Assembly (NCBI GenBank): GCA_028688905.1
Contig: JAQTXH010000001.1
Location: forward strand, 1-64,000
Length of the DNA: 64,000 nt
Direction of reading: 5' to 3'
Origin: Acidiphilium sp.
GTDB lineage: Bacteria; Pseudomonadota; Alphaproteobacteria; Acetobacterales; Acetobacteraceae
Shown here: positions 1 to 64,000 of the stretch, piece after piece
How positions within the stretch are numbered: the first letter of the stretch is position 1
Layout: every line of letters begins with the position of its first letter
Position numbers and translations under genes: made by a program
Notes under the pieces: model-generated
Told to the model about the DNA's origin: nothing
What the model saw: the letters and a program-made list of their open reading frames with translations, nothing else
Database searches by the model: none

Positions 1-203
1 GATCAATCGTCGTCGATCGGCTCGCGGCACACCCGTCAGGTTCATTATCGGATCTTGGTGACATCAGGTGAAAATCTGATGTAGAACCAACGTGCGTTCT
101 CTCCCCGAATGACGGTCATGAGAGCTTGTGGTGGTGGTCGGGGGCCTGGGATGTGCCGGGCAAGAGGGTGCCGGAAAGCTGTCAGCGGTCGGCCGCTTGA
201 AGA

Positions 204-233
204 CTGTCAGAAATCTGTATATATATCTGACAG
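204..233. promoter_or_regulatory. Inverted repeat, probable operator of the AbiE-type operon
   Basis: Perfect 8-base arms CTGTCAGA (204-211) and TCTGACAG (226-233) enclose a 14-base AT-rich centre with an alternating TATATAT stretch that could serve as a -10 box. The right arm ends five bases before the ATG at 238. AbiEi antitoxins are known to repress their own operon by binding inverted repeats, so an autoregulatory operator is the natural reading. The repeat is visible in the sequence; its function is inferred. Confidence 0.6.
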
Positions 234-237
234 GAGA

Positions 238-837
238 ATGGCTATGCCACGGTTGACCGAACAGATTCTGGCGCATGCGGAGGGCCTGCCCGAAGGGACC
301 CCCGTGGCAGCTAAGAGCTTGCTTCACCTCGGTAATCGAGATGCGGTGGATCAGGCTCTTTCGCGTCTGGCTGAACGTGGCCAGTTGATCCGCGCGGGTC
401 GCGGCGTTTATCTCCGCCCCATCGCGAGTCGGTTCGGCACGCGGGCTCCATCCGTGGAGCAAGCGGTCGAGGCTCTGGCCAGCCAACGGGGCGAGGTCAT
501 CGTCTCGAACGGGGCGGCCGCTGCCAATGCCCTCGGTTTGACGACGCAGGTGCCTGTCCGCTCGGTCTATCTGACCTCGGGGCGCAGCCGGACGATGAAC
601 CTCGGCAAGCAGGTCATCGAGCTGCGCCATGCGCCGCGCTGGCAATTGACTTTGGCCAATCGGCCGGCGGGCGAAGTGGTCCGGGCGCTGGCCTGGCTCG
701 GCCCCGAGAAGGCCGAGGAGGCGCTCAAGACGCTGAAACGAAAAATGCCGGCGGACGCGTTCGGTGAGTTGGTAGCCGTCGCGCCGCAGCTTCCGACCTG
801 GCTCGCCCGAAGCGTGGGCAAGACCGCCCATGGCTGA
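238..837 (+). CDS. AbiEi/DUF6088-type antitoxin
   Basis: A protein of about 199 residues with an N-terminal winged-helix-like part and a compact C-terminal domain, typical of DUF6088/AbiEi antitoxins of type IV toxin-antitoxin systems. I chose ATG 238 (MAMPRLTEQ) because it follows GGAG and the operator-like inverted repeat; the open frame runs upstream to 109, but that extension is low-complexity and not family-like. ATG 244 is also possible. Its last 8 bases overlap the start of the next gene, the usual antitoxin-toxin order. Expected role: repress the operon and counteract the nucleotidyltransferase toxin. Confidence 0.8.
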   Translation: MAMPRLTEQILAHAEGLPEGTPVAAKSLLHLGNRDAVDQALSRLAERGQLIRAGRGVYLRPIASRFGTRAPSVEQAVEALASQRGEVIVSNGAAAANALGLTTQVPVRSVYLTSGRSRTMNLGKQVIELRHAPRWQLTLANRPAGEVVRALAWLGPEKAEEALKTLKRKMPADAFGELVAVAPQLPTWLARSVGKTAHG

Positions 838-1873
838 TGTCTTCCTCCGCCTTTCGGCCAAGGATCGCCGCGACGCCCTCGGTGTCGCGGCCGATCGATC
901 GGGGCGGCCCGCGCACCTCCTGGAAAAGGATGTGTGGGTGGTCTGGGCGCTTGCCGCACTCTACGGATCGCCCCTCGGCGAGCATCTGGTGTTCAAGGGC
1001 GGCACGTCGCTGTCGAAGGCCTACAAGGTCATTCGGAGATTCTCGGAAGACGTCGACCTCACCTACGACATCCGCGCGATCGCGCCGGACCTGGCAGGCG
1101 CTGACGGCGAGGCGTTGCCGAAGACGCGCAGCGAGGAGAAACGGTGGTCGAGCGAGGTCCGCCGGCGCCTGCCGGAATGGGTCGCCGGGACTGCCCAGCC
1201 CGTCATCGCAAGCGCGTTGGCCGATGAGGGGCTGGCCGCGGCGATCCGCGTCGAAGGCGAGAAGCTCTTCATCGACTACGAGGCGACGACGACCGGCTCG
1301 GGCTATGTCGCGCCGGTCGTCATGCTCGAGTTTGGTGCCCGCTCGACGGGCGAGCCGGCAAGTCTGCGCGATGTCGTCTGCGACGCTTCCGGTCTGATCG
1401 AGGGGGTGGAGTTTCCGACAGCGCGTCCCCGCGTAATGCACGCCGAGCGGACCTTCTGGGAGAAGGCGACTGCGATCCACGTCTTCTGCTTGCAGGAAAG
1501 GCTGCGCGGCGATCGGTTCGCCCGCCACTGGCACGATGTCGCGAAGCTCGACGAGGCCGGTCTCGCCGCCGCGGCCTACGCAGACCGCGACCTCGCCCAG
1601 GCCGTTGCACGGCACAAGGGTATGTTCTTCGCTGAAAAGGCCGCCGATCGCAGTCCTATCGATTATGCGGCTGCGGTCAGCGGGGGCTTGCAGCTTGTGC
1701 CCGCCGGCGACGCCTTGAAGGCCTTAGAAGAGGACTATGCCCGCATGGTCGAGGACGGGCTGCTGCTGGAAGATGCCGAGCTCTTCGAGGCGCTCATGGC
1801 GAGATGCGCCGACATCGCTGTGCGTGCTAACCGCGCCGGTTGCGCGCCGGACTCGAAGGGCGGGCAATCTTGA
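830..1873 (+). CDS. Nucleotidyltransferase AbiEii/AbiGii family toxin
   Basis: A 347-residue protein. The nucleotidyltransferase core is visible near residues 62-84: FKGGTSLSK gives the GG-S motif and SEDVDL the acidic metal-binding pair. AbiEii toxins transfer nucleotides to cellular targets (for relatives such as MenT, tRNA acceptor ends) and arrest growth during phage infection. The start overlaps the antitoxin stop by 8 bases, so the two are probably translationally coupled. Its own stop TGA (1871-1873) lies inside the TTGA where the NACHT gene probably starts. The target and whether it acts alone or with the NACHT protein are unknown. Confidence 0.88.
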   Translation: MADVFLRLSAKDRRDALGVAADRSGRPAHLLEKDVWVVWALAALYGSPLGEHLVFKGGTSLSKAYKVIRRFSEDVDLTYDIRAIAPDLAGADGEALPKTRSEEKRWSSEVRRRLPEWVAGTAQPVIASALADEGLAAAIRVEGEKLFIDYEATTTGSGYVAPVVMLEFGARSTGEPASLRDVVCDASGLIEGVEFPTARPRVMHAERTFWEKATAIHVFCLQERLRGDRFARHWHDVAKLDEAGLAAAAYADRDLAQAVARHKGMFFAEKAADRSPIDYAAAVSGGLQLVPAGDALKALEEDYARMVEDGLLLEDAELFEALMARCADIAVRANRAGCAPDSKGGQS

Positions 1874-4800
1874 CTCGATCCATACCCCGCAATTCGTCAT
1901 TCGACGCCGATCTGAACGCGCCGCCAGATGGGGTTCCGGCGCATCCTGCGGTTACGACCCGGCCGCAAGTCCTGCCTTTCGGCGAGCTGACCTGGGAAAA
2001 CTTTGAACGGCTTTGCTATCGAATTGCAGGCAAGGCCGAGCGCGTTGAACACGTCGCGCGATACGGCCGGTCTGGCCAAGCCCAGCAGGGCATCGACTTG
2101 TTCGCTCGGTTGGCTACTGGGAAGTATGAAATCTGGCAGGCAAAACGCTATGAAGCGATTACTGCTGGGGAAATAAAGAAGATCATCGACGCGTTTCGTG
2201 CGGGGACATGGAGCGACAAGTCCGAGCAGCTTATCCTAGCGGTCCAGGCGTCGTTGGCAGACACAAAGGTCCAAGATGCCATCGAGCAAGAGGCCATAGC
2301 GCTTAAGGCCGAAGGGATCGCGTTCGTCCCGCGTGGCGGAGAGGAGCTGAGCGAAATTCTGAGGAATCATCCGGATCTCGTTGACGATTTCTTCGGTCGA
2401 GGATGGGTCGAAGCTTTTCTCAGAACGGATGCGGCAAGGCAACTCGGCGCACGACTTGATGGAGCGGAATTTACCCGGGTGCGAACGCAGATCCGCGGAT
2501 TCTATGATGCCCATTTTCATCTACTAGACGTCGGCGTTGCCCTTCCACCCACCGCCGACGCTACGCCGGGCTCTTCGCCGTCGCTCCTGCAGCGCTTCGC
2601 GATGCCTGATGTGCTGGTAAGAGACACGATAGCCGACGAGTTGCGTGCGCCGCGGACAGAGCAGCCTAATCCGCGCTCCGACACATCAGCCGAGACGACG
2701 CTCTCAAGCGAAGACAGGCATGCCGGGATGGTCCGGCGGCGTGACTATGTCCGTCGAACGCCGCTCTCCCCTTGGCTCGCCGATGGATTGCAGCTGGCGG
2801 TGGTTGGCGAGTCAGGAAGCGGCAAGAGCACGCTGCTGAGGTGCATTGCACTCGACGTCTTAGTCGAGGAGGGCGTGTTTCCGCACATCAGCCGCCGCTG
2901 GGGCAACCTTCTTCCGATCCACATCTCGTTTTCGAGATGGAGCCGCCTTAGCGCGGCGCTCGGAAGGGCTGCGGGTCTGAAGGAGATCGTAGCTGAGGTA
3001 CTTCAGCCGGCACTCACCGCCGACCTCATGTCGCTTTTGGATCGCGCGATCGACGAACGGCGTATTTTGTTGCTTCTCGATGGTTTGGATGAGTGGTCGG
3101 ATGAGCAAGCGGCCCGGACAACGCTTCAACACATCCTAGCCTTCGTGTCGATGCACGCCGTACCATCGGTCGCGACCGCACGTCCGCGAGGATTGGACAA
3201 GATTGGTGCGATTCCGGCGGGCTGGCGCATCGCGGAGTTGGTGCCACTGTCGGTCGATCAGCAGCGAAAGCTCGCAGAAGTCTGGTTCATCAGGTCGACG
3301 GCACGGGCCTCCGTGCAGGGCACGGAGACGCGAGGGCCGATTGAATCGCGGCTTGATCGCTTCTTCGTGGAGCTTACGCGAGATCGAAGGCTATCGGCAC
3401 TCGCGGGAAATCCGCTTCTGCTGGTCGGTCTCATTGCTCTGTCGATGCGACAGATTGCGCTTCCCCGCAACAAAACGCAGGCCATCCAGAATTTGGTGGC
3501 GATTCTTATCGAGACGCATCCCGAGCAGCGGGCTACCGAAGCCGGTGATACCCAGGCACGGTTCATCAGCATTCCGGACATCGAGGACCGCCGTGCGGCG
3601 CTCGGCCGACTTGCCTTTGTTGCGAGGTCGGTAAGCGGTGGCGGGACATACGCCATTAAGAAGGCAAGGAAAACGATCCGGGAGTATTTGGCGGACCCGA
3701 CAACCTTGGCGTATCCCGCTGACCGGGCTCAAAAGGCAGCGGGCGAGATTCTGGCTGTGAACGCGGAAACGGTTGGGCTTCTGGCTGAGCGGGCCTCCGG
3801 CGAGGTTGGGTTTGCTCACGCCGTGTTCGAGGAGTTTCTCGCCGCCGAACACATCCAAGGCTGGCCATTTTCTGAGATCATCGCGTTTGTCCGCGATAAG
3901 TCCGGCGAGCCGCTTTGGCGGAACGTCATTTCAAACCTGGTTTCGTTGCTTGCTCGTCCAACAGAGGTGGAGTCTGTTGTTGCCGCTATCGAGAGCGCCC
4001 GGTTGGAGGACACCGGCCGGCAGGGCACGGTAAGTCGTGATGTGCTGCTCGCGGACATTGCGTTCAGTGCGTCACGAAAGCCGCCCGCAACCGCGCAACG
4101 GCTGATTGATGGCGCGTTTGCAATCATCGAGCGTGGCGACTGGCCGTTGGCACGCCGTGAGGTGCTCAAGTCTGCATTGACGAGCCTCGGCGATGCAGCC
4201 GCCCCCACGCCGCTCGATGACCGAATGGCAGGATGGGCGCCACGTCGCGAAAAGTACCTATCCAGCCTTTTTGATACCTTAGCGACCTGGCCCCCGACTG
4301 AAGATTTGTACAACGTGCTCGTCAGAGGACTTTACGATGAGGAACGGGGCAATCAGCGCAGTGCCGCACGGGCACTCGCTCGTCTGTACGCTTCTCGTGA
4401 AGATGTTCAGCGGCGTCTCCGAGAGACGCTGGCATCGACGCTGGATCTTTCCGTCATGGCGGCGGCGCTGGAAGCACTCAGCATGGGATGGCCTGACACA
4501 TCCAGCCTGTCCGAGTTGCACAATCGTGCCTTGGTGTTGCAGGATACTACAGTTCGACTTGTCGGGATATCGGGCCGATTGGCAAGCGGCCGAGCAAGTT
4601 TCTCCAATCGAGACGCGCTGCTCGGGTTGCTGTCAGACTTTCCAGAGATCGATTTCTGGGACCGGCCGACGGCGCGGGCGTTATTGTCCAAGCACTGGCC
4701 TGACGACCCCGTTCTCATAGAGTTGGCGCTCAAAGCGGTACGTCGCGGTGGCGGGCGTCGCGACCAGCTCGAGCGCGAAACCGCCATGCACTATCTCGTG

Positions 4801-6813
4801 CGCTGTTCGCCGGCCAATCCGTCCGTTGTGGACTGGGTCCGGGGAAAGCTCAAAGAGACGTATCCGTTTTCCCTGGCTCACGACGACGTTTGGGATTGCA
4901 TCGCTCCGTTCGCCATTGAACACGCCGACGTTCGCGCGGCCGTCGTCGCCGCCATCAAATCCGAATGGGGGCGGCACAGTCTTCATCATTTTCAAAGCCT
5001 GATCCTTGCCCTTGGCGGCGACGAACTCAGGGACGCTCTGATCGAGATCGCGAGCGTGGAGCAAGCGTGGGGTGACTTCTGGGCTGTCAGACCATTGCTA
5101 GAGGGTTGGGGTAGAGCTGATGCGACTGTTGCCACGTTCCTGGATGGCATGGCCTCGTGGGACGACAAGAGATTAGACAATCTGGCAGCACTACTGCCAC
5201 AGATCATCACGGATCCTGAAGTCTGTAGAGCGCGCTTGCTTTCGCTAGCCCGGCATTCGGAGCGGCCACGCTTTGACCTTATTGCCCGCGGATTTGCGGC
5301 TCTCGGATGCTCGTCGGACGATTCCGAGGTTGTGGATGTGCTGCTGGCTGCGATCGGCAAGGGCGCTCCGGCATTCGATCCTGGTCCAGCGTTATTGGCC
5401 CATTTTTCGGCCAACGCTCGGGTAAGGCAATATGCCCTAGACGCTCTGAAGGATCGTGCGCCGCCACTTGCCGCGCTCGCGCTGGCCTACAAGGATGACG
5501 CGGAGATCCGCACACTCGTCCTCAAATTTACAAACTCACTCCCGGCGACGCTACGTGGCGACATCGCCGAGGTTGCCTCGGGGGAGGCGTCCGTGCGGCC
5601 CTGCTTCAACAGCGTCTTGGAAGGCTACGATATCGAGGTGGATGGCGAATTGAAAATCGCCGCGTCGATTTACTATCACCGTCTCCTGGCGCGAGGACTG
5701 GTTGGTCCAGTCCCAGAACATCTGGCTAAACTTACGACCGATCTTCATGCAGTTGGTCCTGACTTGCACGAGCGGCGAGCGGCAGCTTTCGCCGGTATGC
5801 TTCTTCTCGGGCGGGTCAACGACATCGTCCCTATGATTGAATACGGCGACAAGCCTCTGAACATCCGGTCCGGGACGGGCTACGGAAATGAGAGTGACAG
5901 CCTTATGGCGCTCATGTCCGAACGGTGGGAGGACTTGTCAACGGCGTTCGGTAGCGATCTTTCCGGCCGTTTTGGAGATTTCGGGTCTGACGATGGTCAC
6001 CTGTGGGACTGTCTTGCCCCGCATTTAAGCGCGTCGCCCGCCGCACGGCGAGATTTCCTGAATTTCTGTAATCAGACAGACACCACACTTGGACTTAGGA
6101 GTTTTGCCGCTCTCGCCAGAGAGCAGCCATCCAGTGACTTGCTGCTGCGCCATTGTTGGAGGGTGTTTGGTCGTGAGGTGAACGGACAGCACCAGCGGCA
6201 ATCGGCATGGGCAGTTCAACGCATTCGGCTTGAAATCGCCTATATTCTCCGGGACCAATTTCGTGACAGAGCCGATGTCGCGGCGCATCTGCAGGAGGCG
6301 CTCAAGCGAGGACAGAGCGCCGAGGTCGTGGCGCTTTCCTTGTTCAGCCCGCAGGATCCGCTCCTAGATCAAATTCGGATTGGGCCGTTGGAGATCGGCC
6401 AGCAGTACTCGGACTGGGTTACAGCCCTGCATCTTGCGGCCGCGCGAAGCGAGGCGAAGGATTTCGTTGCTGTGACGTTGATGATGATCAATCGGCCCTC
6501 GCACGGCATCTGGAGCTTTCAGGACGTCACAAATCGGGCGGTGGTCGAAAGGCTACGCCGAGATCCCGATTCGGTGGGGCTAGTCAAGGACCGACTGGCC
6601 GGAATTCCCACTGCCAGCGAGATCGCAAGCCTTCCTAGATATCTGTCCGCGGCGGGGGCCTTGGATGAAGGTGTCAACCAACGGTGTGCCGCGCTCCTGA
6701 CACAGGAAGCGCGCGAATCTCTTACACGCGCCGGCTACGACGCGATTGATGACACGATTCGAGCCGTATCTCGGAGTCTTCTTGAAGTTGTCACGCCGTC
6801 CTTTTCTCCGTGA
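1870..6813 (+). CDS. Mrr-like nuclease - NACHT NTPase - helical repeat protein (Avs-like)
   Basis: About 1647 residues. Numbered from a longer possible start at TTG 1840, it shows: an Mrr-like PD-(D/E)xK nuclease near residues 50-200, with GID (D86) and a WQAK element (Q100, K102); a NACHT module with Walker A GESGSGKST (about 323-331), Walker B LLLLDGLDEW (about 410-419), a NPLLLVGLIALS helix and FAHAVFEEFLAAEH in the winged-helix part; then about 950 residues of alpha-helical, HEAT-like repeats. This is the plan of antiviral STAND NTPases: sensor repeats, oligomerising NTPase, nuclease effector. I prefer TTG 1870 because its TTGA overlaps the toxin stop and a purine-rich stretch precedes it. 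The domains are read from motifs; the antiviral role and trigger are inferred. Confidence 0.85.
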   Translation: MTRSIPRNSSFDADLNAPPDGVPAHPAVTTRPQVLPFGELTWENFERLCYRIAGKAERVEHVARYGRSGQAQQGIDLFARLATGKYEIWQAKRYEAITAGEIKKIIDAFRAGTWSDKSEQLILAVQASLADTKVQDAIEQEAIALKAEGIAFVPRGGEELSEILRNHPDLVDDFFGRGWVEAFLRTDAARQLGARLDGAEFTRVRTQIRGFYDAHFHLLDVGVALPPTADATPGSSPSLLQRFAMPDVLVRDTIADELRAPRTEQPNPRSDTSAETTLSSEDRHAGMVRRRDYVRRTPLSPWLADGLQLAVVGESGSGKSTLLRCIALDVLVEEGVFPHISRRWGNLLPIHISFSRWSRLSAALGRAAGLKEIVAEVLQPALTADLMSLLDRAIDERRILLLLDGLDEWSDEQAARTTLQHILAFVSMHAVPSVATARPRGLDKIGAIPAGWRIAELVPLSVDQQRKLAEVWFIRSTARASVQGTETRGPIESRLDRFFVELTRDRRLSALAGNPLLLVGLIALSMRQIALPRNKTQAIQNLVAILIETHPEQRATEAGDTQARFISIPDIEDRRAALGRLAFVARSVSGGGTYAIKKARKTIREYLADPTTLAYPADRAQKAAGEILAVNAETVGLLAERASGEVGFAHAVFEEFLAAEHIQGWPFSEIIAFVRDKSGEPLWRNVISNLVSLLARPTEVESVVAAIESARLEDTGRQGTVSRDVLLADIAFSASRKPPATAQRLIDGAFAIIERGDWPLARREVLKSALTSLGDAAAPTPLDDRMAGWAPRREKYLSSLFDTLATWPPTEDLYNVLVRGLYDEERGNQRSAARALARLYASREDVQRRLRETLASTLDLSVMAAALEALSMGWPDTSSLSELHNRALVLQDTTVRLVGISGRLASGRASFSNRDALLGLLSDFPEIDFWDRPTARALLSKHWPDDPVLIELALKAVRRGGGRRDQLERETAMHYLVRCSPANPSVVDWVRGKLKETYPFSLAHDDVWDCIAPFAIEHADVRAAVVAAIKSEWGRHSLHHFQSLILALGGDELRDALIEIASVEQAWGDFWAVRPLLEGWGRADATVATFLDGMASWDDKRLDNLAALLPQIITDPEVCRARLLSLARHSERPRFDLIARGFAALGCSSDDSEVVDVLLAAIGKGAPAFDPGPALLAHFSANARVRQYALDALKDRAPPLAALALAYKDDAEIRTLVLKFTNSLPATLRGDIAEVASGEASVRPCFNSVLEGYDIEVDGELKIAASIYYHRLLARGLVGPVPEHLAKLTTDLHAVGPDLHERRAAAFAGMLLLGRVNDIVPMIEYGDKPLNIRSGTGYGNESDSLMALMSERWEDLSTAFGSDLSGRFGDFGSDDGHLWDCLAPHLSASPAARRDFLNFCNQTDTTLGLRSFAALAREQPSSDLLLRHCWRVFGREVNGQHQRQSAWAVQRIRLEIAYILRDQFRDRADVAAHLQEALKRGQSAEVVALSLFSPQDPLLDQIRIGPLEIGQQYSDWVTALHLAAARSEAKDFVAVTLMMINRPSHGIWSFQDVTNRAVVERLRRDPDSVGLVKDRLAGIPTASEIASLPRYLSAAGALDEGVNQRCAALLTQEARESLTRAGYDAIDDTIRAVSRSLLEVVTPSFSP

Positions 6814-7337
6814 TAGGAATCGCGAGGATCAACGACGCAGATATTACCTAACCGCAGCCAGCAATTGACGAGCTGTTGCCGAAGACAGCGCAATCGAGCA
6901 AAATCAGGCTCTATACGATGTGGTACGGGCCAGGCATGACGCGCCAGCAAGCATACCAATGGTCGTCATCATGCGAGGGTCGTGGGTGAGGAATGGCGGC
7001 CCAGGGCGGAACGCGCTGCTCGATGGCGAAGGGAGGATCGGCCGCCATGGCAGGTCGGCCACCGGACCGTCGATTCCAACCCTGGCAAGTGTGCAAAAAC
7101 GTTGCGGCGTTGGCGCACCCGACAGGATTCGAACCTGTGGCCTCTACCTTCGGAGCAATTTAACCTGCCCTTCGACGCTTTTCGATGGGTTTCGCTCCGA
7201 TGCGCTATGTTGCTGTAATCACTAAACAAATTGAAATTCCAGCTCGTCCGGCGTACTCTCGGACACGCTCCGACTTGCGTCCGGCTGCTTACGTGGTGCT
7301 TACGCGAGAATGGGAGTTTGGACGGGAGAATTCCCAT
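6814..7337. other. Intergenic stretch with a tRNA-like att site, otherwise no gene seen
   Basis: No open frame here has family-like content or a good start. The only recognisable element is the tRNA-Arg 3' half at 7109-7155, described separately. Downstream of it the sequence is AT-richer up to about 7337, where homology to the trbG 3' end begins abruptly. This resembles the integrase-proximal end of an element whose integrase was deleted; that reading is inference. Confidence 0.5.
7109..7155 (-). other. tRNA-Arg(CCG) 3' half, attachment-site-like (copy A)
   Basis: Read on the minus strand this is a tRNA from the anticodon loop (CTCCGAA, anticodon CCG) through a T-arm with stem ACAGG/CCTGT and loop TTCGAAT to the acceptor strand. 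The 5' half of the tRNA is missing, so it is not a working gene. It matches 11443-11489 at 44 of 47 positions, and two of the three differences are a compensated base pair of the T-stem. Such 3' halves are left where tyrosine integrases insert elements into tRNA genes. Confidence 0.75.
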
Positions 7338-7601
7338 GACAATCCCGCTTGGCGGCCGCTGCGAGCCTTCGACGACGGCCAGAAGGTCTACATCGAGTTC
7401 CCGTCCGGCATCCGCCAGGGCGAAATGCCGCCGCTCTTCGTCATCGGTCCGGCCGGCGGCTCCGAGCTGGTGAACTATCGCGTTCGCGCCAACTACTACA
7501 TCGTCGACCGCCTGTTCGCCGCAGCCGAACTTCGTCTCGGCGACAAAGACAGTGAGCGTCGCGTCCGCATCGTGCGCACCGATGGAAGGCCGCGGTCATG
7601 A
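7338..7601 (+). pseudogene. trbG: Truncated trbG 3' end
   Basis: The last 87 codons of trbG, from DNPAWRPLRAF to the stop, nearly identical in protein to the C-terminus of the full trbG at 41821-42894. Homology starts sharply at 7338, so the break is a clean junction. The N-terminal lipoprotein part and most of the periplasmic domain are absent, so it cannot act as the TrbG outer-membrane-complex subunit. The stop overlaps the trbI start as ATGA, as in the intact operon. Confidence 0.85.
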
Positions 7602-8800
7602 CGGACGAACCGGAAGAACAAGCGCCGGCGCCAGCGCCTGTCGTGCCGCCCGATTTGCGGCTCCGGGGCGAGCGACCGCGCGTCACGCGCCTCTCGCGCA
7701 AGGTGCTGATCACGCTCGGCGCCGTGTCGGCCCTCGCGATCGCGGGCGCTCTCGGCTACGCCCTTCAGACCCGGAACAGGTCGCAGACGGGGCAGGAGTT
7801 GCTCAGCACCCAAAGCCGCCCCTCGGCCGAGGGGCTTGCCAGGCTGCCGAAAGACTATACCGGCCTTCCGCGCCAGGCGCCCCCACTTGGCCCGCCGTTG
7901 CCCGGAGATCTCGGCAAACCCATCCTGAATGCCGGCGCCGCGCCAAATACCAGCGTTTCGGCAACCACGCCCGATCCCGCGGCGCAGCGGCTGGCTCAGG
8001 ATACAGAGGCAGCGCGCGTAAGCCGCCTGTTCGCCCAGACCAATCAGCAGCCGCAGCCGGTCGGCCTCGTTGCTCCGCCGGCGACGGCGACACAGGGCGG
8101 TCCGACACCCACGCCACCCGTCGATGCTGGGTCCGCTCAGAACATGCAGGATCGCAAGACTGCGTTTCTCAACGCCGCGACGGACAAGCGAACGGTCAGC
8201 CCCGACCGTCTCGAAGCCAAGGCTTCGCCCTATGTCGTGCAGGCGGGAACCGTGATCCCTGCGGCGCTCATCACCGGCATCCGCTCCGATCTTCCGGGCC
8301 AGATCACTGCCCAGGTGACGGAGGCCGTCTACGACAGCCCGACCGGGCAATACCTGTTGATCCCGCAGGGCGCGAAGCTGATCGGTCAATACGACAGCTC
8401 GGTCGCCTTCGGTCAGAGCCGCATTCTTCTCGTCTGGACGCGCATCATCATGCCGGACGGCAACTCCATCGTGCTGGAACGACAGCCGGGTGCCGATACG
8501 CAAGGCTATGCGGGGCTCGAAGACGAGGTCGATAACCATTGGGGCATGCTGTTCAAGGCCGCCGTCCTCTCGACCCTCCTCAGCGTCGGTGCCGAAGCCG
8601 GTACGAGCCAGAACGAGAACAATCTCGTCCAGGCGATCCGCTCGGGCGCTTCGAACTCGATCAGCCAGACCGGCCAGCAGATCGTGCAGCGCCAGCTCAA
8701 CATCCAGCCGACGCTCACTATCCGACCGGGCTTCCCGGTTCGTGTCATCGTCACGCGCGACCTGGTGCTGGCGCCCTACGGTCAGGGAGGCACACCATGA
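7598..8800 (+). CDS. trbI: TrbI-type conjugal transfer protein (second copy)
   Basis: A 400-residue VirB10/TrbI-like protein with a cytoplasmic proline-rich N-terminus, one membrane segment near residues 38-55, a linker rich in Pro and Gln, and the conserved C-terminal VirB10 domain (VIPAALITGI, SVAFGQSRILLVWTRII, GYAGLEDEVDNHWG). It normally spans the cell envelope in the type IV secretion channel. It is about 90% identical by eye to the copy at 40622-41824 and runs in the opposite direction. The reading frame is intact, but its partners trbB-F are missing here, so it is probably redundant. Confidence 0.92.
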   Translation: MTDEPEEQAPAPAPVVPPDLRLRGERPRVTRLSRKVLITLGAVSALAIAGALGYALQTRNRSQTGQELLSTQSRPSAEGLARLPKDYTGLPRQAPPLGPPLPGDLGKPILNAGAAPNTSVSATTPDPAAQRLAQDTEAARVSRLFAQTNQQPQPVGLVAPPATATQGGPTPTPPVDAGSAQNMQDRKTAFLNAATDKRTVSPDRLEAKASPYVVQAGTVIPAALITGIRSDLPGQITAQVTEAVYDSPTGQYLLIPQGAKLIGQYDSSVAFGQSRILLVWTRIIMPDGNSIVLERQPGADTQGYAGLEDEVDNHWGMLFKAAVLSTLLSVGAEAGTSQNENNLVQAIRSGASNSISQTGQQIVQRQLNIQPTLTIRPGFPVRVIVTRDLVLAPYGQGGTP

Positions 8801-9054
8801 CGAAGCTCAAACTCGGGCCACTGACCGACGACAAGCCGGTCAAGATGAGCGTCGAACTGCCCGCCGCCGTGCATCGCGATCTCGTCGCTTATGCTCAGGT
8901 GCTCGGCCGAACGACCGGCCAAACGGTGCCCGATCCTTCGAAGCTCATCGTGCCGATGATCGAGCGATTCATGGCGACCGACCGTGCATTCGCCAAAGCG
9001 CGTCGCGATCGGGCCGCTCAGGTCGCAGGCGGTTCGGCCGAGAAGTCGGGATAG
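8797..9054 (+). CDS. DUF2274 protein
   Basis: An 85-residue protein starting in an ATGA overlap with trbI. It begins MTKLKLGPLTDDKPVKMSVE and looks like a small ribbon-helix-helix-type protein, regularly found right after trbI in alphaproteobacterial elements. The paralogue at 40398-40625 differs mainly at the C-terminus. It converges with the LysR gene and their 3' ends overlap by 37 bases. Function unknown; DNA binding or control of trb expression is plausible. Confidence 0.8.
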   Translation: MTKLKLGPLTDDKPVKMSVELPAAVHRDLVAYAQVLGRTTGQTVPDPSKLIVPMIERFMATDRAFAKARRDRAAQVAGGSAEKSG

Positions 9055-9962
9055 TGTTCGCGCAACATCGCCAGGAACGATCCCAGCGCGGGATTGCTGT
9101 TCGCGTCGCGCCAACACGCCATGAATTTGACTTGGGTCGGACCGTCGTCGTCCCAGACTTCCCGGTAGACGACGCCTCCGTAGCGGCCCCCCGTCGCGCC
9201 CTCGAACATCAGGAGCGTTCCATAATTCGCGCTGACCAGGCTCAGCAGCCTGTCCAGTGAAGCGTCCTGATGGACGATGTGCTGGGAGCCCACCGCATGA
9301 CGAAGCTTCGCTGTGAGCAGCCCTTCTAATTCCGGTCCAGGGCCTTGCTGCGGGACGAGGAACTTTTCATTTGCGAGATCCGCCCAGCGAATTCTCGGAT
9401 TTTGGCCAAGCGCATGATGCTCGGGGAAAGCCACGATCACCCGCTCGCTCCATAGTGGAAGCACGCGGCCGTCCCACGCCGTCGCTTGGCCGGTCATGAT
9501 CGCGACATCCACGGCGTTGCCCGCGAGGGCGCAAAGCAGCCGCTCATGGCTTCCATCGACCGTGCGCACATCCACATCCGGAAAGCGCCGATGGTATTCG
9601 ACCAGCGTCGTGTGCATGTTCCCTGCCGAAGGGGAGGCATGAACGCCGATCGCCAGCAGGCCAAGTTCGCCACGGCTCCTGCTCCTGAGCCGCTGGAGTT
9701 CCGTATCCACGTCATCAAGTATCCGCTTGGCGCTCGCGACGAACTCCAGCCCCACCGTGGTGAGGCGGGTGCCGCCATTCGTCCTTTCGAACAACACCAC
9801 GCCGAGCTGGCGCTCGATCTCGTGCAGCCGGCGGCTCAGGGTCGATTGGCGTATGTTCAGAGCTTCCGCCGCCTGTCGCAGGCTGCGGTGCTGTGACGTT
9901 ACGAGCGCCAAACGCAAATCACGAAGCTCTATGTCCACGCCGTTCACATCGTCGGCCCGCAT
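9018..9962 (-). CDS. LysR-family transcriptional regulator (copy 1)
   Basis: Up to 314 residues: an N-terminal winged helix-turn-helix (HRSLRQAAEALNIRQSTLSRRLHEIERQLG) and a C-terminal periplasmic-binding-like effector domain. Alignment with the paralogue at 39484-40401, which starts MPIELQDLRWA, suggests the true start may be the GTG nine codons inside (VDIELRDLRLA). It sits next to trbI in both trb copies, as is usual in these elements, where it may control transfer genes. The ligand is unknown. Confidence 0.88.
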   Translation of the reverse strand: MRADDVNGVDIELRDLRLALVTSQHRSLRQAAEALNIRQSTLSRRLHEIERQLGVVLFERTNGGTRLTTVGLEFVASAKRILDDVDTELQRLRSRSRGELGLLAIGVHASPSAGNMHTTLVEYHRRFPDVDVRTVDGSHERLLCALAGNAVDVAIMTGQATAWDGRVLPLWSERVIVAFPEHHALGQNPRIRWADLANEKFLVPQQGPGPELEGLLTAKLRHAVGSQHIVHQDASLDRLLSLVSANYGTLLMFEGATGGRYGGVVYREVWDDDGPTQVKFMACWRDANSNPALGSFLAMLREHYPDFSAEPPAT

Positions 9963-10054
9963 ACGCGCCGACGCCTCTTACAAACTTTGCCGCCCCTCCC
10001 TGTTCGCCTCCATCTCGATATACGTTGCGCTTGGTTTCGATCTTCCCCTACGCG

Positions 10055-11230
10055 TCATGCCGGCAACGGATCCGTGCCGCGATCAAGCAAGGCCAGATAG
10101 TCCGAATAGGCGTAGATCCGGCCGCGTTGCCGTCCCGTGGTCTCGCGCACGACGTTGATCTTGGCGAGGTTTTCCAGCGCCGTGCTGGCGGTCGGGAAAG
10201 AGACCGCGAGTTTCTCGGAGACAGTCTGGATGGTGACGATCGGGCTGGCTTGCATCAATTCGTGGACGCGGAGCGTGGATGGCGCCGCGCGGCCGAGGCC
10301 GGCGATCTGCTGTCGGTGAGCCTCGAACATGGCGATCAGATCGCGCGCGGTTGCGCAGGCTTGTTCAGCGGTCTCCGCGACGCCGGTCAGGAAGAACTCC
10401 ATCCAGGTCTCCCACGTCCCAGCCTGGCGGACCTCCTGCAGGAGCCGGTAATAGTCGTCGCGCCGGGATTTCAGGAACAGGCTGAGATAGAGGATCGGCT
10501 CGCGCAGCACCCCCGCCTCGCACAGGATCAGCGTGATGAGCAGCCGGCCCAGGCGCCCGTTGCCGTCGAGAAAAGGGTGGATCGTCTCGAACTGGACGTG
10601 GGCCAGGCCCGCCCGGATGAGCGGGGGCAGCGCCGCATCCTCGCTGTGCAGGAAGCGCTCGAGCGCATCGAGGCATTCGTCCAGCCGGTTCGGCGGCGGC
10701 GGCACGAACAGCGCGTTTCCGGGCCGGGTTCCGCCGATCCAGTTCTGCGAGCGGCGAAACTCGCCCGGTTGCTTTGCAGCGCCCCGTCCCGACTTGAGCA
10801 GGATGGCGTGCATTTCGCGGATCAGCCGGAGCGACAGGGGAAATCCGCCCCGCATCCGGGAGACGCCATGCTCGATCGCCGCAACGTAGTTCGAGACCTC
10901 AGTCACGTCGTCGAGTTCGACCGTCGGCGCTTCATGATTTTCGAACAGCAGCAGATCCGACAGCGAGGATTGCGTCCCCTCGATCTGAGAGGACAGCAGG
11001 GCTTCCTTGCGGACGTACATGTAGAGGAACAAAGGCGTCGAGGGCAGGATCGTCGTCACGCCATCAAGGCGCCCGACCGCGGCAATGGCGCGTTCGTAGA
11101 CCTGCATGAACCGTCCGAGTTCGAGCGGCGGATTCGGCGGCAGCGGGGCGGGCACATAGGCGCGCACGCGCTCGCCTCCCGCGCTCGTTTCGACATATGC
11201 CCCGAGCCTTTGGTTCTCTCCGTTCGTCAC
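10055..11230 (-). CDS. Fic-domain protein (probable AMP transferase)
   Basis: About 391 residues. The catalytic Fic motif HPFLDGNGRLGR is complete, with the His base and GNGR phosphate loop. Upstream is SSQIEGTQSS, which fits the inhibitory (S/T)xxxE(G/N) helix of class II Fic proteins, so activity is probably held off in cis. A winged-helix domain ends the protein. Such enzymes AMPylate proteins with ATP. I chose GTG 11230 because an AAAGGATC ribosome site precedes it; the frame runs 16 codons further. It may act like a toxin with its own brake; the target is unknown. Confidence 0.88.
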   Translation of the reverse strand: MTNGENQRLGAYVETSAGGERVRAYVPAPLPPNPPLELGRFMQVYERAIAAVGRLDGVTTILPSTPLFLYMYVRKEALLSSQIEGTQSSLSDLLLFENHEAPTVELDDVTEVSNYVAAIEHGVSRMRGGFPLSLRLIREMHAILLKSGRGAAKQPGEFRRSQNWIGGTRPGNALFVPPPPNRLDECLDALERFLHSEDAALPPLIRAGLAHVQFETIHPFLDGNGRLGRLLITLILCEAGVLREPILYLSLFLKSRRDDYYRLLQEVRQAGTWETWMEFFLTGVAETAEQACATARDLIAMFEAHRQQIAGLGRAAPSTLRVHELMQASPIVTIQTVSEKLAVSFPTASTALENLAKINVVRETTGRQRGRIYAYSDYLALLDRGTDPLPA

Positions 11231-11677
11231 AAGCGATCCTTTAATTAGCTTTCCCGCTATTAAAGCATATCGCCACATATCTTAATAGCGAGCGGGGCCA
11301 ATTCAAGGCTACCGGCATGACGCTGCGCCCACAGACGCAGGCAGTTGGGAGCACGACAGGGCGAGGATGTGGCCTGGCTCGACATCTTCGAGCCCTCAGC
11401 CAACCTGATCCGACTGGCGCCACAAGGCGCAAATCTAGGGAGGTTGGCGCACCCGACACGATTCGAACGTGTGGCCTCCACCTTCGGAGGGCCAAGGATT
11501 ACCCTTTCCCGGGCTTCGCGCATTTACGCTGAAATGCGATAAACTGCGCAATATCAAGATATTACTTGATTTTTTCCCTCCTTTTGGTACGCTGATTTCC
11601 GCTGAAAACGCCTCCGATTTGCTCCCAAGTGGTTGCAATGCGGTTGCAACGAGGAGGCTAGGAAAAGGCGGATTTCC
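11231..11677. other. Intergenic stretch: tRNA-like att site and integrase leader
   Basis: No protein-coding frame is convincing. It holds the second tRNA-Arg 3' half (11443-11489). An AT-rich stretch around 11540-11600 probably contains the integrase promoter, and a GAGGAGG-like ribosome site lies near 11650. No full tRNA can be folded because the 5' half is absent. Confidence 0.5.
11443..11489 (-). other. tRNA-Arg(CCG) 3' half, attachment-site-like (copy B)
   Basis: Minus-strand tRNA 3' half with anticodon loop CTCCGAA, T-arm ACACG/CGTGT around TTCGAAT, and the same acceptor strand as copy A. The T-stem pair that differs from copy A is changed on both sides (G-C to C-G), as expected for sequences derived from working tRNAs. 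It lies about 190 bases before the integrase start, the usual position of an ICE end site. Confidence 0.78.
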
Positions 11678-13078
11678 ATGACGAAATTGACCAAGCGCGT
11701 GATTGAGGGGCTGCAATCTGACGGATCGAAGCACGGAACGCTCTTCTGGGATAGCGAGCTGAAGGGCTTCGGCGTGCGCGTCTTCGAGAGTGGCCTGAAG
11801 ACGTTCGTCATCAAATTTCGAACCCGCGGAGGTCGCCAGCGCTGGCTCAAGATTGGAGCGTTCGGCGCACTCACAGCCGAGAAGGCGCGTGAAAAGGCCA
11901 AGCTCGAACTGGCTCGCGTAGTCGATGGCGAAGATCCGGCGGATGATCGCGACCAGCTTCGCGCGGCTGTGACCGTCACCCAGCTTTGCGATTTGTATAT
12001 GGAAGCCGCCGAGGCAGGTTTGGTCCTGGGACGGAAGGGCACTCCCAAGAAGCCGCAAACGCTGTCCACCGATCGCTCGCGGATCGACGCCCATGTGAAG
12101 CCGGTGTTGGGCCAGCTCAAAGCCAGCGAGGTGACGCGAACGGACATCGAAGGATTCAAGACCGCCGTCGTGACCGGAAAGACTGCACGCGATGAGAAGC
12201 TCGGGCCGCGTCGCCGGTCGATCGTGCGCGGCGGCAAGGGCGCGCTTACCCGCACCTTGGGACTGCTCGGCGCCGTGTTCGCGTGGGGCCAGGACAACGG
12301 CTATGTCGAACAAAACCCGGTCCGGGGCGTCAAGCGGTTCGCCGACGCGCAGAAGAAAGCGATGCTGACTGGCGAACAATATAGCGCGCTAGCTCAAACC
12401 CTCGACGAACTGGGCGCCAGGCGAGATCGCAATGACCAACCGATGCACAGCCCGGTTGGCCTGGCCGCCATTCGCTTCATCGCCCTCACGGGCGTTCGGC
12501 GTGGGGAATGCACCAATCTCAGGTGGGATGAGGTCGACGCGAACGGCACGTGCCTGGCTCTTGGGGAAACGAAGACCGGGCCGTCCTTGCGACCGCTCAG
12601 CCACGCGGCCTTCGCAATCGCCGACAGCCAGGATGCGATCGCTGACTACGTCTTTCCCGCCGGCCCCGACACCGAAGGCTATCAGGGTGTGCCAGGCCTG
12701 TGGCGCACCGTGCAGAAAACCGCCCGCCTTGCGGCCGAGGCGGCCGCGCTCAAGCGTGGTGAACCCGTGCCCGCCGCTGGGCCGCTCGATGGCGTCACGC
12801 TGCATAGCCTTCGACACAGCTTCGCCGGCGTCGCCGAGCAGCTCGGAGCGACAATCCCGACGATCGCGGCGCTGCTCGGTCATCGCGTCGGAGGCGTCAC
12901 CGGCGGCTACATCCTCAAACGGGTCGATGTGCTTTTGGTCGACGCAGCCAACCGCGTAGGCGACCACATCGTGATGCTGATGAGAGGCGAAGCGCCGCCC
13001 TCCACTGTCGTGCAATTTATGCCGCGCGGACGTGTTAGGGCGAATGCAGCCACCCGTCATTTAGCTTTGGCGAGCTGA
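11678..13078 (+). CDS. int: Tyrosine-type site-specific integrase (P4-like)
   Basis: About 466 residues. The N-terminal arm-binding DUF4102 domain (LFWDSELKGFGVRVFESGLKTF) is followed by a core-binding region and the catalytic domain. Visible catalytic residues: Arg in TGVRRGECTNLRW, His-x-x-Arg in LHSLRHSFAG, His in LLGHRVGG, and the nucleophile Tyr in GGYILKR. ATG 11678 is preferred, with a purine-rich site upstream; the frame opens 15 codons earlier. It stands beside a tRNA-Arg 3' half and most likely inserts the element there. Confidence 0.93.
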   Translation: MTKLTKRVIEGLQSDGSKHGTLFWDSELKGFGVRVFESGLKTFVIKFRTRGGRQRWLKIGAFGALTAEKAREKAKLELARVVDGEDPADDRDQLRAAVTVTQLCDLYMEAAEAGLVLGRKGTPKKPQTLSTDRSRIDAHVKPVLGQLKASEVTRTDIEGFKTAVVTGKTARDEKLGPRRRSIVRGGKGALTRTLGLLGAVFAWGQDNGYVEQNPVRGVKRFADAQKKAMLTGEQYSALAQTLDELGARRDRNDQPMHSPVGLAAIRFIALTGVRRGECTNLRWDEVDANGTCLALGETKTGPSLRPLSHAAFAIADSQDAIADYVFPAGPDTEGYQGVPGLWRTVQKTARLAAEAAALKRGEPVPAAGPLDGVTLHSLRHSFAGVAEQLGATIPTIAALLGHRVGGVTGGYILKRVDVLLVDAANRVGDHIVMLMRGEAPPSTVVQFMPRGRVRANAATRHLALAS

Positions 13079-13186
13079 GCGCATCCAGCACTGGCTGCGC
13101 TCGCCGAAGTTGGAGTCGAGGATCCAGATCCATTCGGGTGCGCCAAATCTCACGAATAGATTGGCGCGATCTTCCTAGCTGGAGGC

Positions 13187-13214
13187 GACAGGTTCAAATC
13201 CTGTGCCCGCAGCC
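13187..13214 (+). other. tRNA 3'-end-like fragment
   Basis: A perfect five-pair T-stem ACAGG/CCTGT with a canonical seven-base loop TTCAAAT is followed by an acceptor-like strand GCCCGCA and GCC. No matching 5' acceptor, D-arm or anticodon arm is present upstream. Just upstream, 13134-13144 also matches the acceptor end of the tRNA-Arg copies. It may be a scar of another integration event; its tRNA identity is not clear. Confidence 0.4.
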
Positions 13215-13322
13215 GAAACTAGCCCGTAAAGTCAATTGGTGGCCTTAGCGCAATCCGCCGATTCCGAGCTCCCGGATAAACTGGGAGCAAAATCCAGTGT
13301 GTTTCGGCGTAACGGAGCCGAC

Positions 13323-13751
13323 CTATTCGACGGTCGTCTCACGAAACAACGTCTCGATCAGCGGGCAATCCGGGCGCGTTCCATCGCCGCATTGCGCGAC
13401 GACCCTCTTCAGGACGCCCTCCATGCGTCTCAAATCGGCGATTTTCGTCCGCACGTCCGCCAAGTGAGTTGCCGCGAGGCGGCTCGCTTCCGCGCACGGC
13501 TGGTCCCGTTCATCCACCAGGCGCAACAATGCGCGCACCTCATCGAGCGAGAATCCTAGCTCCCGCCCCCTCAGTACGAAGCTGAGACGGCGTTCGTGCG
13601 CCTTATCATAGCTCCGATAGCCGCTGGCGGTCCGCGGCGGCGGTGGCAGCAGGCCGACCTTCTCGTAGTAGCGCACGGTTTCTAGATTGGCGCCCGTCCG
13701 CCGGGCCAACTCGGCCCGCTGAAGGCCCCTCGCCGGATTCTGATCGCGCAT
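13323..13751 (-). CDS. merR: MerR mercury-responsive regulator
   Basis: A 142-residue MerR protein: winged helix (LARRTGANLETVRYYEKVGLLPPPPRT), dimerisation helix, and the three mercury-ligand cysteines in DQPC, AQC and DC of the C-terminal part. It is transcribed away from merT across a shared operator at 13767-13797. MerR represses the operon without mercury and untwists the long-spacer promoter when Hg(II) is bound. Confidence 0.93.
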   Translation of the reverse strand: MRDQNPARGLQRAELARRTGANLETVRYYEKVGLLPPPPRTASGYRSYDKAHERRLSFVLRGRELGFSLDEVRALLRLVDERDQPCAEASRLAATHLADVRTKIADLRRMEGVLKRVVAQCGDGTRPDCPLIETLFRETTVE

Positions 13752-13766
13752 CGCAAAAAAAACCTC

Positions 13767-13797
13767 TTGACCCTGTAGTTACTACAGACCTTACCCT
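13767..13797 (+). promoter_or_regulatory. mer operator-promoter with 19-base spacer
   Basis: A -35 box TTGACC (13767-13772) and a -10 box TACCCT (13792-13797) are 19 bases apart, the overlong spacing characteristic of MerR-controlled promoters. The dyad CTGTAG-TTA-CTACAG (13773-13787) lies between them. The site drives merT onward and lies just upstream of the divergent merR start at 13751. Confidence 0.88.
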
Positions 13798-13839
13798 AGG
13801 CCAAGATCGAGGATTTGGGCAAGCAGAGAGAGCTTTGAG

Positions 13840-14256
13840 ATGAGCGATACACGAACCGCAATCGGCGCTGCGACGGCACACGCCTCGGCCGTGGCGTCAG
13901 GGCGCTTGGACGCAGATCGAACCCCGCGCCTGCTCGCTGTCGGCGGCATTCTCGGCGCTCTCGGGGCGGCGTCGTGCTGCGTCATTCCCTTCGCATTGTT
14001 CCTGGCCGGCGTCAGTGGAGCCTGGATCGGCAATCTGATCGCGCTCGAGCCCTACCAGCCGATTTTCGCCGGGGTCTCGCTTGCCTTCATCGGCTACGGC
14101 GGCTGGCGCCTCCGGCGCAAGCGGGAGATCGCATGCGCGGACGGCTACTGCGCCACGCCCCAATCGGACCGGATCGCGAAGATCGGCCTCTGGACCGCCG
14201 CGACGCTGGTCGTGCTCGCTGTCGGGTTCCCCTATGCGGCGCGCTACTTCCTCTGA
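13840..14256 (+). CDS. merT: Mercuric ion transporter MerT
   Basis: A 138-residue inner-membrane protein with three hydrophobic segments. The first carries the vicinal cysteine pair (GAASCCVIPFALF) that takes Hg(II) from MerP, and a further pair of cysteines (CADGYC) lies in the cytoplasmic loop, as in MerT. The N-terminal tail is longer than usual. First gene of the mer operon behind the MerR-type promoter. Confidence 0.9.
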   Translation: MSDTRTAIGAATAHASAVASGRLDADRTPRLLAVGGILGALGAASCCVIPFALFLAGVSGAWIGNLIALEPYQPIFAGVSLAFIGYGGWRLRRKREIACADGYCATPQSDRIAKIGLWTAATLVVLAVGFPYAARYFL

Positions 14257-14326
14257 AGTGCAGGCGTCCGGCGAGAGCCACTTCGACATCGACATCCAGT
14301 GTTAAATCCCAGGAAAGGTTAGAGAC

Positions 14327-14635
14327 ATGAAAACCCGAATCGGAATATTTGCCGCGCTTGGCATGCTGCTCGCGCCAATCGCCGCGCAGGCTGGGCAAGC
14401 CACCGTCGTCCTCGACGTTCATCATGCCGGCTGTGTGCTGTGCGGGCCGATCGTCAAGAGCACGCTCACCCACGTCAAGGGCGTCACCAGTGTTTCAGTT
14501 AGTCAGGCGGACGGCAACGCCGACGTCACGGCGACAGTCACCTATGACAACGCTCAGACGTCACCGGCGGCGATGATCAAGGCCACTACCGGCCAGGGTT
14601 ATCCTGCGGAAATTTCGAAGCTTGCAAAAAACTGA
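14327..14635 (+). CDS. merP: Periplasmic mercury-binding protein MerP
   Basis: A 102-residue protein: signal peptide (about residues 1-22, cleavage near AQA-GQ) and one heavy-metal-associated domain. The metal site is GCVLCGP instead of the usual GMTCxxC, but the CxxC pair is kept. It binds Hg(II) in the periplasm and hands it to MerT. The stop is 20 bases before the merF-like start. Confidence 0.88.
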   Translation: MKTRIGIFAALGMLLAPIAAQAGQATVVLDVHHAGCVLCGPIVKSTLTHVKGVTSVSVSQADGNADVTATVTYDNAQTSPAAMIKATTGQGYPAEISKLAKN

Positions 14636-14657
14636 TGAGCGGCCGCTTCGGCAACAG

Positions 14658-14924
14658 ATGTCCGAGATGAACGCTGAAAAATCCATCGCCGCGATCGTTG
14701 TCGCCGGTCTGGCTGTCCTGTGTTGCGCCGGACCTCTCCTGTTGGCGACCATCGGTTCGGTTGCGATCTCCGCGTCCGTGCTCACCGGTTCGCTCGCGAT
14801 CGTGGCGGGCGTCGTGGGGATCGGGCTCGTTGGCGTCTGCGCCTTTCGTCGTAGCCGCTCAGCCGACCCCAACCCTGTCGATTGCTTCGCGCTCGAATGC
14901 GCAAAACGAAAGTCAAACACATGA
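14658..14924 (+). CDS. MerF-like small mercury transporter
   Basis: About 88 residues with two membrane segments and a vicinal cysteine pair in the first (VLCCAGPLLLATIG), plus two further cysteines near the C-terminus (DCFALEC). Size, topology and cysteine placement fit MerF-like Hg(II) importers. The frame opens at 14622, but that would overlap merP; ATG 14658 or 14667 is more likely. Its stop overlaps the merA start as ATGA. Assigned by pattern and context. Confidence 0.75.
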   Translation: MSEMNAEKSIAAIVVAGLAVLCCAGPLLLATIGSVAISASVLTGSLAIVAGVVGIGLVGVCAFRRSRSADPNPVDCFALECAKRKSNT

Positions 14925-16354
14925 ACGATTGCTGCACGCCGGATACGAAGGATCGAACCCGCCGCTACGACCTCGCGGTCATCGGCGCAGGATCGGCAGG
15001 ATTCTCGGCCGCGATCACCGCCGCCGAGCGGGGTGCGAATGTCGCGCTGATCGGCCACGGCACGATCGGCGGAACCTGTGTCAACATCGGCTGCGTGCCG
15101 TCAAAGACCCTGATCCGCGCGGCGGAGACGCTGCACAACGCGCGCGTCGCGGCGCGCTTCGCCGGCGTCTCGGCGCATGCGGAACTCGCCGACTGGCGCG
15201 CGACCGTCAGGCAGAAGGACGACCTCGTCGCCGGGTTGCGCCAGGCCAAATACGCCGATCTGCTGCCCGCCTATAACGGCATCGCCTATCGCGAAGGGCA
15301 AGCGCGGCTCGTCGAGGGCGGCGTCGAGGTGGACGGCGCCCACATAGCCGCCGGCAAGATCATCATTGCGACCGGCGCGCGACCGGCGGCGCCCGTCATC
15401 CCCGGCATCGAGACCGTGCCTTATCTGACCAGCACGACCGCGCTCGATCTCACCAAACTGCCACGATCGGTGCTAGTGGTCGGCGGCGGCTATATCGGGG
15501 CGGAACTCGGGCAGATGTTCGCGCGCGCTGGCGTCAAGGTGACGCTTGTCTGTCGGTCCCGCCTGTTGCCGGAGGCCGAGCCCGAGATCGGCGCGGCGCT
15601 GACAGGCTATTTCGCCGACGAGGGGCTCGATGTCGTTTCCGGTGTGGCCTACCGCGCGATCCGGAGGACCGAGAGCGGCGTGGCTCTCGAGATCGCGCGC
15701 GACGGCCATGACACCACGATCGACGCCGATCAGGTGCTGATCACCACCGGACGAACGCCCAACATCGAGGGTCTCGGTGCGGCGGAATTCGGCGTCTCGC
15801 TCTCGCCGAAAGGCGCGATCATCGTCGACGACCGCATGCGCACGACCCGCGCCGGCATCTACGCTGCCGGCGACGTCACGGGGCGCGACCAGTTTGTTTA
15901 CATGGCCGCTTACGGCACCAAGCTCGCGGCCAAGAACGCCCTCAACGGTGACAGCCTAAGCTACGACAACGCGGCGATGCCGGCCATCGTGTTCACCGAT
16001 CCGCAAGTGGCGAGCGTCGGCCTGACCGAGGCGGTGGCGCGAAAGGCCGGTCGCAATATCCGCGTTTCGACGATCGGTCTCGATCACGTGCCGCGCGCGC
16101 TCGCCGCCCGCGACACGCGGGGACTGATCAAGCTCGTCGCGGATGCCGACAGCGGCAGGCTGCTCGGCGCCCATATCCTCGCCCCGGAAGGCGCCGACAG
16201 TATCCAGACCGCGGTCATGGCGATCCGTGGCGGACTGACCGTACAGCAGATCGCGGACACGATATTTCCCTATCTGACCACGGTGGAGGGCCTGAAGCTC
16301 GCCGCGCTGGCGTTCGACAAGGAGGTCGCGAAACTGTCTTGCTGTGCGGGATGA
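14921..16354 (+). CDS. merA: Mercuric reductase MerA
   Basis: About 477 residues, a flavoprotein of the disulfide oxidoreductase family that reduces Hg(II) to volatile Hg(0) with NADPH. Visible: FAD-binding VIGAGSAGFSAA, redox-active GGTCVNIGCVPSK, NAD(P)-binding VVGGGYIGAE, a second FAD contact YAAGDVTG, and the C-terminal cysteine pair LSCCAG that delivers mercury to the active site. There is no N-terminal MerP-like domain, which is common in alphaproteobacterial forms. The start ATG 14921 lies in an ATGA overlap with the preceding gene. Confidence 0.95.
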   Translation: MNDCCTPDTKDRTRRYDLAVIGAGSAGFSAAITAAERGANVALIGHGTIGGTCVNIGCVPSKTLIRAAETLHNARVAARFAGVSAHAELADWRATVRQKDDLVAGLRQAKYADLLPAYNGIAYREGQARLVEGGVEVDGAHIAAGKIIIATGARPAAPVIPGIETVPYLTSTTALDLTKLPRSVLVVGGGYIGAELGQMFARAGVKVTLVCRSRLLPEAEPEIGAALTGYFADEGLDVVSGVAYRAIRRTESGVALEIARDGHDTTIDADQVLITTGRTPNIEGLGAAEFGVSLSPKGAIIVDDRMRTTRAGIYAAGDVTGRDQFVYMAAYGTKLAAKNALNGDSLSYDNAAMPAIVFTDPQVASVGLTEAVARKAGRNIRVSTIGLDHVPRALAARDTRGLIKLVADADSGRLLGAHILAPEGADSIQTAVMAIRGGLTVQQIADTIFPYLTTVEGLKLAALAFDKEVAKLSCCAG

Positions 16355-16362
16355 CGGCTGTA

Positions 16363-17034
16363 TTAGCAGGCGGGTTTCGCCTCGATCAGTCTTATGAGGT
16401 CGTCGACGATAAAGTGCGACGAGGTAAGCACCAGGCCCGCCTCGGAGATTAGCTGCTCCGTCGGACGGTCAAAACTGGCACCAAAGGCCCACCCAGCCCA
16501 GGGCTCCCAAAGGCGGGTAACCATTTGCCGGATGCGTCCCTGCGGGCGGGTGTAGTCCAGCAGCCGGATCGTGCCCTGCGGGCGCACCACGCGCCCTAGC
16601 TCTCGCAGCGAAGGCAATTGGAGTTCATCCGGAAGCGTGCAGAACACGAACGTCGCGACGGCCGCGTCAAACGATGCGTTCGGGAAGGCCAGACGCGAGA
16701 TATCCATTTGCACGAGCTCGACCGATGCCGGCGAAAGGCCTCGCCGGCGCTCGGCGCGTTTCAACATAGCCGGGCTGAGATCCAGTCCAACGACTTCGGA
16801 ACCGGCAGGATAGAACCGCATATTCCGGCCGGTTCCGACACCGGCATCAAGAAGCCGGCCCGATAGCCCTTGGAAGAGGAGCGGCCGTATCGAGCGATAG
16901 CGGCCGTATTCAAAGGGCAGATCGAGCAAATCGTAGAACGGCGCGATCCTCTCGTACCGATGCCGCAGATCGTCAGCGCCCGCTCCCGCGGGTCGATGGC
17001 CGGTTCTCACCGACCGCTCATTCCGCCGTGCCAC
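16363..17034 (-). CDS. Class I SAM-dependent methyltransferase
   Basis: A 223-residue UbiE/COQ5-like methyltransferase: motif I LLDAGVGTGRNMRFY, motif II VVGLDLSPAMLKRA, an acidic VQMDISRL loop and a post-core VVRPQGTIRLLDY. It overlaps the peroxiredoxin gene by 17 bases and is the last gene of the arsM-led minus-strand set, so arsenic or lipid/quinone methylation are both possible. The substrate is not deducible. Confidence 0.82.
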   Translation of the reverse strand: MARRNERSVRTGHRPAGAGADDLRHRYERIAPFYDLLDLPFEYGRYRSIRPLLFQGLSGRLLDAGVGTGRNMRFYPAGSEVVGLDLSPAMLKRAERRRGLSPASVELVQMDISRLAFPNASFDAAVATFVFCTLPDELQLPSLRELGRVVRPQGTIRLLDYTRPQGRIRQMVTRLWEPWAGWAFGASFDRPTEQLISEAGLVLTSSHFIVDDLIRLIEAKPAC

Positions 17035-17539
17035 GGATCGGGTAGTTCTTCTCCTGCACGAATTTCAGCCCATTCAGCACGCCATGAAGTTCGGGGCGCG
17101 CGAAGGGTGCATTGGAGATATCGACGATCTGTAGCCGCCCCTCCGGGTTGATGATGAACAGGCCTGGTTCTGGGAATGGGCGGTCGGCTTCTTCAGGTGA
17201 GCGCGGCTCAGAGATGTAGAGACCGAGCACCCGCATTTGATCGACGGACAACCCATAGCCGATGGGGACGCGCCAGCCTTCCTCGGCCGCCTCACTCTCG
17301 GCCTTTTCCTGAGGGTCTCCCGAGACTGCGATCACTTCGGTCCCGATCCCGTGGAAGTCATCGAGCAGCCGGTCGAGCGTCTTGAGATAGGTCCGGCAGA
17401 TCGGGCAATGCTTGCCGCGATAGACCACTACCATCTGCCAACCGGCGGAAGATCCGATCGTGACCTCTCCACCACCGACTTTCGGCACCGTGAGCGTGGG
17501 CATGGTTGCGCCGGCTTGAATCTTGTAAACCATGCTCAT
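17018..17539 (-). CDS. Peroxiredoxin-like (AhpC/TSA) redoxin
   Basis: A 173-residue thioredoxin-fold protein with a CPIC motif (VVYRGKHCPICRTYL) near residues 43-50 and AVSGDP typical of the peroxiredoxin-like family. It could reduce peroxides or disulfides produced in metal stress. It lies between the aquaporin and the methyltransferase on the minus strand and probably belongs to the arsM operon, although 153 bases separate it from the aquaporin gene. Confidence 0.82.
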   Translation of the reverse strand: MSMVYKIQAGATMPTLTVPKVGGGEVTIGSSAGWQMVVVYRGKHCPICRTYLKTLDRLLDDFHGIGTEVIAVSGDPQEKAESEAAEEGWRVPIGYGLSVDQMRVLGLYISEPRSPEEADRPFPEPGLFIINPEGRLQIVDISNAPFARPELHGVLNGLKFVQEKNYPIRGTAE

Positions 17540-17692
17540 CAGATGCTCCTGACCTTACTGGACCAGACGTTCGCGAAACCGACCTCTCGGCTGGACCCGG
17601 GTGCTTCGCGAGCGATGGCGCCGACTCGACCACCAGGCGGGGGCTTTTGGGGGAGTTGCAGACCGCACTGCAACTGGCCAAGTCGGTGCCAT

Positions 17693-18481
17693 CTATGAAT
17701 GAGTTCGGTCACGGGCCGCAAAGGTTACGGCGAGGGACGAGTCATCCACTGTGGAGGCATGGTCAGCATTGTGCGTTTGCAGCGGCGAGGCCTTCGGGTG
17801 CAGGAGCCACATAAACGCGCTGTTGGCGGCTATGGCGCCAAGCATCTGCGCCAGGATGAAGCCGGGAGCAGAGAGGGGCGCGATGCCGGCGAACGTGTTG
17901 CTTAGCATCCGGGCCACGGTGACTGTGGGATTGGCGAACGACGTCGATGCCGTAAACCAGTAGGCCGACGTGATGTAGAGACCGACGGCCAATGGTGTGA
18001 CCTGCGGCCTGAATTTCACCGAACCCAAGATCGTCGCGATCAGTCCGAATGTCGCGACGAACTCGGACAGGACTTGAGCCCCTCCATCCCTGTGTTTCAG
18101 CGAGATCTGGAAGATTGGCTCGGCGAACATTGCGTGAGCCAGCCATACGCCGAGCACCGCTCCCACCGTTTGGGCAAGGACATACAGGGTCGCCGTACGC
18201 CAATCGATTTCTCGCCTCAACGCGAAGACGACTGTTACCGCCGGATTGAAATGCGCGCCCGAGACGGGGCCGAAGATGGTGATCAGGACCACCAGGCCCG
18301 CTCCAGTCGACAGTGTGTTGCCGAGGAGCGCGATCGCCACATTGCCGCTCGCCAGGCGATCCCCCATGATCCCCGATCCGATAACGATCGCGAGAAGCAT
18401 CGCGGTTCCGAGCGCCTCCGCCGCGAGGCGACGGCCGAGATCGAACGGGTGAAGCGGCGGCTCAAGGCTGGCGTCGGTCAT
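17693..18481 (-). CDS. MIP/aquaporin channel (AqpS-like)
   Basis: A 262-residue membrane channel with six hydrophobic segments. Both pore loops are visible: SGAHFNPAVT and, with a changed third residue, TSFANPTVTVAR (NPT instead of NPA). Aquaglyceroporins in arsenic operons, known as AqpS in rhizobia, pass arsenite or methylarsenite out of the cell. It follows arsM by 24 bases, which supports that role. Confidence 0.85.
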   Translation of the reverse strand: MTDASLEPPLHPFDLGRRLAAEALGTAMLLAIVIGSGIMGDRLASGNVAIALLGNTLSTGAGLVVLITIFGPVSGAHFNPAVTVVFALRREIDWRTATLYVLAQTVGAVLGVWLAHAMFAEPIFQISLKHRDGGAQVLSEFVATFGLIATILGSVKFRPQVTPLAVGLYITSAYWFTASTSFANPTVTVARMLSNTFAGIAPLSAPGFILAQMLGAIAANSAFMWLLHPKASPLQTHNADHASTVDDSSLAVTFAARDRTHS

Positions 18482-18505
18482 GATCGAGACAATCTTCTCC
18501 CTCGA

Positions 18506-19567
18506 TTAGCAGCAGCTACCGCCAGCGGCGGCGCCCTGGGTCTCGCGTGAGAACGGCAAGTCCGTACCGCAACCTTTGAAGATGCCATAGTGCCGGCTTG
18601 TGTCGCCGAAGAACTCGAAATGCGGCGCGAGCCGGCTCTCCTGGAGCATTCGATAGGTGTTGCCGCAAACGGGAAAGAGACGCCCGGCATCGATGTCATG
18701 ATGTTTGTCGAGGACGAAATTGTGTGCAGCGTCGGGGATCGTCCCGCGATAGCGAACGGCCTGCCCGTAGTCTTCGCAAGCGGATTCCAACCCGTCGAGT
18801 TTGAATAGACGATAAGTCGCAGAATAAAATTCGACGGGACCGACAAGTTCAGCGATTTCGGGATCATTGATCCCAAGGCGGCGATCGCTGACCAGACGCG
18901 GGTCGCCAAATCCTGCGGACTTGGCCAGGTTTTGAAAGTCGCCCCAATAGAGCGCACCGGCGAGACATTCGCCGTGCAGGACCGGATTTGCCCGCAATTC
19001 CGCGGGCGCGCGCCGGTCCGAGTAGATGTCGGAGAAATAGAGTTCGCCGCCTTTCTTGAGGAGACGATAGGCTGCGGCGAAGACCGCTGCTTTATCAGGT
19101 ATCAGGTTGATCACACAGTTGGAGACGATCAGGTCGAAGCTGTCATTGTCGAAGCTCAGCTCATCGAGGCGCGACACGTCACCCTCGACAAACGTCACTG
19201 TTGGATTCGGATAGCCGAACCGATCCCGGTGCCAATTCTCGTGCGCTCGTGCGATCGCGAGTTGCTCGGGCGTCGCGTCGACTCCCACGACATGACCTTG
19301 AGGCCCCGCCAACTGCGCCAGGACATAGCAATCCTGGCCTGTGCCGCAACCGAGATCGAGGATCCGCGTTCCATTAAGCGCCTGAGGGGTGACCAACCCG
19401 CATCCGTAATAGCGGGCTTTCACCTCTTCGTGGACGTTCGCGAGCGCCCGGCTCACCGAGGGGGGCGCCGCGTCCGGCGTCGTGCAGGCGTCGGTGCGCA
19501 AGTCGCCCGACCTGCTGAGGACCTTGCCGTAGTATTCTCGGGAATTGTCCAGGCTGATAGCGTCCAT
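18506..19567 (-). CDS. arsM: Arsenite S-adenosylmethionine methyltransferase ArsM
   Basis: A 353-residue protein. The SAM motif I is ILDLGCGTGQD. Conserved cysteines characteristic of ArsM are in place: near residue 28, in VSNCVINLIPDKAAVF and in GECLAGALYW. The C-terminus ends GGSCC, a possible extra arsenic-binding tail. It methylates As(III) to mono- and dimethyl species, the entry to arsenosugars or volatile arsines. It is the first gene of a minus-strand set with the aquaporin and peroxiredoxin, behind a sigma-F-type promoter at 19606-19631. Confidence 0.93.
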   Translation of the reverse strand: MDAISLDNSREYYGKVLSRSGDLRTDACTTPDAAPPSVSRALANVHEEVKARYYGCGLVTPQALNGTRILDLGCGTGQDCYVLAQLAGPQGHVVGVDATPEQLAIARAHENWHRDRFGYPNPTVTFVEGDVSRLDELSFDNDSFDLIVSNCVINLIPDKAAVFAAAYRLLKKGGELYFSDIYSDRRAPAELRANPVLHGECLAGALYWGDFQNLAKSAGFGDPRLVSDRRLGINDPEIAELVGPVEFYSATYRLFKLDGLESACEDYGQAVRYRGTIPDAAHNFVLDKHHDIDAGRLFPVCGNTYRMLQESRLAPHFEFFGDTSRHYGIFKGCGTDLPFSRETQGAAAGGSCC

Positions 19568-19605
19568 GCCGGCGTCTCCTTCGAACTGAAGCCATTTCTT
19601 CTAAG

Positions 19606-19631
19606 TTCGCCGGCTACACGCGGGAGGTTAC
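19606..19631 (-). promoter_or_regulatory. Sigma-F-type promoter of the arsM operon
   Basis: On the minus strand GTAACC (19631-19626), a spacer of exactly 16 bases, then CGAA (19609-19606), about 40 bases before the arsM start. The pattern agrees with that recalled for Caulobacter sigma-F and recurs in front of six other gene groups here. Confidence 0.75.
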
Positions 19632-19707
19632 CGGGGAGCCGCGAAGTGCGCGCCGACGCCCCTGCGCTGTTCGAATCCTCCCACATGTTGAGAAACTCTC
19701 CGGGTCG

Positions 19708-19733
19708 GAAACCTTCAGCACGGGTCGGACGAA
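19708..19733 (+). promoter_or_regulatory. Sigma-F-type promoter of the radical SAM-DUF547 operon
   Basis: GAAACC (19708-19713), 16 bases, CGAA (19730-19733) on the plus strand, about 40 bases before GTG 19771. The -35 box differs from the consensus at one base. It is divergent from the arsM promoter, so both arsenic transcripts would start from the same intergenic region. Confidence 0.62.
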
Positions 19734-19770
19734 CTATCGGATAGGACCGGCCGCGCTGGGCGCATCTTCC

Positions 19771-21156
19771 GTGAAAACCGCGAACTCCGTCAGCCGGCGG
19801 TCTGGCCATCCAGGCGAGAGATGCAGCGAGGACAAGCTGACCGTAGTGACCACGCCCCTCGAACGCGCCCGGCAGAGAATGCAAGAGACGGGACAATGGG
19901 ATCCTGCACAGTTCGTCGGCCGACGGACTGCGATTGGGTGCGTTGCCCTGGAGATCACCCAGCGCTGCAACCTCGATTGCAGCGCGTGCTATCTCTCCGA
20001 GCATTCCGAAGCGGTGAAAGACCTGCCCCTCGAGGAGGTGTTTCGCCGTATCGACATGATTCACGACGCCTACGGGTCCGACGTCGATATCCAGGTGACG
20101 GGCGGCGACCCTACCCTCCGCAAGGTCGACGAACTCGTCGCAATCGTTCGGCGCATCAGCGAGCGCGGCATGCGGCCGGCGCTGTTCACTAACGGTATTC
20201 GCGCCACGCGCGCGTTGCTGACGCGGCTGGCGGACGCAGGCTTGATCGACGTCGCATTCCACGTCGACATGACGCAGGAGCGGCGCGGTTACGCGAGCGA
20301 GATCGAGCTCAACAAGCTTCGATTCGCCTATATCGAGCGCGCGAGGGGATTGCCTCTGGCCATCTATTTCAACACCACGGTTTTCGGCGGGAACATCGAT
20401 CAGATCCCAGACGTGGTGGCTTTCTTCGCTCAACATAGCGATGTCGTGCGATTGGTGTCTTTCCAGCCGGTCGCAAAGACAGGGCGCGGGATCTTGGACC
20501 AGCACTCTTCGATCACCACGGACGCGTTGATCAGGCAGATCGAGAAGGGTGTCGGCACGTCGGTGACCTTCGATACGGCGCATGTCGGCCACGCGCGCTG
20601 CAATCGCTATGGGATGACGTTGATCGCGAACGGTCGGGCCTACGATGCCCTGGACAACAAGCCCCTGTACAACGCGCTGCTGACACGAACGGCAAGAATC
20701 CGATTCGACCGTCATCGGCCGCGCCATGCGATCGCAACCTTTCTGAAATGCCTTGCGATGAACCCCGATGTCGCCGCGCGGGCCAGTTGTTGGTTTCTGC
20801 GAAAGCTGTGGCGCATGAAGCACGACCTGATCGCCGCGCGCGGCCGCGTGAACAAGCTGTCGTTCTTCATCCACAACTTCATGGACGCCTGCGAGCTGGA
20901 TCCGGAGCGGATCAGAGCTTGCGTGTTCATGGCCGCGACGCGGGACGGTCCCGTCTCGATGTGCCAATTCAACGCCCATCGCGACGCGTCCATTCTCAAA
21001 CCTGTCCGTCTCCGGAAGGACGATGGCGAGTGGTTTTGGAACCCTCTTTCGGGCGAGGTCGCGAAGGGCAAGCCGATGATCAAGCCCCCAGAGATTGAGA
21101 GGCCGAGGCGCGCAAGGGCCAAAGCGTCCCGAGGCGGCGCAGATGTGGCGCCATGA
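19771..21156 (+). CDS. Radical SAM enzyme next to arsM
   Basis: Up to 461 residues. The radical SAM cluster motif is CNLDCSACYLSE (about residues 64-75) after LEITQR, followed by VTGGDPTLR and a TIM-barrel-like core. Several cysteines in the C-terminal half (CNRY, CLAM, CWF, CEL, CVF, CQF) could hold a further cluster. The start is uncertain: GTG 19771 as listed, GTG 19846 or ATG 19879. It is divergent from arsM and overlaps the DUF547 gene. Arsenic-linked radical SAM enzymes attach adenosyl or aminocarboxypropyl groups to methylated arsenic, but this one cannot be assigned to a reaction. Confidence 0.85.
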   Translation: MKTANSVSRRSGHPGERCSEDKLTVVTTPLERARQRMQETGQWDPAQFVGRRTAIGCVALEITQRCNLDCSACYLSEHSEAVKDLPLEEVFRRIDMIHDAYGSDVDIQVTGGDPTLRKVDELVAIVRRISERGMRPALFTNGIRATRALLTRLADAGLIDVAFHVDMTQERRGYASEIELNKLRFAYIERARGLPLAIYFNTTVFGGNIDQIPDVVAFFAQHSDVVRLVSFQPVAKTGRGILDQHSSITTDALIRQIEKGVGTSVTFDTAHVGHARCNRYGMTLIANGRAYDALDNKPLYNALLTRTARIRFDRHRPRHAIATFLKCLAMNPDVAARASCWFLRKLWRMKHDLIAARGRVNKLSFFIHNFMDACELDPERIRACVFMAATRDGPVSMCQFNAHRDASILKPVRLRKDDGEWFWNPLSGEVAKGKPMIKPPEIERPRRARAKASRGGADVAP

Positions 21157-21976
21157 ACGCGCGGCACGAAAGCGTTGGGGCCGGCGGCACACGCTGCTGC
21201 TCGCGTTCCTTGCTGCAATAGTGGTCGCGGCGATCGGTGGGCTTGTGATGAACGAAACACCCGCAGAAATCGATCCCCCCAGAAGTCTTGATCTCGATCG
21301 ATGGGACGCGGCCTGGACCGATGTCCTGGCGCATCACGTCGATGCGCGCGGCCGCGTGGACTTCTCGGGTCTTGCCAAAGACCAGGCCGGACTGAGCGAG
21401 GTCGTCAAATTCATTGCGGCTGTTGATCCGGCATCCTCGCCGGAGCTATTTCCCACACCGAATGCCCGCCTGGCCTACTATCTCAACGCGTACAATGCGC
21501 TCGCCATGTACGGTGTCCTCGATGCCGGCGTGCCGAAGCGGTTCGGGTGGTTCGGCCGCATTCGATTCTTCGTTCTCCGCAAGTTCACGATGGGCGGCCG
21601 GGCGATCTCGCTCTACCGCCTGGAGAACAGCGTGATCCGCCCCCTCGGCGATCCTCGCGTGCATTTTGCGCTGAACTGCATGTCAGTCAGTTGCCCGCGG
21701 CTACCGCAGTCCGCATTCACCGCGAACGAGCTCGACGAACAGCTCGCCGCCGCGGCGCGCGAGTTTGCTGCTGAGAAACGAAACGTCGATGTCGACCACG
21801 GCGCCAAGGAACTCCGGATATCGGGAATATTCAAGTTCTACACCAAGGATTTTCTCGCCAAGGCCCCGAGCCTTGCGGCGTATATCAATCAGTGCCGGCT
21901 ATCGCCGGTGCCGACCGACTACAAGATCGTCTTCGACGACTACGACTGGTCGATCAACGATCAAGGCCGCAGGTGA
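21143..21976 (+). CDS. DUF547 protein, membrane-anchored
   Basis: About 277 residues with one N-terminal membrane segment (LLLAFLAAIVVAAIGGLV) and a periplasmic DUF547 domain: YYLNAYNALAMYGVL, RVHFALNCMSVSCPRL and ISGIFKFYTKDF. The His/Cys-rich centre resembles a papain- or transglutaminase-like active site, although no activity is established. ATG 21143 overlaps the end of the radical SAM gene by 14 bases, so the two are coupled. Confidence 0.85.
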   Translation: MWRHERAARKRWGRRHTLLLAFLAAIVVAAIGGLVMNETPAEIDPPRSLDLDRWDAAWTDVLAHHVDARGRVDFSGLAKDQAGLSEVVKFIAAVDPASSPELFPTPNARLAYYLNAYNALAMYGVLDAGVPKRFGWFGRIRFFVLRKFTMGGRAISLYRLENSVIRPLGDPRVHFALNCMSVSCPRLPQSAFTANELDEQLAAAAREFAAEKRNVDVDHGAKELRISGIFKFYTKDFLAKAPSLAAYINQCRLSPVPTDYKIVFDDYDWSINDQGRR

Positions 21977-22452
21977 GATGAGTGGACAAATGGAGCACGC
22001 GGGCTTCGCCGGCGCGCTAGCGTTTCCGACGATTGGGGGCGTCTACGAGTAACTGGAAGGTCAAGCCCAGCGGACGAAATTGCGCTTCCAGGGGGAAAGC
22101 GCGGGAGGGCGAGGAATCAAACCAGGTGGCGGCGTCCGCAGTGGGTGAAGCCGCTGCAGCTTTTCGATCGGTCTACTGCGATGACCGCACCGTAACCTTC
22201 TGCCACGACAGGCCGAACTTCATGAGAGGACACTAGCTGTCGGACCGCTGCGAATGATTGCCCCGTCAAATGTCGCTCTAGAACATGCCGAAGAAGGCCT
22301 GAGCCAGCTCCCAATAGTCTGTCCGATCGCAGAGAAAACGGCGGGCGATATCTCGGACCGTCAGCGCGAAACGCCTCGCGCTGATCGGACAGCCGCCAGC
22401 GCACTCCATTCTCGACTTTGAGTTTCCATCCAGCCTCCCCAGGAGCCAAGCT
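21977..22452. other. Long non-coding leader, possibly with a decayed gene
   Basis: No complete gene is convincing. A sigma-F-type promoter lies at 22192-22217 pointing right, leaving about 230 bases before the DUF6789 gene. On the minus strand a tail reading TVRDIARRFLCDRTDYWELAQ and ending at about 22277 looks protein-like, so part of a lost gene may survive here; this is weak. Confidence 0.35.
22192..22217 (+). promoter_or_regulatory. Sigma-F-type promoter upstream of the DUF6789 gene
   Basis: GTAACC (22192-22197), 16 bases, CGAA (22214-22217). The next likely gene starts at 22453, so the leader would be unusually long. An intervening gene may have been lost, or a small RNA or short peptide may be made. 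Confidence 0.65.
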
Positions 22453-22902
22453 ATGAGCAACGCCGAGAAATACGGAAAGGGCCTCCTCGCCGGACTGGCG
22501 GCGACGGTCGTTCTTTCCGCCATCATGATGATGAAGCAAGCCATGGGGCTCATGCCCGAGCTCAACCCCATCGCGATGATCACGAAAATGTCCGGTTCCA
22601 GCGCGCCCCTGATGGGCTGGATGGGGCATTTTTTGATCGGCACGGTGCTTTGGGGCGTCCTCTATGCGGCGCTGGATGCCAAACTGCCCGGGCCCCACTG
22701 GTTGCGCGGCGCGATTTTCGCGACCGGCGCCTGGTTCATCATGATGGTCATGCTGATGCCGATGGCAGGGGCTGGCCTGTTTGGACTCGGCCTGGGTATG
22801 ATGGCGCCAGTCGCCACCCTCATGCTGCACTGGATCTATGGAGCCGTGCTAGGCGGCGTCTACGGCGCCTCGACGCGTCGGGGCCAAGCGGTTGTGGCCT
22901 GA
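22453..22902 (+). CDS. DUF6789-like integral membrane protein
   Basis: A 149-residue protein with about four hydrophobic segments rich in methionine (VVLSAIMMMKQAMGLMPE, FIMMVMLMPMAGAGLF). It resembles the DUF6789 family of unknown function. An AGGAG ribosome site lies before the ATG. The many methionines could bind soft metals, but this is only a suggestion. It follows a sigma-F-type promoter. Confidence 0.8.
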   Translation: MSNAEKYGKGLLAGLAATVVLSAIMMMKQAMGLMPELNPIAMITKMSGSSAPLMGWMGHFLIGTVLWGVLYAALDAKLPGPHWLRGAIFATGAWFIMMVMLMPMAGAGLFGLGLGMMAPVATLMLHWIYGAVLGGVYGASTRRGQAVVA

Positions 22903-23144
22903 TCGCCTCGCGAACGGTGTCGCCGCAATCTCTGGATCGGGCTCCAATTTCAGAGTCCGGGTGAGAGTCACAGCCTGCTGACTGTCACCCGACTTCGCAC
23001 GCTTGGCTTTCGCTCTGCTTGCAGCCGGGTCGCGAGCAGTTCAGTGCCTGCTCCATCCTGCTTGAGAACGACGGATTGGATGCTCGCTTTGCGGCCGCTG
23101 AACGGCCCTGCAACGGGCTTCGGTGCTGAGGGGATAGTCGACGG

Positions 23145-24146
23145 ATGTTGCCAAGGAAATCATCGGGGCGGGATCTCGAGGGTTCCCGAGCCGCGAAATC
23201 GTCCCGTGCGATGTGGCTCGGAGAGGCCGGTACACTTGTTTATATCGCGGTGATCGCGTCGATCGCCCAGGCGACACACCTTCCCTACGTGCTGTTCCCC
23301 GAACTCGGAGCGCTCTCTCACGACGTTCTCAAGCGACCGCACGGGACCTGGGCCAAAGCGCCACTGATGCTTGTCGTCACGCCCTTGCTTACGGGCGTCG
23401 TTGGCACTTTGGTCACTCAGCATTTCGACTACAGCTTCGTTTCGGTCCTCCTGACGATCGGCATCGCTATTGCCATCATCGGCGTGCTGCGATCCCCGAT
23501 CGCTCCAGCCATCTCCGCAGGACTCCTTCCGCTGTCGCTAGGGATTTCAACCCCCCTCTATGCGCCCTCGTTGCTGATCGGGCTGGGCACCCTCGCGGCA
23601 GTTTCGCTCATCTGGCGTCGCTTCGTTCCTCCGCCGCCGGAGGCCGGATCGCCAAGGGATCTGGTGGACGACATCGTTGAAGAGGCGCCGCGCGATTACT
23701 CATGGGTTCCCTTCTTCCTCATCTTTCTGGTCATTGCGATCCTTCTGGTGGAAGTGACCGGCTGGCGATTACTCCTGTTCCCGCCGCTGGTCGTCATCGC
23801 ATTCGAGATGTTTGCCCATGCGCACGTCTGCCCGTGGGCTGGCCGACCATTCATTCTTCCGATTGCCTGCACCCTCACCGCGGCTGCCGGCGTCGCCCTC
23901 GTAGTGTTCTTTGGGGATGCCCCGCTCGCGGCGGCGGCCAGCATACTCTTCGGAATCGGAGTCCTGCGCGTATTCGACCTGCATGTGCCGCCGACACTCG
24001 CAGTCGGACTGCTACCGTTCGTAATTCCAAACGTCGGCTACGAATTTCCGATCTCTGTCGGGGTCGGAACGCTGCTGCTGACCATGTGCTTCCTCGCCTG
24101 GCGCAGGGTGGCCGTCACGAAATTTGCGAAAATTCTGCACTGGTGA
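23145..24146 (+). CDS. HPP-family-like integral membrane protein
   Basis: A 333-residue protein with about nine or ten predicted membrane segments in two similar halves. FPELGALSHDVLKRPHGTWAKAP in the first half resembles the HPP-family segment, and AHVCPWAGRPFILPIACTL is its counterpart in the second half. HPP proteins include nitrite transporters, but the substrate here is unknown. ATG 23211 is an alternative start that removes a charged N-terminus. Confidence 0.7.
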   Translation: MLPRKSSGRDLEGSRAAKSSRAMWLGEAGTLVYIAVIASIAQATHLPYVLFPELGALSHDVLKRPHGTWAKAPLMLVVTPLLTGVVGTLVTQHFDYSFVSVLLTIGIAIAIIGVLRSPIAPAISAGLLPLSLGISTPLYAPSLLIGLGTLAAVSLIWRRFVPPPPEAGSPRDLVDDIVEEAPRDYSWVPFFLIFLVIAILLVEVTGWRLLLFPPLVVIAFEMFAHAHVCPWAGRPFILPIACTLTAAAGVALVVFFGDAPLAAAASILFGIGVLRVFDLHVPPTLAVGLLPFVIPNVGYEFPISVGVGTLLLTMCFLAWRRVAVTKFAKILHW

Positions 24147-24154
24147 GGCGTCGC

Positions 24155-24486
24155 ATGACACGCATTCGGATCTATCACGAGCCTGACGGTGAACTTCTTG
24201 CCGAAGGTCCGCTCGGATTCTTCGGCATTACCTCATTTGAGGGCAACTACTACATCACTACATCAGCAAGGGCTGTCTGAAGACCGAAGGATTCCGCACG
24301 AACTGGATTCCGGGATTCTGCGTGTACAAGTTCTTCTATATCTGGCTCGATTTCCTCGATCGTGATGGCGGCCGGGACCGCATGCTTGGCTGGCGTTATT
24401 TTCTACCAAACCCGATTTTCTTCTTTATTTTTCTTCGAGTCGGTGTGCCGCAGCAGAGCCCCCACATCAGCGTTCAGAAGCTCTGA
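24155..24486 (+). pseudogene. Frameshifted small protein gene (8-base tandem duplication)
   Basis: The frame from ATG 24155 reads well through GFFGITSFEGNYYI and then breaks. The 8 bases ACTACATC occur twice in tandem (24249-24256 and 24257-24264). Removing one copy restores a 107-codon gene continuing SKGCLKTEGFRTNWIPGF, VYKFFYIWLDFLDRDGG and LPNPIFFFIFLRVGV to the stop at 24484-24486. I do not recognise the family with confidence. The gene starts 9 bases after the HPP-like gene and belongs to its operon. Confidence 0.75.
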
Positions 24487-24616
24487 CGAGGGATTATTGC
24501 TGTGCGCGCAAGGTCGTCGCGGATTAGCTGTCCCCAGACGCGCGTGCTGTCCGGCGGACGTCGATTAGACTAGATCGCCTCTGATGGTTAGGCTCGACGA
24601 TTGATTGGATAGTCGT

Positions 24617-25102
24617 CTATCCGTGAATATAGCTCCATCCGGCTTCCTCGAGCTCGACGACACGGCCGACGCCGAACGGAACTAACCTGGCGCCTGGGAT
24701 CAGGGTGATAGCGTGGCCCTCATTCTCCTCGGCGATCTGGCGCGAGGAGTCGCACATGCTGAAGACAATGCCTGGAATGTTCTGGCGCAAATAGGCCAGT
24801 GGCTGCTGTAGCGGCGACGTGTCAGAGCGGAACAGCCTAATGCCAGATCCGTTTGCCACTATCTCGATCGAGACATTCTCGTTCTTCATTGCATAGTCGC
24901 GGGTGATGTTCATTGAATAGCTGATAGCATGGCCCATGATCTTCTCGTTGTCGGAGTCGATCAGAATCACGACCCGATGCAGTGGGGGTCGCGCCGGTGA
25001 CAAGGCGGACGTCGATTGAGGATGCAGCAGCGTCGCGATTACAAAACCAGCGATCAAAGCGATAAATGCCAGGAAGGCGCTTCGAACCCGTTGCATCGGC
25101 AC
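24617..25102 (-). CDS. DsrE-family-like exported protein
   Basis: A 161-residue protein with an N-terminal hydrophobic segment (AFLAFIALIAGFVIATLL), then a DsrE/F-like fold: VVILIDSDNEKIMGHAISYSMN, VSIEIVANGSGIRLF and GIVFSMCDSSRQI with a single conserved-looking cysteine. DsrE-type proteins handle sulfur on cysteine. Last gene of the thioredoxin-CcdA minus-strand set. Confidence 0.72.
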   Translation of the reverse strand: MPMQRVRSAFLAFIALIAGFVIATLLHPQSTSALSPARPPLHRVVILIDSDNEKIMGHAISYSMNITRDYAMKNENVSIEIVANGSGIRLFRSDTSPLQQPLAYLRQNIPGIVFSMCDSSRQIAEENEGHAITLIPGARLVPFGVGRVVELEEAGWSYIHG

Positions 25103-25256
25103 TTCATTCCCCGGGATTTGTCCCGTTCATCAATTTAAGAGATTGTGTCCGACTCTGGCATCCGCGTAGTGGACTCAGACGTTAGCGTCGGATTAGGTCT
25201 GGCGCTCTCTTCACGACGTCAGATCGGCTAAAGGGGCAATCCGCCCCATGCAAATG

Positions 25257-25925
25257 TCACGCTGGTATTCGTGCGATGATCTGGTGATGCGCTGTGACGC
25301 CGATTTCTCCACGCTCCAATCCGTGGGTGACGCCGTCGCTATGGTAGACGAGCAGAACGGCATTATCGTGTGTCAGAGGGTACGGTGACGTCATGCTGAT
25401 GGCGGCGCTTCCGTTCACGTCAGCAGTGAAGCTGTTGCCCTTTCCGCTACCGTCCGACGGCGTGAAGCCTATTGGCTTTTGATCGAAATGGTTCTCGAAC
25501 AAACTGTAGACTCCGTTCGGCCGTAACTGAGTAAAGCGGCAATCAAGTCGCGCTCCCGCACCGCTCGGCGTGATCTTGACGGACCCTCTGGCGGCGAACC
25601 AATCTGCTAAACTGAAGCCGAGACTCTTGCCTTGCGCATTGAAGGCTTCGACATCCAATGGCCCGGCCACGAGCGCAGGCCGAAAGCCCGCGATGTGGGG
25701 AATGTTTTGCGGCCCGATAGCGGCTCGCGCCGAGGGGTCTTTGACGAACGCATGAGGATCAAGCGGCTGGGCCTGATGCGTCTCATCGGAGAAAAACACG
25801 GCATGCAGAATGAATTGGAGATCGCGGGCTGTCTCCGGAGCGGCCCACGCTTGCGTGCGCCCTGCCGCAGCAATACCAAGAGTTACTCCAGCACCAAGCA
25901 GGCGTCGACGGGTCAGTCTGTTCAT
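25257..25925 (-). CDS. Tat-exported protein of unknown function
   Basis: About 222 residues beginning MNRLTRRRLLGAGVTLGIAAAG, a twin-arginine signal peptide with cleavage probably after AWA. The mature part is soluble and beta-rich (ENHFDQKPIGFTPSDGSG, HDNAVLLVYHSDGVTHGLE). The open frame extends 36 codons upstream, but ATG 25925 at the signal peptide is the sensible start. The family is not recognised. It sits between ccdA and the DsrE-like gene. Confidence 0.72.
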   Translation of the reverse strand: MNRLTRRRLLGAGVTLGIAAAGRTQAWAAPETARDLQFILHAVFFSDETHQAQPLDPHAFVKDPSARAAIGPQNIPHIAGFRPALVAGPLDVEAFNAQGKSLGFSLADWFAARGSVKITPSGAGARLDCRFTQLRPNGVYSLFENHFDQKPIGFTPSDGSGKGNSFTADVNGSAAISMTSPYPLTHDNAVLLVYHSDGVTHGLERGEIGVTAHHQIIARIPA

Positions 25926-26029
25926 GGCTACATGTCCTAGCGAGTTGCGGTGAATAGTTGGAAGCCGCTTGGGACCCACGTGTCGCAACTGCGTGGGTGC
26001 ATTCGATTGGGGTCGCCACATCGCGACCT

Positions 26030-26758
26030 TCAATAGCGTGTCGTGAGATCAACCAGCCAAGTGGGAGACGCAGCGACGAGGGCGGCCTCGAGTGTGCGAT
26101 CGAACCCGCTGAGGATCATCGTTGCTACGGCCAACGCTCCTACGCCGAGGATGACCTTACCGAGCTTCCCCACTCCCATGAGATTGCCACGCAAGCGACT
26201 GAGCGCCTGGCGTGAGAGCGAGCCAACGATCAGCAGCGGGATGGCGGTCCCAAGACCGAACGCCACCATGACGATCGCCACGCTGGCAAGATCGCGTCCC
26301 TGAGCCGCGAGGAGGGATGCTGCACCGAGGGTCGGCCCGACACAGGGGCTCCAGATAGCGCCGAGCAACAATCCGAGAACGAACTGGCCGCTGAGCCCAC
26401 TCGGCGAGATTCGCGCGATCAGCCGATTGCCGGCATTGCTGATTCCTCCAGCCGCGATTGCGAAGCGCTGTTGTAGCGCGCCGCTGAGCAGCACCACCCC
26501 CAGGAGACCCAGGAGCACCGCGGAAATCGAACGGAAGACGCTGCCATCGAGGCCGATGGAAAAGCCGACCGTCGCCACGAAGAGCCCGACGGCGACGAAT
26601 GAAGTGACCAGGCCGGCGGCCAATGCCGGCACGCCCAGGCGATGCACAGCGACCGCCGGTCCGAGGACGAGCGGTAGCAGCGGAAGAACGCATGGGGATA
26701 GTGTCGAAAGGATTCCGGCCAGGAAGCCGAAACCGATACTGCCGATTGGGAGGGCCAT
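26030..26758 (-). CDS. CcdA-type thiol-disulfide membrane transporter
   Basis: A 242-residue, six-segment membrane protein of the CcdA/DsbD family. The two redox cysteines are in LSPCVLPLLP (residue about 23) and WSPCVGPT (about 138). It carries reducing power from cytoplasmic thioredoxin to the periplasm, probably for the thioredoxin encoded 22 bases upstream. In metal stress it would keep exported thiols reduced. Confidence 0.9.
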   Translation of the reverse strand: MALPIGSIGFGFLAGILSTLSPCVLPLLPLVLGPAVAVHRLGVPALAAGLVTSFVAVGLFVATVGFSIGLDGSVFRSISAVLLGLLGVVLLSGALQQRFAIAAGGISNAGNRLIARISPSGLSGQFVLGLLLGAIWSPCVGPTLGAASLLAAQGRDLASVAIVMVAFGLGTAIPLLIVGSLSRQALSRLRGNLMGVGKLGKVILGVGALAVATMILSGFDRTLEAALVAASPTWLVDLTTRY

Positions 26759-26780
26759 GCTTCTGATTCCGCGAATGAGT

Positions 26781-27179
26781 TCATTTTGCTTTCAGCAGAA
26801 GCGCCTTGATCGAATCGAGATCAGTGTCGCCGACCGACCGTCCCTTTTCCTTGGAGCCATGAAACACGATCAATGTGCTCTGCATTTGCGCACCAAACGA
26901 ACGAACCACGTCTTTCTGCGTGTCGAAATCAACCTTGTAAATTACGAGATCCCCGAACATCGGGCTTTCGGCCAACTGATCGATGATAGGATGCTGCTTC
27001 GCGCAGATCGGGCACCAAGTCGCGGAGATGTCGACAAGAATCGGCTTGTCCTCGTGCTGGGACGCCGCAAACGCCTGTTGTGTGTACGGTGCCTGGCTTG
27101 CCGCCAGGGCCGCCCCGGCTGGAGCGAAGTATAGTCCGATCATGAGCATGATCGTCGACAAGAACTTGATGGATGGCAT
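26781..27179 (-). CDS. Exported thioredoxin-like protein
   Basis: A 132-residue protein with a signal peptide (MPSIKFLSTIMLMIGLYFAP up to about AALA) and a thioredoxin fold with the redox motif WCPIC. I chose ATG 27179 because GGAGA lies just upstream and the signal peptide starts there; the longer open frame is not protein-like. It is the probable partner of CcdA and the first gene behind a sigma-F-type promoter. Confidence 0.86.
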   Translation of the reverse strand: MPSIKFLSTIMLMIGLYFAPAGAALAASQAPYTQQAFAASQHEDKPILVDISATWCPICAKQHPIIDQLAESPMFGDLVIYKVDFDTQKDVVRSFGAQMQSTLIVFHGSKEKGRSVGDTDLDSIKALLLKAK

Positions 27180-27249
27180 CCTGATCTCCCAATGGCCGTT
27201 GAGCGGAAGCGCTCGGCGTCTGGCGACGTCGATAGTCCCTATATCGGAG

Positions 27250-27275
27250 TTCGGAGCCGGTCGGCGGAAGGTTAC
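27250..27275 (-). promoter_or_regulatory. Sigma-F-type promoter of the thioredoxin-CcdA operon
   Basis: Minus strand: GTAACC (27275-27270), 16 bases, CGAA (27253-27250). It lies about 70 bases before the thioredoxin start at 27179 and would drive thioredoxin, ccdA, the Tat protein and the DsrE-like gene. Confidence 0.75.
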
Positions 27276-27551
27276 GTTGGCTGAAGGAAGTTGCTCAGGA
27301 CGGCGCGCTCGAAGTAGCCCGCATTCAAGGGGATACGCCTGATCAAATCCAAGTGAAGTCCAGTGCTGGCCCTTCCGGCATGGGCGTATGTCCGACCGAT
27401 TGCTCGGGAGCAAGGGAGCCGGCACAAACGCAGCATCAGGCGCAGATCTCGGTGAAGAGGGCCGGCCCCCAGCATGACCGCCAGACTATCGCATTTCCGG
27501 CAGGACGATCAGGCTCCTCCCGGTCGCAAACTTATCCGGTCCGATCCGAGC

Positions 27552-27577
27552 GTAACCCTTTTGGCGCTCACAACGAA
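27552..27577 (+). promoter_or_regulatory. Sigma-F-type promoter of the YiiX-like gene
   Basis: GTAACC (27552-27557), 16 bases, CGAA (27574-27577), about 33-42 bases before the start of the downstream gene, an ideal distance for a promoter. Confidence 0.75.
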
Positions 27578-27609
27578 TCTATGAACATATAAGGTAATGA
27601 TCGATACCG

Positions 27610-28413
27610 GTGAGGGGCATGAACCGTATATTGGCCAGGATCGGTCATACCCTCGCCAGATTTCTGAGCGGTGAGCGACACGTCCACAGCGCAACCCCGC
27701 TGACGCCGCCGGACCGGCTGATGAATTGCCTAGAGCCCGCCGACGTGGTGTTGGTTGAGGGCAACTCGAAGATCAGCACCGCCATCAAGTACCTAACACA
27801 GTCGACGTGGTCGCATGCGGCCCTCTATGTCGGGCCGCCCGGCTCAGAGTTATTTTCTGATCCGATGCATTGCTTCATCGAAGCCGATCTCGTAGCAGGC
27901 GTCCGTAGCGTCGGCTTCGAGGAATTCGTGGGAATGCCGACGCGGATATGCCGACCGGTCGGGTTGAACGAAGCAGAATGCCGAGCGGTCGTCGATTTCG
28001 CGATCAGCCGCTTAGGGCACAGCTACGATCTCAGGAATATCATCGACCTTGCACGCTACCTGTTCCCAACGCCCCCGGTGCCGTCCCAATTTCGCCGACG
28101 GATGATCGCGCTCGGAAGCGGAGATCCCACCAGAGCGATTTGCTCGACGCTTATTGCCGAAGCTTTCCAGTCGGTGAATTATCCAGTTCTTCCGACCATC
28201 GAGTATCGCGCAGCCGCGACCCAGGAATGTCCCCACTGTATGGACGAGATTTTGCACATCCGCCACCATTCCCTCTTCGTCCCGCGCGACTTCGATGTGT
28301 CGCCCTATTTCCGAATCGTGAAGCCGACAATCGATGGCAATTTCGACTTCAGGACTCTCCAATGGGAACGGGAGGCTGCTCGCCAATCGGTCGAGGATGC
28401 AGCCCATCCATAA
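27610..28413 (+). CDS. YiiX/YebB-like permuted papain-fold hydrolase (C92-like)
   Basis: A 267-residue protein of the NlpC/P60-related YaeF/YiiX class. Visible are the opening ADVVLVEGNSKISTAIKYLT, the probable catalytic His in WSHAALYVG, and a C-terminal Cys in RAICSTLIAEAF; the order His before Cys marks the circular permutation. It may cleave amide bonds in peptidoglycan or lipids. GTG 27610 or ATG 27619 are possible starts. A sigma-F-type promoter precedes it. Confidence 0.82.
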   Translation: MRGMNRILARIGHTLARFLSGERHVHSATPLTPPDRLMNCLEPADVVLVEGNSKISTAIKYLTQSTWSHAALYVGPPGSELFSDPMHCFIEADLVAGVRSVGFEEFVGMPTRICRPVGLNEAECRAVVDFAISRLGHSYDLRNIIDLARYLFPTPPVPSQFRRRMIALGSGDPTRAICSTLIAEAFQSVNYPVLPTIEYRAAATQECPHCMDEILHIRHHSLFVPRDFDVSPYFRIVKPTIDGNFDFRTLQWEREAARQSVEDAAHP

Positions 28414-28538
28414 GCAGCGACTGTCTGTTCACCTGGATAATCCTTTACATGCTTGCGGCCCAACAAATGGGGGTGCCGGACACCACAACTGTGCAAGATC
28501 GTCTGCATCTCTTGGATCATGAACGGGAAGGGACGGTG

Positions 28539-28829
28539 CTATTGCGCAGCCTCAACTCGCACACCCTTCCAGAATGCAACCTTCCCGGCGATCTGGCTCG
28601 CCGCGCTCTTGGGCGTGGGATAGTACCAAGCCGCGTCGGCGTTGACCTTGTCATCGACGACGATCGAGTAGTAATTGGCGGTTCCCTTCCACGGGCAGAC
28701 CGTTTGAGTATCGCTGGGCCGGAAGAATTCTTTCCGCAACGACTCCTGCGGAAAATAATGATTACCCTCGACAATCTCCGTCTTGTCAGTCTCGGCGATG
28801 ACTGCTCCGTTCCACACAGCCTTCATCAT
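28539..28829 (-). CDS. DUF427 protein
   Basis: About 96 residues with the DUF427 pattern: MKAVWNGAVIAET, EGNHYFPQESL, VCPWKGTANYYSI and AWYYPTPK. Function unknown; such proteins are small beta-barrel folds. I chose ATG 28829 because AGGAGG lies seven bases upstream; the frame extends 34 codons further without family support. It stands between the YiiX-like gene and the arsenosugar set. Confidence 0.88.
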   Translation of the reverse strand: MMKAVWNGAVIAETDKTEIVEGNHYFPQESLRKEFFRPSDTQTVCPWKGTANYYSIVVDDKVNADAAWYYPTPKSAASQIAGKVAFWKGVRVEAAQ

Positions 28830-28997
28830 GCGACTACCTCCTGCATAAGCTTCATCACGACCGAAGACCCGCGAAAGCCAGCTTCGAATTGCTCCTGACT
28901 GCGAGCGCTGAGCATCATTCATTCTCATCATCCCATTCCGTGAACTAGCCGTGACCGACCACGCCCACGCGGGCGACTTGGGCTTTGACCGCCAGTC

Positions 28998-29657
28998 TCA
29001 TAATGGTGTTGCACAGGACTGATCTTTTGCATTGGAACGGTCCAAGCCGATCCAAGGCCTGCCGGCGAAAGTCCGCGGCGTAGCGAGATGGCGCTTCAGC
29101 GCTGCAGCATCGTCGACATCCTCCAAGACCTCGACAAATGCGACACTGTGTTTGCGTAGATTAGTTATCGTATCTTCGAGCGCGTGCTCGGAGGACCAGC
29201 GTACTTTTGCGAACGGATCGACGAATTTCGGCCGGCGGCGCAGGCCGACGAGCCAATAGCCGCCGTCCATCGCTGGACCGAAAACGGCGTCGTTGCTTCC
29301 CAGCAGGCGGAAAGCCTTGGCAATGGCTGCCGTGGAAATTCCCGGAATGTCACTGCCGACGATCACGACGGGACCAGGGGGCAAGCGTTGAGCCACGGCC
29401 GCCATACGATCGCCGAGCGAACCGCGGCCCTGAGGGATCATATGGAATAGCCCTGGCATGGGTCGTTGCGGCATTGGTGTCAGGGCGAGCCAGGTGATCC
29501 ACCGTGGGTCGCCGGCGAGGCGCCGCAGCGTCATTTGCAATATGGTCCGTTGAAACCTGAGCGCTTCAACGGCGCCGACATCCCTGGCGAGGCGACGCTT
29601 GCCTGAACCAAGGCGGGGAAGACGGGCAAAGACAACGAGGTGACAAGTCAACGCCAT
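28998..29657 (-). CDS. TIGR04282-type (arsenosugar) nucleotidyl/glycosyltransferase
   Basis: About 219 residues, a GT-A fold like CofC and MobA: LVVFARLPRLGSGKRRLA at the N-terminus, VVIVGSDIPGI, then DAVFGPAMDGGYWLVGL and RWSSEHAL. This set of motifs marks the TIGR04282 family, named for its place in arsenosugar gene clusters. The start ATG 29657 is two bases after the stop of the TIGR04283 gene. It probably activates or transfers the arsenic-bearing sugar; the exact step is not known. Confidence 0.88.
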   Translation of the reverse strand: MALTCHLVVFARLPRLGSGKRRLARDVGAVEALRFQRTILQMTLRRLAGDPRWITWLALTPMPQRPMPGLFHMIPQGRGSLGDRMAAVAQRLPPGPVVIVGSDIPGISTAAIAKAFRLLGSNDAVFGPAMDGGYWLVGLRRRPKFVDPFAKVRWSSEHALEDTITNLRKHSVAFVEVLEDVDDAAALKRHLATPRTFAGRPWIGLDRSNAKDQSCATPL

Positions 29658-29659
29658 AT

Positions 29660-30325
29660 TCAACCATAGAGTCGATGAATGAGGTGCGGGGGCACGCCGA
29701 GGAAATACAAGGACAGGCAGCCCAGGTTGCGGGCGCTTCGCCGAAGCCAGCCGTCTCGGCACCAGCGAGCGGCGGAGGTCAGCGCACGCGTTTGGAGGAC
29801 CACGAGCCGCCGGCGTCCGATGCGTCGGATCAAATCGACGTCCTCCATGAGGGGGATGGGGCGGAAGCCCCCCAACGCCTCATAGAATGCCCTCCGGATC
29901 AGGAGGCCCTGATCGCCATAGGCGAGGCCAAGGGCCCGTACCCGCCACGCCACCCAGCGCTCCAAGCGGCGGGCTTTGGTGGAGGCGTCGTCCAATGCGA
30001 AGCCGAAGACGGCGGCGCGTTCGGCATTGTGGGGCACCGCCATGAACGCCTCTGTTTCCTCCCTCCAGCCGTTCTCGAGGAGCGTGTCGCTGTGCAAGAA
30101 TAGCAGCCATTCGGTTTCTACCATGGCCGCGGCAGCGCAGAGCTGGTTTCCCCGGCCGCGCCGCGCTTGCACGACACGCGCGTTTCGGGCCCGGCCGACT
30201 TCAGCGGTGTTATCGGTTGAGCCGCCGTCCGCGATCAGCACCTGGTCTCGGCGCCCGAGCGCCGCGAGGGTTGCTGGCAGGCTCGCTCCTGAATTGAGCG
30301 TGGGAATGATGACGGTCAAAGTCAT
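29660..30325 (-). CDS. TIGR04283-type (arsenosugar) family 2 glycosyltransferase
   Basis: A 221-residue family 2 glycosyltransferase: TVIIPTLNSGASLPATL, ADGGSTDNT, GRGNQLCAAA, FLHSDT as the metal-binding motif and YGDQGLLIRR with MEDVDL near the end. The TIGR04283 family is a regular neighbour of TIGR04282 in arsenosugar loci. The start overlaps the TVP38 gene stop by 4 bases. Confidence 0.88.
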   Translation of the reverse strand: MTLTVIIPTLNSGASLPATLAALGRRDQVLIADGGSTDNTAEVGRARNARVVQARRGRGNQLCAAAAMVETEWLLFLHSDTLLENGWREETEAFMAVPHNAERAAVFGFALDDASTKARRLERWVAWRVRALGLAYGDQGLLIRRAFYEALGGFRPIPLMEDVDLIRRIGRRRLVVLQTRALTSAARWCRDGWLRRSARNLGCLSLYFLGVPPHLIHRLYG

Positions 30326-31041
30326 CGCGTACCCCGCTTTCTAAGCCAAGTGACGAGGAGGGGCACGAGCGCAAGCAAAGCGAGACCGATGCGGAGCGCG
30401 ATCATTGCGGGCTCTAAGAGCTCGTCATTCGGACCGCGCGAGCTCGCGCCGGCGGCGAGGGACAGACCGTCGCCGATCGAAGTGAAGGCCAATGTGCCGG
30501 GAATGATTCCGATCAGAGTCGCGAGAGCGAAAGACCGCAGCGGGGTGCGGAATGCGGCCGCCGCCAGATTAACAGCCCAGAACGGAAAGAGAGGAACCAG
30601 TCGCAAGAACATGAGATAGGTGAAAGCATTGCGGGCAAATCCGTCCTCCATCCGCGCGATAAAGGCGCTGCTTCGGGCACGAAGCGCGTCGCCGACGACG
30701 AACCGGGCCAGGATAAACAGTATGACGGCGCCGGTCGTCGCGCCGAAAACACTCAGCGCCGCGCCCAGCCACAGGCCGAATAGAAGACCGCCGGCGATTG
30801 TCATGATGGTGGCGCCGGGCAAAGAGAAGGCAACGACTGCGATATAGGCCAGCAGAAAGCCCATGATCGCCAAGAAACGATGCGTACTCGCGAAGCCATG
30901 TAGCCGGCGCTCGTTGGCGCGCAGGCTGTCCAACGTGATATAGCGGTTCAGACCCAGAAGGAAGAAGGCGAGGATGAATGCGGCGATGATACCAAGCGGA
31001 ACCAGCCGTTTGCCGAGCGTCGCCGGTGTCATCCGAACCAT
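30322..31041 (-). CDS. TVP38/TMEM64-family membrane protein
   Basis: A 239-residue protein with about six membrane segments and the SNARE-associated/DedA-like core: SLPGATIMTIAGGLLFG and RLVPLFPFWAVNLAAAAF. These proteins are lipid scramblase- or transporter-like. In arsenosugar clusters it may move a product or lipid intermediate. It overlaps both neighbours by a few bases, in a tightly packed operon. Confidence 0.87.
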   Translation of the reverse strand: MVRMTPATLGKRLVPLGIIAAFILAFFLLGLNRYITLDSLRANERRLHGFASTHRFLAIMGFLLAYIAVVAFSLPGATIMTIAGGLLFGLWLGAALSVFGATTGAVILFILARFVVGDALRARSSAFIARMEDGFARNAFTYLMFLRLVPLFPFWAVNLAAAAFRTPLRSFALATLIGIIPGTLAFTSIGDGLSLAAGASSRGPNDELLEPAMIALRIGLALLALVPLLVTWLRKRGTR

Positions 31042-32480
31042 CCCAGGAGGCGCACCAGCCAGCGGGTTCGATCACTGAACAGCGTTGGGGTGTAGAAACT
31101 GCCGGCAACTCGTTTCGTGATTTCGCTAAAACTGGGATAAGGCGCGATGGCGTTGGCCAGCGCGCCGATCTTGAAGTGCCCCGAGACGGCCAAGGTCCAA
31201 GGCAGCAGCAGCTCCCCGGCCTGCCTCCCAACAATGGTAGCCCCGAGGACGCGCCCCCGCTTGGTGACCATAATCTTCGCGAATCCGCGCTCGGCACCGT
31301 CTGTGCGTGCGCGGTCAATCTCCGTGAAGGGTTCGCGAAGGACCCTCACGTGGTGACCATGGTTTTCGCGGGCTTGAGCCTCGGTCATGCCGACTTGCGC
31401 CAGCTCCGGGTCCGCATAAGTGACCCGGGGAAAGGCCCTTAGGTCAACCTTGGCGGGAAATCGGAACAAGGCGTTTCGGAGGATAATCCCCGCGTGGTAA
31501 CCGGCAAGATGCGTGAATTGATAACTGCCGGCGACATCGCCCGCGGCGTATATTCTCCGATTGCTGGTGCGGAGCCGCGCGTCGACCTCGATGCCCTTGG
31601 GGCCATATCCGACGCCCGCCGCTTCGAGATTTAGATCTTCAACGTTCGGAAGTCGTCCGGTTGCAATCAGCAGATGCGATGCATCGATTTCGTGTTCCCC
31701 GTTCTGGTCGGCGAAGGTGACAGAGATCCGCGCGCCGTTTGACCGGACGCACGGATCGACGGCGGCCTCATGCAATCGCACGCCATCCTCGATCAGGGCT
31801 TGGCGCAGGACCGCGACAGCATCGGGGTCGTCTCGCGGCAGTAGGGCGCTGCGCGAGAGCACCGTGACCTCGGCGCCCAACCGGCGGTGCGCTTGCGCCA
31901 TCTCGACTCCGATCGGCCCGCCACCAACGATGACCAGATGTTGTGGAAGGACCGCGTTCTCGAACAGCGTCTCATTGGTGAAGTAGGGCACCTGATCTAA
32001 GCCCGGTATCGACGGGACATTGGGCCGGCTCCCGGTCGCGATCACAATTCGGCGGGCGCAAAGCCGCCGGCCGCCAGCCTCGATTGTGCGCCCATCGACG
32101 AAACGCGCGCGGGCGCGGATGACGGTACAGCCAAGGCGGGTGAAGCGCTCCTCGGAATCGTGCGGCGCAATAGCACCGATGACACTGTGGACGTAGTCGT
32201 GAACCTCGCTGAAGTCGAAACCGGCTGAAACCGCCGGACCGCCAAAGCGCGCCGCGTCGTGCAGCGAATGGGCAAGCTTGGCGACCGCAAGCAACGACTT
32301 CGAAGGGACGCACCCGGTATTGAGGCAATCGCCGCCCATGCGATTGGCCTCGACGAGCACGGTGCGCGCGCCCATCTGGGCGGCGCCGGCGGCGATCGAG
32401 AGTCCTGCGGAGCCCGCGCCAATGACGCAGAGATCGGTGTCGGATGCGTTGCCGCGCGCTATCGGCTTAGTGTTGCCCAC
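31029..32480 (-). CDS. MerA-like FAD-dependent disulfide oxidoreductase
   Basis: About 483 residues. Motifs: CVIGAGSAGLSIAAGAA, redox-active GGDCLNTGCVPSK, second nucleotide-binding IVGGGPIGVEM and AAGDVAGSYQF. Unlike MerA there is no C-terminal cysteine pair, so mercury reduction is unlikely. Flavoproteins of this type occur in arsenosugar clusters with TVP38 and TIGR04282/04283, perhaps to reduce arsenic-thiol intermediates. I use GTG 32480 as start, which overlaps the radical SAM stop by 14 bases; the longer frame would run deep into that gene. Confidence 0.85.
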   Translation of the reverse strand: MGNTKPIARGNASDTDLCVIGAGSAGLSIAAGAAQMGARTVLVEANRMGGDCLNTGCVPSKSLLAVAKLAHSLHDAARFGGPAVSAGFDFSEVHDYVHSVIGAIAPHDSEERFTRLGCTVIRARARFVDGRTIEAGGRRLCARRIVIATGSRPNVPSIPGLDQVPYFTNETLFENAVLPQHLVIVGGGPIGVEMAQAHRRLGAEVTVLSRSALLPRDDPDAVAVLRQALIEDGVRLHEAAVDPCVRSNGARISVTFADQNGEHEIDASHLLIATGRLPNVEDLNLEAAGVGYGPKGIEVDARLRTSNRRIYAAGDVAGSYQFTHLAGYHAGIILRNALFRFPAKVDLRAFPRVTYADPELAQVGMTEAQARENHGHHVRVLREPFTEIDRARTDGAERGFAKIMVTKRGRVLGATIVGRQAGELLLPWTLAVSGHFKIGALANAIAPYPSFSEITKRVAGSFYTPTLFSDRTRWLVRLLGWFG

Positions 32481-33405
32481 TGCACGATGCTCCGCCCAGG
32501 ACGCAGAACCGCGCGCAGAAGGGGTGATTGAGTGGAACGGGCTGCGCGGTCGCCGCAGCCAGCGTCGTCCCCAGATCGAACGCCGGATCATATGGCAAAA
32601 GCGTGCAGGCCGCGACCGTCGGTCGATCCGCGCCCTTATGCTTCACGACCATGCGAGAGCTGGAGCACATTACCGACGAGGGGCTTCGCCCAAGAATGGC
32701 CCAGCACTGCTCGGTGATCTCTGGCACATCCTCATCCGCTCGCATTTCCGGGAAGAGTATGAGCTGGGCGTGATCGCGTTCGTCGACCGGAATACCCAGT
32801 TCAGCAAAAAGACGGCCATAGCCCGCTCTGAGCTGATCTTCTGTCTCACCCCAGATCATACGGCCTGCGACAGAAACGGCGAGCCCTGCCCTTACCAACC
32901 ATAGCAGGCCTGCAATGGTTGGCTCCCAGCTCCGCGCACCCCGAAGTTGCTCATGACCGGCCTTGTCATAGTGGTCGAGAGAAACCCGAAGGAATAGCTT
33001 GCCGGGAAATCGCGCATTGAGGGCCGCCAGTGGCCCCATCAGTTTTTGCATGGGCTTCATCGCGTTGGTCAGCACCAACACCCTGAAGCCCGCGCCCAGG
33101 CTGTCGGCGATCAGGTCGATGATGGCGGGATTTATGAACGGCTCGCCGCCGGTAAAGCCGATTTCGGAGGGCTGCGGGTGCCGGCGCTTTGCCTCGTCCA
33201 AGAAGGGCCGCACGTCATCCCGGCTCAGGTAGATCAGGCGATCGTTCCGTGGACTCGACTCGATATAACAATTGTCACATGCCAGATTGCAGAGGGTTCC
33301 GGTATTAAACCAAAGTGTATCCAGGGTGCCGAGCAGCACGCTGGCCCGGGGCGCACCAGTCGCGGTCACGTATGGATCGATGAACTTCTTCACTGCAACG
33401 GCCAT
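32467..33405 (-). CDS. Radical SAM enzyme of the arsenosugar set
   Basis: A 312-residue radical SAM protein with cluster motif CNLACDNCYIES, followed by GFTGGEPFINP (SAM contact) and the partial barrel. Its C-terminus holds more cysteines (CARFCVLGGASC), suggesting a second site. Arsenosugar synthesis needs a radical SAM enzyme (ArsS) that moves a 5'-deoxyadenosyl group onto dimethylarsenite. This gene is in the right place, but I cannot say that it is ArsS rather than another family. It leads the operon to TIGR04282 behind a sigma-F-like promoter. Confidence 0.83.
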   Translation of the reverse strand: MAVAVKKFIDPYVTATGAPRASVLLGTLDTLWFNTGTLCNLACDNCYIESSPRNDRLIYLSRDDVRPFLDEAKRRHPQPSEIGFTGGEPFINPAIIDLIADSLGAGFRVLVLTNAMKPMQKLMGPLAALNARFPGKLFLRVSLDHYDKAGHEQLRGARSWEPTIAGLLWLVRAGLAVSVAGRMIWGETEDQLRAGYGRLFAELGIPVDERDHAQLILFPEMRADEDVPEITEQCWAILGRSPSSVMCSSSRMVVKHKGADRPTVAACTLLPYDPAFDLGTTLAAATAQPVPLNHPFCARFCVLGGASCSGQH

Positions 33406-33439
33406 GGTCCATCCAAGATATCGTCATATCCCTGGTAAG

Positions 33440-33465
33440 TTCGCCGGCAAGACCCGAAAGGTTTC
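33440..33465 (-). promoter_or_regulatory. Sigma-F-like promoter of the arsenosugar operon
   Basis: Minus strand: GAAACC (33465-33460), 16 bases, CGAA (33443-33440), about 35 bases before the radical SAM start at 33405. One mismatch in the -35 box, the same variant as at 19708. Confidence 0.62.
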
Positions 33466-33556
33466 TGGGCGACGGTAAGCGGTTGTGTCGTGGCGCGATG
33501 TCCGACAACGATCTGTGCAAGCGGGTCGGCGTCCGACGAGTGGCTGGTCGACCTGG

Positions 33557-34429
33557 TTAAGACCGGAGGATCCTGCCAGCGACAGCGTCGAGCCTGCCGA
33601 GCAGGTCACGGTCGCGCGCGCAGGGAGTGGTAATAAGGGCGGCATCCAAAGCTCGGTCGCATCCATGCGGACAGGACGCCGGTCTCTCATCCCTGAGCCG
33701 CGGCGCGAGCAGCCGGATCAGTCGCCTGGCGTTTTCGGCATTATCGTTCAGTACGCGGATGACGTCGGCGACCTGAACATGGGCGTGGTCCGGGTGCCAA
33801 CAATCGAAGTCGGTGACCATGGCGACCGTCAGAAAGCACATCTCGGCCTCGCGCGCGAGCTTCGCTTCCGGCATGTTGGTCATGCCGATGACATCGCACC
33901 CCCATGAGCGATAGATGCGCGATTCGGCCAAGCTTGAGAATTGCGGACCCTCCATGGCGAGGTAGGTGCCCCCTAGACTCACCGGGACGGAGGCCTCGAC
34001 CGCGCATTGGTGCGTCAGGTTGGCAAGCCGATCACAGGTCGGATGCGCCATTGAAACATGTGCGACCAACCCCTCGCCGAAAAAGCTGCTCTGTCGCGCT
34101 ATGGTGCGATCGACAAATTGATCCACCACAACGAAATAGCCTGGCGGTAAATCCTCGCGAAGCGAGCCGCACGCTGATACCGACAATAGATCGGTGACGC
34201 CCGAACGCTTCAAGGCATCGATGTTTGCACGATAGTTGATAGAACTCGGTGAATGGCGATGTCCACGACCATGCCGCGGGACGAAGACGATCTGTAGACC
34301 ATCGAGTGTACCGAATAGAAATTCGTCGGATGTCTCGCCGAAGGGCGACGCGACCCTCCGCCAGGTTGGATTCTCCAGCCCGGCAATGTCGTAAACGCCG
34401 CTTCCGCCAAGTACACCTAAAGTCGTCAT
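33557..34429 (-). CDS. S-methyl-5'-thioadenosine phosphorylase-like enzyme
   Basis: A 290-residue purine nucleoside phosphorylase of the MTAP type: GVLGGSGVYDI, FVPRHGRGHRHSPS (phosphate binding), INYRANIDALK, SACGSLREDL, GGTYLAMEGPQFSSLAES, and GMTNMPEAKLAREAEMCF. In arsenosugar loci a phosphorylase of this kind can remove adenine from the adenosylated dimethylarsenic product. It lies 39 bases after tlpA and probably shares the sigF transcript. A role in ordinary methionine salvage cannot be excluded. Confidence 0.9.
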   Translation of the reverse strand: MTTLGVLGGSGVYDIAGLENPTWRRVASPFGETSDEFLFGTLDGLQIVFVPRHGRGHRHSPSSINYRANIDALKRSGVTDLLSVSACGSLREDLPPGYFVVVDQFVDRTIARQSSFFGEGLVAHVSMAHPTCDRLANLTHQCAVEASVPVSLGGTYLAMEGPQFSSLAESRIYRSWGCDVIGMTNMPEAKLAREAEMCFLTVAMVTDFDCWHPDHAHVQVADVIRVLNDNAENARRLIRLLAPRLRDERPASCPHGCDRALDAALITTPCARDRDLLGRLDAVAGRILRS

Positions 34430-34468
34430 TCTTACTGCGCCCTGGTTCGTGAGCGGACGGCGAAGCCG

Positions 34469-35071
34469 TCACTTTAGATTGATGAAATAGTCGATGAACG
34501 AACGTGCGAGCGGAGAATCCCACGTCGTGGGACCAACTAGAAACCCTGTGACCAAGCCCCGCTTATCCAAGACGTAGGTGGTTGGATAGCCATAGACCGG
34601 CATCGTCGGTCCGGGCTTTCCCTCACTGGTCAGCGCGCCAAATTCGTGGTCGGGATCAAGCACTACGGTCAGGTACCGAAGATTGTGTTGCTTGACGAAT
34701 GACCTCACCTGCTGGCCATCGCCGCTGTCGAGTGAGACCGCGAGGACGACAAAGCGGTCGGGAGGAAGACTCGCCGCAAGTGCCTCGAGGGACGGCATTT
34801 CTTCCACACAAGGAGCACACCAACTGGCCCAGAAATTGAGGAGGACGACCTTTCCGTAGAACTTGTCCACGCTCAACGGGCGGCCGTCGAGGCCGCGCAG
34901 TCGCATGAGCGGCGCCGGCTTCAGCGGCTCTTCTAAAATGAACTGGCTTATTCCGTTGCGCAGCGTCGGCGGATTGAGCGATTCGGGACGTGCGTTCGCG
35001 CTCGAGACCGTTGCCGCCGCAGAAACGAGAACCACTGCTGCAATGCGCAGGAACGCGGGCGTCCACATCAT
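34469..35071 (-). CDS. TlpA-like exported thioredoxin
   Basis: About 200 residues: signal peptide (MMWTPAFLRIAAVVLVSA to about SANA), then a TlpA/ResA thioredoxin fold with NFWASWCAPCVEEMPSLEAL and a late cis-proline region VYGYPTTYVLD. It reduces disulfides in the periplasm. The start lies in an ATGA overlap with the nrsF gene, so the two are co-translated, and it may act on the sigma-F signalling disulfides or bufferin cysteines. Confidence 0.88.
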   Translation of the reverse strand: MMWTPAFLRIAAVVLVSAAATVSSANARPESLNPPTLRNGISQFILEEPLKPAPLMRLRGLDGRPLSVDKFYGKVVLLNFWASWCAPCVEEMPSLEALAASLPPDRFVVLAVSLDSGDGQQVRSFVKQHNLRYLTVVLDPDHEFGALTSEGKPGPTMPVYGYPTTYVLDKRGLVTGFLVGPTTWDSPLARSFIDYFINLK

Positions 35072-35739
35072 GTGAAACGGTCCAGCGGCTGGGGCGCCAC
35101 CCAGGACAGCATTCGCCGCCCGAAGATCCTGCCAAGGGCGATGATCAGCAACGCGGCCCCCACGTTCCACATGAGGATCATGACAGTTGCATCAATGTCG
35201 TGGAACAGAGACAGGGCGCTTGCGGTCAGCGCGCCAACGGCGACACTGCCCATCCAGATTGCAGCGACCGGACGTAGCCGCGCTGTGTAACGCAGCATGA
35301 CAAGCAGCGCCAAGGACAGCGGCAAGCTGGTCAGCACCAGGGTTGCGAAGCACGATACCGCCTCGCCCATTTGCATGCCCGCCGGGCCTACGGAGACCCA
35401 ATTGGTCAAGCAGCCGACGCCGACAGTCGACATCCAGACCATCAGGCTCGGCAGAGGGAGGAGGCTGTACAGGCGTGAACGATCGGGGAGGCTGAGCATG
35501 AACGCAGCGACGGTTGCCAGCACACCCGTCAGCAGGGAGGCAAGAAGGCCAACCACGTAGGCGCGATCGCCGAGTTGCTTCGCAAAGTCCGGACGGAGGC
35601 CGTGGCTGATTCCCAACAGGACGAGAACCAAGCCAGCCAAGGCGAGCCAGCAGCACGCTCGTAGAAGCGGTGGTCGAAGGCGACGCACCGGCGCCGGATT
35701 GGCACTGAGAGACGCTATGAGGTCTGGGGTCGTGATCAA
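35068..35739 (-). CDS. nrsF: NrsF/DUF1109 anti-sigma factor
   Basis: A 223-residue protein with six membrane segments and the DUF1109 pattern. Cysteines facing the membrane or periplasm are visible (VGCLTNW, AVSCFATL); in Caulobacter NrsF, cysteines are needed to sense metals and release sigma-F. Its start overlaps the sigma factor stop by 4 bases. It presumably holds the sigma factor at the membrane until metal or thiol stress. Confidence 0.9.
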   Translation of the reverse strand: MITTPDLIASLSANPAPVRRLRPPLLRACCWLALAGLVLVLLGISHGLRPDFAKQLGDRAYVVGLLASLLTGVLATVAAFMLSLPDRSRLYSLLPLPSLMVWMSTVGVGCLTNWVSVGPAGMQMGEAVSCFATLVLTSLPLSLALLVMLRYTARLRPVAAIWMGSVAVGALTASALSLFHDIDATVMILMWNVGAALLIIALGRIFGRRMLSWVAPQPLDRFT

Positions 35740-36371
35740 GAAATATCACCCTTGCCAAGAATCGCTCGGAGACTCTTGAGAGCCCGATGTGTCGCAACTT
35801 TCAGCGCTGCGATGGACATACCGCTTCGATCCGCTGCTTCCTTCAACGACATCTCCTGGAGCTTCAGAAGCGTGATGGCTTCCCGTTGGCCTGGCGGCAG
35901 TTTCTCCACCGCTTCGCGCAACGAGCGTCCATCGGCTCTCGTTTCTAAGTTCGTCTCAGCGTCAGCAATGGTTTCATGGTCTTCGTTCAATGGCGTTTCG
36001 CGGCGAGCGGAACGTCCCTGTTGCCGCAGCCGATCAATGATCCGCCTACGGCTGATTGCCACAAGCCAGGGCGTGAAGGGACGTGTCGGGTCATATATCT
36101 GGCGAATGGAGTGGATGGTGAGCAAGATGTCTTGGATCGTGTCTTCGACATCTTGAGGAGAGCGATGATGTCGACCGACCAAAACGCGCAGATAGGGCGT
36201 GATCTCGGTCAGAAGCCGGCTATAAGCCTCACCGTCGCCGGCCTGCGCCCGCGCCATGAAGATCGACCATTCGACGTCGCGCTTCGCCGAAGCATTATCA
36301 GGACGGCGACTGGTCCGGCTTTCACCAACGACTCTCAATAACGGGTTACCCTTCTGGCTGCCCGATGCCAT
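35736..36371 (-). CDS. sigF: ECF sigma factor, SigF-like
   Basis: About 211 residues. Sigma region 2 is visible (FMARAQAGDGEAYSRLL, QDVEDTIQDILLTIH, FTPWLVAISRRRIIDRLR) and region 4 (LPPGQREAITLLKLQEMSLKEAA, MSIAALKVATHRALKSLR). Pairing with a DUF1109/NrsF anti-sigma identifies the SigF group. The start is uncertain (36371 chosen; 36389 and 36257 possible). A weak sigma-F-like element, ATAACG-N16-CGAA at 36404-36429 on the minus strand, may allow autoregulation. Seven promoters of its probable class are spread over 17 kb around it. Confidence 0.9.
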   Translation of the reverse strand: MASGSQKGNPLLRVVGESRTSRRPDNASAKRDVEWSIFMARAQAGDGEAYSRLLTEITPYLRVLVGRHHRSPQDVEDTIQDILLTIHSIRQIYDPTRPFTPWLVAISRRRIIDRLRQQGRSARRETPLNEDHETIADAETNLETRADGRSLREAVEKLPPGQREAITLLKLQEMSLKEAADRSGMSIAALKVATHRALKSLRAILGKGDIS

Positions 36372-36748
36372 CGACCGTCTTCCTCGCAACTTCGGTGCCG
36401 CGATTCGACATGAAGTCTGGTCGCGTTATTCCGCAGTATCTCCGAGGAGGGCTTCTGGCAGGGGATTTCTTTTTGCCGACTGATGGTAACCTTTAACGCT
36501 GAGATGCGAACGCTTGCGTGACCGCAGCGGGGCCGCGTGGCGCCAAGGGCGGGCGGAAGGTCCGCCGAGGTCAATGGCGCTGTGACGTCGGGCGAGGCCT
36601 CGTCGTGATGAGTGGGCCGAAATGTGCCGCGCTGGCTGAACGTAACCATTCTACCCCAACAGCCGAACTTTGAATTGAGCAGGCTACAACGGCGTGCTCG
36701 CTAGCGCACGATCTCCGTCGCTGGCTCAACCCGTTCGGAGGTTTCTAC
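36372..36748. other. Intergenic region between sigF and the bufferin operon
   Basis: No gene seen. It holds the good sigma-F promoter at 36642-36667. A second near-match, GTAACC at 36486-36491 with CGAA at 36507-36510, has only 15 bases between and is less certain. A weak minus-strand candidate for sigF itself is at 36404-36429. Confidence 0.5.
36642..36667 (+). promoter_or_regulatory. Sigma-F-type promoter of the bufferin operon
   Basis: GTAACC (36642-36647), 16 bases, CGAA (36664-36667), some 80 bases before the bufA start at 36749. The bufferin operon of Caulobacter is itself a sigma-F target, as I recall, which makes this the best-supported site of the series. Confidence 0.8.
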
Positions 36749-37096
36749 ATGAAGGTCAATCATTCGACGTCCACGCTCGTGGCGAGCGCTTTCGCCCTCG
36801 CTCTGGGTGGTCTCGCTGCGGCGCCCGCGATGGCGCAGAACTCCGGCATGATGACCAAGGAGCAGATGATGCAGAAGCAGGATATGACCAAGAAGGCGGT
36901 CATGTCCGGCAAGATGGAGATGTGCTACGGCGTCGCCCTGAAGGGTCAGAACGACTGTTACGCCGGGGCCGGCACGACCTGCGCCGGCACCAGCACCGTC
37001 AACTACCAGGGCAACGCCTTCAAGCTGGAGCCGAAGGGGACCTGCACCTCGATCAAGACGCCCAATGGCGTGGGCAGCCTCACCCCGAAGGCCTGA
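36749..37096 (+). CDS. bufA: Bufferin precursor BufA (DUF2282-type)
   Basis: A 115-residue exported peptide precursor: signal peptide up to about AMAQ, a Met/Lys-rich stretch ([17 protein letters not shown]), then four cysteines in [20 protein letters not shown] and KGTCTS. It matches the BufA1 family, whose cysteines are converted by an iron enzyme into copper-binding thiooxazoles. A GGAGG ribosome site lies before the ATG. It should buffer copper in the periplasm. Confidence 0.9.
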
Positions 37097-37160
37097 AGCG
37101 TCAATGGGCGGATGGCGCATGCGTCCGCCCAAACCTTCACCGCGTTATTGAGAGGCTCCC

Positions 37161-38051
37161 ATGTCGACAGGACCCTGTCCGGCGGATAGGACCGCCATAC
37201 CCCCGCGCGCCGGCGTCGGCCTGAAGGCGGAGCACTATCAGCGCATTCTCTCCGAGACGCCCGATATCGGATTTTTCGAGGTTCACGCTGAGAACTACAT
37301 GGGGGCCGGCGGTCCGCCCCATCGGTATTTGGCCCGCATTCGCGAGCGGTATCCCCTGTCGCTGCATGGGGTTGGACTGTCGATCGGTGGCACACTGCCG
37401 ATCGATCGGGAGCACCTGGCCAGGCTGGCCGGACTCATCCGTCGATACAGGCCTGGACTATTCTCCGAGCACCTCGCCTGGTCGACGCACGATACCGGCT
37501 TTTTGAACGACCTGTTGCCGGCCCCCTATACCACTGAGACGCTCGTGCGCGTCTCGGACCATATCGATGAGGTGCAGGCGGCGCTCGGCCGCCAGATGTT
37601 GCTTGAGAACCCCTCAACATATGTTTGGTTCGAGGAGAGTACGTGGGGGGAAACCGAATTCATCAGCGAGATAGTACGGAGAACCGGCTGCGGCTTGTTG
37701 CTGGACGTCAACAATGTGCATGTCGCCTGCACAAATCAGCTTTGGGACGCGGAGCGCTACATCGCCGATTTCCCTCTCGCCCATGTGCGGGAGATCCATC
37801 TCGCGGGCCATACGCGCGAAATCGACGACAAGGGTCGCCCCCTGCTTATCGACACCCATGACAAATTCGTCGACCAGTCGGTGTGGAATCTCTTCCGGCG
37901 GGTCATCAACCGCACAGGGCCTATTCCGACGCTGATCGAATGGGACGCCAACATTCCGCAGTGGCACGAACTCGCGGCCGAAGCCGTGATGGCTGATGTC
38001 CTGATGGGTGTGCCCGAAATGAAGGAAGTTCGCCGTGCAGCTGTCGGTTGA
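37161..38051 (+). CDS. bufB: DUF692/MNIO-family maturation enzyme BufB
   Basis: A 296-residue TIM-barrel protein with the family signatures [56 protein letters not shown] and [11 protein letters not shown]; the His, Glu and Asp residues bind the iron atoms. MNIO enzymes oxidise cysteines in the precursor peptide. It follows bufA by 64 bases and overlaps bufC by 17. Confidence 0.94.
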
Positions 38052-38835
38052 TCGGCAAGGGGAATTTGCGGCCGCTCTGCTCGATCCCGAGCGTCCGACG
38101 CCGAGCGGGATCATTGGTCCCGATGGTGACGTCTGTCCGAAACGCTTCGCGGTTTACCGAAACAATGTCGTCGTAGGCCTCATCGAGATACTGAAGGCCT
38201 CTTACCCCGCGGTTCGGCGACTGGTCGGGGAAGAGTTCTTCGACGCAATGGCGGGGATTTATGTCCGCGCCGAGCCGCCGCGGTCGCCGATCCTTCTCGA
38301 GTACGGGGGGACCTTTCCTGCCTTCATCGAGACGTTCCCCCCAGCCGCAAACGTGCCCTATCTGGCCGATGTGGCGCGCATCGAATGGGCTTGGGTCTTA
38401 GCCTATCACGCTCCGGAGGCCTGTCCTCTGGGTGCGGGCTCCTTCGCCAACATAGCGGCCGACGAGCTTCCTGGCCTTCGCCTCCTGCTTCACCCGTCCG
38501 CCCAGGTTTGTTGTTCCAGTATGCCGGCGCTCACGATATGGCGCATGAACATTGAGGAGGGTGACTCTGGCCAGGTGACGTTGGATGACGAAGGCGAAGA
38601 CACCTTGGTCGTTCGGCCGGATGCTATCGTCGAAGTTCGAGCCTTGCCGCCAGGAGCGGCGGACTTCATCGGTGCGCTCGGCGCGGGGCATACGGTTGCG
38701 GAAGCGACCGAGTTAGCAGCCGCCTGCGATCGCCGTTTCGACCTTACCGCCAACATCGCCGGTCTCATCGACGCCGGCGCGCTCTTCGCCTTTCAGACGC
38801 GCACGGGCATCTGCCTTGATGCGCAAGGATCCTAA
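38035..38835 (+). CDS. bufC: BufC partner protein (DUF2063-type)
   Basis: A 266-residue protein with the N-terminal DUF2063 domain ([36 protein letters not shown] and [17 protein letters not shown]). It is the usual partner that presents the peptide to the MNIO enzyme. It starts with GTG inside the end of bufB. Confidence 0.9.
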
Positions 38836-38836
38836 A

Positions 38837-39361
38837 ATGAGCGTCAGCACATTACATGCACTGTCTTCCCTTCGATCGGGCAGCGTCGGCCGATTTGCGG
38901 AGACGTTACACTCTTGGCTCGGCAGGATTGGCGTGATCGTGGCGCCGCCGATTCTGCGGATTGCCCTCGCCGTTCCGTTCTTCAAGTCAGGGCTGACGCG
39001 CTGGGACGGGTTCCTGTCCTTGTCACCGAGTACCGCTTTCCTTTTCGAGAACATGTTCAAGCTTCACATCTTCGGCGGCGAGTATCCGTTCCCGATGCCA
39101 ATTGTCGTTGCGCATCTGGTGGGGATGGCGGAGATCACGCTGCCGATCCTGCTGGTTCTCGGCCTGGGCACCCGCTTCGTTGCGCTCGGGCTCCTGACGA
39201 TGACAGGAATAATCCAGCTTACCGTCCCCGAAGGCTGGGCGAACTTCCATCTGCCATGGGCCTCGATGGCGCTCGCCATCATGGCGTTAGGGCCGGGCCG
39301 TCTATCCCTCGATGCGGCCCTTTCCACCGTCGCAAAGCGCGCATTCGGGAAGACGAAATGA
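38837..39361 (+). CDS. DoxX-family membrane protein (BufD position)
   Basis: About 174 residues with four membrane segments. FFKSGLTRWDGFLSLS near residue 44 and HLVGMAEITLPILLVLGLGTRF mark the DoxX family. It is the usual fourth gene of bufferin operons. ATG 38837 follows the bufC stop directly and has AAGGA upstream. It may pass electrons or quinones to the maturation step; that is not established. Confidence 0.88.
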   Translation: MSVSTLHALSSLRSGSVGRFAETLHSWLGRIGVIVAPPILRIALAVPFFKSGLTRWDGFLSLSPSTAFLFENMFKLHIFGGEYPFPMPIVVAHLVGMAEITLPILLVLGLGTRFVALGLLTMTGIIQLTVPEGWANFHLPWASMALAIMALGPGRLSLDAALSTVAKRAFGKTK

Positions 39362-39483
39362 CCTAACCGCGCCCTCGTGGATACACCCTGCAAACATGGC
39401 AGGCCCAACGCTGAGACCGGCTCGAGATCGGATATCGCTCGGTGACGCGCGTCGGAGTCTGCCGGTGAGGCCAACTTTCGAAG

Positions 39484-40401
39484 ATGCCCATAGAACTACA
39501 AGATCTGAGATGGGCCATCACCGCAACCCAGCACCGGAGCCTGCGTCAGGCAGCAGAAACGCTCAACATCCGCCAATCTACGCTTAGCCGCCGCTTGCGC
39601 AGTTTGGAGTCCATGCTTGGTGTCCAACTCTTCCAACGTACGAACGGCGGCACTCGGCCGACAATTGAGGGCTTGGAGTTCCTAGACGCCGCGCGCCGCA
39701 TTATTGGTGAGGCAGAGACGATCACGGCTCGCCTCAAAAGCCGTTCCCGGGGCGAGAGTGGAAGCCTGACGATCGGCATCCATACTTCACTTTCGGCCGG
39801 CAATTTGCGCGCCACGCTCATCGAATATCGCAAACGCTTTCCGGATGTAGAAGCCCACTTGGTCGACGGATCGAGCGATCAGTTGATGACCGATCTCGCG
39901 AGTTCAGCGGCTGACATTGCGTTCGTTGCAGAAGGCCATACCCGATGGGATGGGAGGTCATTGCCGGTTTGGAGCGAACGGGTCGTGGTGGCGCTTCCGG
40001 AGGATCACCCTCTCAGCCGCCGAGAGACGATCCACTGGGCCGACCTGAAAGCTGAGATTCTGCTGGTGCCGTTGCGTGGTCCTGGTCCGGAATTCCTCAA
40101 ACTTCTCGCGAACAAACTCGGATGTCAGGACGCCGGTCGATTGAACCGCCACGAAGTTTCGCTGGATCGGCTTCTGACAATGGTCGGTGCTGGTTGGGGT
40201 ATCCTGGTTGCGTTAGAGGGCGCAACGGGCGCGACATATCCCGGCGTCACTTTTCGGGAAGTTCACGAGAGCGACGTGCCTACACGCTTGAACTTTTGGG
40301 CGTACTGGCGGCAGACGAACAGCAACCCCTCTCTCCGCCCATTTCTAGACATGCTCCGCGAACGCTATCCAGATCTATCGGGCGATTCTGATCCAAGTTA
40401 A
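39484..40401 (+). CDS. LysR-family transcriptional regulator (copy 2)
   Basis: A 305-residue LysR protein, paralogous to the one at 9018-9962 (shared HRSLRQAAE, LNIRQSTLSRRL and RTNGGTRPT blocks). It converges on the trb operon and overlaps the DUF2274 gene end by 4 bases. A regulator of this kind at the end of trb is common in alphaproteobacterial elements and may tune transfer. Confidence 0.9.
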   Translation: MPIELQDLRWAITATQHRSLRQAAETLNIRQSTLSRRLRSLESMLGVQLFQRTNGGTRPTIEGLEFLDAARRIIGEAETITARLKSRSRGESGSLTIGIHTSLSAGNLRATLIEYRKRFPDVEAHLVDGSSDQLMTDLASSAADIAFVAEGHTRWDGRSLPVWSERVVVALPEDHPLSRRETIHWADLKAEILLVPLRGPGPEFLKLLANKLGCQDAGRLNRHEVSLDRLLTMVGAGWGILVALEGATGATYPGVTFREVHESDVPTRLNFWAYWRQTNSNPSLRPFLDMLRERYPDLSGDSDPS

Positions 40402-40625
40402 GGCTGGGCGCCATCGTTGCGCGCCTTGGCGAAGGCGCGATCAGTGGCCATGAAGCGCTGGATCATCGGCGCGATCAGCTTGGCGGGATCTGAGACAGGC
40501 TGCCCGGTCGTCCGCCCCAGCACCTCGGCGTAGGCAACCAGGTCGCGATGCACGGTTGCCGGTAATTCGAGACTGACCTTTACTGGCTTGTCATCCGGGA
40601 GCGTCCCGAGTTTGAGTTTCGTCAC
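40398..40625 (-). CDS. DUF2274 protein
   Basis: A 75-residue protein starting with GTG in a GTGA overlap with trbI. It shares its N-terminal two thirds with the copy at 8797-9054 but has a shorter tail. Last gene of the trb operon; function unknown. Confidence 0.8.
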   Translation of the reverse strand: MTKLKLGTLPDDKPVKVSLELPATVHRDLVAYAEVLGRTTGQPVSDPAKLIAPMIQRFMATDRAFAKARNDGAQP

Positions 40626-41824
40626 GGCGTTCCTCCCTGCGTATACGGGGCCAGCAGCAGATCGCGCGTCACAATGATGCGGACCGGGAATCCCGGCCGG
40701 ATCGTTAGGGTCGGCTGGATGTTGAGCTGGCGTTGGACGATCTGCTGGCCGGTCTGGCTGATGCTGTTGGAAGCGCCGCTGCGGATCGCCTGCACCAGGT
40801 TGTTTTCGTTCTGGCTCGTGCCCGCTTCTGCGCCGACGCTGAGCAGGGTCGAGAGGACGGCGGCCTTGAACAGCATGCCCCAATGGTTGTCGACTTCGTC
40901 CTCGAGCCCGGCATAGCCCTGCGTATCGGCACCGGGCTGGCGCTCCAGCACGATCGAGCCGCCATCCGGCATGATGATGCGGGTCCAGACCAAGAGGACT
41001 CGGCTTTGGCCGAAAGCGACGGAGCTGTCGTATTGGCCGATCAGCTTCGCGCCCTGTGGAATCAAAAGATATTTGCCGGTCGGGCTATCATAGACCGCCT
41101 CCGTTACCTGGGCGGTGATCTGTCCCGGCAGATCGGAACGAATGCCCGTGATGAGCGCAGCAGGGATCACGGTGCCGGCTTGCACGACATAAGGCGAGGC
41201 CTTGGCGTCGAGCCGGTCCGGACTGACCGTGCGCTTGTCCGTCGACGCGTTGAGGAAGGCCGTCTTGCGGTCCTGCATGTTCTGCGCGGCGCCGGCGTCG
41301 ACCGGCGGCGTGGGCGTGGGGCCTGCGGTAGTTCCCGCCACAGTCGGCGCGGCGAGCCCGACTGGCTGCGGCTGCTGATTGGTCTGGGCGAAGAGACGGC
41401 TGAGCCGCGCCGCCTCGATTTCCTGGGCTCGGCGCTGCGCCTCCGGATCAGGCGTCGTCCCGGGAGTCACGGTATTGGGCGCAGCCCCGGCGTTGAGGAT
41501 CGGCTTGCCGAGATCGCCGGGCAGCGGCGGCCCGAGCGGGGGCGCCTGGCGCGGCAGGCCGGTGTAGTCCTTCGGTAGGCCAGCGAGGCCTTCGGCGGAG
41601 GGACGGTTCTGCGTGCTGAGCAGCTCCTGGCCGGTCTGCGCCGCGTTGCGAGTCTGGAGCGCGTAGCCGAGCGCGCCGGCAACGGCGAGCGCCGAAACGG
41701 CGCCCAGGCCAATCAGCACCTTGCGCGAGAGGCGCGTGACGCGCGGCCGCTCGCCCCGGAGCCGCAGGTCGGGCGGGACGATAGGTGTCGGTGCCGGCTT
41801 TTGTTCTTCCGGTTCGTCCGTCAT
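40622..41824 (-). CDS. trbI: TrbI, VirB10-like type IV secretion subunit
   Basis: A 400-residue protein with a short cytoplasmic N-terminus, a membrane segment near residues 38-55, a Pro-rich periplasmic linker and the VirB10 C-terminal domain. This copy stands in the complete trb operon and is the likely working one. Its start overlaps the trbG stop as ATGA. Confidence 0.95.
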   Translation of the reverse strand: MTDEPEEQKPAPTPIVPPDLRLRGERPRVTRLSRKVLIGLGAVSALAVAGALGYALQTRNAAQTGQELLSTQNRPSAEGLAGLPKDYTGLPRQAPPLGPPLPGDLGKPILNAGAAPNTVTPGTTPDPEAQRRAQEIEAARLSRLFAQTNQQPQPVGLAAPTVAGTTAGPTPTPPVDAGAAQNMQDRKTAFLNASTDKRTVSPDRLDAKASPYVVQAGTVIPAALITGIRSDLPGQITAQVTEAVYDSPTGKYLLIPQGAKLIGQYDSSVAFGQSRVLLVWTRIIMPDGGSIVLERQPGADTQGYAGLEDEVDNHWGMLFKAAVLSTLLSVGAEAGTSQNENNLVQAIRSGASNSISQTGQQIVQRQLNIQPTLTIRPGFPVRIIVTRDLLLAPYTQGGTP

Positions 41825-42894
41825 GACCGCGGCCTTCCATCGGTACGGACGATGCGGACGCGCCGCTCGCTATCCTTGTCGCCAAGACGGAGTTCGGCTG
41901 CGGCGAACAGGCGGTCGACGATGTAGTAGTTGCCGCGGACGCGATAGTTCACCAGCTCTGAGCCACCAGCCGGACCGATGACGAAGAGCGGCGGCATCTC
42001 GCCCTGCCGAATACCGGACGGGAATTCGATGAAGACCTTTTGGCCGTCGTCGAAGGCGCGCAGCGGACGCCAGGCCGGGTTGTCGCCCTGGATTGCATAA
42101 CGGAAGTTAATCGAGGCGAGATCGACGCCGCTGGCAATCGGCGCGGCTGCGTCGGCCTCCTGGTTCTGCCGCCGAAGCGCGATGAGCTGATCTTCGGGAT
42201 ACTGCCAGGAGACCGAGGCCATGTAGGTCTTCTCGGTCGAGCGCAGCTCGAGGAGGTAGGTCCGCCGATCCGTGTTGATGACCAGATTGGTGAGCAGCTC
42301 GGGTCTCGTCGGCTTGACCAGGATGTGAACTTTCTTGGTGGCGCCCGTGCCGCTCTCGGTATCGCCGATAATCCAGCGCACGGTGTCGCCGGCGGCGACG
42401 GGGCCGGAGCCGACGAGCTGCTCGCCGTCCTGCAGCGCGATGTCGGTAATCTCGCCGGGCGCCGTATAGACTTGGTAGAGCGCCCCGCCGGAGAAGGGAT
42501 AGACCTGGACCGCGTTGATGAAGCCGTTGCGCACCGGCTGAATCCGCGCGGCAGCGTTGGCCTGGTTGACGCGTACGGTCGGGTCGGCAGCTTCGGGTGT
42601 CGGCTTGCCACCGTCGATCGGCTTCAACTGGCCGGGCAGCGGCAGGGGCTTCGGCAGTTCGACGATCTTGACCGGTGACGGGGGATCGACGGTGAGCTTC
42701 GCCGGCATGGCGCTGTCGTAGTTGATATCTGGCGGAATGAAGTTGTGCGCGCAGCCCCCGAGCGCGGTGACGGACAACAGCAAAGCCGCAAGGCCGGCTT
42801 TACGGAAAGGCGCATTCCCTCCTTGCCAGCTCTGCTGAGAAACTGAAAAGCGTGAAGCCGGATCGCCGGCTTCCATGGAAATCGGCGGGGTCAT
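41821..42894 (-). CDS. trbG: TrbG, VirB9-like lipoprotein of the mating channel
   Basis: About 357 residues: a lipoprotein-type N-terminus with LLLSVTALGGCAHN (lipobox cysteine), then the VirB9/TrbG domain ending in VRIVRTDGRPRS. It forms the outer-membrane core with TrbI. ATG 42894 overlaps the trbF stop as ATGA; the longer frame is out of the family. A 3' fragment of a second copy is at 7338. Confidence 0.93.
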   Translation of the reverse strand: MTPPISMEAGDPASRFSVSQQSWQGGNAPFRKAGLAALLLSVTALGGCAHNFIPPDINYDSAMPAKLTVDPPSPVKIVELPKPLPLPGQLKPIDGGKPTPEAADPTVRVNQANAAARIQPVRNGFINAVQVYPFSGGALYQVYTAPGEITDIALQDGEQLVGSGPVAAGDTVRWIIGDTESGTGATKKVHILVKPTRPELLTNLVINTDRRTYLLELRSTEKTYMASVSWQYPEDQLIALRRQNQEADAAAPIASGVDLASINFRYAIQGDNPAWRPLRAFDDGQKVFIEFPSGIRQGEMPPLFVIGPAGGSELVNYRVRGNYYIVDRLFAAAELRLGDKDSERRVRIVRTDGRPRS

Positions 42895-43580
42895 TGTCCC
42901 AGCTCCTTCGACCAGTTGATGGCGGTGACGTAGATGCCGAGCGGGTTCTTGCGGAGCACGTCGGCGGATGTCGGCGGCTGGATCGCGATGGTGAGGATCG
43001 CGGTCCAGCGCGAGGTGTCGGCAAGCGCACCGTCCTGATAGCGGTGCTCGACCCATTCGACCCGGAAGCTCGACGGTGAGGCGCGAATCACGCTCGAGAC
43101 GTCGATGGCGATCTGCTGCTTGCCGAGCTTGGCGAACGGGTCGTTGGCGCGGGCGTAGTCGTTGAGCGCCTGGGAGCCGGAGGTGGTGGTGAAGTCGTAG
43201 GCCTGCAGCCAGTTCTGCCGCACGATGATCGGATCGGCCGGCAGAGCGCGGACCATCTGGACAAAGTGGGCGAGATACCAGGCGATTTGCGGGTCGCTTG
43301 GCGCGTAGTCGGCGGCGGCGGGGGCGACAGCCTGCGCCTGGCCGAGCTTATCGACCTGCACGACCCAGGGGACGATGCTGCCGTGGGTCGATTGCCAGAC
43401 GAGACCGCCGGCGAGACCCATGGACAGAGCCAGCGAGCCGAAGGCCATCAGCCGCCAGTTCTTCGCCTGCACCCGGGCCGAGCCAATGCGGTCGTCCCAC
43501 ACCTGAGCGGCGCGCTGATAGGGGGTCTCAGGCTCGGGCGTCCGGCCGTAGCGAACCGTAGGACGACGGAACAGCGCCAT
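42891..43580 (-). CDS. trbF: TrbF, VirB8-like channel protein
   Basis: A 229-residue bitopic membrane protein: cytoplasmic N-terminus, one segment (LMAFGSLALSMGLAGGLVW) and a periplasmic VirB8 domain (PYQRAAQVWDDRIG near the start). It nucleates the type IV secretion complex. It lies 3 bases after trbL. Confidence 0.93.
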   Translation of the reverse strand: MALFRRPTVRYGRTPEPETPYQRAAQVWDDRIGSARVQAKNWRLMAFGSLALSMGLAGGLVWQSTHGSIVPWVVQVDKLGQAQAVAPAAADYAPSDPQIAWYLAHFVQMVRALPADPIIVRQNWLQAYDFTTTSGSQALNDYARANDPFAKLGKQQIAIDVSSVIRASPSSFRVEWVEHRYQDGALADTSRWTAILTIAIQPPTSADVLRKNPLGIYVTAINWSKELGQ

Positions 43581-43583
43581 CTC

Positions 43584-44945
43584 TTATTCTCCTCCTGAGA
43601 GATCGACGGAATGGCCGCCGCCATGGCTGTCGCCAGACTTGAGGACCTGCGCGGCCGTCTGCGCCCCGTGGATCATCGACTGGTTGCGCTTCATGCGCTG
43701 GGCCCAAGCCGGCGGGCCGGAGTCGGCCGACCCGCCTCCGGCCGGCGTGGATCCGCTCGGCGGATTGCCGCCGACGGTTCCCGCAGTCGACGAGCCGCCC
43801 GTCGCGGCGAAGCTGGACCGTGCGCCGGCGGCGAAGCTTTGGCGCATGGAGCTGGAGGCGGAGGCGGCCGCGCGCCGCATTGGGCCTGATGCAGCTGAAG
43901 CCGCCGCGCGTCCCACGCCGCCCAGCCCCGCTGCGACGCCCGACGCGCCGGATCGTCCGGCCGAAGCCAGGCTGTAGGCGGAGGATGCGCCACCGGCCAT
44001 CGCCGCGCCGCCGCGTGCGGCGGCGGCCGTGCCGGAGGCGGCCGCCATCGCTCCCCTCCCGGCCAGGCCGAGCGCACCGGCGCCGGCCATTGCGGTGCCG
44101 GCGACGGCGAGGCCGGTCCCGACCGCGGCGCCCGCGCCGAGCTGGGGCGCGCCGGAGACCAGGCCGGTGGCGATGCCGGGGCCAAAGATGCCGAGGCCGA
44201 GCATGGCGAGCGCGGCGAGCACCACCGACAGAGCTTGCTCGACCGTCGGTTGGCCGCCGGCGTAGGTCTGCGTGAACTGCGAGAAGAGGCCGGTGCCAAT
44301 GCCGACGATGACAGCCAGCACCATCACCTTGACGCCGGAAGCGACGATATTGCCGAGCACCTTCTCGGCGAGGAACGCGGTCTTGTTGAAGAGCGCGAAG
44401 GGAATGAGGATGAAGCCGGCGAGCGTGGTCAGCTTGAACTCGATCAAGGTGACAAAGAGCTGCACCGCCAGGATGAAGAAGGCGATCAGCACCAGGACCC
44501 ATGAGACCATCAGCACGGCGATCTGCACGAAGTTCGCGAAGAAGCTGGTGAAGCCCATCATCTGGTTGGCCGCGTCGAGCAGCGGCTGGCCGGCATCAAG
44601 TCCAACCTGCGCGAGCTTGCCGGGCCGCAGGAAGTCGGCGGTGCCAATTGACGAGCCGCCCGCCTTCAGGCCGATGCCGGCGAAGCTGTTGAAGACGATG
44701 GCCGAGAGATTGTTGAAGTTGTTGATGATGAAAGCGAAGAACCCGATGTAGAGGGTCTTCTTCACCAGTCGCTGGAGGATGTCCTCGTCGGTGCCCCATG
44801 CCCAGAACAAGCCGGCGAGCGTGATGTCGATCACGATCAGCGTGGACGAGAGATAGCCGACCTCACCCTTGATCAGGCCGAAGCCGGAATCGATGTAGGT
44901 GGTGAAGGTGTTGAGGAAGGTGTCGATGACGCCGACATTGTTCAT
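43584..44945 (-). CDS. trbL: TrbL, VirB6-like polytopic membrane protein
   Basis: A 453-residue protein with five to seven membrane segments in the first 270 residues and a long low-complexity tail rich in Ala, Gly and Ser. VirB6/TrbL forms the inner-membrane passage for DNA. Overlaps the preceding trbK-like gene by 4 bases. Confidence 0.93.
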   Translation of the reverse strand: MNNVGVIDTFLNTFTTYIDSGFGLIKGEVGYLSSTLIVIDITLAGLFWAWGTDEDILQRLVKKTLYIGFFAFIINNFNNLSAIVFNSFAGIGLKAGGSSIGTADFLRPGKLAQVGLDAGQPLLDAANQMMGFTSFFANFVQIAVLMVSWVLVLIAFFILAVQLFVTLIEFKLTTLAGFILIPFALFNKTAFLAEKVLGNIVASGVKVMVLAVIVGIGTGLFSQFTQTYAGGQPTVEQALSVVLAALAMLGLGIFGPGIATGLVSGAPQLGAGAAVGTGLAVAGTAMAGAGALGLAGRGAMAAASGTAAAARGGAAMAGGASSAYSLASAGRSGASGVAAGLGGVGRAAASAASGPMRRAAASASSSMRQSFAAGARSSFAATGGSSTAGTVGGNPPSGSTPAGGGSADSGPPAWAQRMKRNQSMIHGAQTAAQVLKSGDSHGGGHSVDLSGGE

Positions 44946-45271
44946 CGCGCATCTCCCTTAGGAGGGGTGGCCGGCGCGGCAGCGCCTGGGGGCGTTTGTG
45001 GCGGCAGAGGCCGCGCCGGCCTGCCGAAGAATCGCTGGCGGTTCTCCTCCCAGACCGCGACGCAATGCGGATCTTCGGCATCCTGGGGACCGAGCGCGCT
45101 GCAACGGCGCAGCTCGGCCGAGAGGTCATCGGATGCTGGTGTGACGATGGTCGGAGGGGTCTCGGCAATGGGGACCGAGTGGCACCGGTTGGTCACCACG
45201 AGAGCCGTGATGGCGACCGCGATCAGGGCGACGATCGCGGCCGCGCGGAAGATCTCCGACCGTCCCAGCAT
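44942..45271 (-). CDS. TrbK-like entry exclusion protein
   Basis: A 109-residue protein with one N-terminal membrane segment (AAAIVALIAVAITALVV) and a short periplasmic part with three cysteines (RCHS, RRCSALG, PHCVAVW) and a proline-rich tail. It fits the alternative TrbK family placed between trbJ and trbL, which blocks redundant transfer into cells that already have the element. Confidence 0.82.
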   Translation of the reverse strand: MLGRSEIFRAAAIVALIAVAITALVVTNRCHSVPIAETPPTIVTPASDDLSAELRRCSALGPQDAEDPHCVAVWEENRQRFFGRPARPLPPQTPPGAAAPATPPKGDAR

Positions 45272-45280
45272 CGCGGCGCC

Positions 45281-46018
45281 TCAGTTGCCGCTGAACATGG
45301 TGACGTTGCCGGGCTGGTAGCCGGTGCGCGTCGAGAAGGTCTTGTAGTTCTGCTGGCCCTGCGCTTCGGCGGCGGCGCTACGCGCTTGCTCGAGCGCATC
45401 GGCCCGCCCCTTGGCGGACAGCACCGCCACCAGGTCGGAGAGCTGCTGGGATTGCAGCGCCAGAAGCTGGTTGCCAGCCTGGGCGGCCTGCAAGGCGCCC
45501 GTGGCGTTCTGGCTCGCCGAGACCAGCGAGGTCATGGCGCTGGAGTTGGTCGGAATGTTGCCGACGACGCCCGCCTGAACCTTCAGGCTGTCCTCGAAGG
45601 CGCCGACCGAGTTTTGCCAGCGCGTCTGCGCGTTGGCGACCATGGCGCTGGTCGAGCCGGTGCCGGCGGCCGAACCGTAGCTCGTCGAATAGGCCTGCTC
45701 GATGCGCTGGACGTTGAAGGCGATGTTCTGCGCCTGGCCGAGCAGCGACTGAGTCTGGGCGATCGATGACTGAAGCTGCGTCAGCGTCGACATCGGCAGG
45801 TTGGCAAGATTGCGCGCCTGGTTGACCAGGCTCGTCGCCTGGTTGGTCAACATCTGGATCTGATTGTTGATCTGCTGCAGCTCTCGCGCGGCGGTCAGCA
45901 CGTTCTGGCTGAAGTTGGTCGGGTCGTAGACGATCCACTGCGCCGAGGCGGGCGGCGCGGCGACGGCCAGGGTGAGCACGACGGCGCTTGCCGCCGCCAG
46001 ATGGCGCAGCTTGATCAT
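45281..46018 (-). CDS. trbJ: TrbJ, VirB5-like mating protein
   Basis: A 245-residue exported protein: signal peptide up to about ASAQ, then WIVYDPTNFSQNVLTAARELQQ and long helical, Gln-rich coiled-coil segments typical of TrbJ. It acts in pilus assembly or cell contact. Overlaps the trbE stop by 4 bases. Confidence 0.93.
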   Translation of the reverse strand: MIKLRHLAAASAVVLTLAVAAPPASAQWIVYDPTNFSQNVLTAARELQQINNQIQMLTNQATSLVNQARNLANLPMSTLTQLQSSIAQTQSLLGQAQNIAFNVQRIEQAYSTSYGSAAGTGSTSAMVANAQTRWQNSVGAFEDSLKVQAGVVGNIPTNSSAMTSLVSASQNATGALQAAQAGNQLLALQSQQLSDLVAVLSAKGRADALEQARSAAAEAQGQQNYKTFSTRTGYQPGNVTMFSGN

Positions 46019-48453
46019 GATGACGTCTCCAGGTTGGTCAGGTCAGGGATGAGATCGGCGGCCCACAGGAGTTCGTGGTCCGCGAGCCAGGCCGTCGTGA
46101 AAGCATCGGGGCCGTGCTCGGCGACGACGCGCTCGATTGCGGCATGGTCGGCCTTTGAGGATGCCGCGCAGAAGGCGAGCGCGACCGGGCCGAGGCCCAG
46201 CTCGAACAGGCGGTTGCCGCGGCGGGATTGGCAGTAGTAGTCGCGCTTGGGCGTAGCGCGGGCGAGGATCTCGATCTGGCGATCGTTCAAGCCGAAGCGG
46301 CGATAGATCGCCGTGATCTGCGGCTCGATCGCGCGCTCGTTCGGCAGGAAGATGCGCGTCGGGCAGCTCTCGACGATCGCCGGCGCGATGTTGCTGCCGT
46401 CGATGTCGGACAGCGACTGCGTGGCGAACACAACGGAGGCGTTCTTCTTGCGCAGCGTCTTCAGCCATTCGCGGAGCTGCTGGGCGAAGGCCGGATCGTC
46501 GAGCACCAGCCAGCCCTCGTCGATGATGAGGAGCGTCGGCCGGCCATCGAGCCGGCCCTCGATGCGATGGAAGAGATAGGTCAGCACGGCGGGTGCCGCG
46601 CCGGCGCCGATCAGCCCCTCGGTCTCGAACGCCTGCACCGGAGCCGAGCCAAGCTGCTCGGTCTCCGCGTCGAGCAGCCGGCCGGAAGCGCCGCCGACGC
46701 AGTACGGTTGCAGCGCTTGCTTCAGCGCCGTCGATTGCAGCAGCACCGCGAGCCCGGTGATGGTGCGCTCCTGCATCGGCGAGGACGCCAGCGAGGTCAG
46801 CGCCGACCAGACGTGCTCCTTCGCGGTCGGGTCGATGGTGACGCCCTCCTTGGCCAGGATGGCCGTCACCCACTCGGCAGCCCAGGCGCGTTCGGGCTGA
46901 TCGTCGATTCGCGCCAGCGGTTGCAGCGACACCGAATGCTCCGAGCCGGCGGACAGGCTGCCGCCGAGATCGTGCCAGTCGCCGCCCATGGCGATCGCCG
47001 CGGTGCGGATGGAGCCGCCGAAGTCGAAGGCGAAGATCTGGCTGTTCCGGTAACGGCGGAACTGCATCGCCATCAGCGCCAGCAGCACCGACTTGCCGGC
47101 GCCGGTGGGGCCGACGATCAGCGTGTGGCCGACGTCGCCGACATGGAGGCTGAGCCGAAACGGCGTCGAGCCTTCGGTCTTGCCGTAAAGCAGCGGCGGC
47201 GCCTTGAAATGCTCATCTCTTGCAGGGCCGGCCCAGACCGCCGAGAGCGGGATCATGTGCGCCAGATTCAACGTCGAGACCGGAGGCTGGCGGACGTTGG
47301 CGTAGGCATGGCCGGGGATGGACCCGAGCCAGGCCTCCAGCGCATTCACCCCTTCCGGCATGCAGGTGAAATCGCGGCCCTGGATCACCTTCTCCACCAG
47401 GCGGAGTTTCTCGCCGGCGAGACCAGGGTCCTCATCCCAGACGGTTACGGTCGCGGTGACGTAAGCCTGGCCGACATCGTCCGAGCCCAGCTCCTGCAGG
47501 GCCATGTCCGCGTCGGCCGCCTTGTTGGCCGCGTCGGAATCCACGAGGGTCGACGCCTCGTTGGTCATCACCTCCTTGACGATGGCGGCGATCGACTTGC
47601 GCTTGGCGAACCACTGCCGCCGGATCTTGGTCAGCAGCTTCACCGCTTCGGTCTTGTCGAGCAGGATCGCGCGGGTGGACCAGCGGTACGGGAAGGCGAG
47701 CCGGTTCAGCTCGTCGAGGATGCCCGGATGGGTCGCGGTCGGGAATCCAACGACGGTGAGCGTGCGAAGATGATGGGCGCCGAGGCGCGGCTCGAGGCCG
47801 CCAGCAAGCGGCTCGTCCGCGAGCAGCGCATCGAGGTGTATCGGCGTCTCGGGGACGCGGATGCGCTGCTGACGGGTCGAGATGGTCGAGTGCAGGTAGG
47901 TCAGCGTGTCGCCGTCGTCGAGCCAGGCGACCTCCGGCATGAAGCCCTCGACCAGTTGCAGGACGCGATTGGTGCGATCGACAAAGCCGTGCAATAGCTC
48001 CCACGGATCGACGCCCGTCCGCGACCGGCCTTCATAGAGCCAGCCCTCGACGCGCGAAGCGTCCTCGGCGGGCGGCAGCCAGACGAAGGTCAGATAGTAG
48101 CGGCTCTCGAAATGCGCGCCGGCTTCCTCGAAGGCGCCCTGACGCTCGAGATCGACCAGCGCCGACGCCGGATCGGGAAAGCGGCTGTGCGGATAGGTCT
48201 GGGCGGCGATCCGCTGCGCCTCGACGAAGATCGCCCAGCCGGAGCCGAGGCGGCGCAGAGCGTTGTTGAGTCGGGCGGTGACGCCGACCAGCTCGGCCGG
48301 CGTCGCGCTATCGAGGTCCGGGCCGCGAAAGCGCGCCGTGCGCTGGAACGAGCCGTCCTTGTTGAGGACGACGCCCTCTTCGACCAAGGCCGCCCAGGGC
48401 AGGAAGTCGGCGAGACCGGCCGAACGATTGCGATATTCGGCGAGGTTCAGCAT
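46015..48453 (-). CDS. trbE: TrbE, VirB4-like ATPase
   Basis: An 812-residue ATPase with the CagE/VirB4 N-terminal domain, Walker A VGPTGAGKSVLLAL (about residues 443-456) and Walker B LLIIDEGWLVLDD (about residues 644-656). It powers pilus assembly and substrate transfer. The frame is intact throughout. Confidence 0.95.
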   Translation of the reverse strand: MLNLAEYRNRSAGLADFLPWAALVEEGVVLNKDGSFQRTARFRGPDLDSATPAELVGVTARLNNALRRLGSGWAIFVEAQRIAAQTYPHSRFPDPASALVDLERQGAFEEAGAHFESRYYLTFVWLPPAEDASRVEGWLYEGRSRTGVDPWELLHGFVDRTNRVLQLVEGFMPEVAWLDDGDTLTYLHSTISTRQQRIRVPETPIHLDALLADEPLAGGLEPRLGAHHLRTLTVVGFPTATHPGILDELNRLAFPYRWSTRAILLDKTEAVKLLTKIRRQWFAKRKSIAAIVKEVMTNEASTLVDSDAANKAADADMALQELGSDDVGQAYVTATVTVWDEDPGLAGEKLRLVEKVIQGRDFTCMPEGVNALEAWLGSIPGHAYANVRQPPVSTLNLAHMIPLSAVWAGPARDEHFKAPPLLYGKTEGSTPFRLSLHVGDVGHTLIVGPTGAGKSVLLALMAMQFRRYRNSQIFAFDFGGSIRTAAIAMGGDWHDLGGSLSAGSEHSVSLQPLARIDDQPERAWAAEWVTAILAKEGVTIDPTAKEHVWSALTSLASSPMQERTITGLAVLLQSTALKQALQPYCVGGASGRLLDAETEQLGSAPVQAFETEGLIGAGAAPAVLTYLFHRIEGRLDGRPTLLIIDEGWLVLDDPAFAQQLREWLKTLRKKNASVVFATQSLSDIDGSNIAPAIVESCPTRIFLPNERAIEPQITAIYRRFGLNDRQIEILARATPKRDYYCQSRRGNRLFELGLGPVALAFCAASSKADHAAIERVVAEHGPDAFTTAWLADHELLWAADLIPDLTNLETSS

Positions 48454-48460
48454 TGGAGCC

Positions 48461-48736
48461 TCAGACGCCGAGATAGGCTGGATAACGAAGGTGCCGGCGC
48501 ACCACGTCGACGAACTGCGGATCGCGCTTCGCCGCCCAGACGGCGGCGGCGTGACCCACCGCCCAGATCAGAGCGCCGGGAATCCAGAGGCGGAGGCCGA
48601 GGGCGATCGCCGCCGCGAGCGTGCCGTTGGCGATCGCCACGGTCCGCGGCGCGCCGCCCATCAGGATCGGGTCGGTGAGCGCGCGGTGGACCGGCGCGAA
48701 GAAGCCGGGCACGTCCGGATCGACGATCGTCGCCAT
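48461..48736 (-). CDS. trbD: TrbD, VirB3-like membrane protein
   Basis: About 91 residues, with VPGFFAPVHRALTDPILMGGAPR before two membrane segments, the standard TrbD/VirB3 layout. ATG 48736 shares a base with the trbC stop (TGATG). Confidence 0.9.
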   Translation of the reverse strand: MATIVDPDVPGFFAPVHRALTDPILMGGAPRTVAIANGTLAAAIALGLRLWIPGALIWAVGHAAAVWAAKRDPQFVDVVRRHLRYPAYLGV

Positions 48737-49077
48737 CAGACCAGCGCCCCGCCGGAGAAGCTGAAGAAGGACAGGAAGAAGCTCGACGCGGCGAAGGCGA
48801 TCGACAGGCCGAACACGATCTGGATCAGCCGGCGAAAGCCGCCCGAGGTGTCGCCAAAGGCGAGCGTCAGGCCGGTGACCGTGATGATGATCACCGAGAT
48901 GATCTTGGCGACAGGCCCTTGCACCGACTCCAGGATGGAGTTGAGCGGGGTCTCCCACGGCATCGAGGAGCCCGAGGCGTAAGCCGCCGGGGCGAAGGCG
49001 AGCGTGAGCGTGGCGAGCGTGACGAGCTCGGCCAGGCGGCGACGCGAAGAGTGGGCGACGGCGAGAACGCGGTTCAT
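48736..49077 (-). CDS. trbC: TrbC, VirB2-like pilin
   Basis: About 113 residues: signal peptide (LATLTLAFAPAAYASG), then two hydrophobic segments (KIISVIIITVTGLTLAFG and IVFGLSIAFAASSFFL) of a type IV secretion pilin. ATG 49077 overlaps the trbB stop as ATGA. Confidence 0.9.
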   Translation of the reverse strand: MNRVLAVAHSSRRRLAELVTLATLTLAFAPAAYASGSSMPWETPLNSILESVQGPVAKIISVIIITVTGLTLAFGDTSGGFRRLIQIVFGLSIAFAASSFFLSFFSFSGGALV

Positions 49078-50087
49078 GATGGGTCTCCGAGGGGCAAGGG
49101 GTCGCCGCCCGCCCCGGCGGACTGGACGCGGTAGTCGCTGGTGGCGGGATCGAGACCGGCGACGAGAGCGAGTTCGGAGAGGCGGCGTTCGCTGCCGCGG
49201 CCGCGCAGCACCGCGACGAGATCGATGGTCTCGGCGATCAGCGCCCTGGGGACGGTGACGACGGCTTCCTGGATGAGCTGTTCGAGGCGGCGCAGCGCAC
49301 CGAGCGCGGTGCCGGCGTGGATCGTGCCGATCCCGCCGGGATGTCCGGTGCCCCACGCCTTCAGCAGGTCCAGCGCCTCAGCGCCGCGCACCTCGCCAAT
49401 TGGGATACGATCGGGCCGCAGGCGCAGCGAGGAGCGGACCAGGTCGGAGAGTGAGGCGACTCCGTCCTTGGTGCGCAGGGCCACCAGGTTGGGGGCGCGA
49501 CACTGCAGCTCCCGGGTATCTTCGATCAGCACCACCCGGTCGGTGGTGCCGGCGATCTCAGCCAGGAGGGCGTTGGTGAGCGTGGTCTTGCCGGTCGATG
49601 TGCCGCCGGCGACCAGGATGTTCTTGCGATCTGCAACGGCGGCGCGGAGAGCCGCGGCCTGGCCGGCCAACATGACGCCGGCGGCGACATAGTCGTCGAG
49701 GGTGAACACCGCGACGGCGGGCTTGCGGATCGCAAAGGCCGGTGCGGCCACCACCGGCGGCAGCAGTCCCTCGAACCGCTCTCCCGTTTCGGGCAGCTCC
49801 GCCGAGACACGCGGTTTGTCGGCATGGACCTCGGCGCCGACATGGTGCGCCACCAGGCGCACGATCCGCTCGCCATCGGCGGCGGACATCGTACGGCCGC
49901 TATCCTCCAGCCCCCCCGACAGCCGGTCTATCCAAAGCCGGCCATCGGGGTTGAGCATGACCTCGACGATCGACGGGTCTTCGAGGAAGGTCGCGATGGC
50001 GGGGCCGAGGGCGGTGCGCAGCATGCGCGCACCGCGTGAGAAGGCCTCGGAATGAAGTGGTGTGACCGCCACGATCGTCCCCGTCAT
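49074..50087 (-). CDS. trbB: TrbB, VirB11-like ATPase
   Basis: A 337-residue hexameric ATPase: Walker [16 protein letters not shown] (about 160-174), Asp box [12 protein letters not shown], Walker B-like [15 protein letters not shown] and His box GGIGTIHAG. It drives pilus dynamics. First gene of the minus-strand trb operon. Confidence 0.95.
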
Positions 50088-50302
50088 TGGCCAATCGCAG
50101 CGCGCGATTAGCGACGGGGACGATTAGAAGAGGCAGTAAGTAGGGCGATTCAACAAGTATTCAGAGATCGTAGGGACGGGGCGTAACGCAGAGAAAAAAT
50201 ACTTGCTGGGTGCGGAGAAGAGTAAGCGGCGCGGCGGCGCATCTTGGGGTCATCCGGATGAGGACGAATCGCCAGGGCAGGCGCGTCAGCGTGCGCGCGT
50301 TA

Positions 50303-51172
50303 TCATTCCGCGGCCGGACCTGCTTGGCGCACGTGCATTTCCACTCGCAGGCCGGCGGTCGCGGCCATGTTCACCAGGGCATCCAGTCCGAACAGATCGA
50401 CCTTGCCGCGCGTGAGATCGGAGATGCGCGGCTGGGTCACGCCGAACACCTTGGCGGCCTGCGACTGACTCAGGTGCGCGCGCGAAATATGATCCTTCAG
50501 AGCCGACATGAGCGCCGAGCGCAGCTTCATGCTCTCGCTAGAGATCGCGCTTTCCTCAATCGGCTCGGCGGTGCTCGGTTCAGCCTTCGGCTCTCGCAAA
50601 GGAGGCCCGTTCCCCGCGATATCGAGCGAGAACTGCTCCTGCGAGATGCTGGCGATCATGGAGGAGAGCCCGATCTTCTCTTCAGCCTTCGCGCGGGCAT
50701 GTTCCGACATAAAGCTGAGGAGATTATCCAGCCCGCTCTTGTCGGATATGGTAACGAAATCCTTGTCCTTGTTCACGAAGACGACGGACTTCTTTTTCTC
50801 GCGCAGAAGCTCGATCACATTGCTCAAGGTGCCGGTGCTTTTGCAGTCCCAGACCATCAGCCCATAGTCGCTGGTCCGCGCCATCTCCAGGTCCTTCGCG
50901 GTGAAATACGCGCGGCTGCCCGCCTTGGCTTTCGAGACGACCCGGTGGACCGGCCATTCGGCGACGTTGTTCCGCGGCGCGTCCCCCGTGCAGAACACGG
51001 TCACCTTGCCAGCATGAAATCGCTGGAGGCATTCCTGGATCGACGTGTCGGCGCCATCGGCGTCTCCAACGACGACATCGAAGTCGGAAGACACGATTTT
51101 GTTGATCCGCTCCTGCACCTTCTCGTGCAGGCGGCTGATGGAAATTGATCCAGCGATGAAGACGGTCGTCAT
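50303..51172 (-). CDS. SLOG-like nucleotide-binding domain fused to an XRE-type HTH
   Basis: A 289-residue protein. Residues 1-150 form a Rossmann-like SLOG-type domain (VFIAGSISISRL, VVVGDADGADTSIQ, SDYGLMVWDCKSTGTLSNVI, KSVVFVN), a class that binds NAD- or ADP-ribose-like ligands. Residues 215-289 are an XRE-type helix-turn-helix (HLSQSQAAKVFGVTQPRISDLTRG). It lies 4 bases after the phosphoribosyltransferase gene. It may sense a nucleotide and repress the pair; the operator-like palindrome at 51823-51840 fits that. Not assigned to a known system. Confidence 0.7.
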   Translation of the reverse strand: MTTVFIAGSISISRLHEKVQERINKIVSSDFDVVVGDADGADTSIQECLQRFHAGKVTVFCTGDAPRNNVAEWPVHRVVSKAKAGSRAYFTAKDLEMARTSDYGLMVWDCKSTGTLSNVIELLREKKKSVVFVNKDKDFVTISDKSGLDNLLSFMSEHARAKAEEKIGLSSMIASISQEQFSLDIAGNGPPLREPKAEPSTAEPIEESAISSESMKLRSALMSALKDHISRAHLSQSQAAKVFGVTQPRISDLTRGKVDLFGLDALVNMAATAGLRVEMHVRQAGPAAE

Positions 51173-51176
51173 TGGT

Positions 51177-51767
51177 TTATTTCCACGTTAGCGAGGCGGC
51201 ATAGACCTGGTTGATCTTCTTGTATGTCCGTAGCGTCTTAGAGACGGCGTCCATGGTCGCGCCGGTGTCGAACAGGTCGTCTAGCAGGAGCACATTCCAG
51301 CACCCCTCGTTGGTGATGGCCGGATTGATACTGAACCGGCCCTGCAGCGCCGCATCTTTTTCCTCGCGGCCATGCAGGTTCTTGAGTTGCGGGCTGCCTT
51401 GCGGGGCCGGCGCTTTCACGATGATGTTGTCGAACACGGGCGTGTCGGTCAGCCGCCCCAGCTCGGTGGCGATTTCATTTACGGGCTGGCGTGCCCGGAC
51501 GGTCGAGGCGGGCATGGGGATGATCAGCCCGATCTTGCCGAACAACGGCAACAAGCTTGTTTTCACCTGCGCTGCCAGCGGCTTTACCTGGTCCCAATCC
51601 CCTCGATATTTCAGCTGATAAAGGGACTCGCCCGGTTCGGAGCGGGTCGTGTCGAAGCGGGGATGGCCATATTCGTCATCCCCGAGGTAAACGCTCGAAA
51701 GGGTATGCTTGTGCAGGGCGTAGCCAAGATCCCAGCTTCCCTCGAGTTTCTTGAGCTGAACTTGCAT
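51177..51767 (-). CDS. ComF-like phosphoribosyltransferase
   Basis: A 196-residue protein with a type I phosphoribosyltransferase core: the PRPP loop VLLLDDLFDTGATMDAVSKTL near the C-terminus and IGLIIPMPASTVRARQPV before it. Enzymes of this fold join PRPP to a base or hydrolyse ribosyl compounds. Pairing with a SLOG domain suggests nucleotide-derivative synthesis and sensing; the substrate is unknown. Confidence 0.75.
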   Translation of the reverse strand: MQVQLKKLEGSWDLGYALHKHTLSSVYLGDDEYGHPRFDTTRSEPGESLYQLKYRGDWDQVKPLAAQVKTSLLPLFGKIGLIIPMPASTVRARQPVNEIATELGRLTDTPVFDNIIVKAPAPQGSPQLKNLHGREEKDAALQGRFSINPAITNEGCWNVLLLDDLFDTGATMDAVSKTLRTYKKINQVYAASLTWK

Positions 51768-51822
51768 GACGGGGCTTCCTCACGAGGGGCCCCGGTGCGC
51801 TCCGACAGGGACGCACGGATCA

Positions 51823-51840
51823 TATACAAAATCTTGTATA
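51823..51840. promoter_or_regulatory. Palindromic operator in front of the phosphoribosyltransferase-SLOG pair
   Basis: Perfect 7-base arms TATACAA (51823-51829) and TTGTATA (51834-51840) around AATC, 56-73 bases upstream of the phosphoribosyltransferase start at 51767. A minus-strand -10-like TATGAT overlaps the left arm. It is the likely binding site of the XRE domain in the second gene. Confidence 0.65.
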
Positions 51841-51866
51841 GGGCGCAATATGCCCGTGTCGCAGTC

Positions 51867-52313
51867 CTAGAGGTTCCCCTCAGGCCCCTCGGATTTTCCG
51901 GCCATGTCCTCGGGAATCTCTTGTCTGAGCTTCGGGCCCTGGCTGAGGCGCCGGCCGAGCGCGGCGACGAAGTTGTCGTAGCGTGTTCCGGCCTGCGCCC
52001 GCGCCGCTTTGGCGGCCGGCTCCGGAAGCGCCGGTGTCGTCGTGAGCCAGAAGCGGATAAACAGGGCGAGCGTCTCGACAGCGATGCCGACGTCGCGCTC
52101 GAGCCGCGCCAGGCGCCGGTCCTGCTGATCGAGGCGTTTGGCGATGGCAGCTTCGCGCCGCTCATCTGCGTCCGGCGAAAGGAACGACGCGATGGCGGCT
52201 TCAGCGATCAGCGACATCGGTTGCTCCCGGCGCGCCGCGTAGTTGGACAGGGACCGCATCACGTCCGGATCGAGATAGACGGAGACCTGAGCCTTCTTAT
52301 TCGGCGCCGGCAT
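51867..52313 (-). CDS. CopG/ribbon-helix-helix regulator next to traG
   Basis: A 148-residue protein with an N-terminal RHH segment (KAQVSVYLDPDVMRSLSNYAARREQPMSLIAEAAI) followed by a helical tail. Such a gene regularly follows traG in trb-type ICEs and may bind oriT or control tra genes. It starts 8 bases after the traG stop. Confidence 0.85.
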   Translation of the reverse strand: MPAPNKKAQVSVYLDPDVMRSLSNYAARREQPMSLIAEAAIASFLSPDADERREAAIAKRLDQQDRRLARLERDVGIAVETLALFIRFWLTTTPALPEPAAKAARAQAGTRYDNFVAALGRRLSQGPKLRQEIPEDMAGKSEGPEGNL

Positions 52314-52320
52314 CCCAGCC

Positions 52321-54303
52321 TCACAGTCCCAGGTCGTCGCCGGGGTCGAGGGAGGCTTGGCGCGCTAGACCCTGCATGAGATCGTTCATCCGGCCGACGC
52401 GGGGCGCGTCCTCCTCCAGTTCGTCGGTGGGATCGACCGCGAATTCGTTGTCGATCGGCTGCTTCTTCTCGACCGTCTCCTGGTTCAGTTCAGGCTGGCG
52501 ACGGCGGTCCGAGTTCTTCGGATCTTCGTCGTCGGTATCCTCGCCGTCGCGCATTGCGGGCGCCGGCGGCCGCGGCGGCAATGGCCGTGAACTCCAATCG
52601 TCGGAACGGCCCTCTTTCGCCCGCGTCGGCACAGGCGGCGGCAGGATGCGCTCCTGCAACCGCGCATCCTCGTAGTAACGCGCCTTCTTCGCGCGGATCG
52701 GATGGACGCCAGACACCATGACGATCTCGTCGGTAGGCGGGAGTTGCATGACCTCGCCCGGCGTGAGCAGCGGGCGCGCCGTCTCCGATCGAGAGACCAT
52801 CAGATGGCCGAGCCAGGGCGAGAGGCGGCTGCCGGCATAATTTTTCATCGCCTTCATCTCGGTCGCCGTCCCGAGCGCATCACTGACGCGTTTTGCAGTC
52901 CGCTCGTCATTGGTGGCGAAGCTCACCCGCACATGGCAGTTGTCGAGGATCGAGTTGTTCGGCCCATAGGCCTTCTCGATCTGGTTCAGCGACTGGGCGA
53001 TCAGGAAGCTCTTGATGCCGTAGCCCGCCATGAAGGCGAGCGCCGACTCGAAGAAGTCGAGCCGCCCCAGCGCTGGGAACTCGTCGAGCATCAGGAGCAG
53101 CCGTCGCCGACCGGCCTTGGCCAGCAGGTCCTCCGTGAGCCGCCGGCCGATCTGGTTGAGGATCAGGCGGATCAGCGGCTTGGTGCGGTTGATGTCCGAG
53201 GGCGGCACCACGAGGTAGAGCGTCGTCGGCCGCTCGCCGGCCACGATATCGCCGATCCGCCAGTCGCAGCGCCGCGTCACCTCGGCGACCACAGGGTCGC
53301 GATAGAGGCCAAGGAACGACATGGCCGTACTCAAGACGCCGGAGCGCTCGTTGCCGGATTTGTTCAACAACTCCCTGGCGGCGCTTGCGACGACGGGATG
53401 AACGCCAGCCTCGCCAAGATGCGGCGTGCGCATCATGGCCGAGAGCGTGGACTCGATCGGCCGCTTCGGATCAGACAGGAACGATGCGACGCCGGCGAGC
53501 GTCTTGTCCTCCTCGGCATAGAGGACGTGAAGGATGGTGCCGACCAAAAGCGCGTGGCTGGTCTTCTCCCAGTGGTTCCGCTTTTCGAGGCTGCCTTCGG
53601 GATCGACGAGGATGTCGGCGATGTTCTGGACGTCGCGCACCTCCCACTCGCCTTGGCGCACTTCGAGCAGCGGATTGTAGGCCGATGACTTCGCATTGGT
53701 CGGATCGAACAGGAGCACGCGGCCGTGCTGGGCGCGGAAGCCGGCGGTGAGCTGCCAGTTCTCGCCCTTGATGTCATGGACGATCGCCGAGCCCGGCCAG
53801 GTCAAGAGCGACGGGATGACGAGGCCGACGCCTTTGCCCGATCGCGTCGGCGCGAAGCACAACACATGCTCCGGCCCGTCGTGGCGCAAATAGCTGCGCT
53901 GGTAGCGGCCCAGCACGACGCCATCGGGTCCGCTGAGTCCAGCGGCTTCGATCTCCTTCGGTTGCGCCCAGCGGGCAGAGCCGTAGGTCTCGGCATTCTT
54001 CGCCTCGCGGGCGCGCCAGACGGACATGCCGATCGCGACAGCCGCGGCGATGATCCCACCCGATGCGGCGATGTAGGCTCCCTCGATGAAGATGTCGGGC
54101 GCGTAGGCGTCGTAGGCGTACCACCACCAGAAGAAGGCCGGCGGAAGGTAGAACGGGAAATGCAGCAGCTCGAACCACGGGTGGCCGAGCTGTGGCTGGA
54201 AGCCGAGGCGCCAGGCCGTCCACTCCGTCGCGCTCCAGATCGCCAGCAGGACGATCGCAAAGACGGTGATGACCTGGCCCCAGAGAATCTTGGTCGCGGA
54301 CAT
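52321..54303 (-). CDS. traG: TraG, VirD4-like coupling protein
   Basis: About 660 residues: N-terminal membrane segments (residues 10-100), Walker A APTRSGKGVGLV (about 151-162), Walker B LLLMLDEFPALGRL and the LIAQSLNQIE motif. It brings the relaxase-DNA complex to the channel. ATG 54303 (MSATKILWG) is preferred over 54348, with AAGGACG upstream; it then starts 42 bases after the relaxase stop. Confidence 0.93.
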   Translation of the reverse strand: MSATKILWGQVITVFAIVLLAIWSATEWTAWRLGFQPQLGHPWFELLHFPFYLPPAFFWWWYAYDAYAPDIFIEGAYIAASGGIIAAAVAIGMSVWRAREAKNAETYGSARWAQPKEIEAAGLSGPDGVVLGRYQRSYLRHDGPEHVLCFAPTRSGKGVGLVIPSLLTWPGSAIVHDIKGENWQLTAGFRAQHGRVLLFDPTNAKSSAYNPLLEVRQGEWEVRDVQNIADILVDPEGSLEKRNHWEKTSHALLVGTILHVLYAEEDKTLAGVASFLSDPKRPIESTLSAMMRTPHLGEAGVHPVVASAARELLNKSGNERSGVLSTAMSFLGLYRDPVVAEVTRRCDWRIGDIVAGERPTTLYLVVPPSDINRTKPLIRLILNQIGRRLTEDLLAKAGRRRLLLMLDEFPALGRLDFFESALAFMAGYGIKSFLIAQSLNQIEKAYGPNNSILDNCHVRVSFATNDERTAKRVSDALGTATEMKAMKNYAGSRLSPWLGHLMVSRSETARPLLTPGEVMQLPPTDEIVMVSGVHPIRAKKARYYEDARLQERILPPPVPTRAKEGRSDDWSSRPLPPRPPAPAMRDGEDTDDEDPKNSDRRRQPELNQETVEKKQPIDNEFAVDPTDELEEDAPRVGRMNDLMQGLARQASLDPGDDLGL

Positions 54304-54344
54304 AGAAGACGTCCTTTCATGAGGTCGATGATTGTAGCGATCAG

Positions 54345-56084
54345 TCACAGACCGAGCCCCCGGTTGCGGCCGAAGCCCCAGTCGATCCCGCCATCCGCGC
54401 GGGCGACGCCGGAGACGTGGCGGCCGAGCTGCTTTTCGAGGGTGGGCGTCCAGGGCACGAGCTGGAAGCCAAGGCCGTCGTCGATCATGGCGAAGCGGCC
54501 GGAGGCGAGCGCGAAGCGTTGTCGGTAGGTCCCGGCGACATACTCGCCCGTCGCCGCGCCATTGAACGGCTGGCCGGTTTCGGCGGCGAGCCGCTCGCCC
54601 AGCGCCTCCACCTCCCGCCGTCGAAGCGTTCCGATCAGGCCGGAGGCGAACACGATCCCCCGCGCCTGTCGCTCGGCGAGGCCCTGCTCGATGAGCCGGT
54701 CCGCCCGGCGATCCATCGCCTCGCGGACCTCGGCGCCGAAGCCGGCCTGGCCGAGCGCAACGGGATCTTTGGCCACAGCCTGTCGATCGAGCCAGGTCGC
54801 ACCGCTGGCCGCCACCTGGTTCTCGATCGAGAGATCAGATCGCACGGCAAGCGCGACGCGCCGCCGCCCTTGCGCGTCGTCGAACGTGCGTAGCTCGACG
54901 ATCGAGCCCGTCGCGCTGTCGCCGGCGGCGTCGAGATCGGGGAATTTGATGTGATGCGTGCGGCCGTCAACGCCGTCGACGACGGCATAGGCCGTACCCT
55001 TCAGCTCGTCGTCGAGGCCGCGATCGACGAGCCGGCCGATGACGGGGACTTCGAGGCTCTCGCCGGCGAGAACGTAGCTCGCGGTTGCGCGCTCGATGCC
55101 CCGTTCGGTCAGGCCGCGATGGATGCGCTTGATGATGTCACCGCGCTCACCAAGTTCGCGCAGCGTCGTCTCGACCGCCTCGTCCATGGTCCACTGGCCA
55201 GGCCCGATCTGGTGGGCGAGCCCGAGGCTCTCGAGATGGCGCAGCCGTCCGACCTTCAGGCTATGAAACTCATCGGGCTGTTGTCCAGCGCCGGGAGCCA
55301 GATCGATGACACCGTGCCGATCGGCATCGCGAACCAATTGCCGGTCGAGCTGCGTCCAGCGCTCGGCCTCCACCTGGCGCTCGAGCGCGCGACGGATGTC
55401 GAGATCGCTGCGCAGCCCCAGCTCTTGCGTCACCAGGTCCTGGGCCCGGGCACGCATCCCCTCCTTGATGTAGTCGCGCGAAATGACGAGGTCCTGGCCG
55501 TCGTCGGCGACGCCGCGCACGATGATGTGGACGTGGGGATGCTGCGTATTCCAGTGATCGACGGCGACCCAATCGAGCTTGGTGCCGAGATCCTTCTCCA
55601 TCTGGCCGACCAGCTCGCGGGTGAAGCCCTTTAGGTCGGCCATCTCCGGCGCGTCCTCGGGCGAGACGATGAAGCGGAAGTGATGGCGGTCCTTCTCGCC
55701 CCGCTCCGCGAAGGCCTTGGGGTCGGCGTCCTCGGTCTCGGGACCGAACAGCCTGGCCTTCTCCCCGTCCCGGGTGACGCCCTCGCGCCGGAGGTAGCCG
55801 AGGTGGGCTGCGAGCGGCGCAGCGCGAGCGGTATGGCGGACGACGCGGGTCTTCACCGTGACCAGACGAGAGCGGCCAGTCAGCAGATGGTTGGCCCGAA
55901 CGCTGGCGGCTCGGCCGCGGCCGAAGGTGGAGCGCCGTCCGCTGCGCAAGAGACCTTGGCGCGAGACGCCGCCGCCGGCGCGTTGCGCTGCCGCGAGCGC
56001 CTGGGCGACGAAGGGCTTCGCGCGCTGGCTGCGGGTTGAGCGGATGCGGCCCGGGCGAGGCTGGAAATCGTTCTCGTCAGCCAT
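54345..56084 (-). CDS. Relaxase/mobilization protein (VirD2-like, DUF3363)
   Basis: About 579 residues. The relaxase histidine motif is in WNTQHPHVHIIVRG, preceded by LDWVAVDH; a long C-terminal DUF3363 region follows. The N-terminus is strongly basic (RSTRSQRAKP, RSGRRSTFGRGRA). It nicks oriT and pilots the strand into the recipient. ATG 56084 has no clear ribosome site; the frame opens 5 codons earlier. Confidence 0.92.
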   Translation of the reverse strand: MADENDFQPRPGRIRSTRSQRAKPFVAQALAAAQRAGGGVSRQGLLRSGRRSTFGRGRAASVRANHLLTGRSRLVTVKTRVVRHTARAAPLAAHLGYLRREGVTRDGEKARLFGPETEDADPKAFAERGEKDRHHFRFIVSPEDAPEMADLKGFTRELVGQMEKDLGTKLDWVAVDHWNTQHPHVHIIVRGVADDGQDLVISRDYIKEGMRARAQDLVTQELGLRSDLDIRRALERQVEAERWTQLDRQLVRDADRHGVIDLAPGAGQQPDEFHSLKVGRLRHLESLGLAHQIGPGQWTMDEAVETTLRELGERGDIIKRIHRGLTERGIERATASYVLAGESLEVPVIGRLVDRGLDDELKGTAYAVVDGVDGRTHHIKFPDLDAAGDSATGSIVELRTFDDAQGRRRVALAVRSDLSIENQVAASGATWLDRQAVAKDPVALGQAGFGAEVREAMDRRADRLIEQGLAERQARGIVFASGLIGTLRRREVEALGERLAAETGQPFNGAATGEYVAGTYRQRFALASGRFAMIDDGLGFQLVPWTPTLEKQLGRHVSGVARADGGIDWGFGRNRGLGL

Positions 56085-56438
56085 CGCCGGCCCCGGCAAT
56101 GTGCGGAAAAGTCAGCTCCGGCAAAGCGTTGTGGGTCCGGCGCACCTTGCGCCCCAGGGCCGCACATTGCCGGATCGCTGAAAAATCCCAATAAAAACAA
56201 CCGACCGACCGAGCCGCACCTTGCGGCCTTTTATCTCGCCCTCGGTCGGTCGGTTTCTGCGCTCCTCCCCTGCCTGCCCTTCTTTCTTCCCGGTAGAACG
56301 CTGTGCTGCGCCTGCCTACGAATTCGCGCCCTGTAGTTGCGATGAGGCCCCTTAAGAGGTCGGAGGCCGCCGAGCCGACAGGGAAAGCGCGTGCTGACCG
56401 AGGCGATGTAGCGGTACGTCGACGGGAGAGCGGCGCGA
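56085..56438. other. Intergenic region next to the relaxase, holding a candidate oriT
   Basis: No gene seen. It contains an AT-rich stretch (about 56180-56200) and a large imperfect hairpin (56200-56254), both typical around origins of transfer. Confidence 0.5.
56200..56254. repeat. Large inverted repeat, candidate oriT
   Basis: Arms of 14 bases, ACCGACCGACCGAG (56200-56213) and CTCGGTCGGTCGGT (56241-56254), are perfectly complementary around a 27-base loop, which itself holds a small CCGCA/TGCGG hairpin. It lies about 115 bases upstream of the relaxase start, between the relaxase and transglycosylase genes. oriT sites usually lie there and carry such repeats beside the nick. A terminator is the alternative. 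Confidence 0.5.
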
Positions 56439-57155
56439 TCACGGCTTCGACCCCGCTGCGGAAACGTGGACGAACAGCCCGTCGGATTGCGGTGCGATGG
56501 CCGACAGGTCGCGCACCGCGACGGCAGGCGGCGAGTCGTTCGACGGCGGTTTGGCTGCCGCGCGATTGACAGATTCAGCGCTTGCCGATCGCACGATGAA
56601 AAGCGGCGCCTGTGTCCAAGACGGCGGACCCAAGGCCGCCACGAGGACAGGCCCATCGGTCGCGCCGTCCCCGACAAAAGGGACAAGCGCCGCGACGTAA
56701 GCGACTGTTTCCGGCGGCAACGGACGATGCCGGTCGCGATAATCCTCGTATCGCCCGGGCCCCGCATTGTACGCCGCGAGAAATCCGGGCGATCCGTAGC
56801 GGTCGTGCATCTCGCGCAGGAAGGCCGCGCCCGCCAGGATATTGTCGTGCGGATCGAACGCGTCGCGCCCGAGGCCATAGCGAGCGCGAAGCGCAGCCCA
56901 CGTCTCGGGCATGAGTTGCATCAGCCCCATTGCGCCTTTGGGCGAGACGGCATGCTGATCTCCGCGACTCTCGATGCGCATGATCGCCCGTATCCATGCT
57001 GCCGGAATGGCAAAACGTTGGGCGGCTTCGGCGATCAGGTCGGCGTAGGAATCGCTCGCCGACAGCACCACCATCGGCGCCGCCTGCGCGTCGACGGCGA
57101 CAGCGGGCATGCCGAGCGTCGTCACGCTGGCGAGCAGAAGAAGCGCGCGCCGCAT
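56439..57155 (-). CDS. Lytic transglycosylase (VirB1-like)
   Basis: A 238-residue exported enzyme: signal peptide up to about AQAA, SLT domain with the catalytic Glu in AIMRIESRGDQHAVSPKGAMG and LMQLMPETW, later FLAAYNAGPGRYE. It opens peptidoglycan for the conjugation channel. The C-terminal 60 residues are low complexity. Confidence 0.92.
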   Translation of the reverse strand: MRRALLLLASVTTLGMPAVAVDAQAAPMVVLSASDSYADLIAEAAQRFAIPAAWIRAIMRIESRGDQHAVSPKGAMGLMQLMPETWAALRARYGLGRDAFDPHDNILAGAAFLREMHDRYGSPGFLAAYNAGPGRYEDYRDRHRPLPPETVAYVAALVPFVGDGATDGPVLVAALGPPSWTQAPLFIVRSASAESVNRAAAKPPSNDSPPAVAVRDLSAIAPQSDGLFVHVSAAGSKP

Positions 57156-57159
57156 GCGA

Positions 57160-57495
57160 TCAGACCCGATCGCCGCGCTTCGGCGGGCGGTTCCAGTTCA
57201 GCACCCAGGCGGATTTGTCGTCGCCCGACTGGAACAGGTTGGCGCGGATCGGCTGCGAGAGGGCGGGATCGTCGATGACGAGCGAGACGTATTCGCCGGC
57301 CTTTTCGCCGGTGCGCTTCCAGCCCGCGCCGATCTCCGGGCCATCGCTGTCGCCCATGTGGACGCGGTAGTCCGGCGCATTCTCGGCATCGGAGGATTCG
57401 GCCGGAACGAGGGAAAGGTCTCGGTAGAAGAAGAGCGTCTGGATGCGCCCGGTGAAGCCGGATTTATCGCGGGTGAACTGACCAATCTGCGCCAT
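57160..57495 (-). CDS. DUF736 protein
   Basis: A 111-residue protein, MAQIGQFTRDKSGFTGRIQT to the conserved APDYRVHMG, EIGAGWKRTGE, YVSLVIDDPAL and RANLF blocks of DUF736. A small protein of unknown function, very common in alphaproteobacterial ICEs. The start ATG 57495 is family-typical. A second member is at 63080. Confidence 0.9.
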   Translation of the reverse strand: MAQIGQFTRDKSGFTGRIQTLFFYRDLSLVPAESSDAENAPDYRVHMGDSDGPEIGAGWKRTGEKAGEYVSLVIDDPALSQPIRANLFQSGDDKSAWVLNWNRPPKRGDRV

Positions 57496-57530
57496 GGGAA
57501 ACCTCCGTTGTTGGCGGGTTGAGAAGCACG

Positions 57531-58076
57531 TCAATCGGTGGCGGCGCGCCACACGAAGCGGCCGTCACCGGCCTCGTCGGTCCACAGGGGGACCGCGCGG
57601 GCGACAATCGCGGTGGTGGGAAGCGGGCCGAAATAGCGTCCGTCCAGGCTGTCTGGGACGGTCGGATTCATGAGGAAGACTTCGTTGGGGCCGAGCGTGT
57701 GGCAGCCGCTCCAACGCGGCAGCGGGCGGCCGAGATGATCGCGCTCGCGCGCCACGCCGACGTCGATATGATCGACCGTGATGGCGTCGCCCGCGCGGCA
57801 CACGGTCTGCCCAGGCACCGCCATCACATGCTTGAGCAGCGGCACGCCCTTGGGCAGGAAGCCGCCATCGGCGAGGTAGCTGGCGATCGGTTCGGGCGCG
57901 CGCACGGCGACCAGCTCAAGCGCGCGAAGGTGTCCGGCCGGCCGGAGCGCATAAAGCCCGGTCGGCGTGCTCGGCGTGGCGTTCCAGATCAGGCGTGGCG
58001 CGGGATGGACGAAGGCCAAGCCGATGAAGACGAGCATGGCGAAGTACGTCGTCATGACGTAGCCGAAGCGGGTCAT
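57531..58076 (-). CDS. traF: TraF-like S26 signal peptidase
   Basis: A 181-residue membrane-bound peptidase. The Ser nucleophile is in NATPSTPTGLY and the Lys in LLKHVMAVPGQ. TraF matures the conjugative pilin, here TrbC. Its start overlaps the DUF2840 stop by 4 bases. Confidence 0.9.
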   Translation of the reverse strand: MTRFGYVMTTYFAMLVFIGLAFVHPAPRLIWNATPSTPTGLYALRPAGHLRALELVAVRAPEPIASYLADGGFLPKGVPLLKHVMAVPGQTVCRAGDAITVDHIDVGVARERDHLGRPLPRWSGCHTLGPNEVFLMNPTVPDSLDGRYFGPLPTTAIVARAVPLWTDEAGDGRFVWRAATD

Positions 58077-58591
58077 AGCGTGACGCTCCTGCGCTTGAGC
58101 CAGGCTGCGTGCTGATCGCGCGTGTAAGGGCGCGGCTCATGGCCGGCGGCGAGACGGTTGTGGAGATGGCGCCAGTATTCCGGCGCGGCGTCGGCGGGAT
58201 CGATGTCGAGCGTCTCGACGGCGTCGATCGCCTGGAGCACGCGCTCGACCTTCGGCCAGCTATCGACGCGCAGCAGGATCTCTCCACCGGGGCGCACGAA
58301 GGGCAGCGTCTGGAAGCGTGCGCCAGGCTCGACCGCCCGCACGATATCCATGCGCGAGATGACGGTGCCGTAGTCGTTCGACGCCCAACGCACGAACGCG
58401 AAGATGCTGCCTGGCTTGAAGCTCGAGATGCTGCGGCGGCGATCGAGAATCTTCTCCTCGGCACGGCGGCCGAAGCGCAGCCAGTGCTCGATCTTCTTCT
58501 CGATCCAGGTCAGTTCGACCTGTGTGAGTGCGACGGTGCGCCGATGCGATGGCGGCACGACACGCGGCGGCGACGGCTCGTTGTCGTTCAT
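58073..58591 (-). CDS. DUF2840 protein
   Basis: A 172-residue protein with the DUF2840 blocks TQVELTWIEKKIEHWLRFGR, FAFVRWASNDYGTV and FVRPGGEILLRVDSWPKVERVL. Function unknown; it regularly stands between traF and the parA genes of ICEs. Overlaps both neighbours by 4 bases. Confidence 0.87.
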   Translation of the reverse strand: MNDNEPSPPRVVPPSHRRTVALTQVELTWIEKKIEHWLRFGRRAEEKILDRRRSISSFKPGSIFAFVRWASNDYGTVISRMDIVRAVEPGARFQTLPFVRPGGEILLRVDSWPKVERVLQAIDAVETLDIDPADAAPEYWRHLHNRLAAGHEPRPYTRDQHAAWLKRRSVTL

Positions 58592-58842
58592 GAGGACTCT
58601 CCGGGATCGGCGGGGAATTCGCGCGCGAAGAGGTCGCGCAGCATGTCGGCAACGGTGATCCCGCGCTGGAACGCGACGACCTTGATGCGGCCGCGCAGCG
58701 CCGGCGTGACGTCGATCGTCAGGCGCGCGGTGAAAGCGGAGGGCTCGTCACCGCGACGGCTTGAGGCGTCAGGCGTCTTGATCCAGCTCTCGGCGTCGCC
58801 GGGCCGGGCGGCGAAGCCGCGTCGGACACCACGCGCGCTCAT
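58588..58842 (-). CDS. Small partition-type DNA-binding protein
   Basis: An 84-residue protein with a basic N-terminus and a C-terminal ribbon-helix-helix-like segment (FTARLTIDVTPALRGRIKVVAFQRGITVADMLRDLF). Placed right after parA with a 4-base overlap, it is the likely ParB-type partner or centromere binder. Confidence 0.8.
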   Translation of the reverse strand: MSARGVRRGFAARPGDAESWIKTPDASSRRGDEPSAFTARLTIDVTPALRGRIKVVAFQRGITVADMLRDLFAREFPADPGESS

Positions 58843-59477
58843 GGCGTAATCCTCGCGACTTCAGCGGCGAGCGCCGCGATCTCGCGCGCCGCGGCGCTCT
58901 GCTCGGCTAGCTCGAACACAAGCCGGCCGGACTGTGCGGCGTCGGCGAAGATGACGCGCTGGCCGATGGTGCTGGTGAGCACCGGCGGATCGTGATCGGC
59001 GAGCGTTTCGGCCGTCTCGCGAGCGATGATCGTGCGGGCCGCGCAGCGGTTCAGCACGAAGCGCGCGGCGATCTGCGGGCGATAGATGCGCGCTTCGCGC
59101 AGCAGCTCCAGCATCTCGGCCGAGGCCCAGCCGTCGAAGGGCGACGGCTGTACCGGGATCAGCACGAGGTCGGCGGCTAAGAGCGCCGAGCGCATCAGTC
59201 CCGCGACGCGCGGTGGTCCGTCGATGACGACATGATCGGCGGTGCGCGCGATCTCGGGCGCCTCGCGATGGAGCGTGTCGCGTGCGAGACCCACTACGCC
59301 GAAGAGCCGAGAGACGTTCTCCCGCGCCCGCTGCTGCGACCAATCGAGCGCCGAGCCTTGGGGGTCGGCATCGATCAGCGTGACGCGCTTGCCGTGCAGC
59401 GCCAGCTCGCCGGCGAGATGAAGCGCAAGCGTGGTCTTGCCGACGCCGCCCTTCTGGTTGAGCAGAGCGACGATCAT
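58839..59477 (-). CDS. parA: ParA-family partition ATPase
   Basis: A 212-residue ATPase: deviant Walker A NQKGGVGKTTLALHL at residues 7-21, LIDADPQGSALDW and DHVVIDGPPR. It segregates or stabilises the element. Overlaps the repA stop by 4 bases. Confidence 0.93.
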   Translation of the reverse strand: MIVALLNQKGGVGKTTLALHLAGELALHGKRVTLIDADPQGSALDWSQQRARENVSRLFGVVGLARDTLHREAPEIARTADHVVIDGPPRVAGLMRSALLAADLVLIPVQPSPFDGWASAEMLELLREARIYRPQIAARFVLNRCAARTIIARETAETLADHDPPVLTSTIGQRVIFADAAQSGRLVFELAEQSAAAREIAALAAEVARITP

Positions 59478-60586
59478 CTCTTCCCTCCCGGCTTGCGACC
59501 GAAGGGCAGCGACGGCTGTCGTGCTGATGGTTCGGAGATTTGCGCTGCGGTGCCGCCGTTATCCGCAGATCGCGCGGGCCAACTACAAGAGTTAGATTCC
59601 GAGTTAGACTCTAAGTTAAGGCCCGGAATCGCAGTTTCGGGCCAAAGCGTTAGCTGCGGTTCGTGCGTGCGAAGTCCCGATAGGACTGCGTGCGGAGTCC
59701 CGATACCGTTTGCGTGCGAAGTCCCGAGCGTTTCCACAGCGCCATCCACAGGGACTGTGGACAAGTGGGCCGGCAGGATGCGCAGCAGCTCGCGGCGGCC
59801 CTGCCACTCGATGCGCAGGCGATAGCCGGGCAGCGGCTGGCGCGCGGCGATGCGCCGGATCTGGAGCGCGAAATCGGAGACGCGCACCAGGCTGCCGGAC
59901 TTCTCATGGAGATGCGCGATCTCGAACAGCCAGCCCTTGGGCTGGCGGCCGGCGTGCTTGCGGGCGACGCGATACAGCCATCGCTCGATGCCGCCGGTCA
60001 GTCGGAAGTAGGCGGGATCGATAGCGAGAACGAGCGAGCGGTCGATGACGCCGCGGTAGAACCAGTCGGGGAGCACGAATTCCATGCCCTCGACGCGGCC
60101 GTCGCGCGTCGTGCATTCCTCCCACTCGTTGATCCAGGAGAACTGGTGACGCCGCCAATGTTCGCCGCCCCGGATGGTCGTTCGGATAACGGTCGATTGC
60201 AGGCGGGCGAGCGCGCCCTTCAGGAGCTTATAGTCGCGGGCCCCTGTCTGCCGACCGATCGCGGTCAGCAGTTGGTAGGGGGTGAAGCGGAGAAAACGGG
60301 AGGTCTTGAATCCGAGGTTCTCGGCCTCGACGATCTGACTCGCCGCCCAGATCAGCACGTCGGCGTCCCAGATGGTCGCCATGCCGTGCTCGGGCACGGC
60401 GTAGACCTCGACCCGAACGCCCGCCGCCTCGTAGAGGATCGGCGCGGTGCGCCTCGCCTTAGCCAGCGAGAAGAACGGCCGCTCCATCAGGTCGCGCTGG
60501 TCGCGCGGACTGGCGTCGCCGGTGGCGACGATGAACGGATCGAGCTTGCTCCGTTCGCTGACTGTGATGAGGCGGCGCGACGACAT
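59474..60586 (-). CDS. repA: RepA replication initiator
   Basis: About 370 residues of the RepA/TrfA-like family seen in alphaproteobacterial ICEs: KLDPFIVATGDASPRDQRDLMERPFFSLAK, YELLTAIGR-type RFTPYQLLTAIGRQTG, and IERWLYRVARKHAGRQPKGW. It probably lets the excised circle replicate. ATG 60586 is chosen; the frame opens 26 codons earlier. Confidence 0.9.
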   Translation of the reverse strand: MSSRRLITVSERSKLDPFIVATGDASPRDQRDLMERPFFSLAKARRTAPILYEAAGVRVEVYAVPEHGMATIWDADVLIWAASQIVEAENLGFKTSRFLRFTPYQLLTAIGRQTGARDYKLLKGALARLQSTVIRTTIRGGEHWRRHQFSWINEWEECTTRDGRVEGMEFVLPDWFYRGVIDRSLVLAIDPAYFRLTGGIERWLYRVARKHAGRQPKGWLFEIAHLHEKSGSLVRVSDFALQIRRIAARQPLPGYRLRIEWQGRRELLRILPAHLSTVPVDGAVETLGTSHANGIGTPHAVLSGLRTHEPQLTLWPETAIPGLNLESNSESNSCSWPARSADNGGTAAQISEPSARQPSLPFGRKPGGKR

Positions 60587-60600
60587 CGACGAGCGCCGCT

Positions 60601-60852
60601 TCAGCGATGCGCGTGGCCGGCGGCGCGGGCCTCGACGTATCGAGGATCGGACGTCGAGCTGCACGCGGCCCGGTCGGCCCAGGCTTCGAGGTCGTCGATC
60701 GCGTAGACGACACGCCCGCCGAGCTTGCGGAAGGTCGGGCCGCTACCGTGGCAGCGGTATTTCTCCAGCGTCCGCGGTGAGATGCCGAGGATGCGCGCCG
60801 CTTCTTGTGTGCGGACGAAACGCGTGGCGAGTTGCGCGGCCCTGTCGGGCAT
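60601..60852 (-). CDS. AlpA/excisionase-like helix-turn-helix protein
   Basis: An 83-residue protein with a MerR-like winged helix (FVRTQEAARILGISPRTLEKYRCHGSGPTFRKLGGRVVYAIDDLEAWA). Such proteins are the excision directionality factors or AlpA activators of ICEs. It stands 15 bases before repA. Confidence 0.88.
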   Translation of the reverse strand: MPDRAAQLATRFVRTQEAARILGISPRTLEKYRCHGSGPTFRKLGGRVVYAIDDLEAWADRAACSSTSDPRYVEARAAGHAHR

Positions 60853-61065
60853 GATGTGCCTCCGTCTTGCCTCGAAGCGCCGCGGCCAAGTCGCGGCATG
60901 TCGGGGTGACGGTGGCGGAGAGTTCAGGCGTTGGGGGTGGACGAATATTTTCGTTGGCGTGTGTCCCCCCGTTTGCGACGGGACGAACGGAAACGTCGCG
61001 GACGAGGCCAGTGGCCCATGGCCGGTGTGGTGATAGCGATGCGTGGGGATGGATGGAGTCGCGCG

Positions 61066-61785
61066 TCAGAGACCGCGCAGGAGCTTCAGATAGCCCTTTT
61101 CGACGAGGGCGATCGAATCGTGGATCAGGCGGTTGGCTTTGCGCCGCGCGTGGGAATCCTTCCACTCGACAGAGGGAAGCTGGGCGTGGTCGGAGCTGAG
61201 CACTTCCGCCGCGATGTCGCGCGGGCCACCGCCGGCATCGTGAATGTCGAAGGCGTGGAGGAGTTGAATCAGTCGCCGTTTCTGGAAAGACGTGAGCCGC
61301 AGGACGGTCGGGAGAAAGTTGATGCGCTGGCCGCTGAGTCGGCGAGCGAAGCGTAGCGCGACGTCGAGCCGAAGCTCGAACATGCTGTCGAGCGGCAGAA
61401 GCACGGCCGGCCGTCGCGTGGCCTGGTCGTCTTGCAAGCGGATATGGAGCTCATCCGAGCCGTCCACGATCACCAGTTCCCGTCCATCGGCGTCTGCGCG
61501 CTCGACCAGCGCCGGACCGAAGGCGCTGGGATCGAAGGATGAAGCGGCCTCGAACCCGGTTGGCGCCGGTTCCAGGATCAGCGTGGCCGGCGAAACTTCC
61601 GGCAACCACATGACAGGTTCGAGTCCGACTGGAGACGCGGGGTCATGGGCGAAAGCGCAACCCCCATCGCCGAGCGAGACTGACGCGGGCAGTCTCGGCG
61701 TCGACGGAAGCGCGCGCGATCTGGCGCTGGGTGCGGACGAAGTCGCGGCGGTAATCAGGGTTGCGGCGCAGAAATTCGGCGGCAA
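61066..61785 (-). CDS. DUF2285 (RovC-like) protein, probably frameshifted from its N-terminal part
   Basis: The C-terminal 190 residues hold a DUF2285/RovC-type DNA-binding domain (RRLIQLLHAFDIHDAGGG, PRDIAAEVL, SHARRKANRLIHDSIALV, GYLKLL). The first 40 or so residues of the frame are a shadow of the neighbouring DUF6499 gene. Family members run straight from RRWGLRF into a -DPxxP- stretch; here that join lies in two frames and would be healed by skipping one base near 61651. See the DUF6499 entry. Confidence 0.72.
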   Translation of the reverse strand: MPPNFCAATLITAATSSAPSARSRALPSTPRLPASVSLGDGGCAFAHDPASPVGLEPVMWLPEVSPATLILEPAPTGFEAASSFDPSAFGPALVERADADGRELVIVDGSDELHIRLQDDQATRRPAVLLPLDSMFELRLDVALRFARRLSGQRINFLPTVLRLTSFQKRRLIQLLHAFDIHDAGGGPRDIAAEVLSSDHAQLPSVEWKDSHARRKANRLIHDSIALVEKGYLKLLRGL

Positions 61786-61852
61786 AGCCGGGACGTTCGA
61801 GGCGGTTCAGGCGATCAATCGTCTCCGGCGAGCGCCAATACTCCGTGGGCAT
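61643..61852 (-). CDS. DUF6499 domain piece, likely the 5' part of the DUF2285 gene
   Basis: A 69-codon frame from ATG 61852 (MPTEYWRSPETIDRLNRLER to VSLARRWGLRFRP), matching the DUF6499 domain that often precedes DUF2285. It ends at a stop two codons after RRWGLRF. Skipping one base there would continue as AHDPASPVG in the DUF2285 frame. Either a disabling frameshift, a sequencing error or two separate small genes; I favour a broken single gene. Confidence 0.7.
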   Translation of the reverse strand: MPTEYWRSPETIDRLNRLERPGFAAEFLRRNPDYRRDFVRTQRQIARASVDAETARVSLARRWGLRFRP

Positions 61853-61973
61853 GGCGTTTCCTCTCGTTTTGTCCCTCCAGGGGGCTTCCACGATCCGGAA
61901 ATCTCGTCGGCAAAAGTAGTCCTTAAGGTTGCATCGCGTGTGGCTGTGAGCCGTGGGAGTGTGGGGCGTTGGT

Positions 61974-62237
61974 TCACTGCATCCGGGGTTCAAGCAAGTG
62001 CCGATAGCCCGTCTCTGTCATCCAGCGGGCCCGCGCCAGATGGCTTTCATGAACCGTTTTGGCACGGACGGGCTCCTGGGCCGGATTGAGGCCGAAGACA
62101 ACTTGGACGACTTCGCGCCAGTCGGCGCCTTCTTCCTCGGCCATCAGCAATCGAAGATAGATCGCCAGATGTTGCTCGTCATAGGCGTTCAAGCGGTCGG
62201 TGTGCGGCGGCCGGTCCTGGAAAGGCACCTGAGTCAT
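61974..62237 (-). CDS. Small DUF2285-type DNA-binding protein
   Basis: An 87-residue protein: PPHTDRLNAYDEQHLAIYLRLLMAEEEGADWREVVQVVFGLN and HLARARWMTETGYRHLL, a pattern of ICE-borne DUF2285 proteins. Function unknown, probably regulation of tra or rep genes. Its promoter region contains three CCGCGAAT-like repeats. Confidence 0.82.
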   Translation of the reverse strand: MTQVPFQDRPPHTDRLNAYDEQHLAIYLRLLMAEEEGADWREVVQVVFGLNPAQEPVRAKTVHESHLARARWMTETGYRHLLEPRMQ

Positions 62238-62285
62238 TGCGATCTACCCCCTAGAGATCAAAGCAATGTGTTAGCCATTCATTTA

Positions 62286-62331
62286 CCGCGAATTTTTGCA
62301 AGATTTGCGCCGCGAATACTTACACCGCGAT
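62286..62331. repeat. Three CCGCGAAT-type direct repeats
   Basis: CCGCGAAT at 62286-62293 and 62310-62317, and CCGCGAT at 62325-62331, between the divergent DUF2285 (minus) and XRE (plus) genes. Likely operator or binding repeats for one of the neighbouring regulators; the protein is not known. Confidence 0.45.
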
Positions 62332-62407
62332 GCTTGGGGCGCATCACGTTGCTCGCGGAAATGGCAAACTGAGGCCTCCGCAGCGTCGATGAATAGCAAG
62401 GGCATGT

Positions 62408-62710
62408 ATGAATCGGAACGATCATTCCTGGAACGATAGTTCCTATTTCGGCTCCATCATCGCCATGGATCTTAAGGAGGTCATGGCGGTCAATCTGCGT
62501 CGGTTGCGTCATGCGAAAGGGATGACGCAAGAGGAATTGGCCGAAAGGGCCGGGTTGAGCGCCCGGTACGTCGGAGGGATCGAACGCGCCGACGTCTCGG
62601 CGAGCGTGACGGTGCTCGGCCGGATCGCGGAGGCGCTCGAAGTGGAAGCAACCGAACTGGTGCGCGCCGTGCCCGTGAAGGCTCGGAAAAAGGCGGCGGT
62701 CGAGCCTTAG
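62408..62710 (+). CDS. XRE-family regulator
   Basis: A helix-turn-helix protein of up to 100 residues: VNLRRLRHAKGMTQEELAERAGLSARYVGGIERADVSASV. The start is either 62408 (AAGGG upstream) or ATG 62465. It is convergent with a second, similar XRE gene 19 bases away. Such pairs often act as the switch for ICE transfer. Confidence 0.85.
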   Translation: MNRNDHSWNDSSYFGSIIAMDLKEVMAVNLRRLRHAKGMTQEELAERAGLSARYVGGIERADVSASVTVLGRIAEALEVEATELVRAVPVKARKKAAVEP

Positions 62711-62729
62711 TTTCTGTGACGACTGCGGT

Positions 62730-62963
62730 TCACGTCTCGCGCCGGAAGAATTCGACAGGGTCCGCTTCAAGGACCTCGGCGAGCTTCTCCAGCATGTCGA
62801 CGGTCGCGGAGTGCTGTTCGCGCTCCAGCATGCCAACATAGTTGCGATTGATGCCCGCACGGTCGGCAAGCTCCTCCTGCGACATGCTTTTGGCATGTCT
62901 CAGTCTTCGCAGATTCGTGGCGACGATCTCCCGCAAGCTCATGCGGTGAGATCGCCGTGCCAC
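62730..62963 (-). CDS. XRE-family regulator (second, convergent)
   Basis: A 77-residue protein almost wholly a helix-turn-helix: NLRRLRHAKSMSQEELADRAGINRNYVGMLEREQHSATVDMLEKLA. Closely similar to the plus-strand XRE protein in its first helix. ATG 62963 or 62942. A palindrome just upstream may be its operator. Confidence 0.87.
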   Translation of the reverse strand: MARRSHRMSLREIVATNLRRLRHAKSMSQEELADRAGINRNYVGMLEREQHSATVDMLEKLAEVLEADPVEFFRRET

Positions 62964-62977
62964 CTAATATACTGCCA

Positions 62978-62991
62978 CCTAGTGAACTAGG
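62978..62991. promoter_or_regulatory. Palindrome upstream of the minus-strand XRE gene
   Basis: CCTAG-TGAA-CTAGG (62978-62991), close to a direct repeat GCCACCTA at 62959-62966 and 62974-62981. It lies 15-28 bases before ATG 62963 and could be an autoregulatory operator. Confidence 0.5.
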
Positions 62992-63079
62992 TATTCCGCC
63001 CGTTCAAGGTTGGCGGTCGCTCTTGGAGCATAAGGCGATGCCCCGCCCGGACCAGCCGGACGGGGCATTGTAGGCGGGG

Positions 63080-63406
63080 TCAGTCGCTCCGGCGGCCGTT
63101 GGGGCGGGACCAGATCAGGCTGTAGCCTTCGCCCTCTTCGTCGTCGAAGAGGTTGGCGAAGATCGGGGCGGTGAAGCTCGGATCGTCGAGCTTGAGGCCC
63201 AGATAGTCGCGGCCCTCGTTGGAGCGCTTGGCCCAGGCGGCGCCGATCTCGACTCGGCCGACATAGACGCGGTGGCTGGGGCTGTTGTCGCCGGAGCGGG
63301 TGGTTTCGGGGACGATCCGGACGTTCTTGGCCTGGACCGAGAGGGTGACGATTTCGCCGGTGAATTCGTTCGAGCCGGTCTTCTTGAAGGTGCCGATGGT
63401 CGCCAT
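63080..63406 (-). CDS. DUF736 protein (second copy)
   Basis: A 108-residue DUF736 protein: MATIGTFKKTGSNEFTGEIV, SPSHRVYVGRVEIGAAW, DYLGLKLDDPSF and APIFANLF. ATG 63406 has AAGGAG upstream. Function unknown; ICE-typical. Confidence 0.9.
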   Translation of the reverse strand: MATIGTFKKTGSNEFTGEIVTLSVQAKNVRIVPETTRSGDNSPSHRVYVGRVEIGAAWAKRSNEGRDYLGLKLDDPSFTAPIFANLFDDEEGEGYSLIWSRPNGRRSD

Positions 63407-64000
63407 GGTAGTTCTCCTTGATCTTTGTTTCCGAGCCCGCACCATTGCGGCCTCGATGGTGATCGAAGGGCCGGAGGCGATCGACGGCGCACCCCGAAGG
63501 GGCTCGACAGCAAAGGAGGGGCTTTCTTGTCTCGCGAGGAATGACGGCGCAGCCGGCAGGGGAAGAAAGTTTTGACGCCGCTGTTGCGCCATAGGCGGTC
63601 GAGGCTTCAGCCGGCCTTCGGCCAGATCAATCCATCGAAGAGGCCGTTCGGTGCGCTCGGCCTGACAGAGCTGACATCAAGGGGAACTTGGCGACTTTCG
63701 AGTCACCGCGGAGGCTGGCGAGTAAATTCGACGGTGTTCTGTCCCCGACCAGGCAAACCGACGGATCTCCTGTTTCCGAGGCCAAGCTTCGGCTGTACGC
63801 CCTGCCTCGCACTTCGTTGGCCGTATGCGTGAGACCTCGCCACCTGGGCCAGACACCTCGACGGCCTGCCACGACGCCCGGTATTCTGCGACGACGCGGC
63901 GAGTTCCGACGCCGCACGGCCCTCATTCCGTGTTCGACGACGAGGACGGCGGGGATGCGGAAGCCTGATCCAGCCCCGCCCCGTCGACGTGATGGTGTCA
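63407..64000. other. End of window, no gene supported
   Basis: Open frames on both strands (for example 63572-63832 plus and 63627-63926 minus) have no recognisable domain, no good ribosome site and amino-acid use typical of non-coding GC-rich DNA. The element continues beyond the window edge. Confidence 0.4.

Follow-up and report, generated by a model that had tools for sequence, protein, structure and literature searches.

A candidate SigF regulon on a conjugative-type element of Acidiphilium, with a putative intragenic SigF promoter for the anti-sigma gene nrsF

Does a sigma factor gene carried on a mobile element govern the arsenic- and copper-related cargo around it, and from where is its own anti-sigma factor then transcribed? 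The question is raised by a stretch of 64,000 nucleotides from Acidiphilium sp. (hereafter the window), for which a sequence-only reading had proposed that seven sigma-F promoters unite arsenosugar synthesis, copper buffering and periplasmic redox repair in one horizontally moving stress regulon. We consider it quite probable that the window holds a SigF regulon on a conjugative-type element, with a candidate SigF promoter for nrsF inside sigF itself; SigF is called ECF16-type putatively, as the group number does not come from an ECF classifier. Outside this cargo, the window contains mer genes together with genes for an integrase, a relaxase, a coupling protein and T4SS components, and the latter four make it likely that the cargo belongs to an element of the conjugative type.

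All seven boxes, GTAACC or GAAACC followed after exactly 16 nt by CGAA, are present at the coordinates and on the strands originally given. On the minus strand, the box at 19606-19631 precedes the arsM-like gene (18506-19567), that at 27250-27275 precedes a thioredoxin gene and a CcdA-type gene (26030-26758), and that at 33440-33465 precedes a series (28998-33405) of a radical SAM (rSAM) gene (32467-33405) with FAD-reductase, VTT, GT2 and DUF2064 genes. On the plus strand, boxes are located at 19708-19733 before an rSAM gene (19771-21156) and a DUF547 gene (21095-21976), at 22192-22217 before DUF6789 (22453-22902), at 27552-27577 before a YiiX-like C92 gene (27610-28413), and at 36642-36667 before bufA (36749-37096), bufB, DUF2063 and DoxX (to 39361). 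The distance from box to gene start is 32-81 nt at these intergenic sites, DUF6789 alone lying at 235 nt; the listed thioredoxin ORF extends past its box, and an ATG near 27179 was assumed as its start. The original list of sites was right in these seven but overlooked an eighth exact box, GAAACC-N16-CGAA at 35950-35975 on the minus strand, which covers sigF codons 139-147 and is proposed here as a promoter of nrsF. It also overlooked two boxes with a 15-nt spacer, a second one on the bufA side (36486-36510, plus strand) and one at the 3′ end of a MIP gene (17704-17728, minus strand), 164 nt before an AhpC/TSA gene (17018-17539). The latter is the weaker claim because it lies inside coding sequence.

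The families of the cargo genes were called with Pfam and NCBIfam. The bufferin operon encodes a BufA with four cysteines in its C-terminal part, an MNIO protein BufB over the cut-off, DUF2063 and DoxX, so that all the features of a Buf1 cluster (a DUF2282 precursor with four cysteines, MNIO BufB, DUF2063 and DoxX) are present. The other cargo consists of an ArsM-like methyltransferase, radical SAM and DUF547 proteins, DUF6789, a thioredoxin with a DsbD/CcdA-type membrane protein, and a C92 amidase-like gene. In the series composed of rSAM, FAD-reductase, VTT, glycosyltransferase and DUF2064, which lies near an S-methyl-5′-thioadenosine (MTA) phosphorylase gene whose product passes the MTAP cut-off, the glycosyltransferase exceeds the cut-off of the arsenosugar family TIGR04283, and TIGR04282 stays just under its own (132.7 vs 134). 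The names arsM and arsenosugar radical SAM, as first assigned, hold at the family level, but both proteins fall under the NCBIfam cut-offs.

Among the sites lies the sigF-nrsF pair that had been read there, and Pfam confirms it: an ECF sigma gene (35736-36389, minus strand) with Sigma70_r2 and r4_2 is followed by nrsF (35068-35739, minus strand), whose product matches PF06532 (DUF1109) over the cut-off with 93.8 bits. The sigF ORF has a TTG start, and its true start may be further in. On the 3′ side of nrsF, a TlpA-like gene (34469-35170, minus strand) and the MTA phosphorylase gene (33557-34429, minus strand) are likely to share its transcript, judging from gene order. Compared with the NrsF of Caulobacter crescentus, for which two conserved cysteines are described in the available excerpts, the window protein has only the first, Cys130, with His180 at the position of the second; a Bradyrhizobium relative has the second as well. 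A cysteine at this second position was counted in 39 of 119 panel ORFs, a figure that includes some misextracted rows (visible for L162, L108 and L091). As many panel ORFs are devoid of it, this cysteine is better seen as a feature of the characterised members than of the family. A breakdown of the cysteines by box class was set aside on account of the misextracted rows.

Frequency sets the window apart. Eight exact GWAACC-N16-CGAA matches occur in its 64 kb against a chance expectation of 0.22 from 100 dinucleotide shuffles, none of which (0/100) reached eight. In the own genome, 30 exact matches divide into these eight and 22 across the remaining 3.35 Mb, with 11 for the reversed-pattern control (Fisher p 6e-8), and 15 of the 22 fall within coding-like ORFs when a simple GC3 rule is applied. 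The suggested scan of window and host genome has therefore returned enrichment in the window (8 vs 0.22 expected) and a chromosome at background. The sequence-only reading had named equal frequency of the pattern inside genes as an outcome that would speak against it, and such a frequency was not found. A chromosomal arm of the regulon in the host was considered and rejected, the 22 outside matches resembling background. Counting GTAACC-N16-CGAA across whole genomes, the own one and those of 59 relatives, was likewise set aside, the counts being about those of the reversed-pattern control; by inspection of these 60 genomes, whole-genome motif counts gave no visible separation between those with and without NrsF.

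The sites recur in related islands. In Ancylobacter dichloromethanicus (L031, L244) genes and box positions alike are the same; the first five boxes are also present on an alphaproteobacterial MAG contig (L032), which ends before sigF, and the part with sigF and bufA on a conjugative Nitrobacter plasmid (L268). In the proximal bufA box the spacer measures 15 nt in Ancylobacter and Nitrobacter and 16 nt in the window. Over 15 usable comparisons, identity was 150/150 for box letters, 200/236 for spacers and 727/900 for flanks; these are what was left of 36 site-target pairs, many targets having no gene, once comparisons with less than 62% ungapped identity were not counted. Outside this count stand the proximal bufA box and, with exact boxes, the Ancylobacter YiiX and rSAM sites.

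Beyond the close islands, rSAM-DUF547 pairs with 78% and 61% protein identity (L033 and L035) also have a box in front of them. In a comparison of 50 genomes, for which 50 of 56 loci were entered, 14 have an NrsF match, below the family cut-off in one case, and an exact box stands directly before rSAM in 4 of these 14 and in 0 of the 36 without; the other 10 of the 14 show no exact box before rSAM-DUF547. A box was also found before a DUF6789-Trx-CcdA set (L246) and at Trx-CcdA (L255, L264, L260), and in a further locus (L247) sigF-nrsF has homologues of Trx, CcdA, GT2, DUF2064 and bufferin genes around it but no exact box. In 19 neighbourhoods selected for having the internal box there are 34 boxes, 19 of them internal and 15 others, with nine for the reversed control. 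The full target set is seen in close islands only. Because boxes recur at related islands and homologous gene sets, an extended regulon is favoured over a local accident, and a regulon of the seven units, as read from the sequence, is well supported as a prediction. What stands of the proposed mobile stress regulon is that the sites precede the genes, recur in related islands and sit among integrase, relaxase and T4SS genes; with the chromosomal matches resembling background, it does not appear to extend there.

The eighth box lies in the sigF linker that joins sigma regions 2 and 4, and 210 nt separate it from the start of nrsF. Its recurrence was followed in a panel of 115 distinct SigF-like ORFs taken from loci around NrsF matches, plus L033, whose SigF was entered without a check for an adjacent NrsF, and the window. 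Identical ORFs were entered once and each locus gave at most two; ORFs under 64 bits were dropped, as were the window duplicate L096 and an alternative frame in L199. An exact box with a spacer of 15-17 nt occurs at the homologous linker place in 41 of the 115 SigF genes, and is missing from the other 74, some of them close kin. Further exact boxes in sigF coding sequence, on either strand, numbered 0 in 61,254 nt from region 2 to the stop codon. Moreover, among 30 of the region-4 loci found in relatives, a few of which are not sigma factors, three contain a box, and these are exactly the three SigF-NrsF ones. The internal box is present in 7 of 19 plasmid SigF loci, namely the one from Nitrobacter and all six betaproteobacterial ones, which include Cupriavidus necator and Paraburkholderia fungorum (the latter with GTA for Val). 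The plasmid SigFs without it are three of Rhizobium (one clade), three of Pantoea, one of Lelliottia and five other alphaproteobacterial ones. At least 22 changes on the tree are required to account for the internal box.

The alternative that survives best accepts the intergenic boxes as SigF promoters and sees in the sigF-internal match a mere conserved linker peptide, ET-x5-(A/T)N, of no promoter function. Indeed, a similar peptide is found in many genes (for example ETFADP.AN), and some members of the clade encode E-T by other codons, ACT among them. As a conserved peptide could mimic the box, 53 genes were picked solely for a Thr preceded by Glu or Val. These hold 32 boxes against 2.69 expected from synonymous codon usage. 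When 186 columns are ranked by synonymous constraint, the box codons are within the first four; the third base just past the box, which belongs to the Asn codon, comes at 144 and is free. Codon choice at the box letters is thus constrained far beyond the peptide. In addition, where Val replaces Glu it does so solely as GTA, in 9/9 genes at the box against a background of 41/655, although GTA is the rarest Val codon of these genes. A second group of eight genes keeps the box in another frame and with other residues, as GTAACC-N17-CGAA placed 6-7 residues further on with CGAA in the other reading frame. On these grounds a linker peptide of no promoter function is unlikely, and an internal SigF promoter for nrsF would be the plainest reading of the sigF architecture.

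What lies upstream of sigF bears on the same promoter. No sense box with fewer than two mismatches was found 5′ of the window sigF, the best candidate having two. In the panel, 113 of the 115 SigF genes had enough upstream DNA, and upstream boxes were scored as GTAACC only, not GAAACC, with at most one mismatch. A sense box was found upstream in 2/40 genes with the internal box (reversed control 1/40), whereas 30/73 genes without it have one (control 2/73), counts that carry no kinship correction. On the other strand, facing the divergent gene, a box occurs in 23/40 and 34/73, respectively. Exact upstream boxes number 13/115, and one of them co-occurs with an internal box, 324 nt away. A tree-based independent-pair test of internal versus upstream box was not significant. 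It has been described that a SigF-type promoter lies 5′ of the sigma gene in Caulobacter (with weak autoregulation under metal stress), Bradyrhizobium and Brucella, and a SigF-type motif is predicted there in Sinorhizobium, as far as the ECF16 systems consulted go (the further literature drawn on was PMC8315932, PMC3420878, PMC6180224 and PMC3688512). Among open-licence PMC papers, none was found that describes an internal nrsF promoter.

We lean towards a general picture in which ECF16 systems may have two nearly exclusive designs, either upstream autoregulation of sigma and anti-sigma factor together, or a linker promoter that would serve the anti-sigma factor but not the sigma factor. The linker design would be spread across Alpha- and Betaproteobacteria, with two or more registers and spacings, and would also occur on mobile elements, where it may allow a transferred regulon to be switched on in new hosts while sigma activity is kept from running away. 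From the sites, their recurrence, the codon-level constraint of the internal box and the near absence of upstream sense boxes in the sigF genes that carry it, we infer that the window SigF would recognise the boxes and transcribe from them, and the following circuit is proposed. At rest, NrsF would hold SigF, and a metal or oxidant signal would free it. Free SigF would transcribe the seven units, that is, the arsM-like gene, rSAM-DUF547, DUF6789, Trx-CcdA, the YiiX-like gene, the arsenosugar-type series and the bufferin operon. It would also start a transcript inside sigF at 35950-35975 that covers nrsF and probably tlpA and the MTA phosphorylase gene, with no whole sigF. As such a transcript does not include a whole sigF, SigF activity would raise the amount of brake but not that of sigma factor.

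Use of the boxes by some other host ECF sigma factor, instead of the encoded SigF, is very improbable: the own genome has six region-4 matches including SigF, which would provide candidates, but its sole NrsF match is the one in the window, the box words equal the SigF consensus, and the boxes stand together with sigF on the element while the chromosomal matches are about at background. Least probable of all is an internal start that serves mainly a region-4 fragment of SigF, or the fragment plus NrsF, rather than NrsF alone; the box does lie just 5′ of region 4, so that the transcript would span it, but a conserved start codon after the box is not apparent by eye in the alignment.

The candidate SigF regulon with its internal nrsF promoter can be set beside several known systems, each as described in the excerpts available. 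The motif had been attributed to Caulobacter sigma-F in the sequence-only reading, and this attribution agrees with the published SigF consensus, GTAACC-N16-CGAA, which is identical to the words of the window (PMC3511200). C. crescentus SigF-NrsF (ECF16) is further alike in the type of sigma/anti-sigma pair and in having bufferin-type target operons; unlike the window pair, it is chromosomal and has a SigF-type promoter 5′ of sigF, and the excerpted text of that paper does not list arsM, rSAM-DUF547 or DUF6789 among its targets. The closest likeness to the internal box is rseAP3 of Escherichia coli, a sigma-dependent promoter inside rpoE with a start 228 nt before rseA (PMC8595263), the corresponding 210 nt from box to gene start in the window being known here from the sequence; on the other hand, E. 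coli has an upstream sigma-E promoter too, and its ECF group and anti-sigma type are different. Buf1 bufferin clusters share with the window the DUF2282 precursor, MNIO, DUF2063, DoxX and nearby sigma and NrsF genes, but the excerpts of PMC12452194 mention no arsenic genes and name no SigF sites. A sigF/nrsF pair on a horizontally transferred island is likewise known from perchlorate reduction, where its partners are yedYZ and mrpX for hypochlorite instead of arsenic or bufferin genes (PMC4623255).

Both the link of SigF to bufferins (PMC3511200, PMC12452194) and the presence of SigF on islands (PMC4623255) are thus already known from these excerpts. What is new is, first, the set of candidate SigF targets on a mobile element (arsM-like, rSAM-DUF547, DUF6789, Trx-CcdA, YiiX-like and the arsenosugar-type operon) and, second, the putative intragenic box for the anti-sigma factor with its alternative circuit. 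One mobile sigma factor would in this way join arsenic methylation, arsenosugar-type genes, copper-binding bufferins and periplasmic thiol repair. The internal box would represent a widely recurring case of a candidate promoter written through a protein-coding linker and visible in codon choice. Moreover, the sign of ECF feedback could be read from the sequence itself, an upstream box meaning sigma factor plus brake and an internal box brake only, and the comparison of upstream-box and internal-box circuits would thereby become directly testable.

The metal-related cargo is flanked in the window by two pairs of trbI and lysR genes lying in inverted orientation at 7598-9962 and 39484-41824. The TrbI proteins of the two pairs are 91.5% identical, each trbI gene adjoining a lysR gene (56% identity between the two), and at the DNA level the trbI-lysR regions share approximately 75% identity across 2.6 kb. 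The left edge of the window (109-6813) carries AbiE-type toxin-antitoxin genes together with a gene for a 1657-residue NACHT-domain protein.

Sequence comparison of the interval between the DUF547 gene and the DUF6789 box, which spans 12170-15284 in the Ancylobacter dichloromethanicus locus L031 versus 21976-22192 in the window, has revealed about 3 kb of extra DNA in Ancylobacter and in the alphaproteobacterial MAG contig that is missing from the window; this length difference suggests either a deletion or an insertion. In the conjugative Nitrobacter plasmid (L268, 9067-10114), a short MTA-phosphorylase piece is followed immediately by an ArsM-like gene that is 92% identical from residue 79 onward, a junction that looks as if the intervening material had been lost.

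The sigF-nrsF pair is also found on other plasmids. In Paraburkholderia fungorum (L280, 1-6525) the pair and a bufferin operon are directly adjoined by mer genes. Three Pantoea plasmids (L277, L279 and L285) carry a peroxiredoxin gene, a thioredoxin-family gene and then sigF-nrsF, all on the same strand; the internal box is absent from sigF in these three. At L033 (12660-13199), a SigF homologue (58%) adjoins the boxed rSAM-DUF547 pair, and a window-type NrsF homologue was not found at this locus. Finally, the loci L258 (11353-16467), L250 (11163-12159) and L256 (5409-6939) together contain, near SigF, box-preceded genes for cytochrome P460-like, DUF3179, DUF3047 and FGE-sulfatase/DinB proteins, which are possible additional SigF targets.
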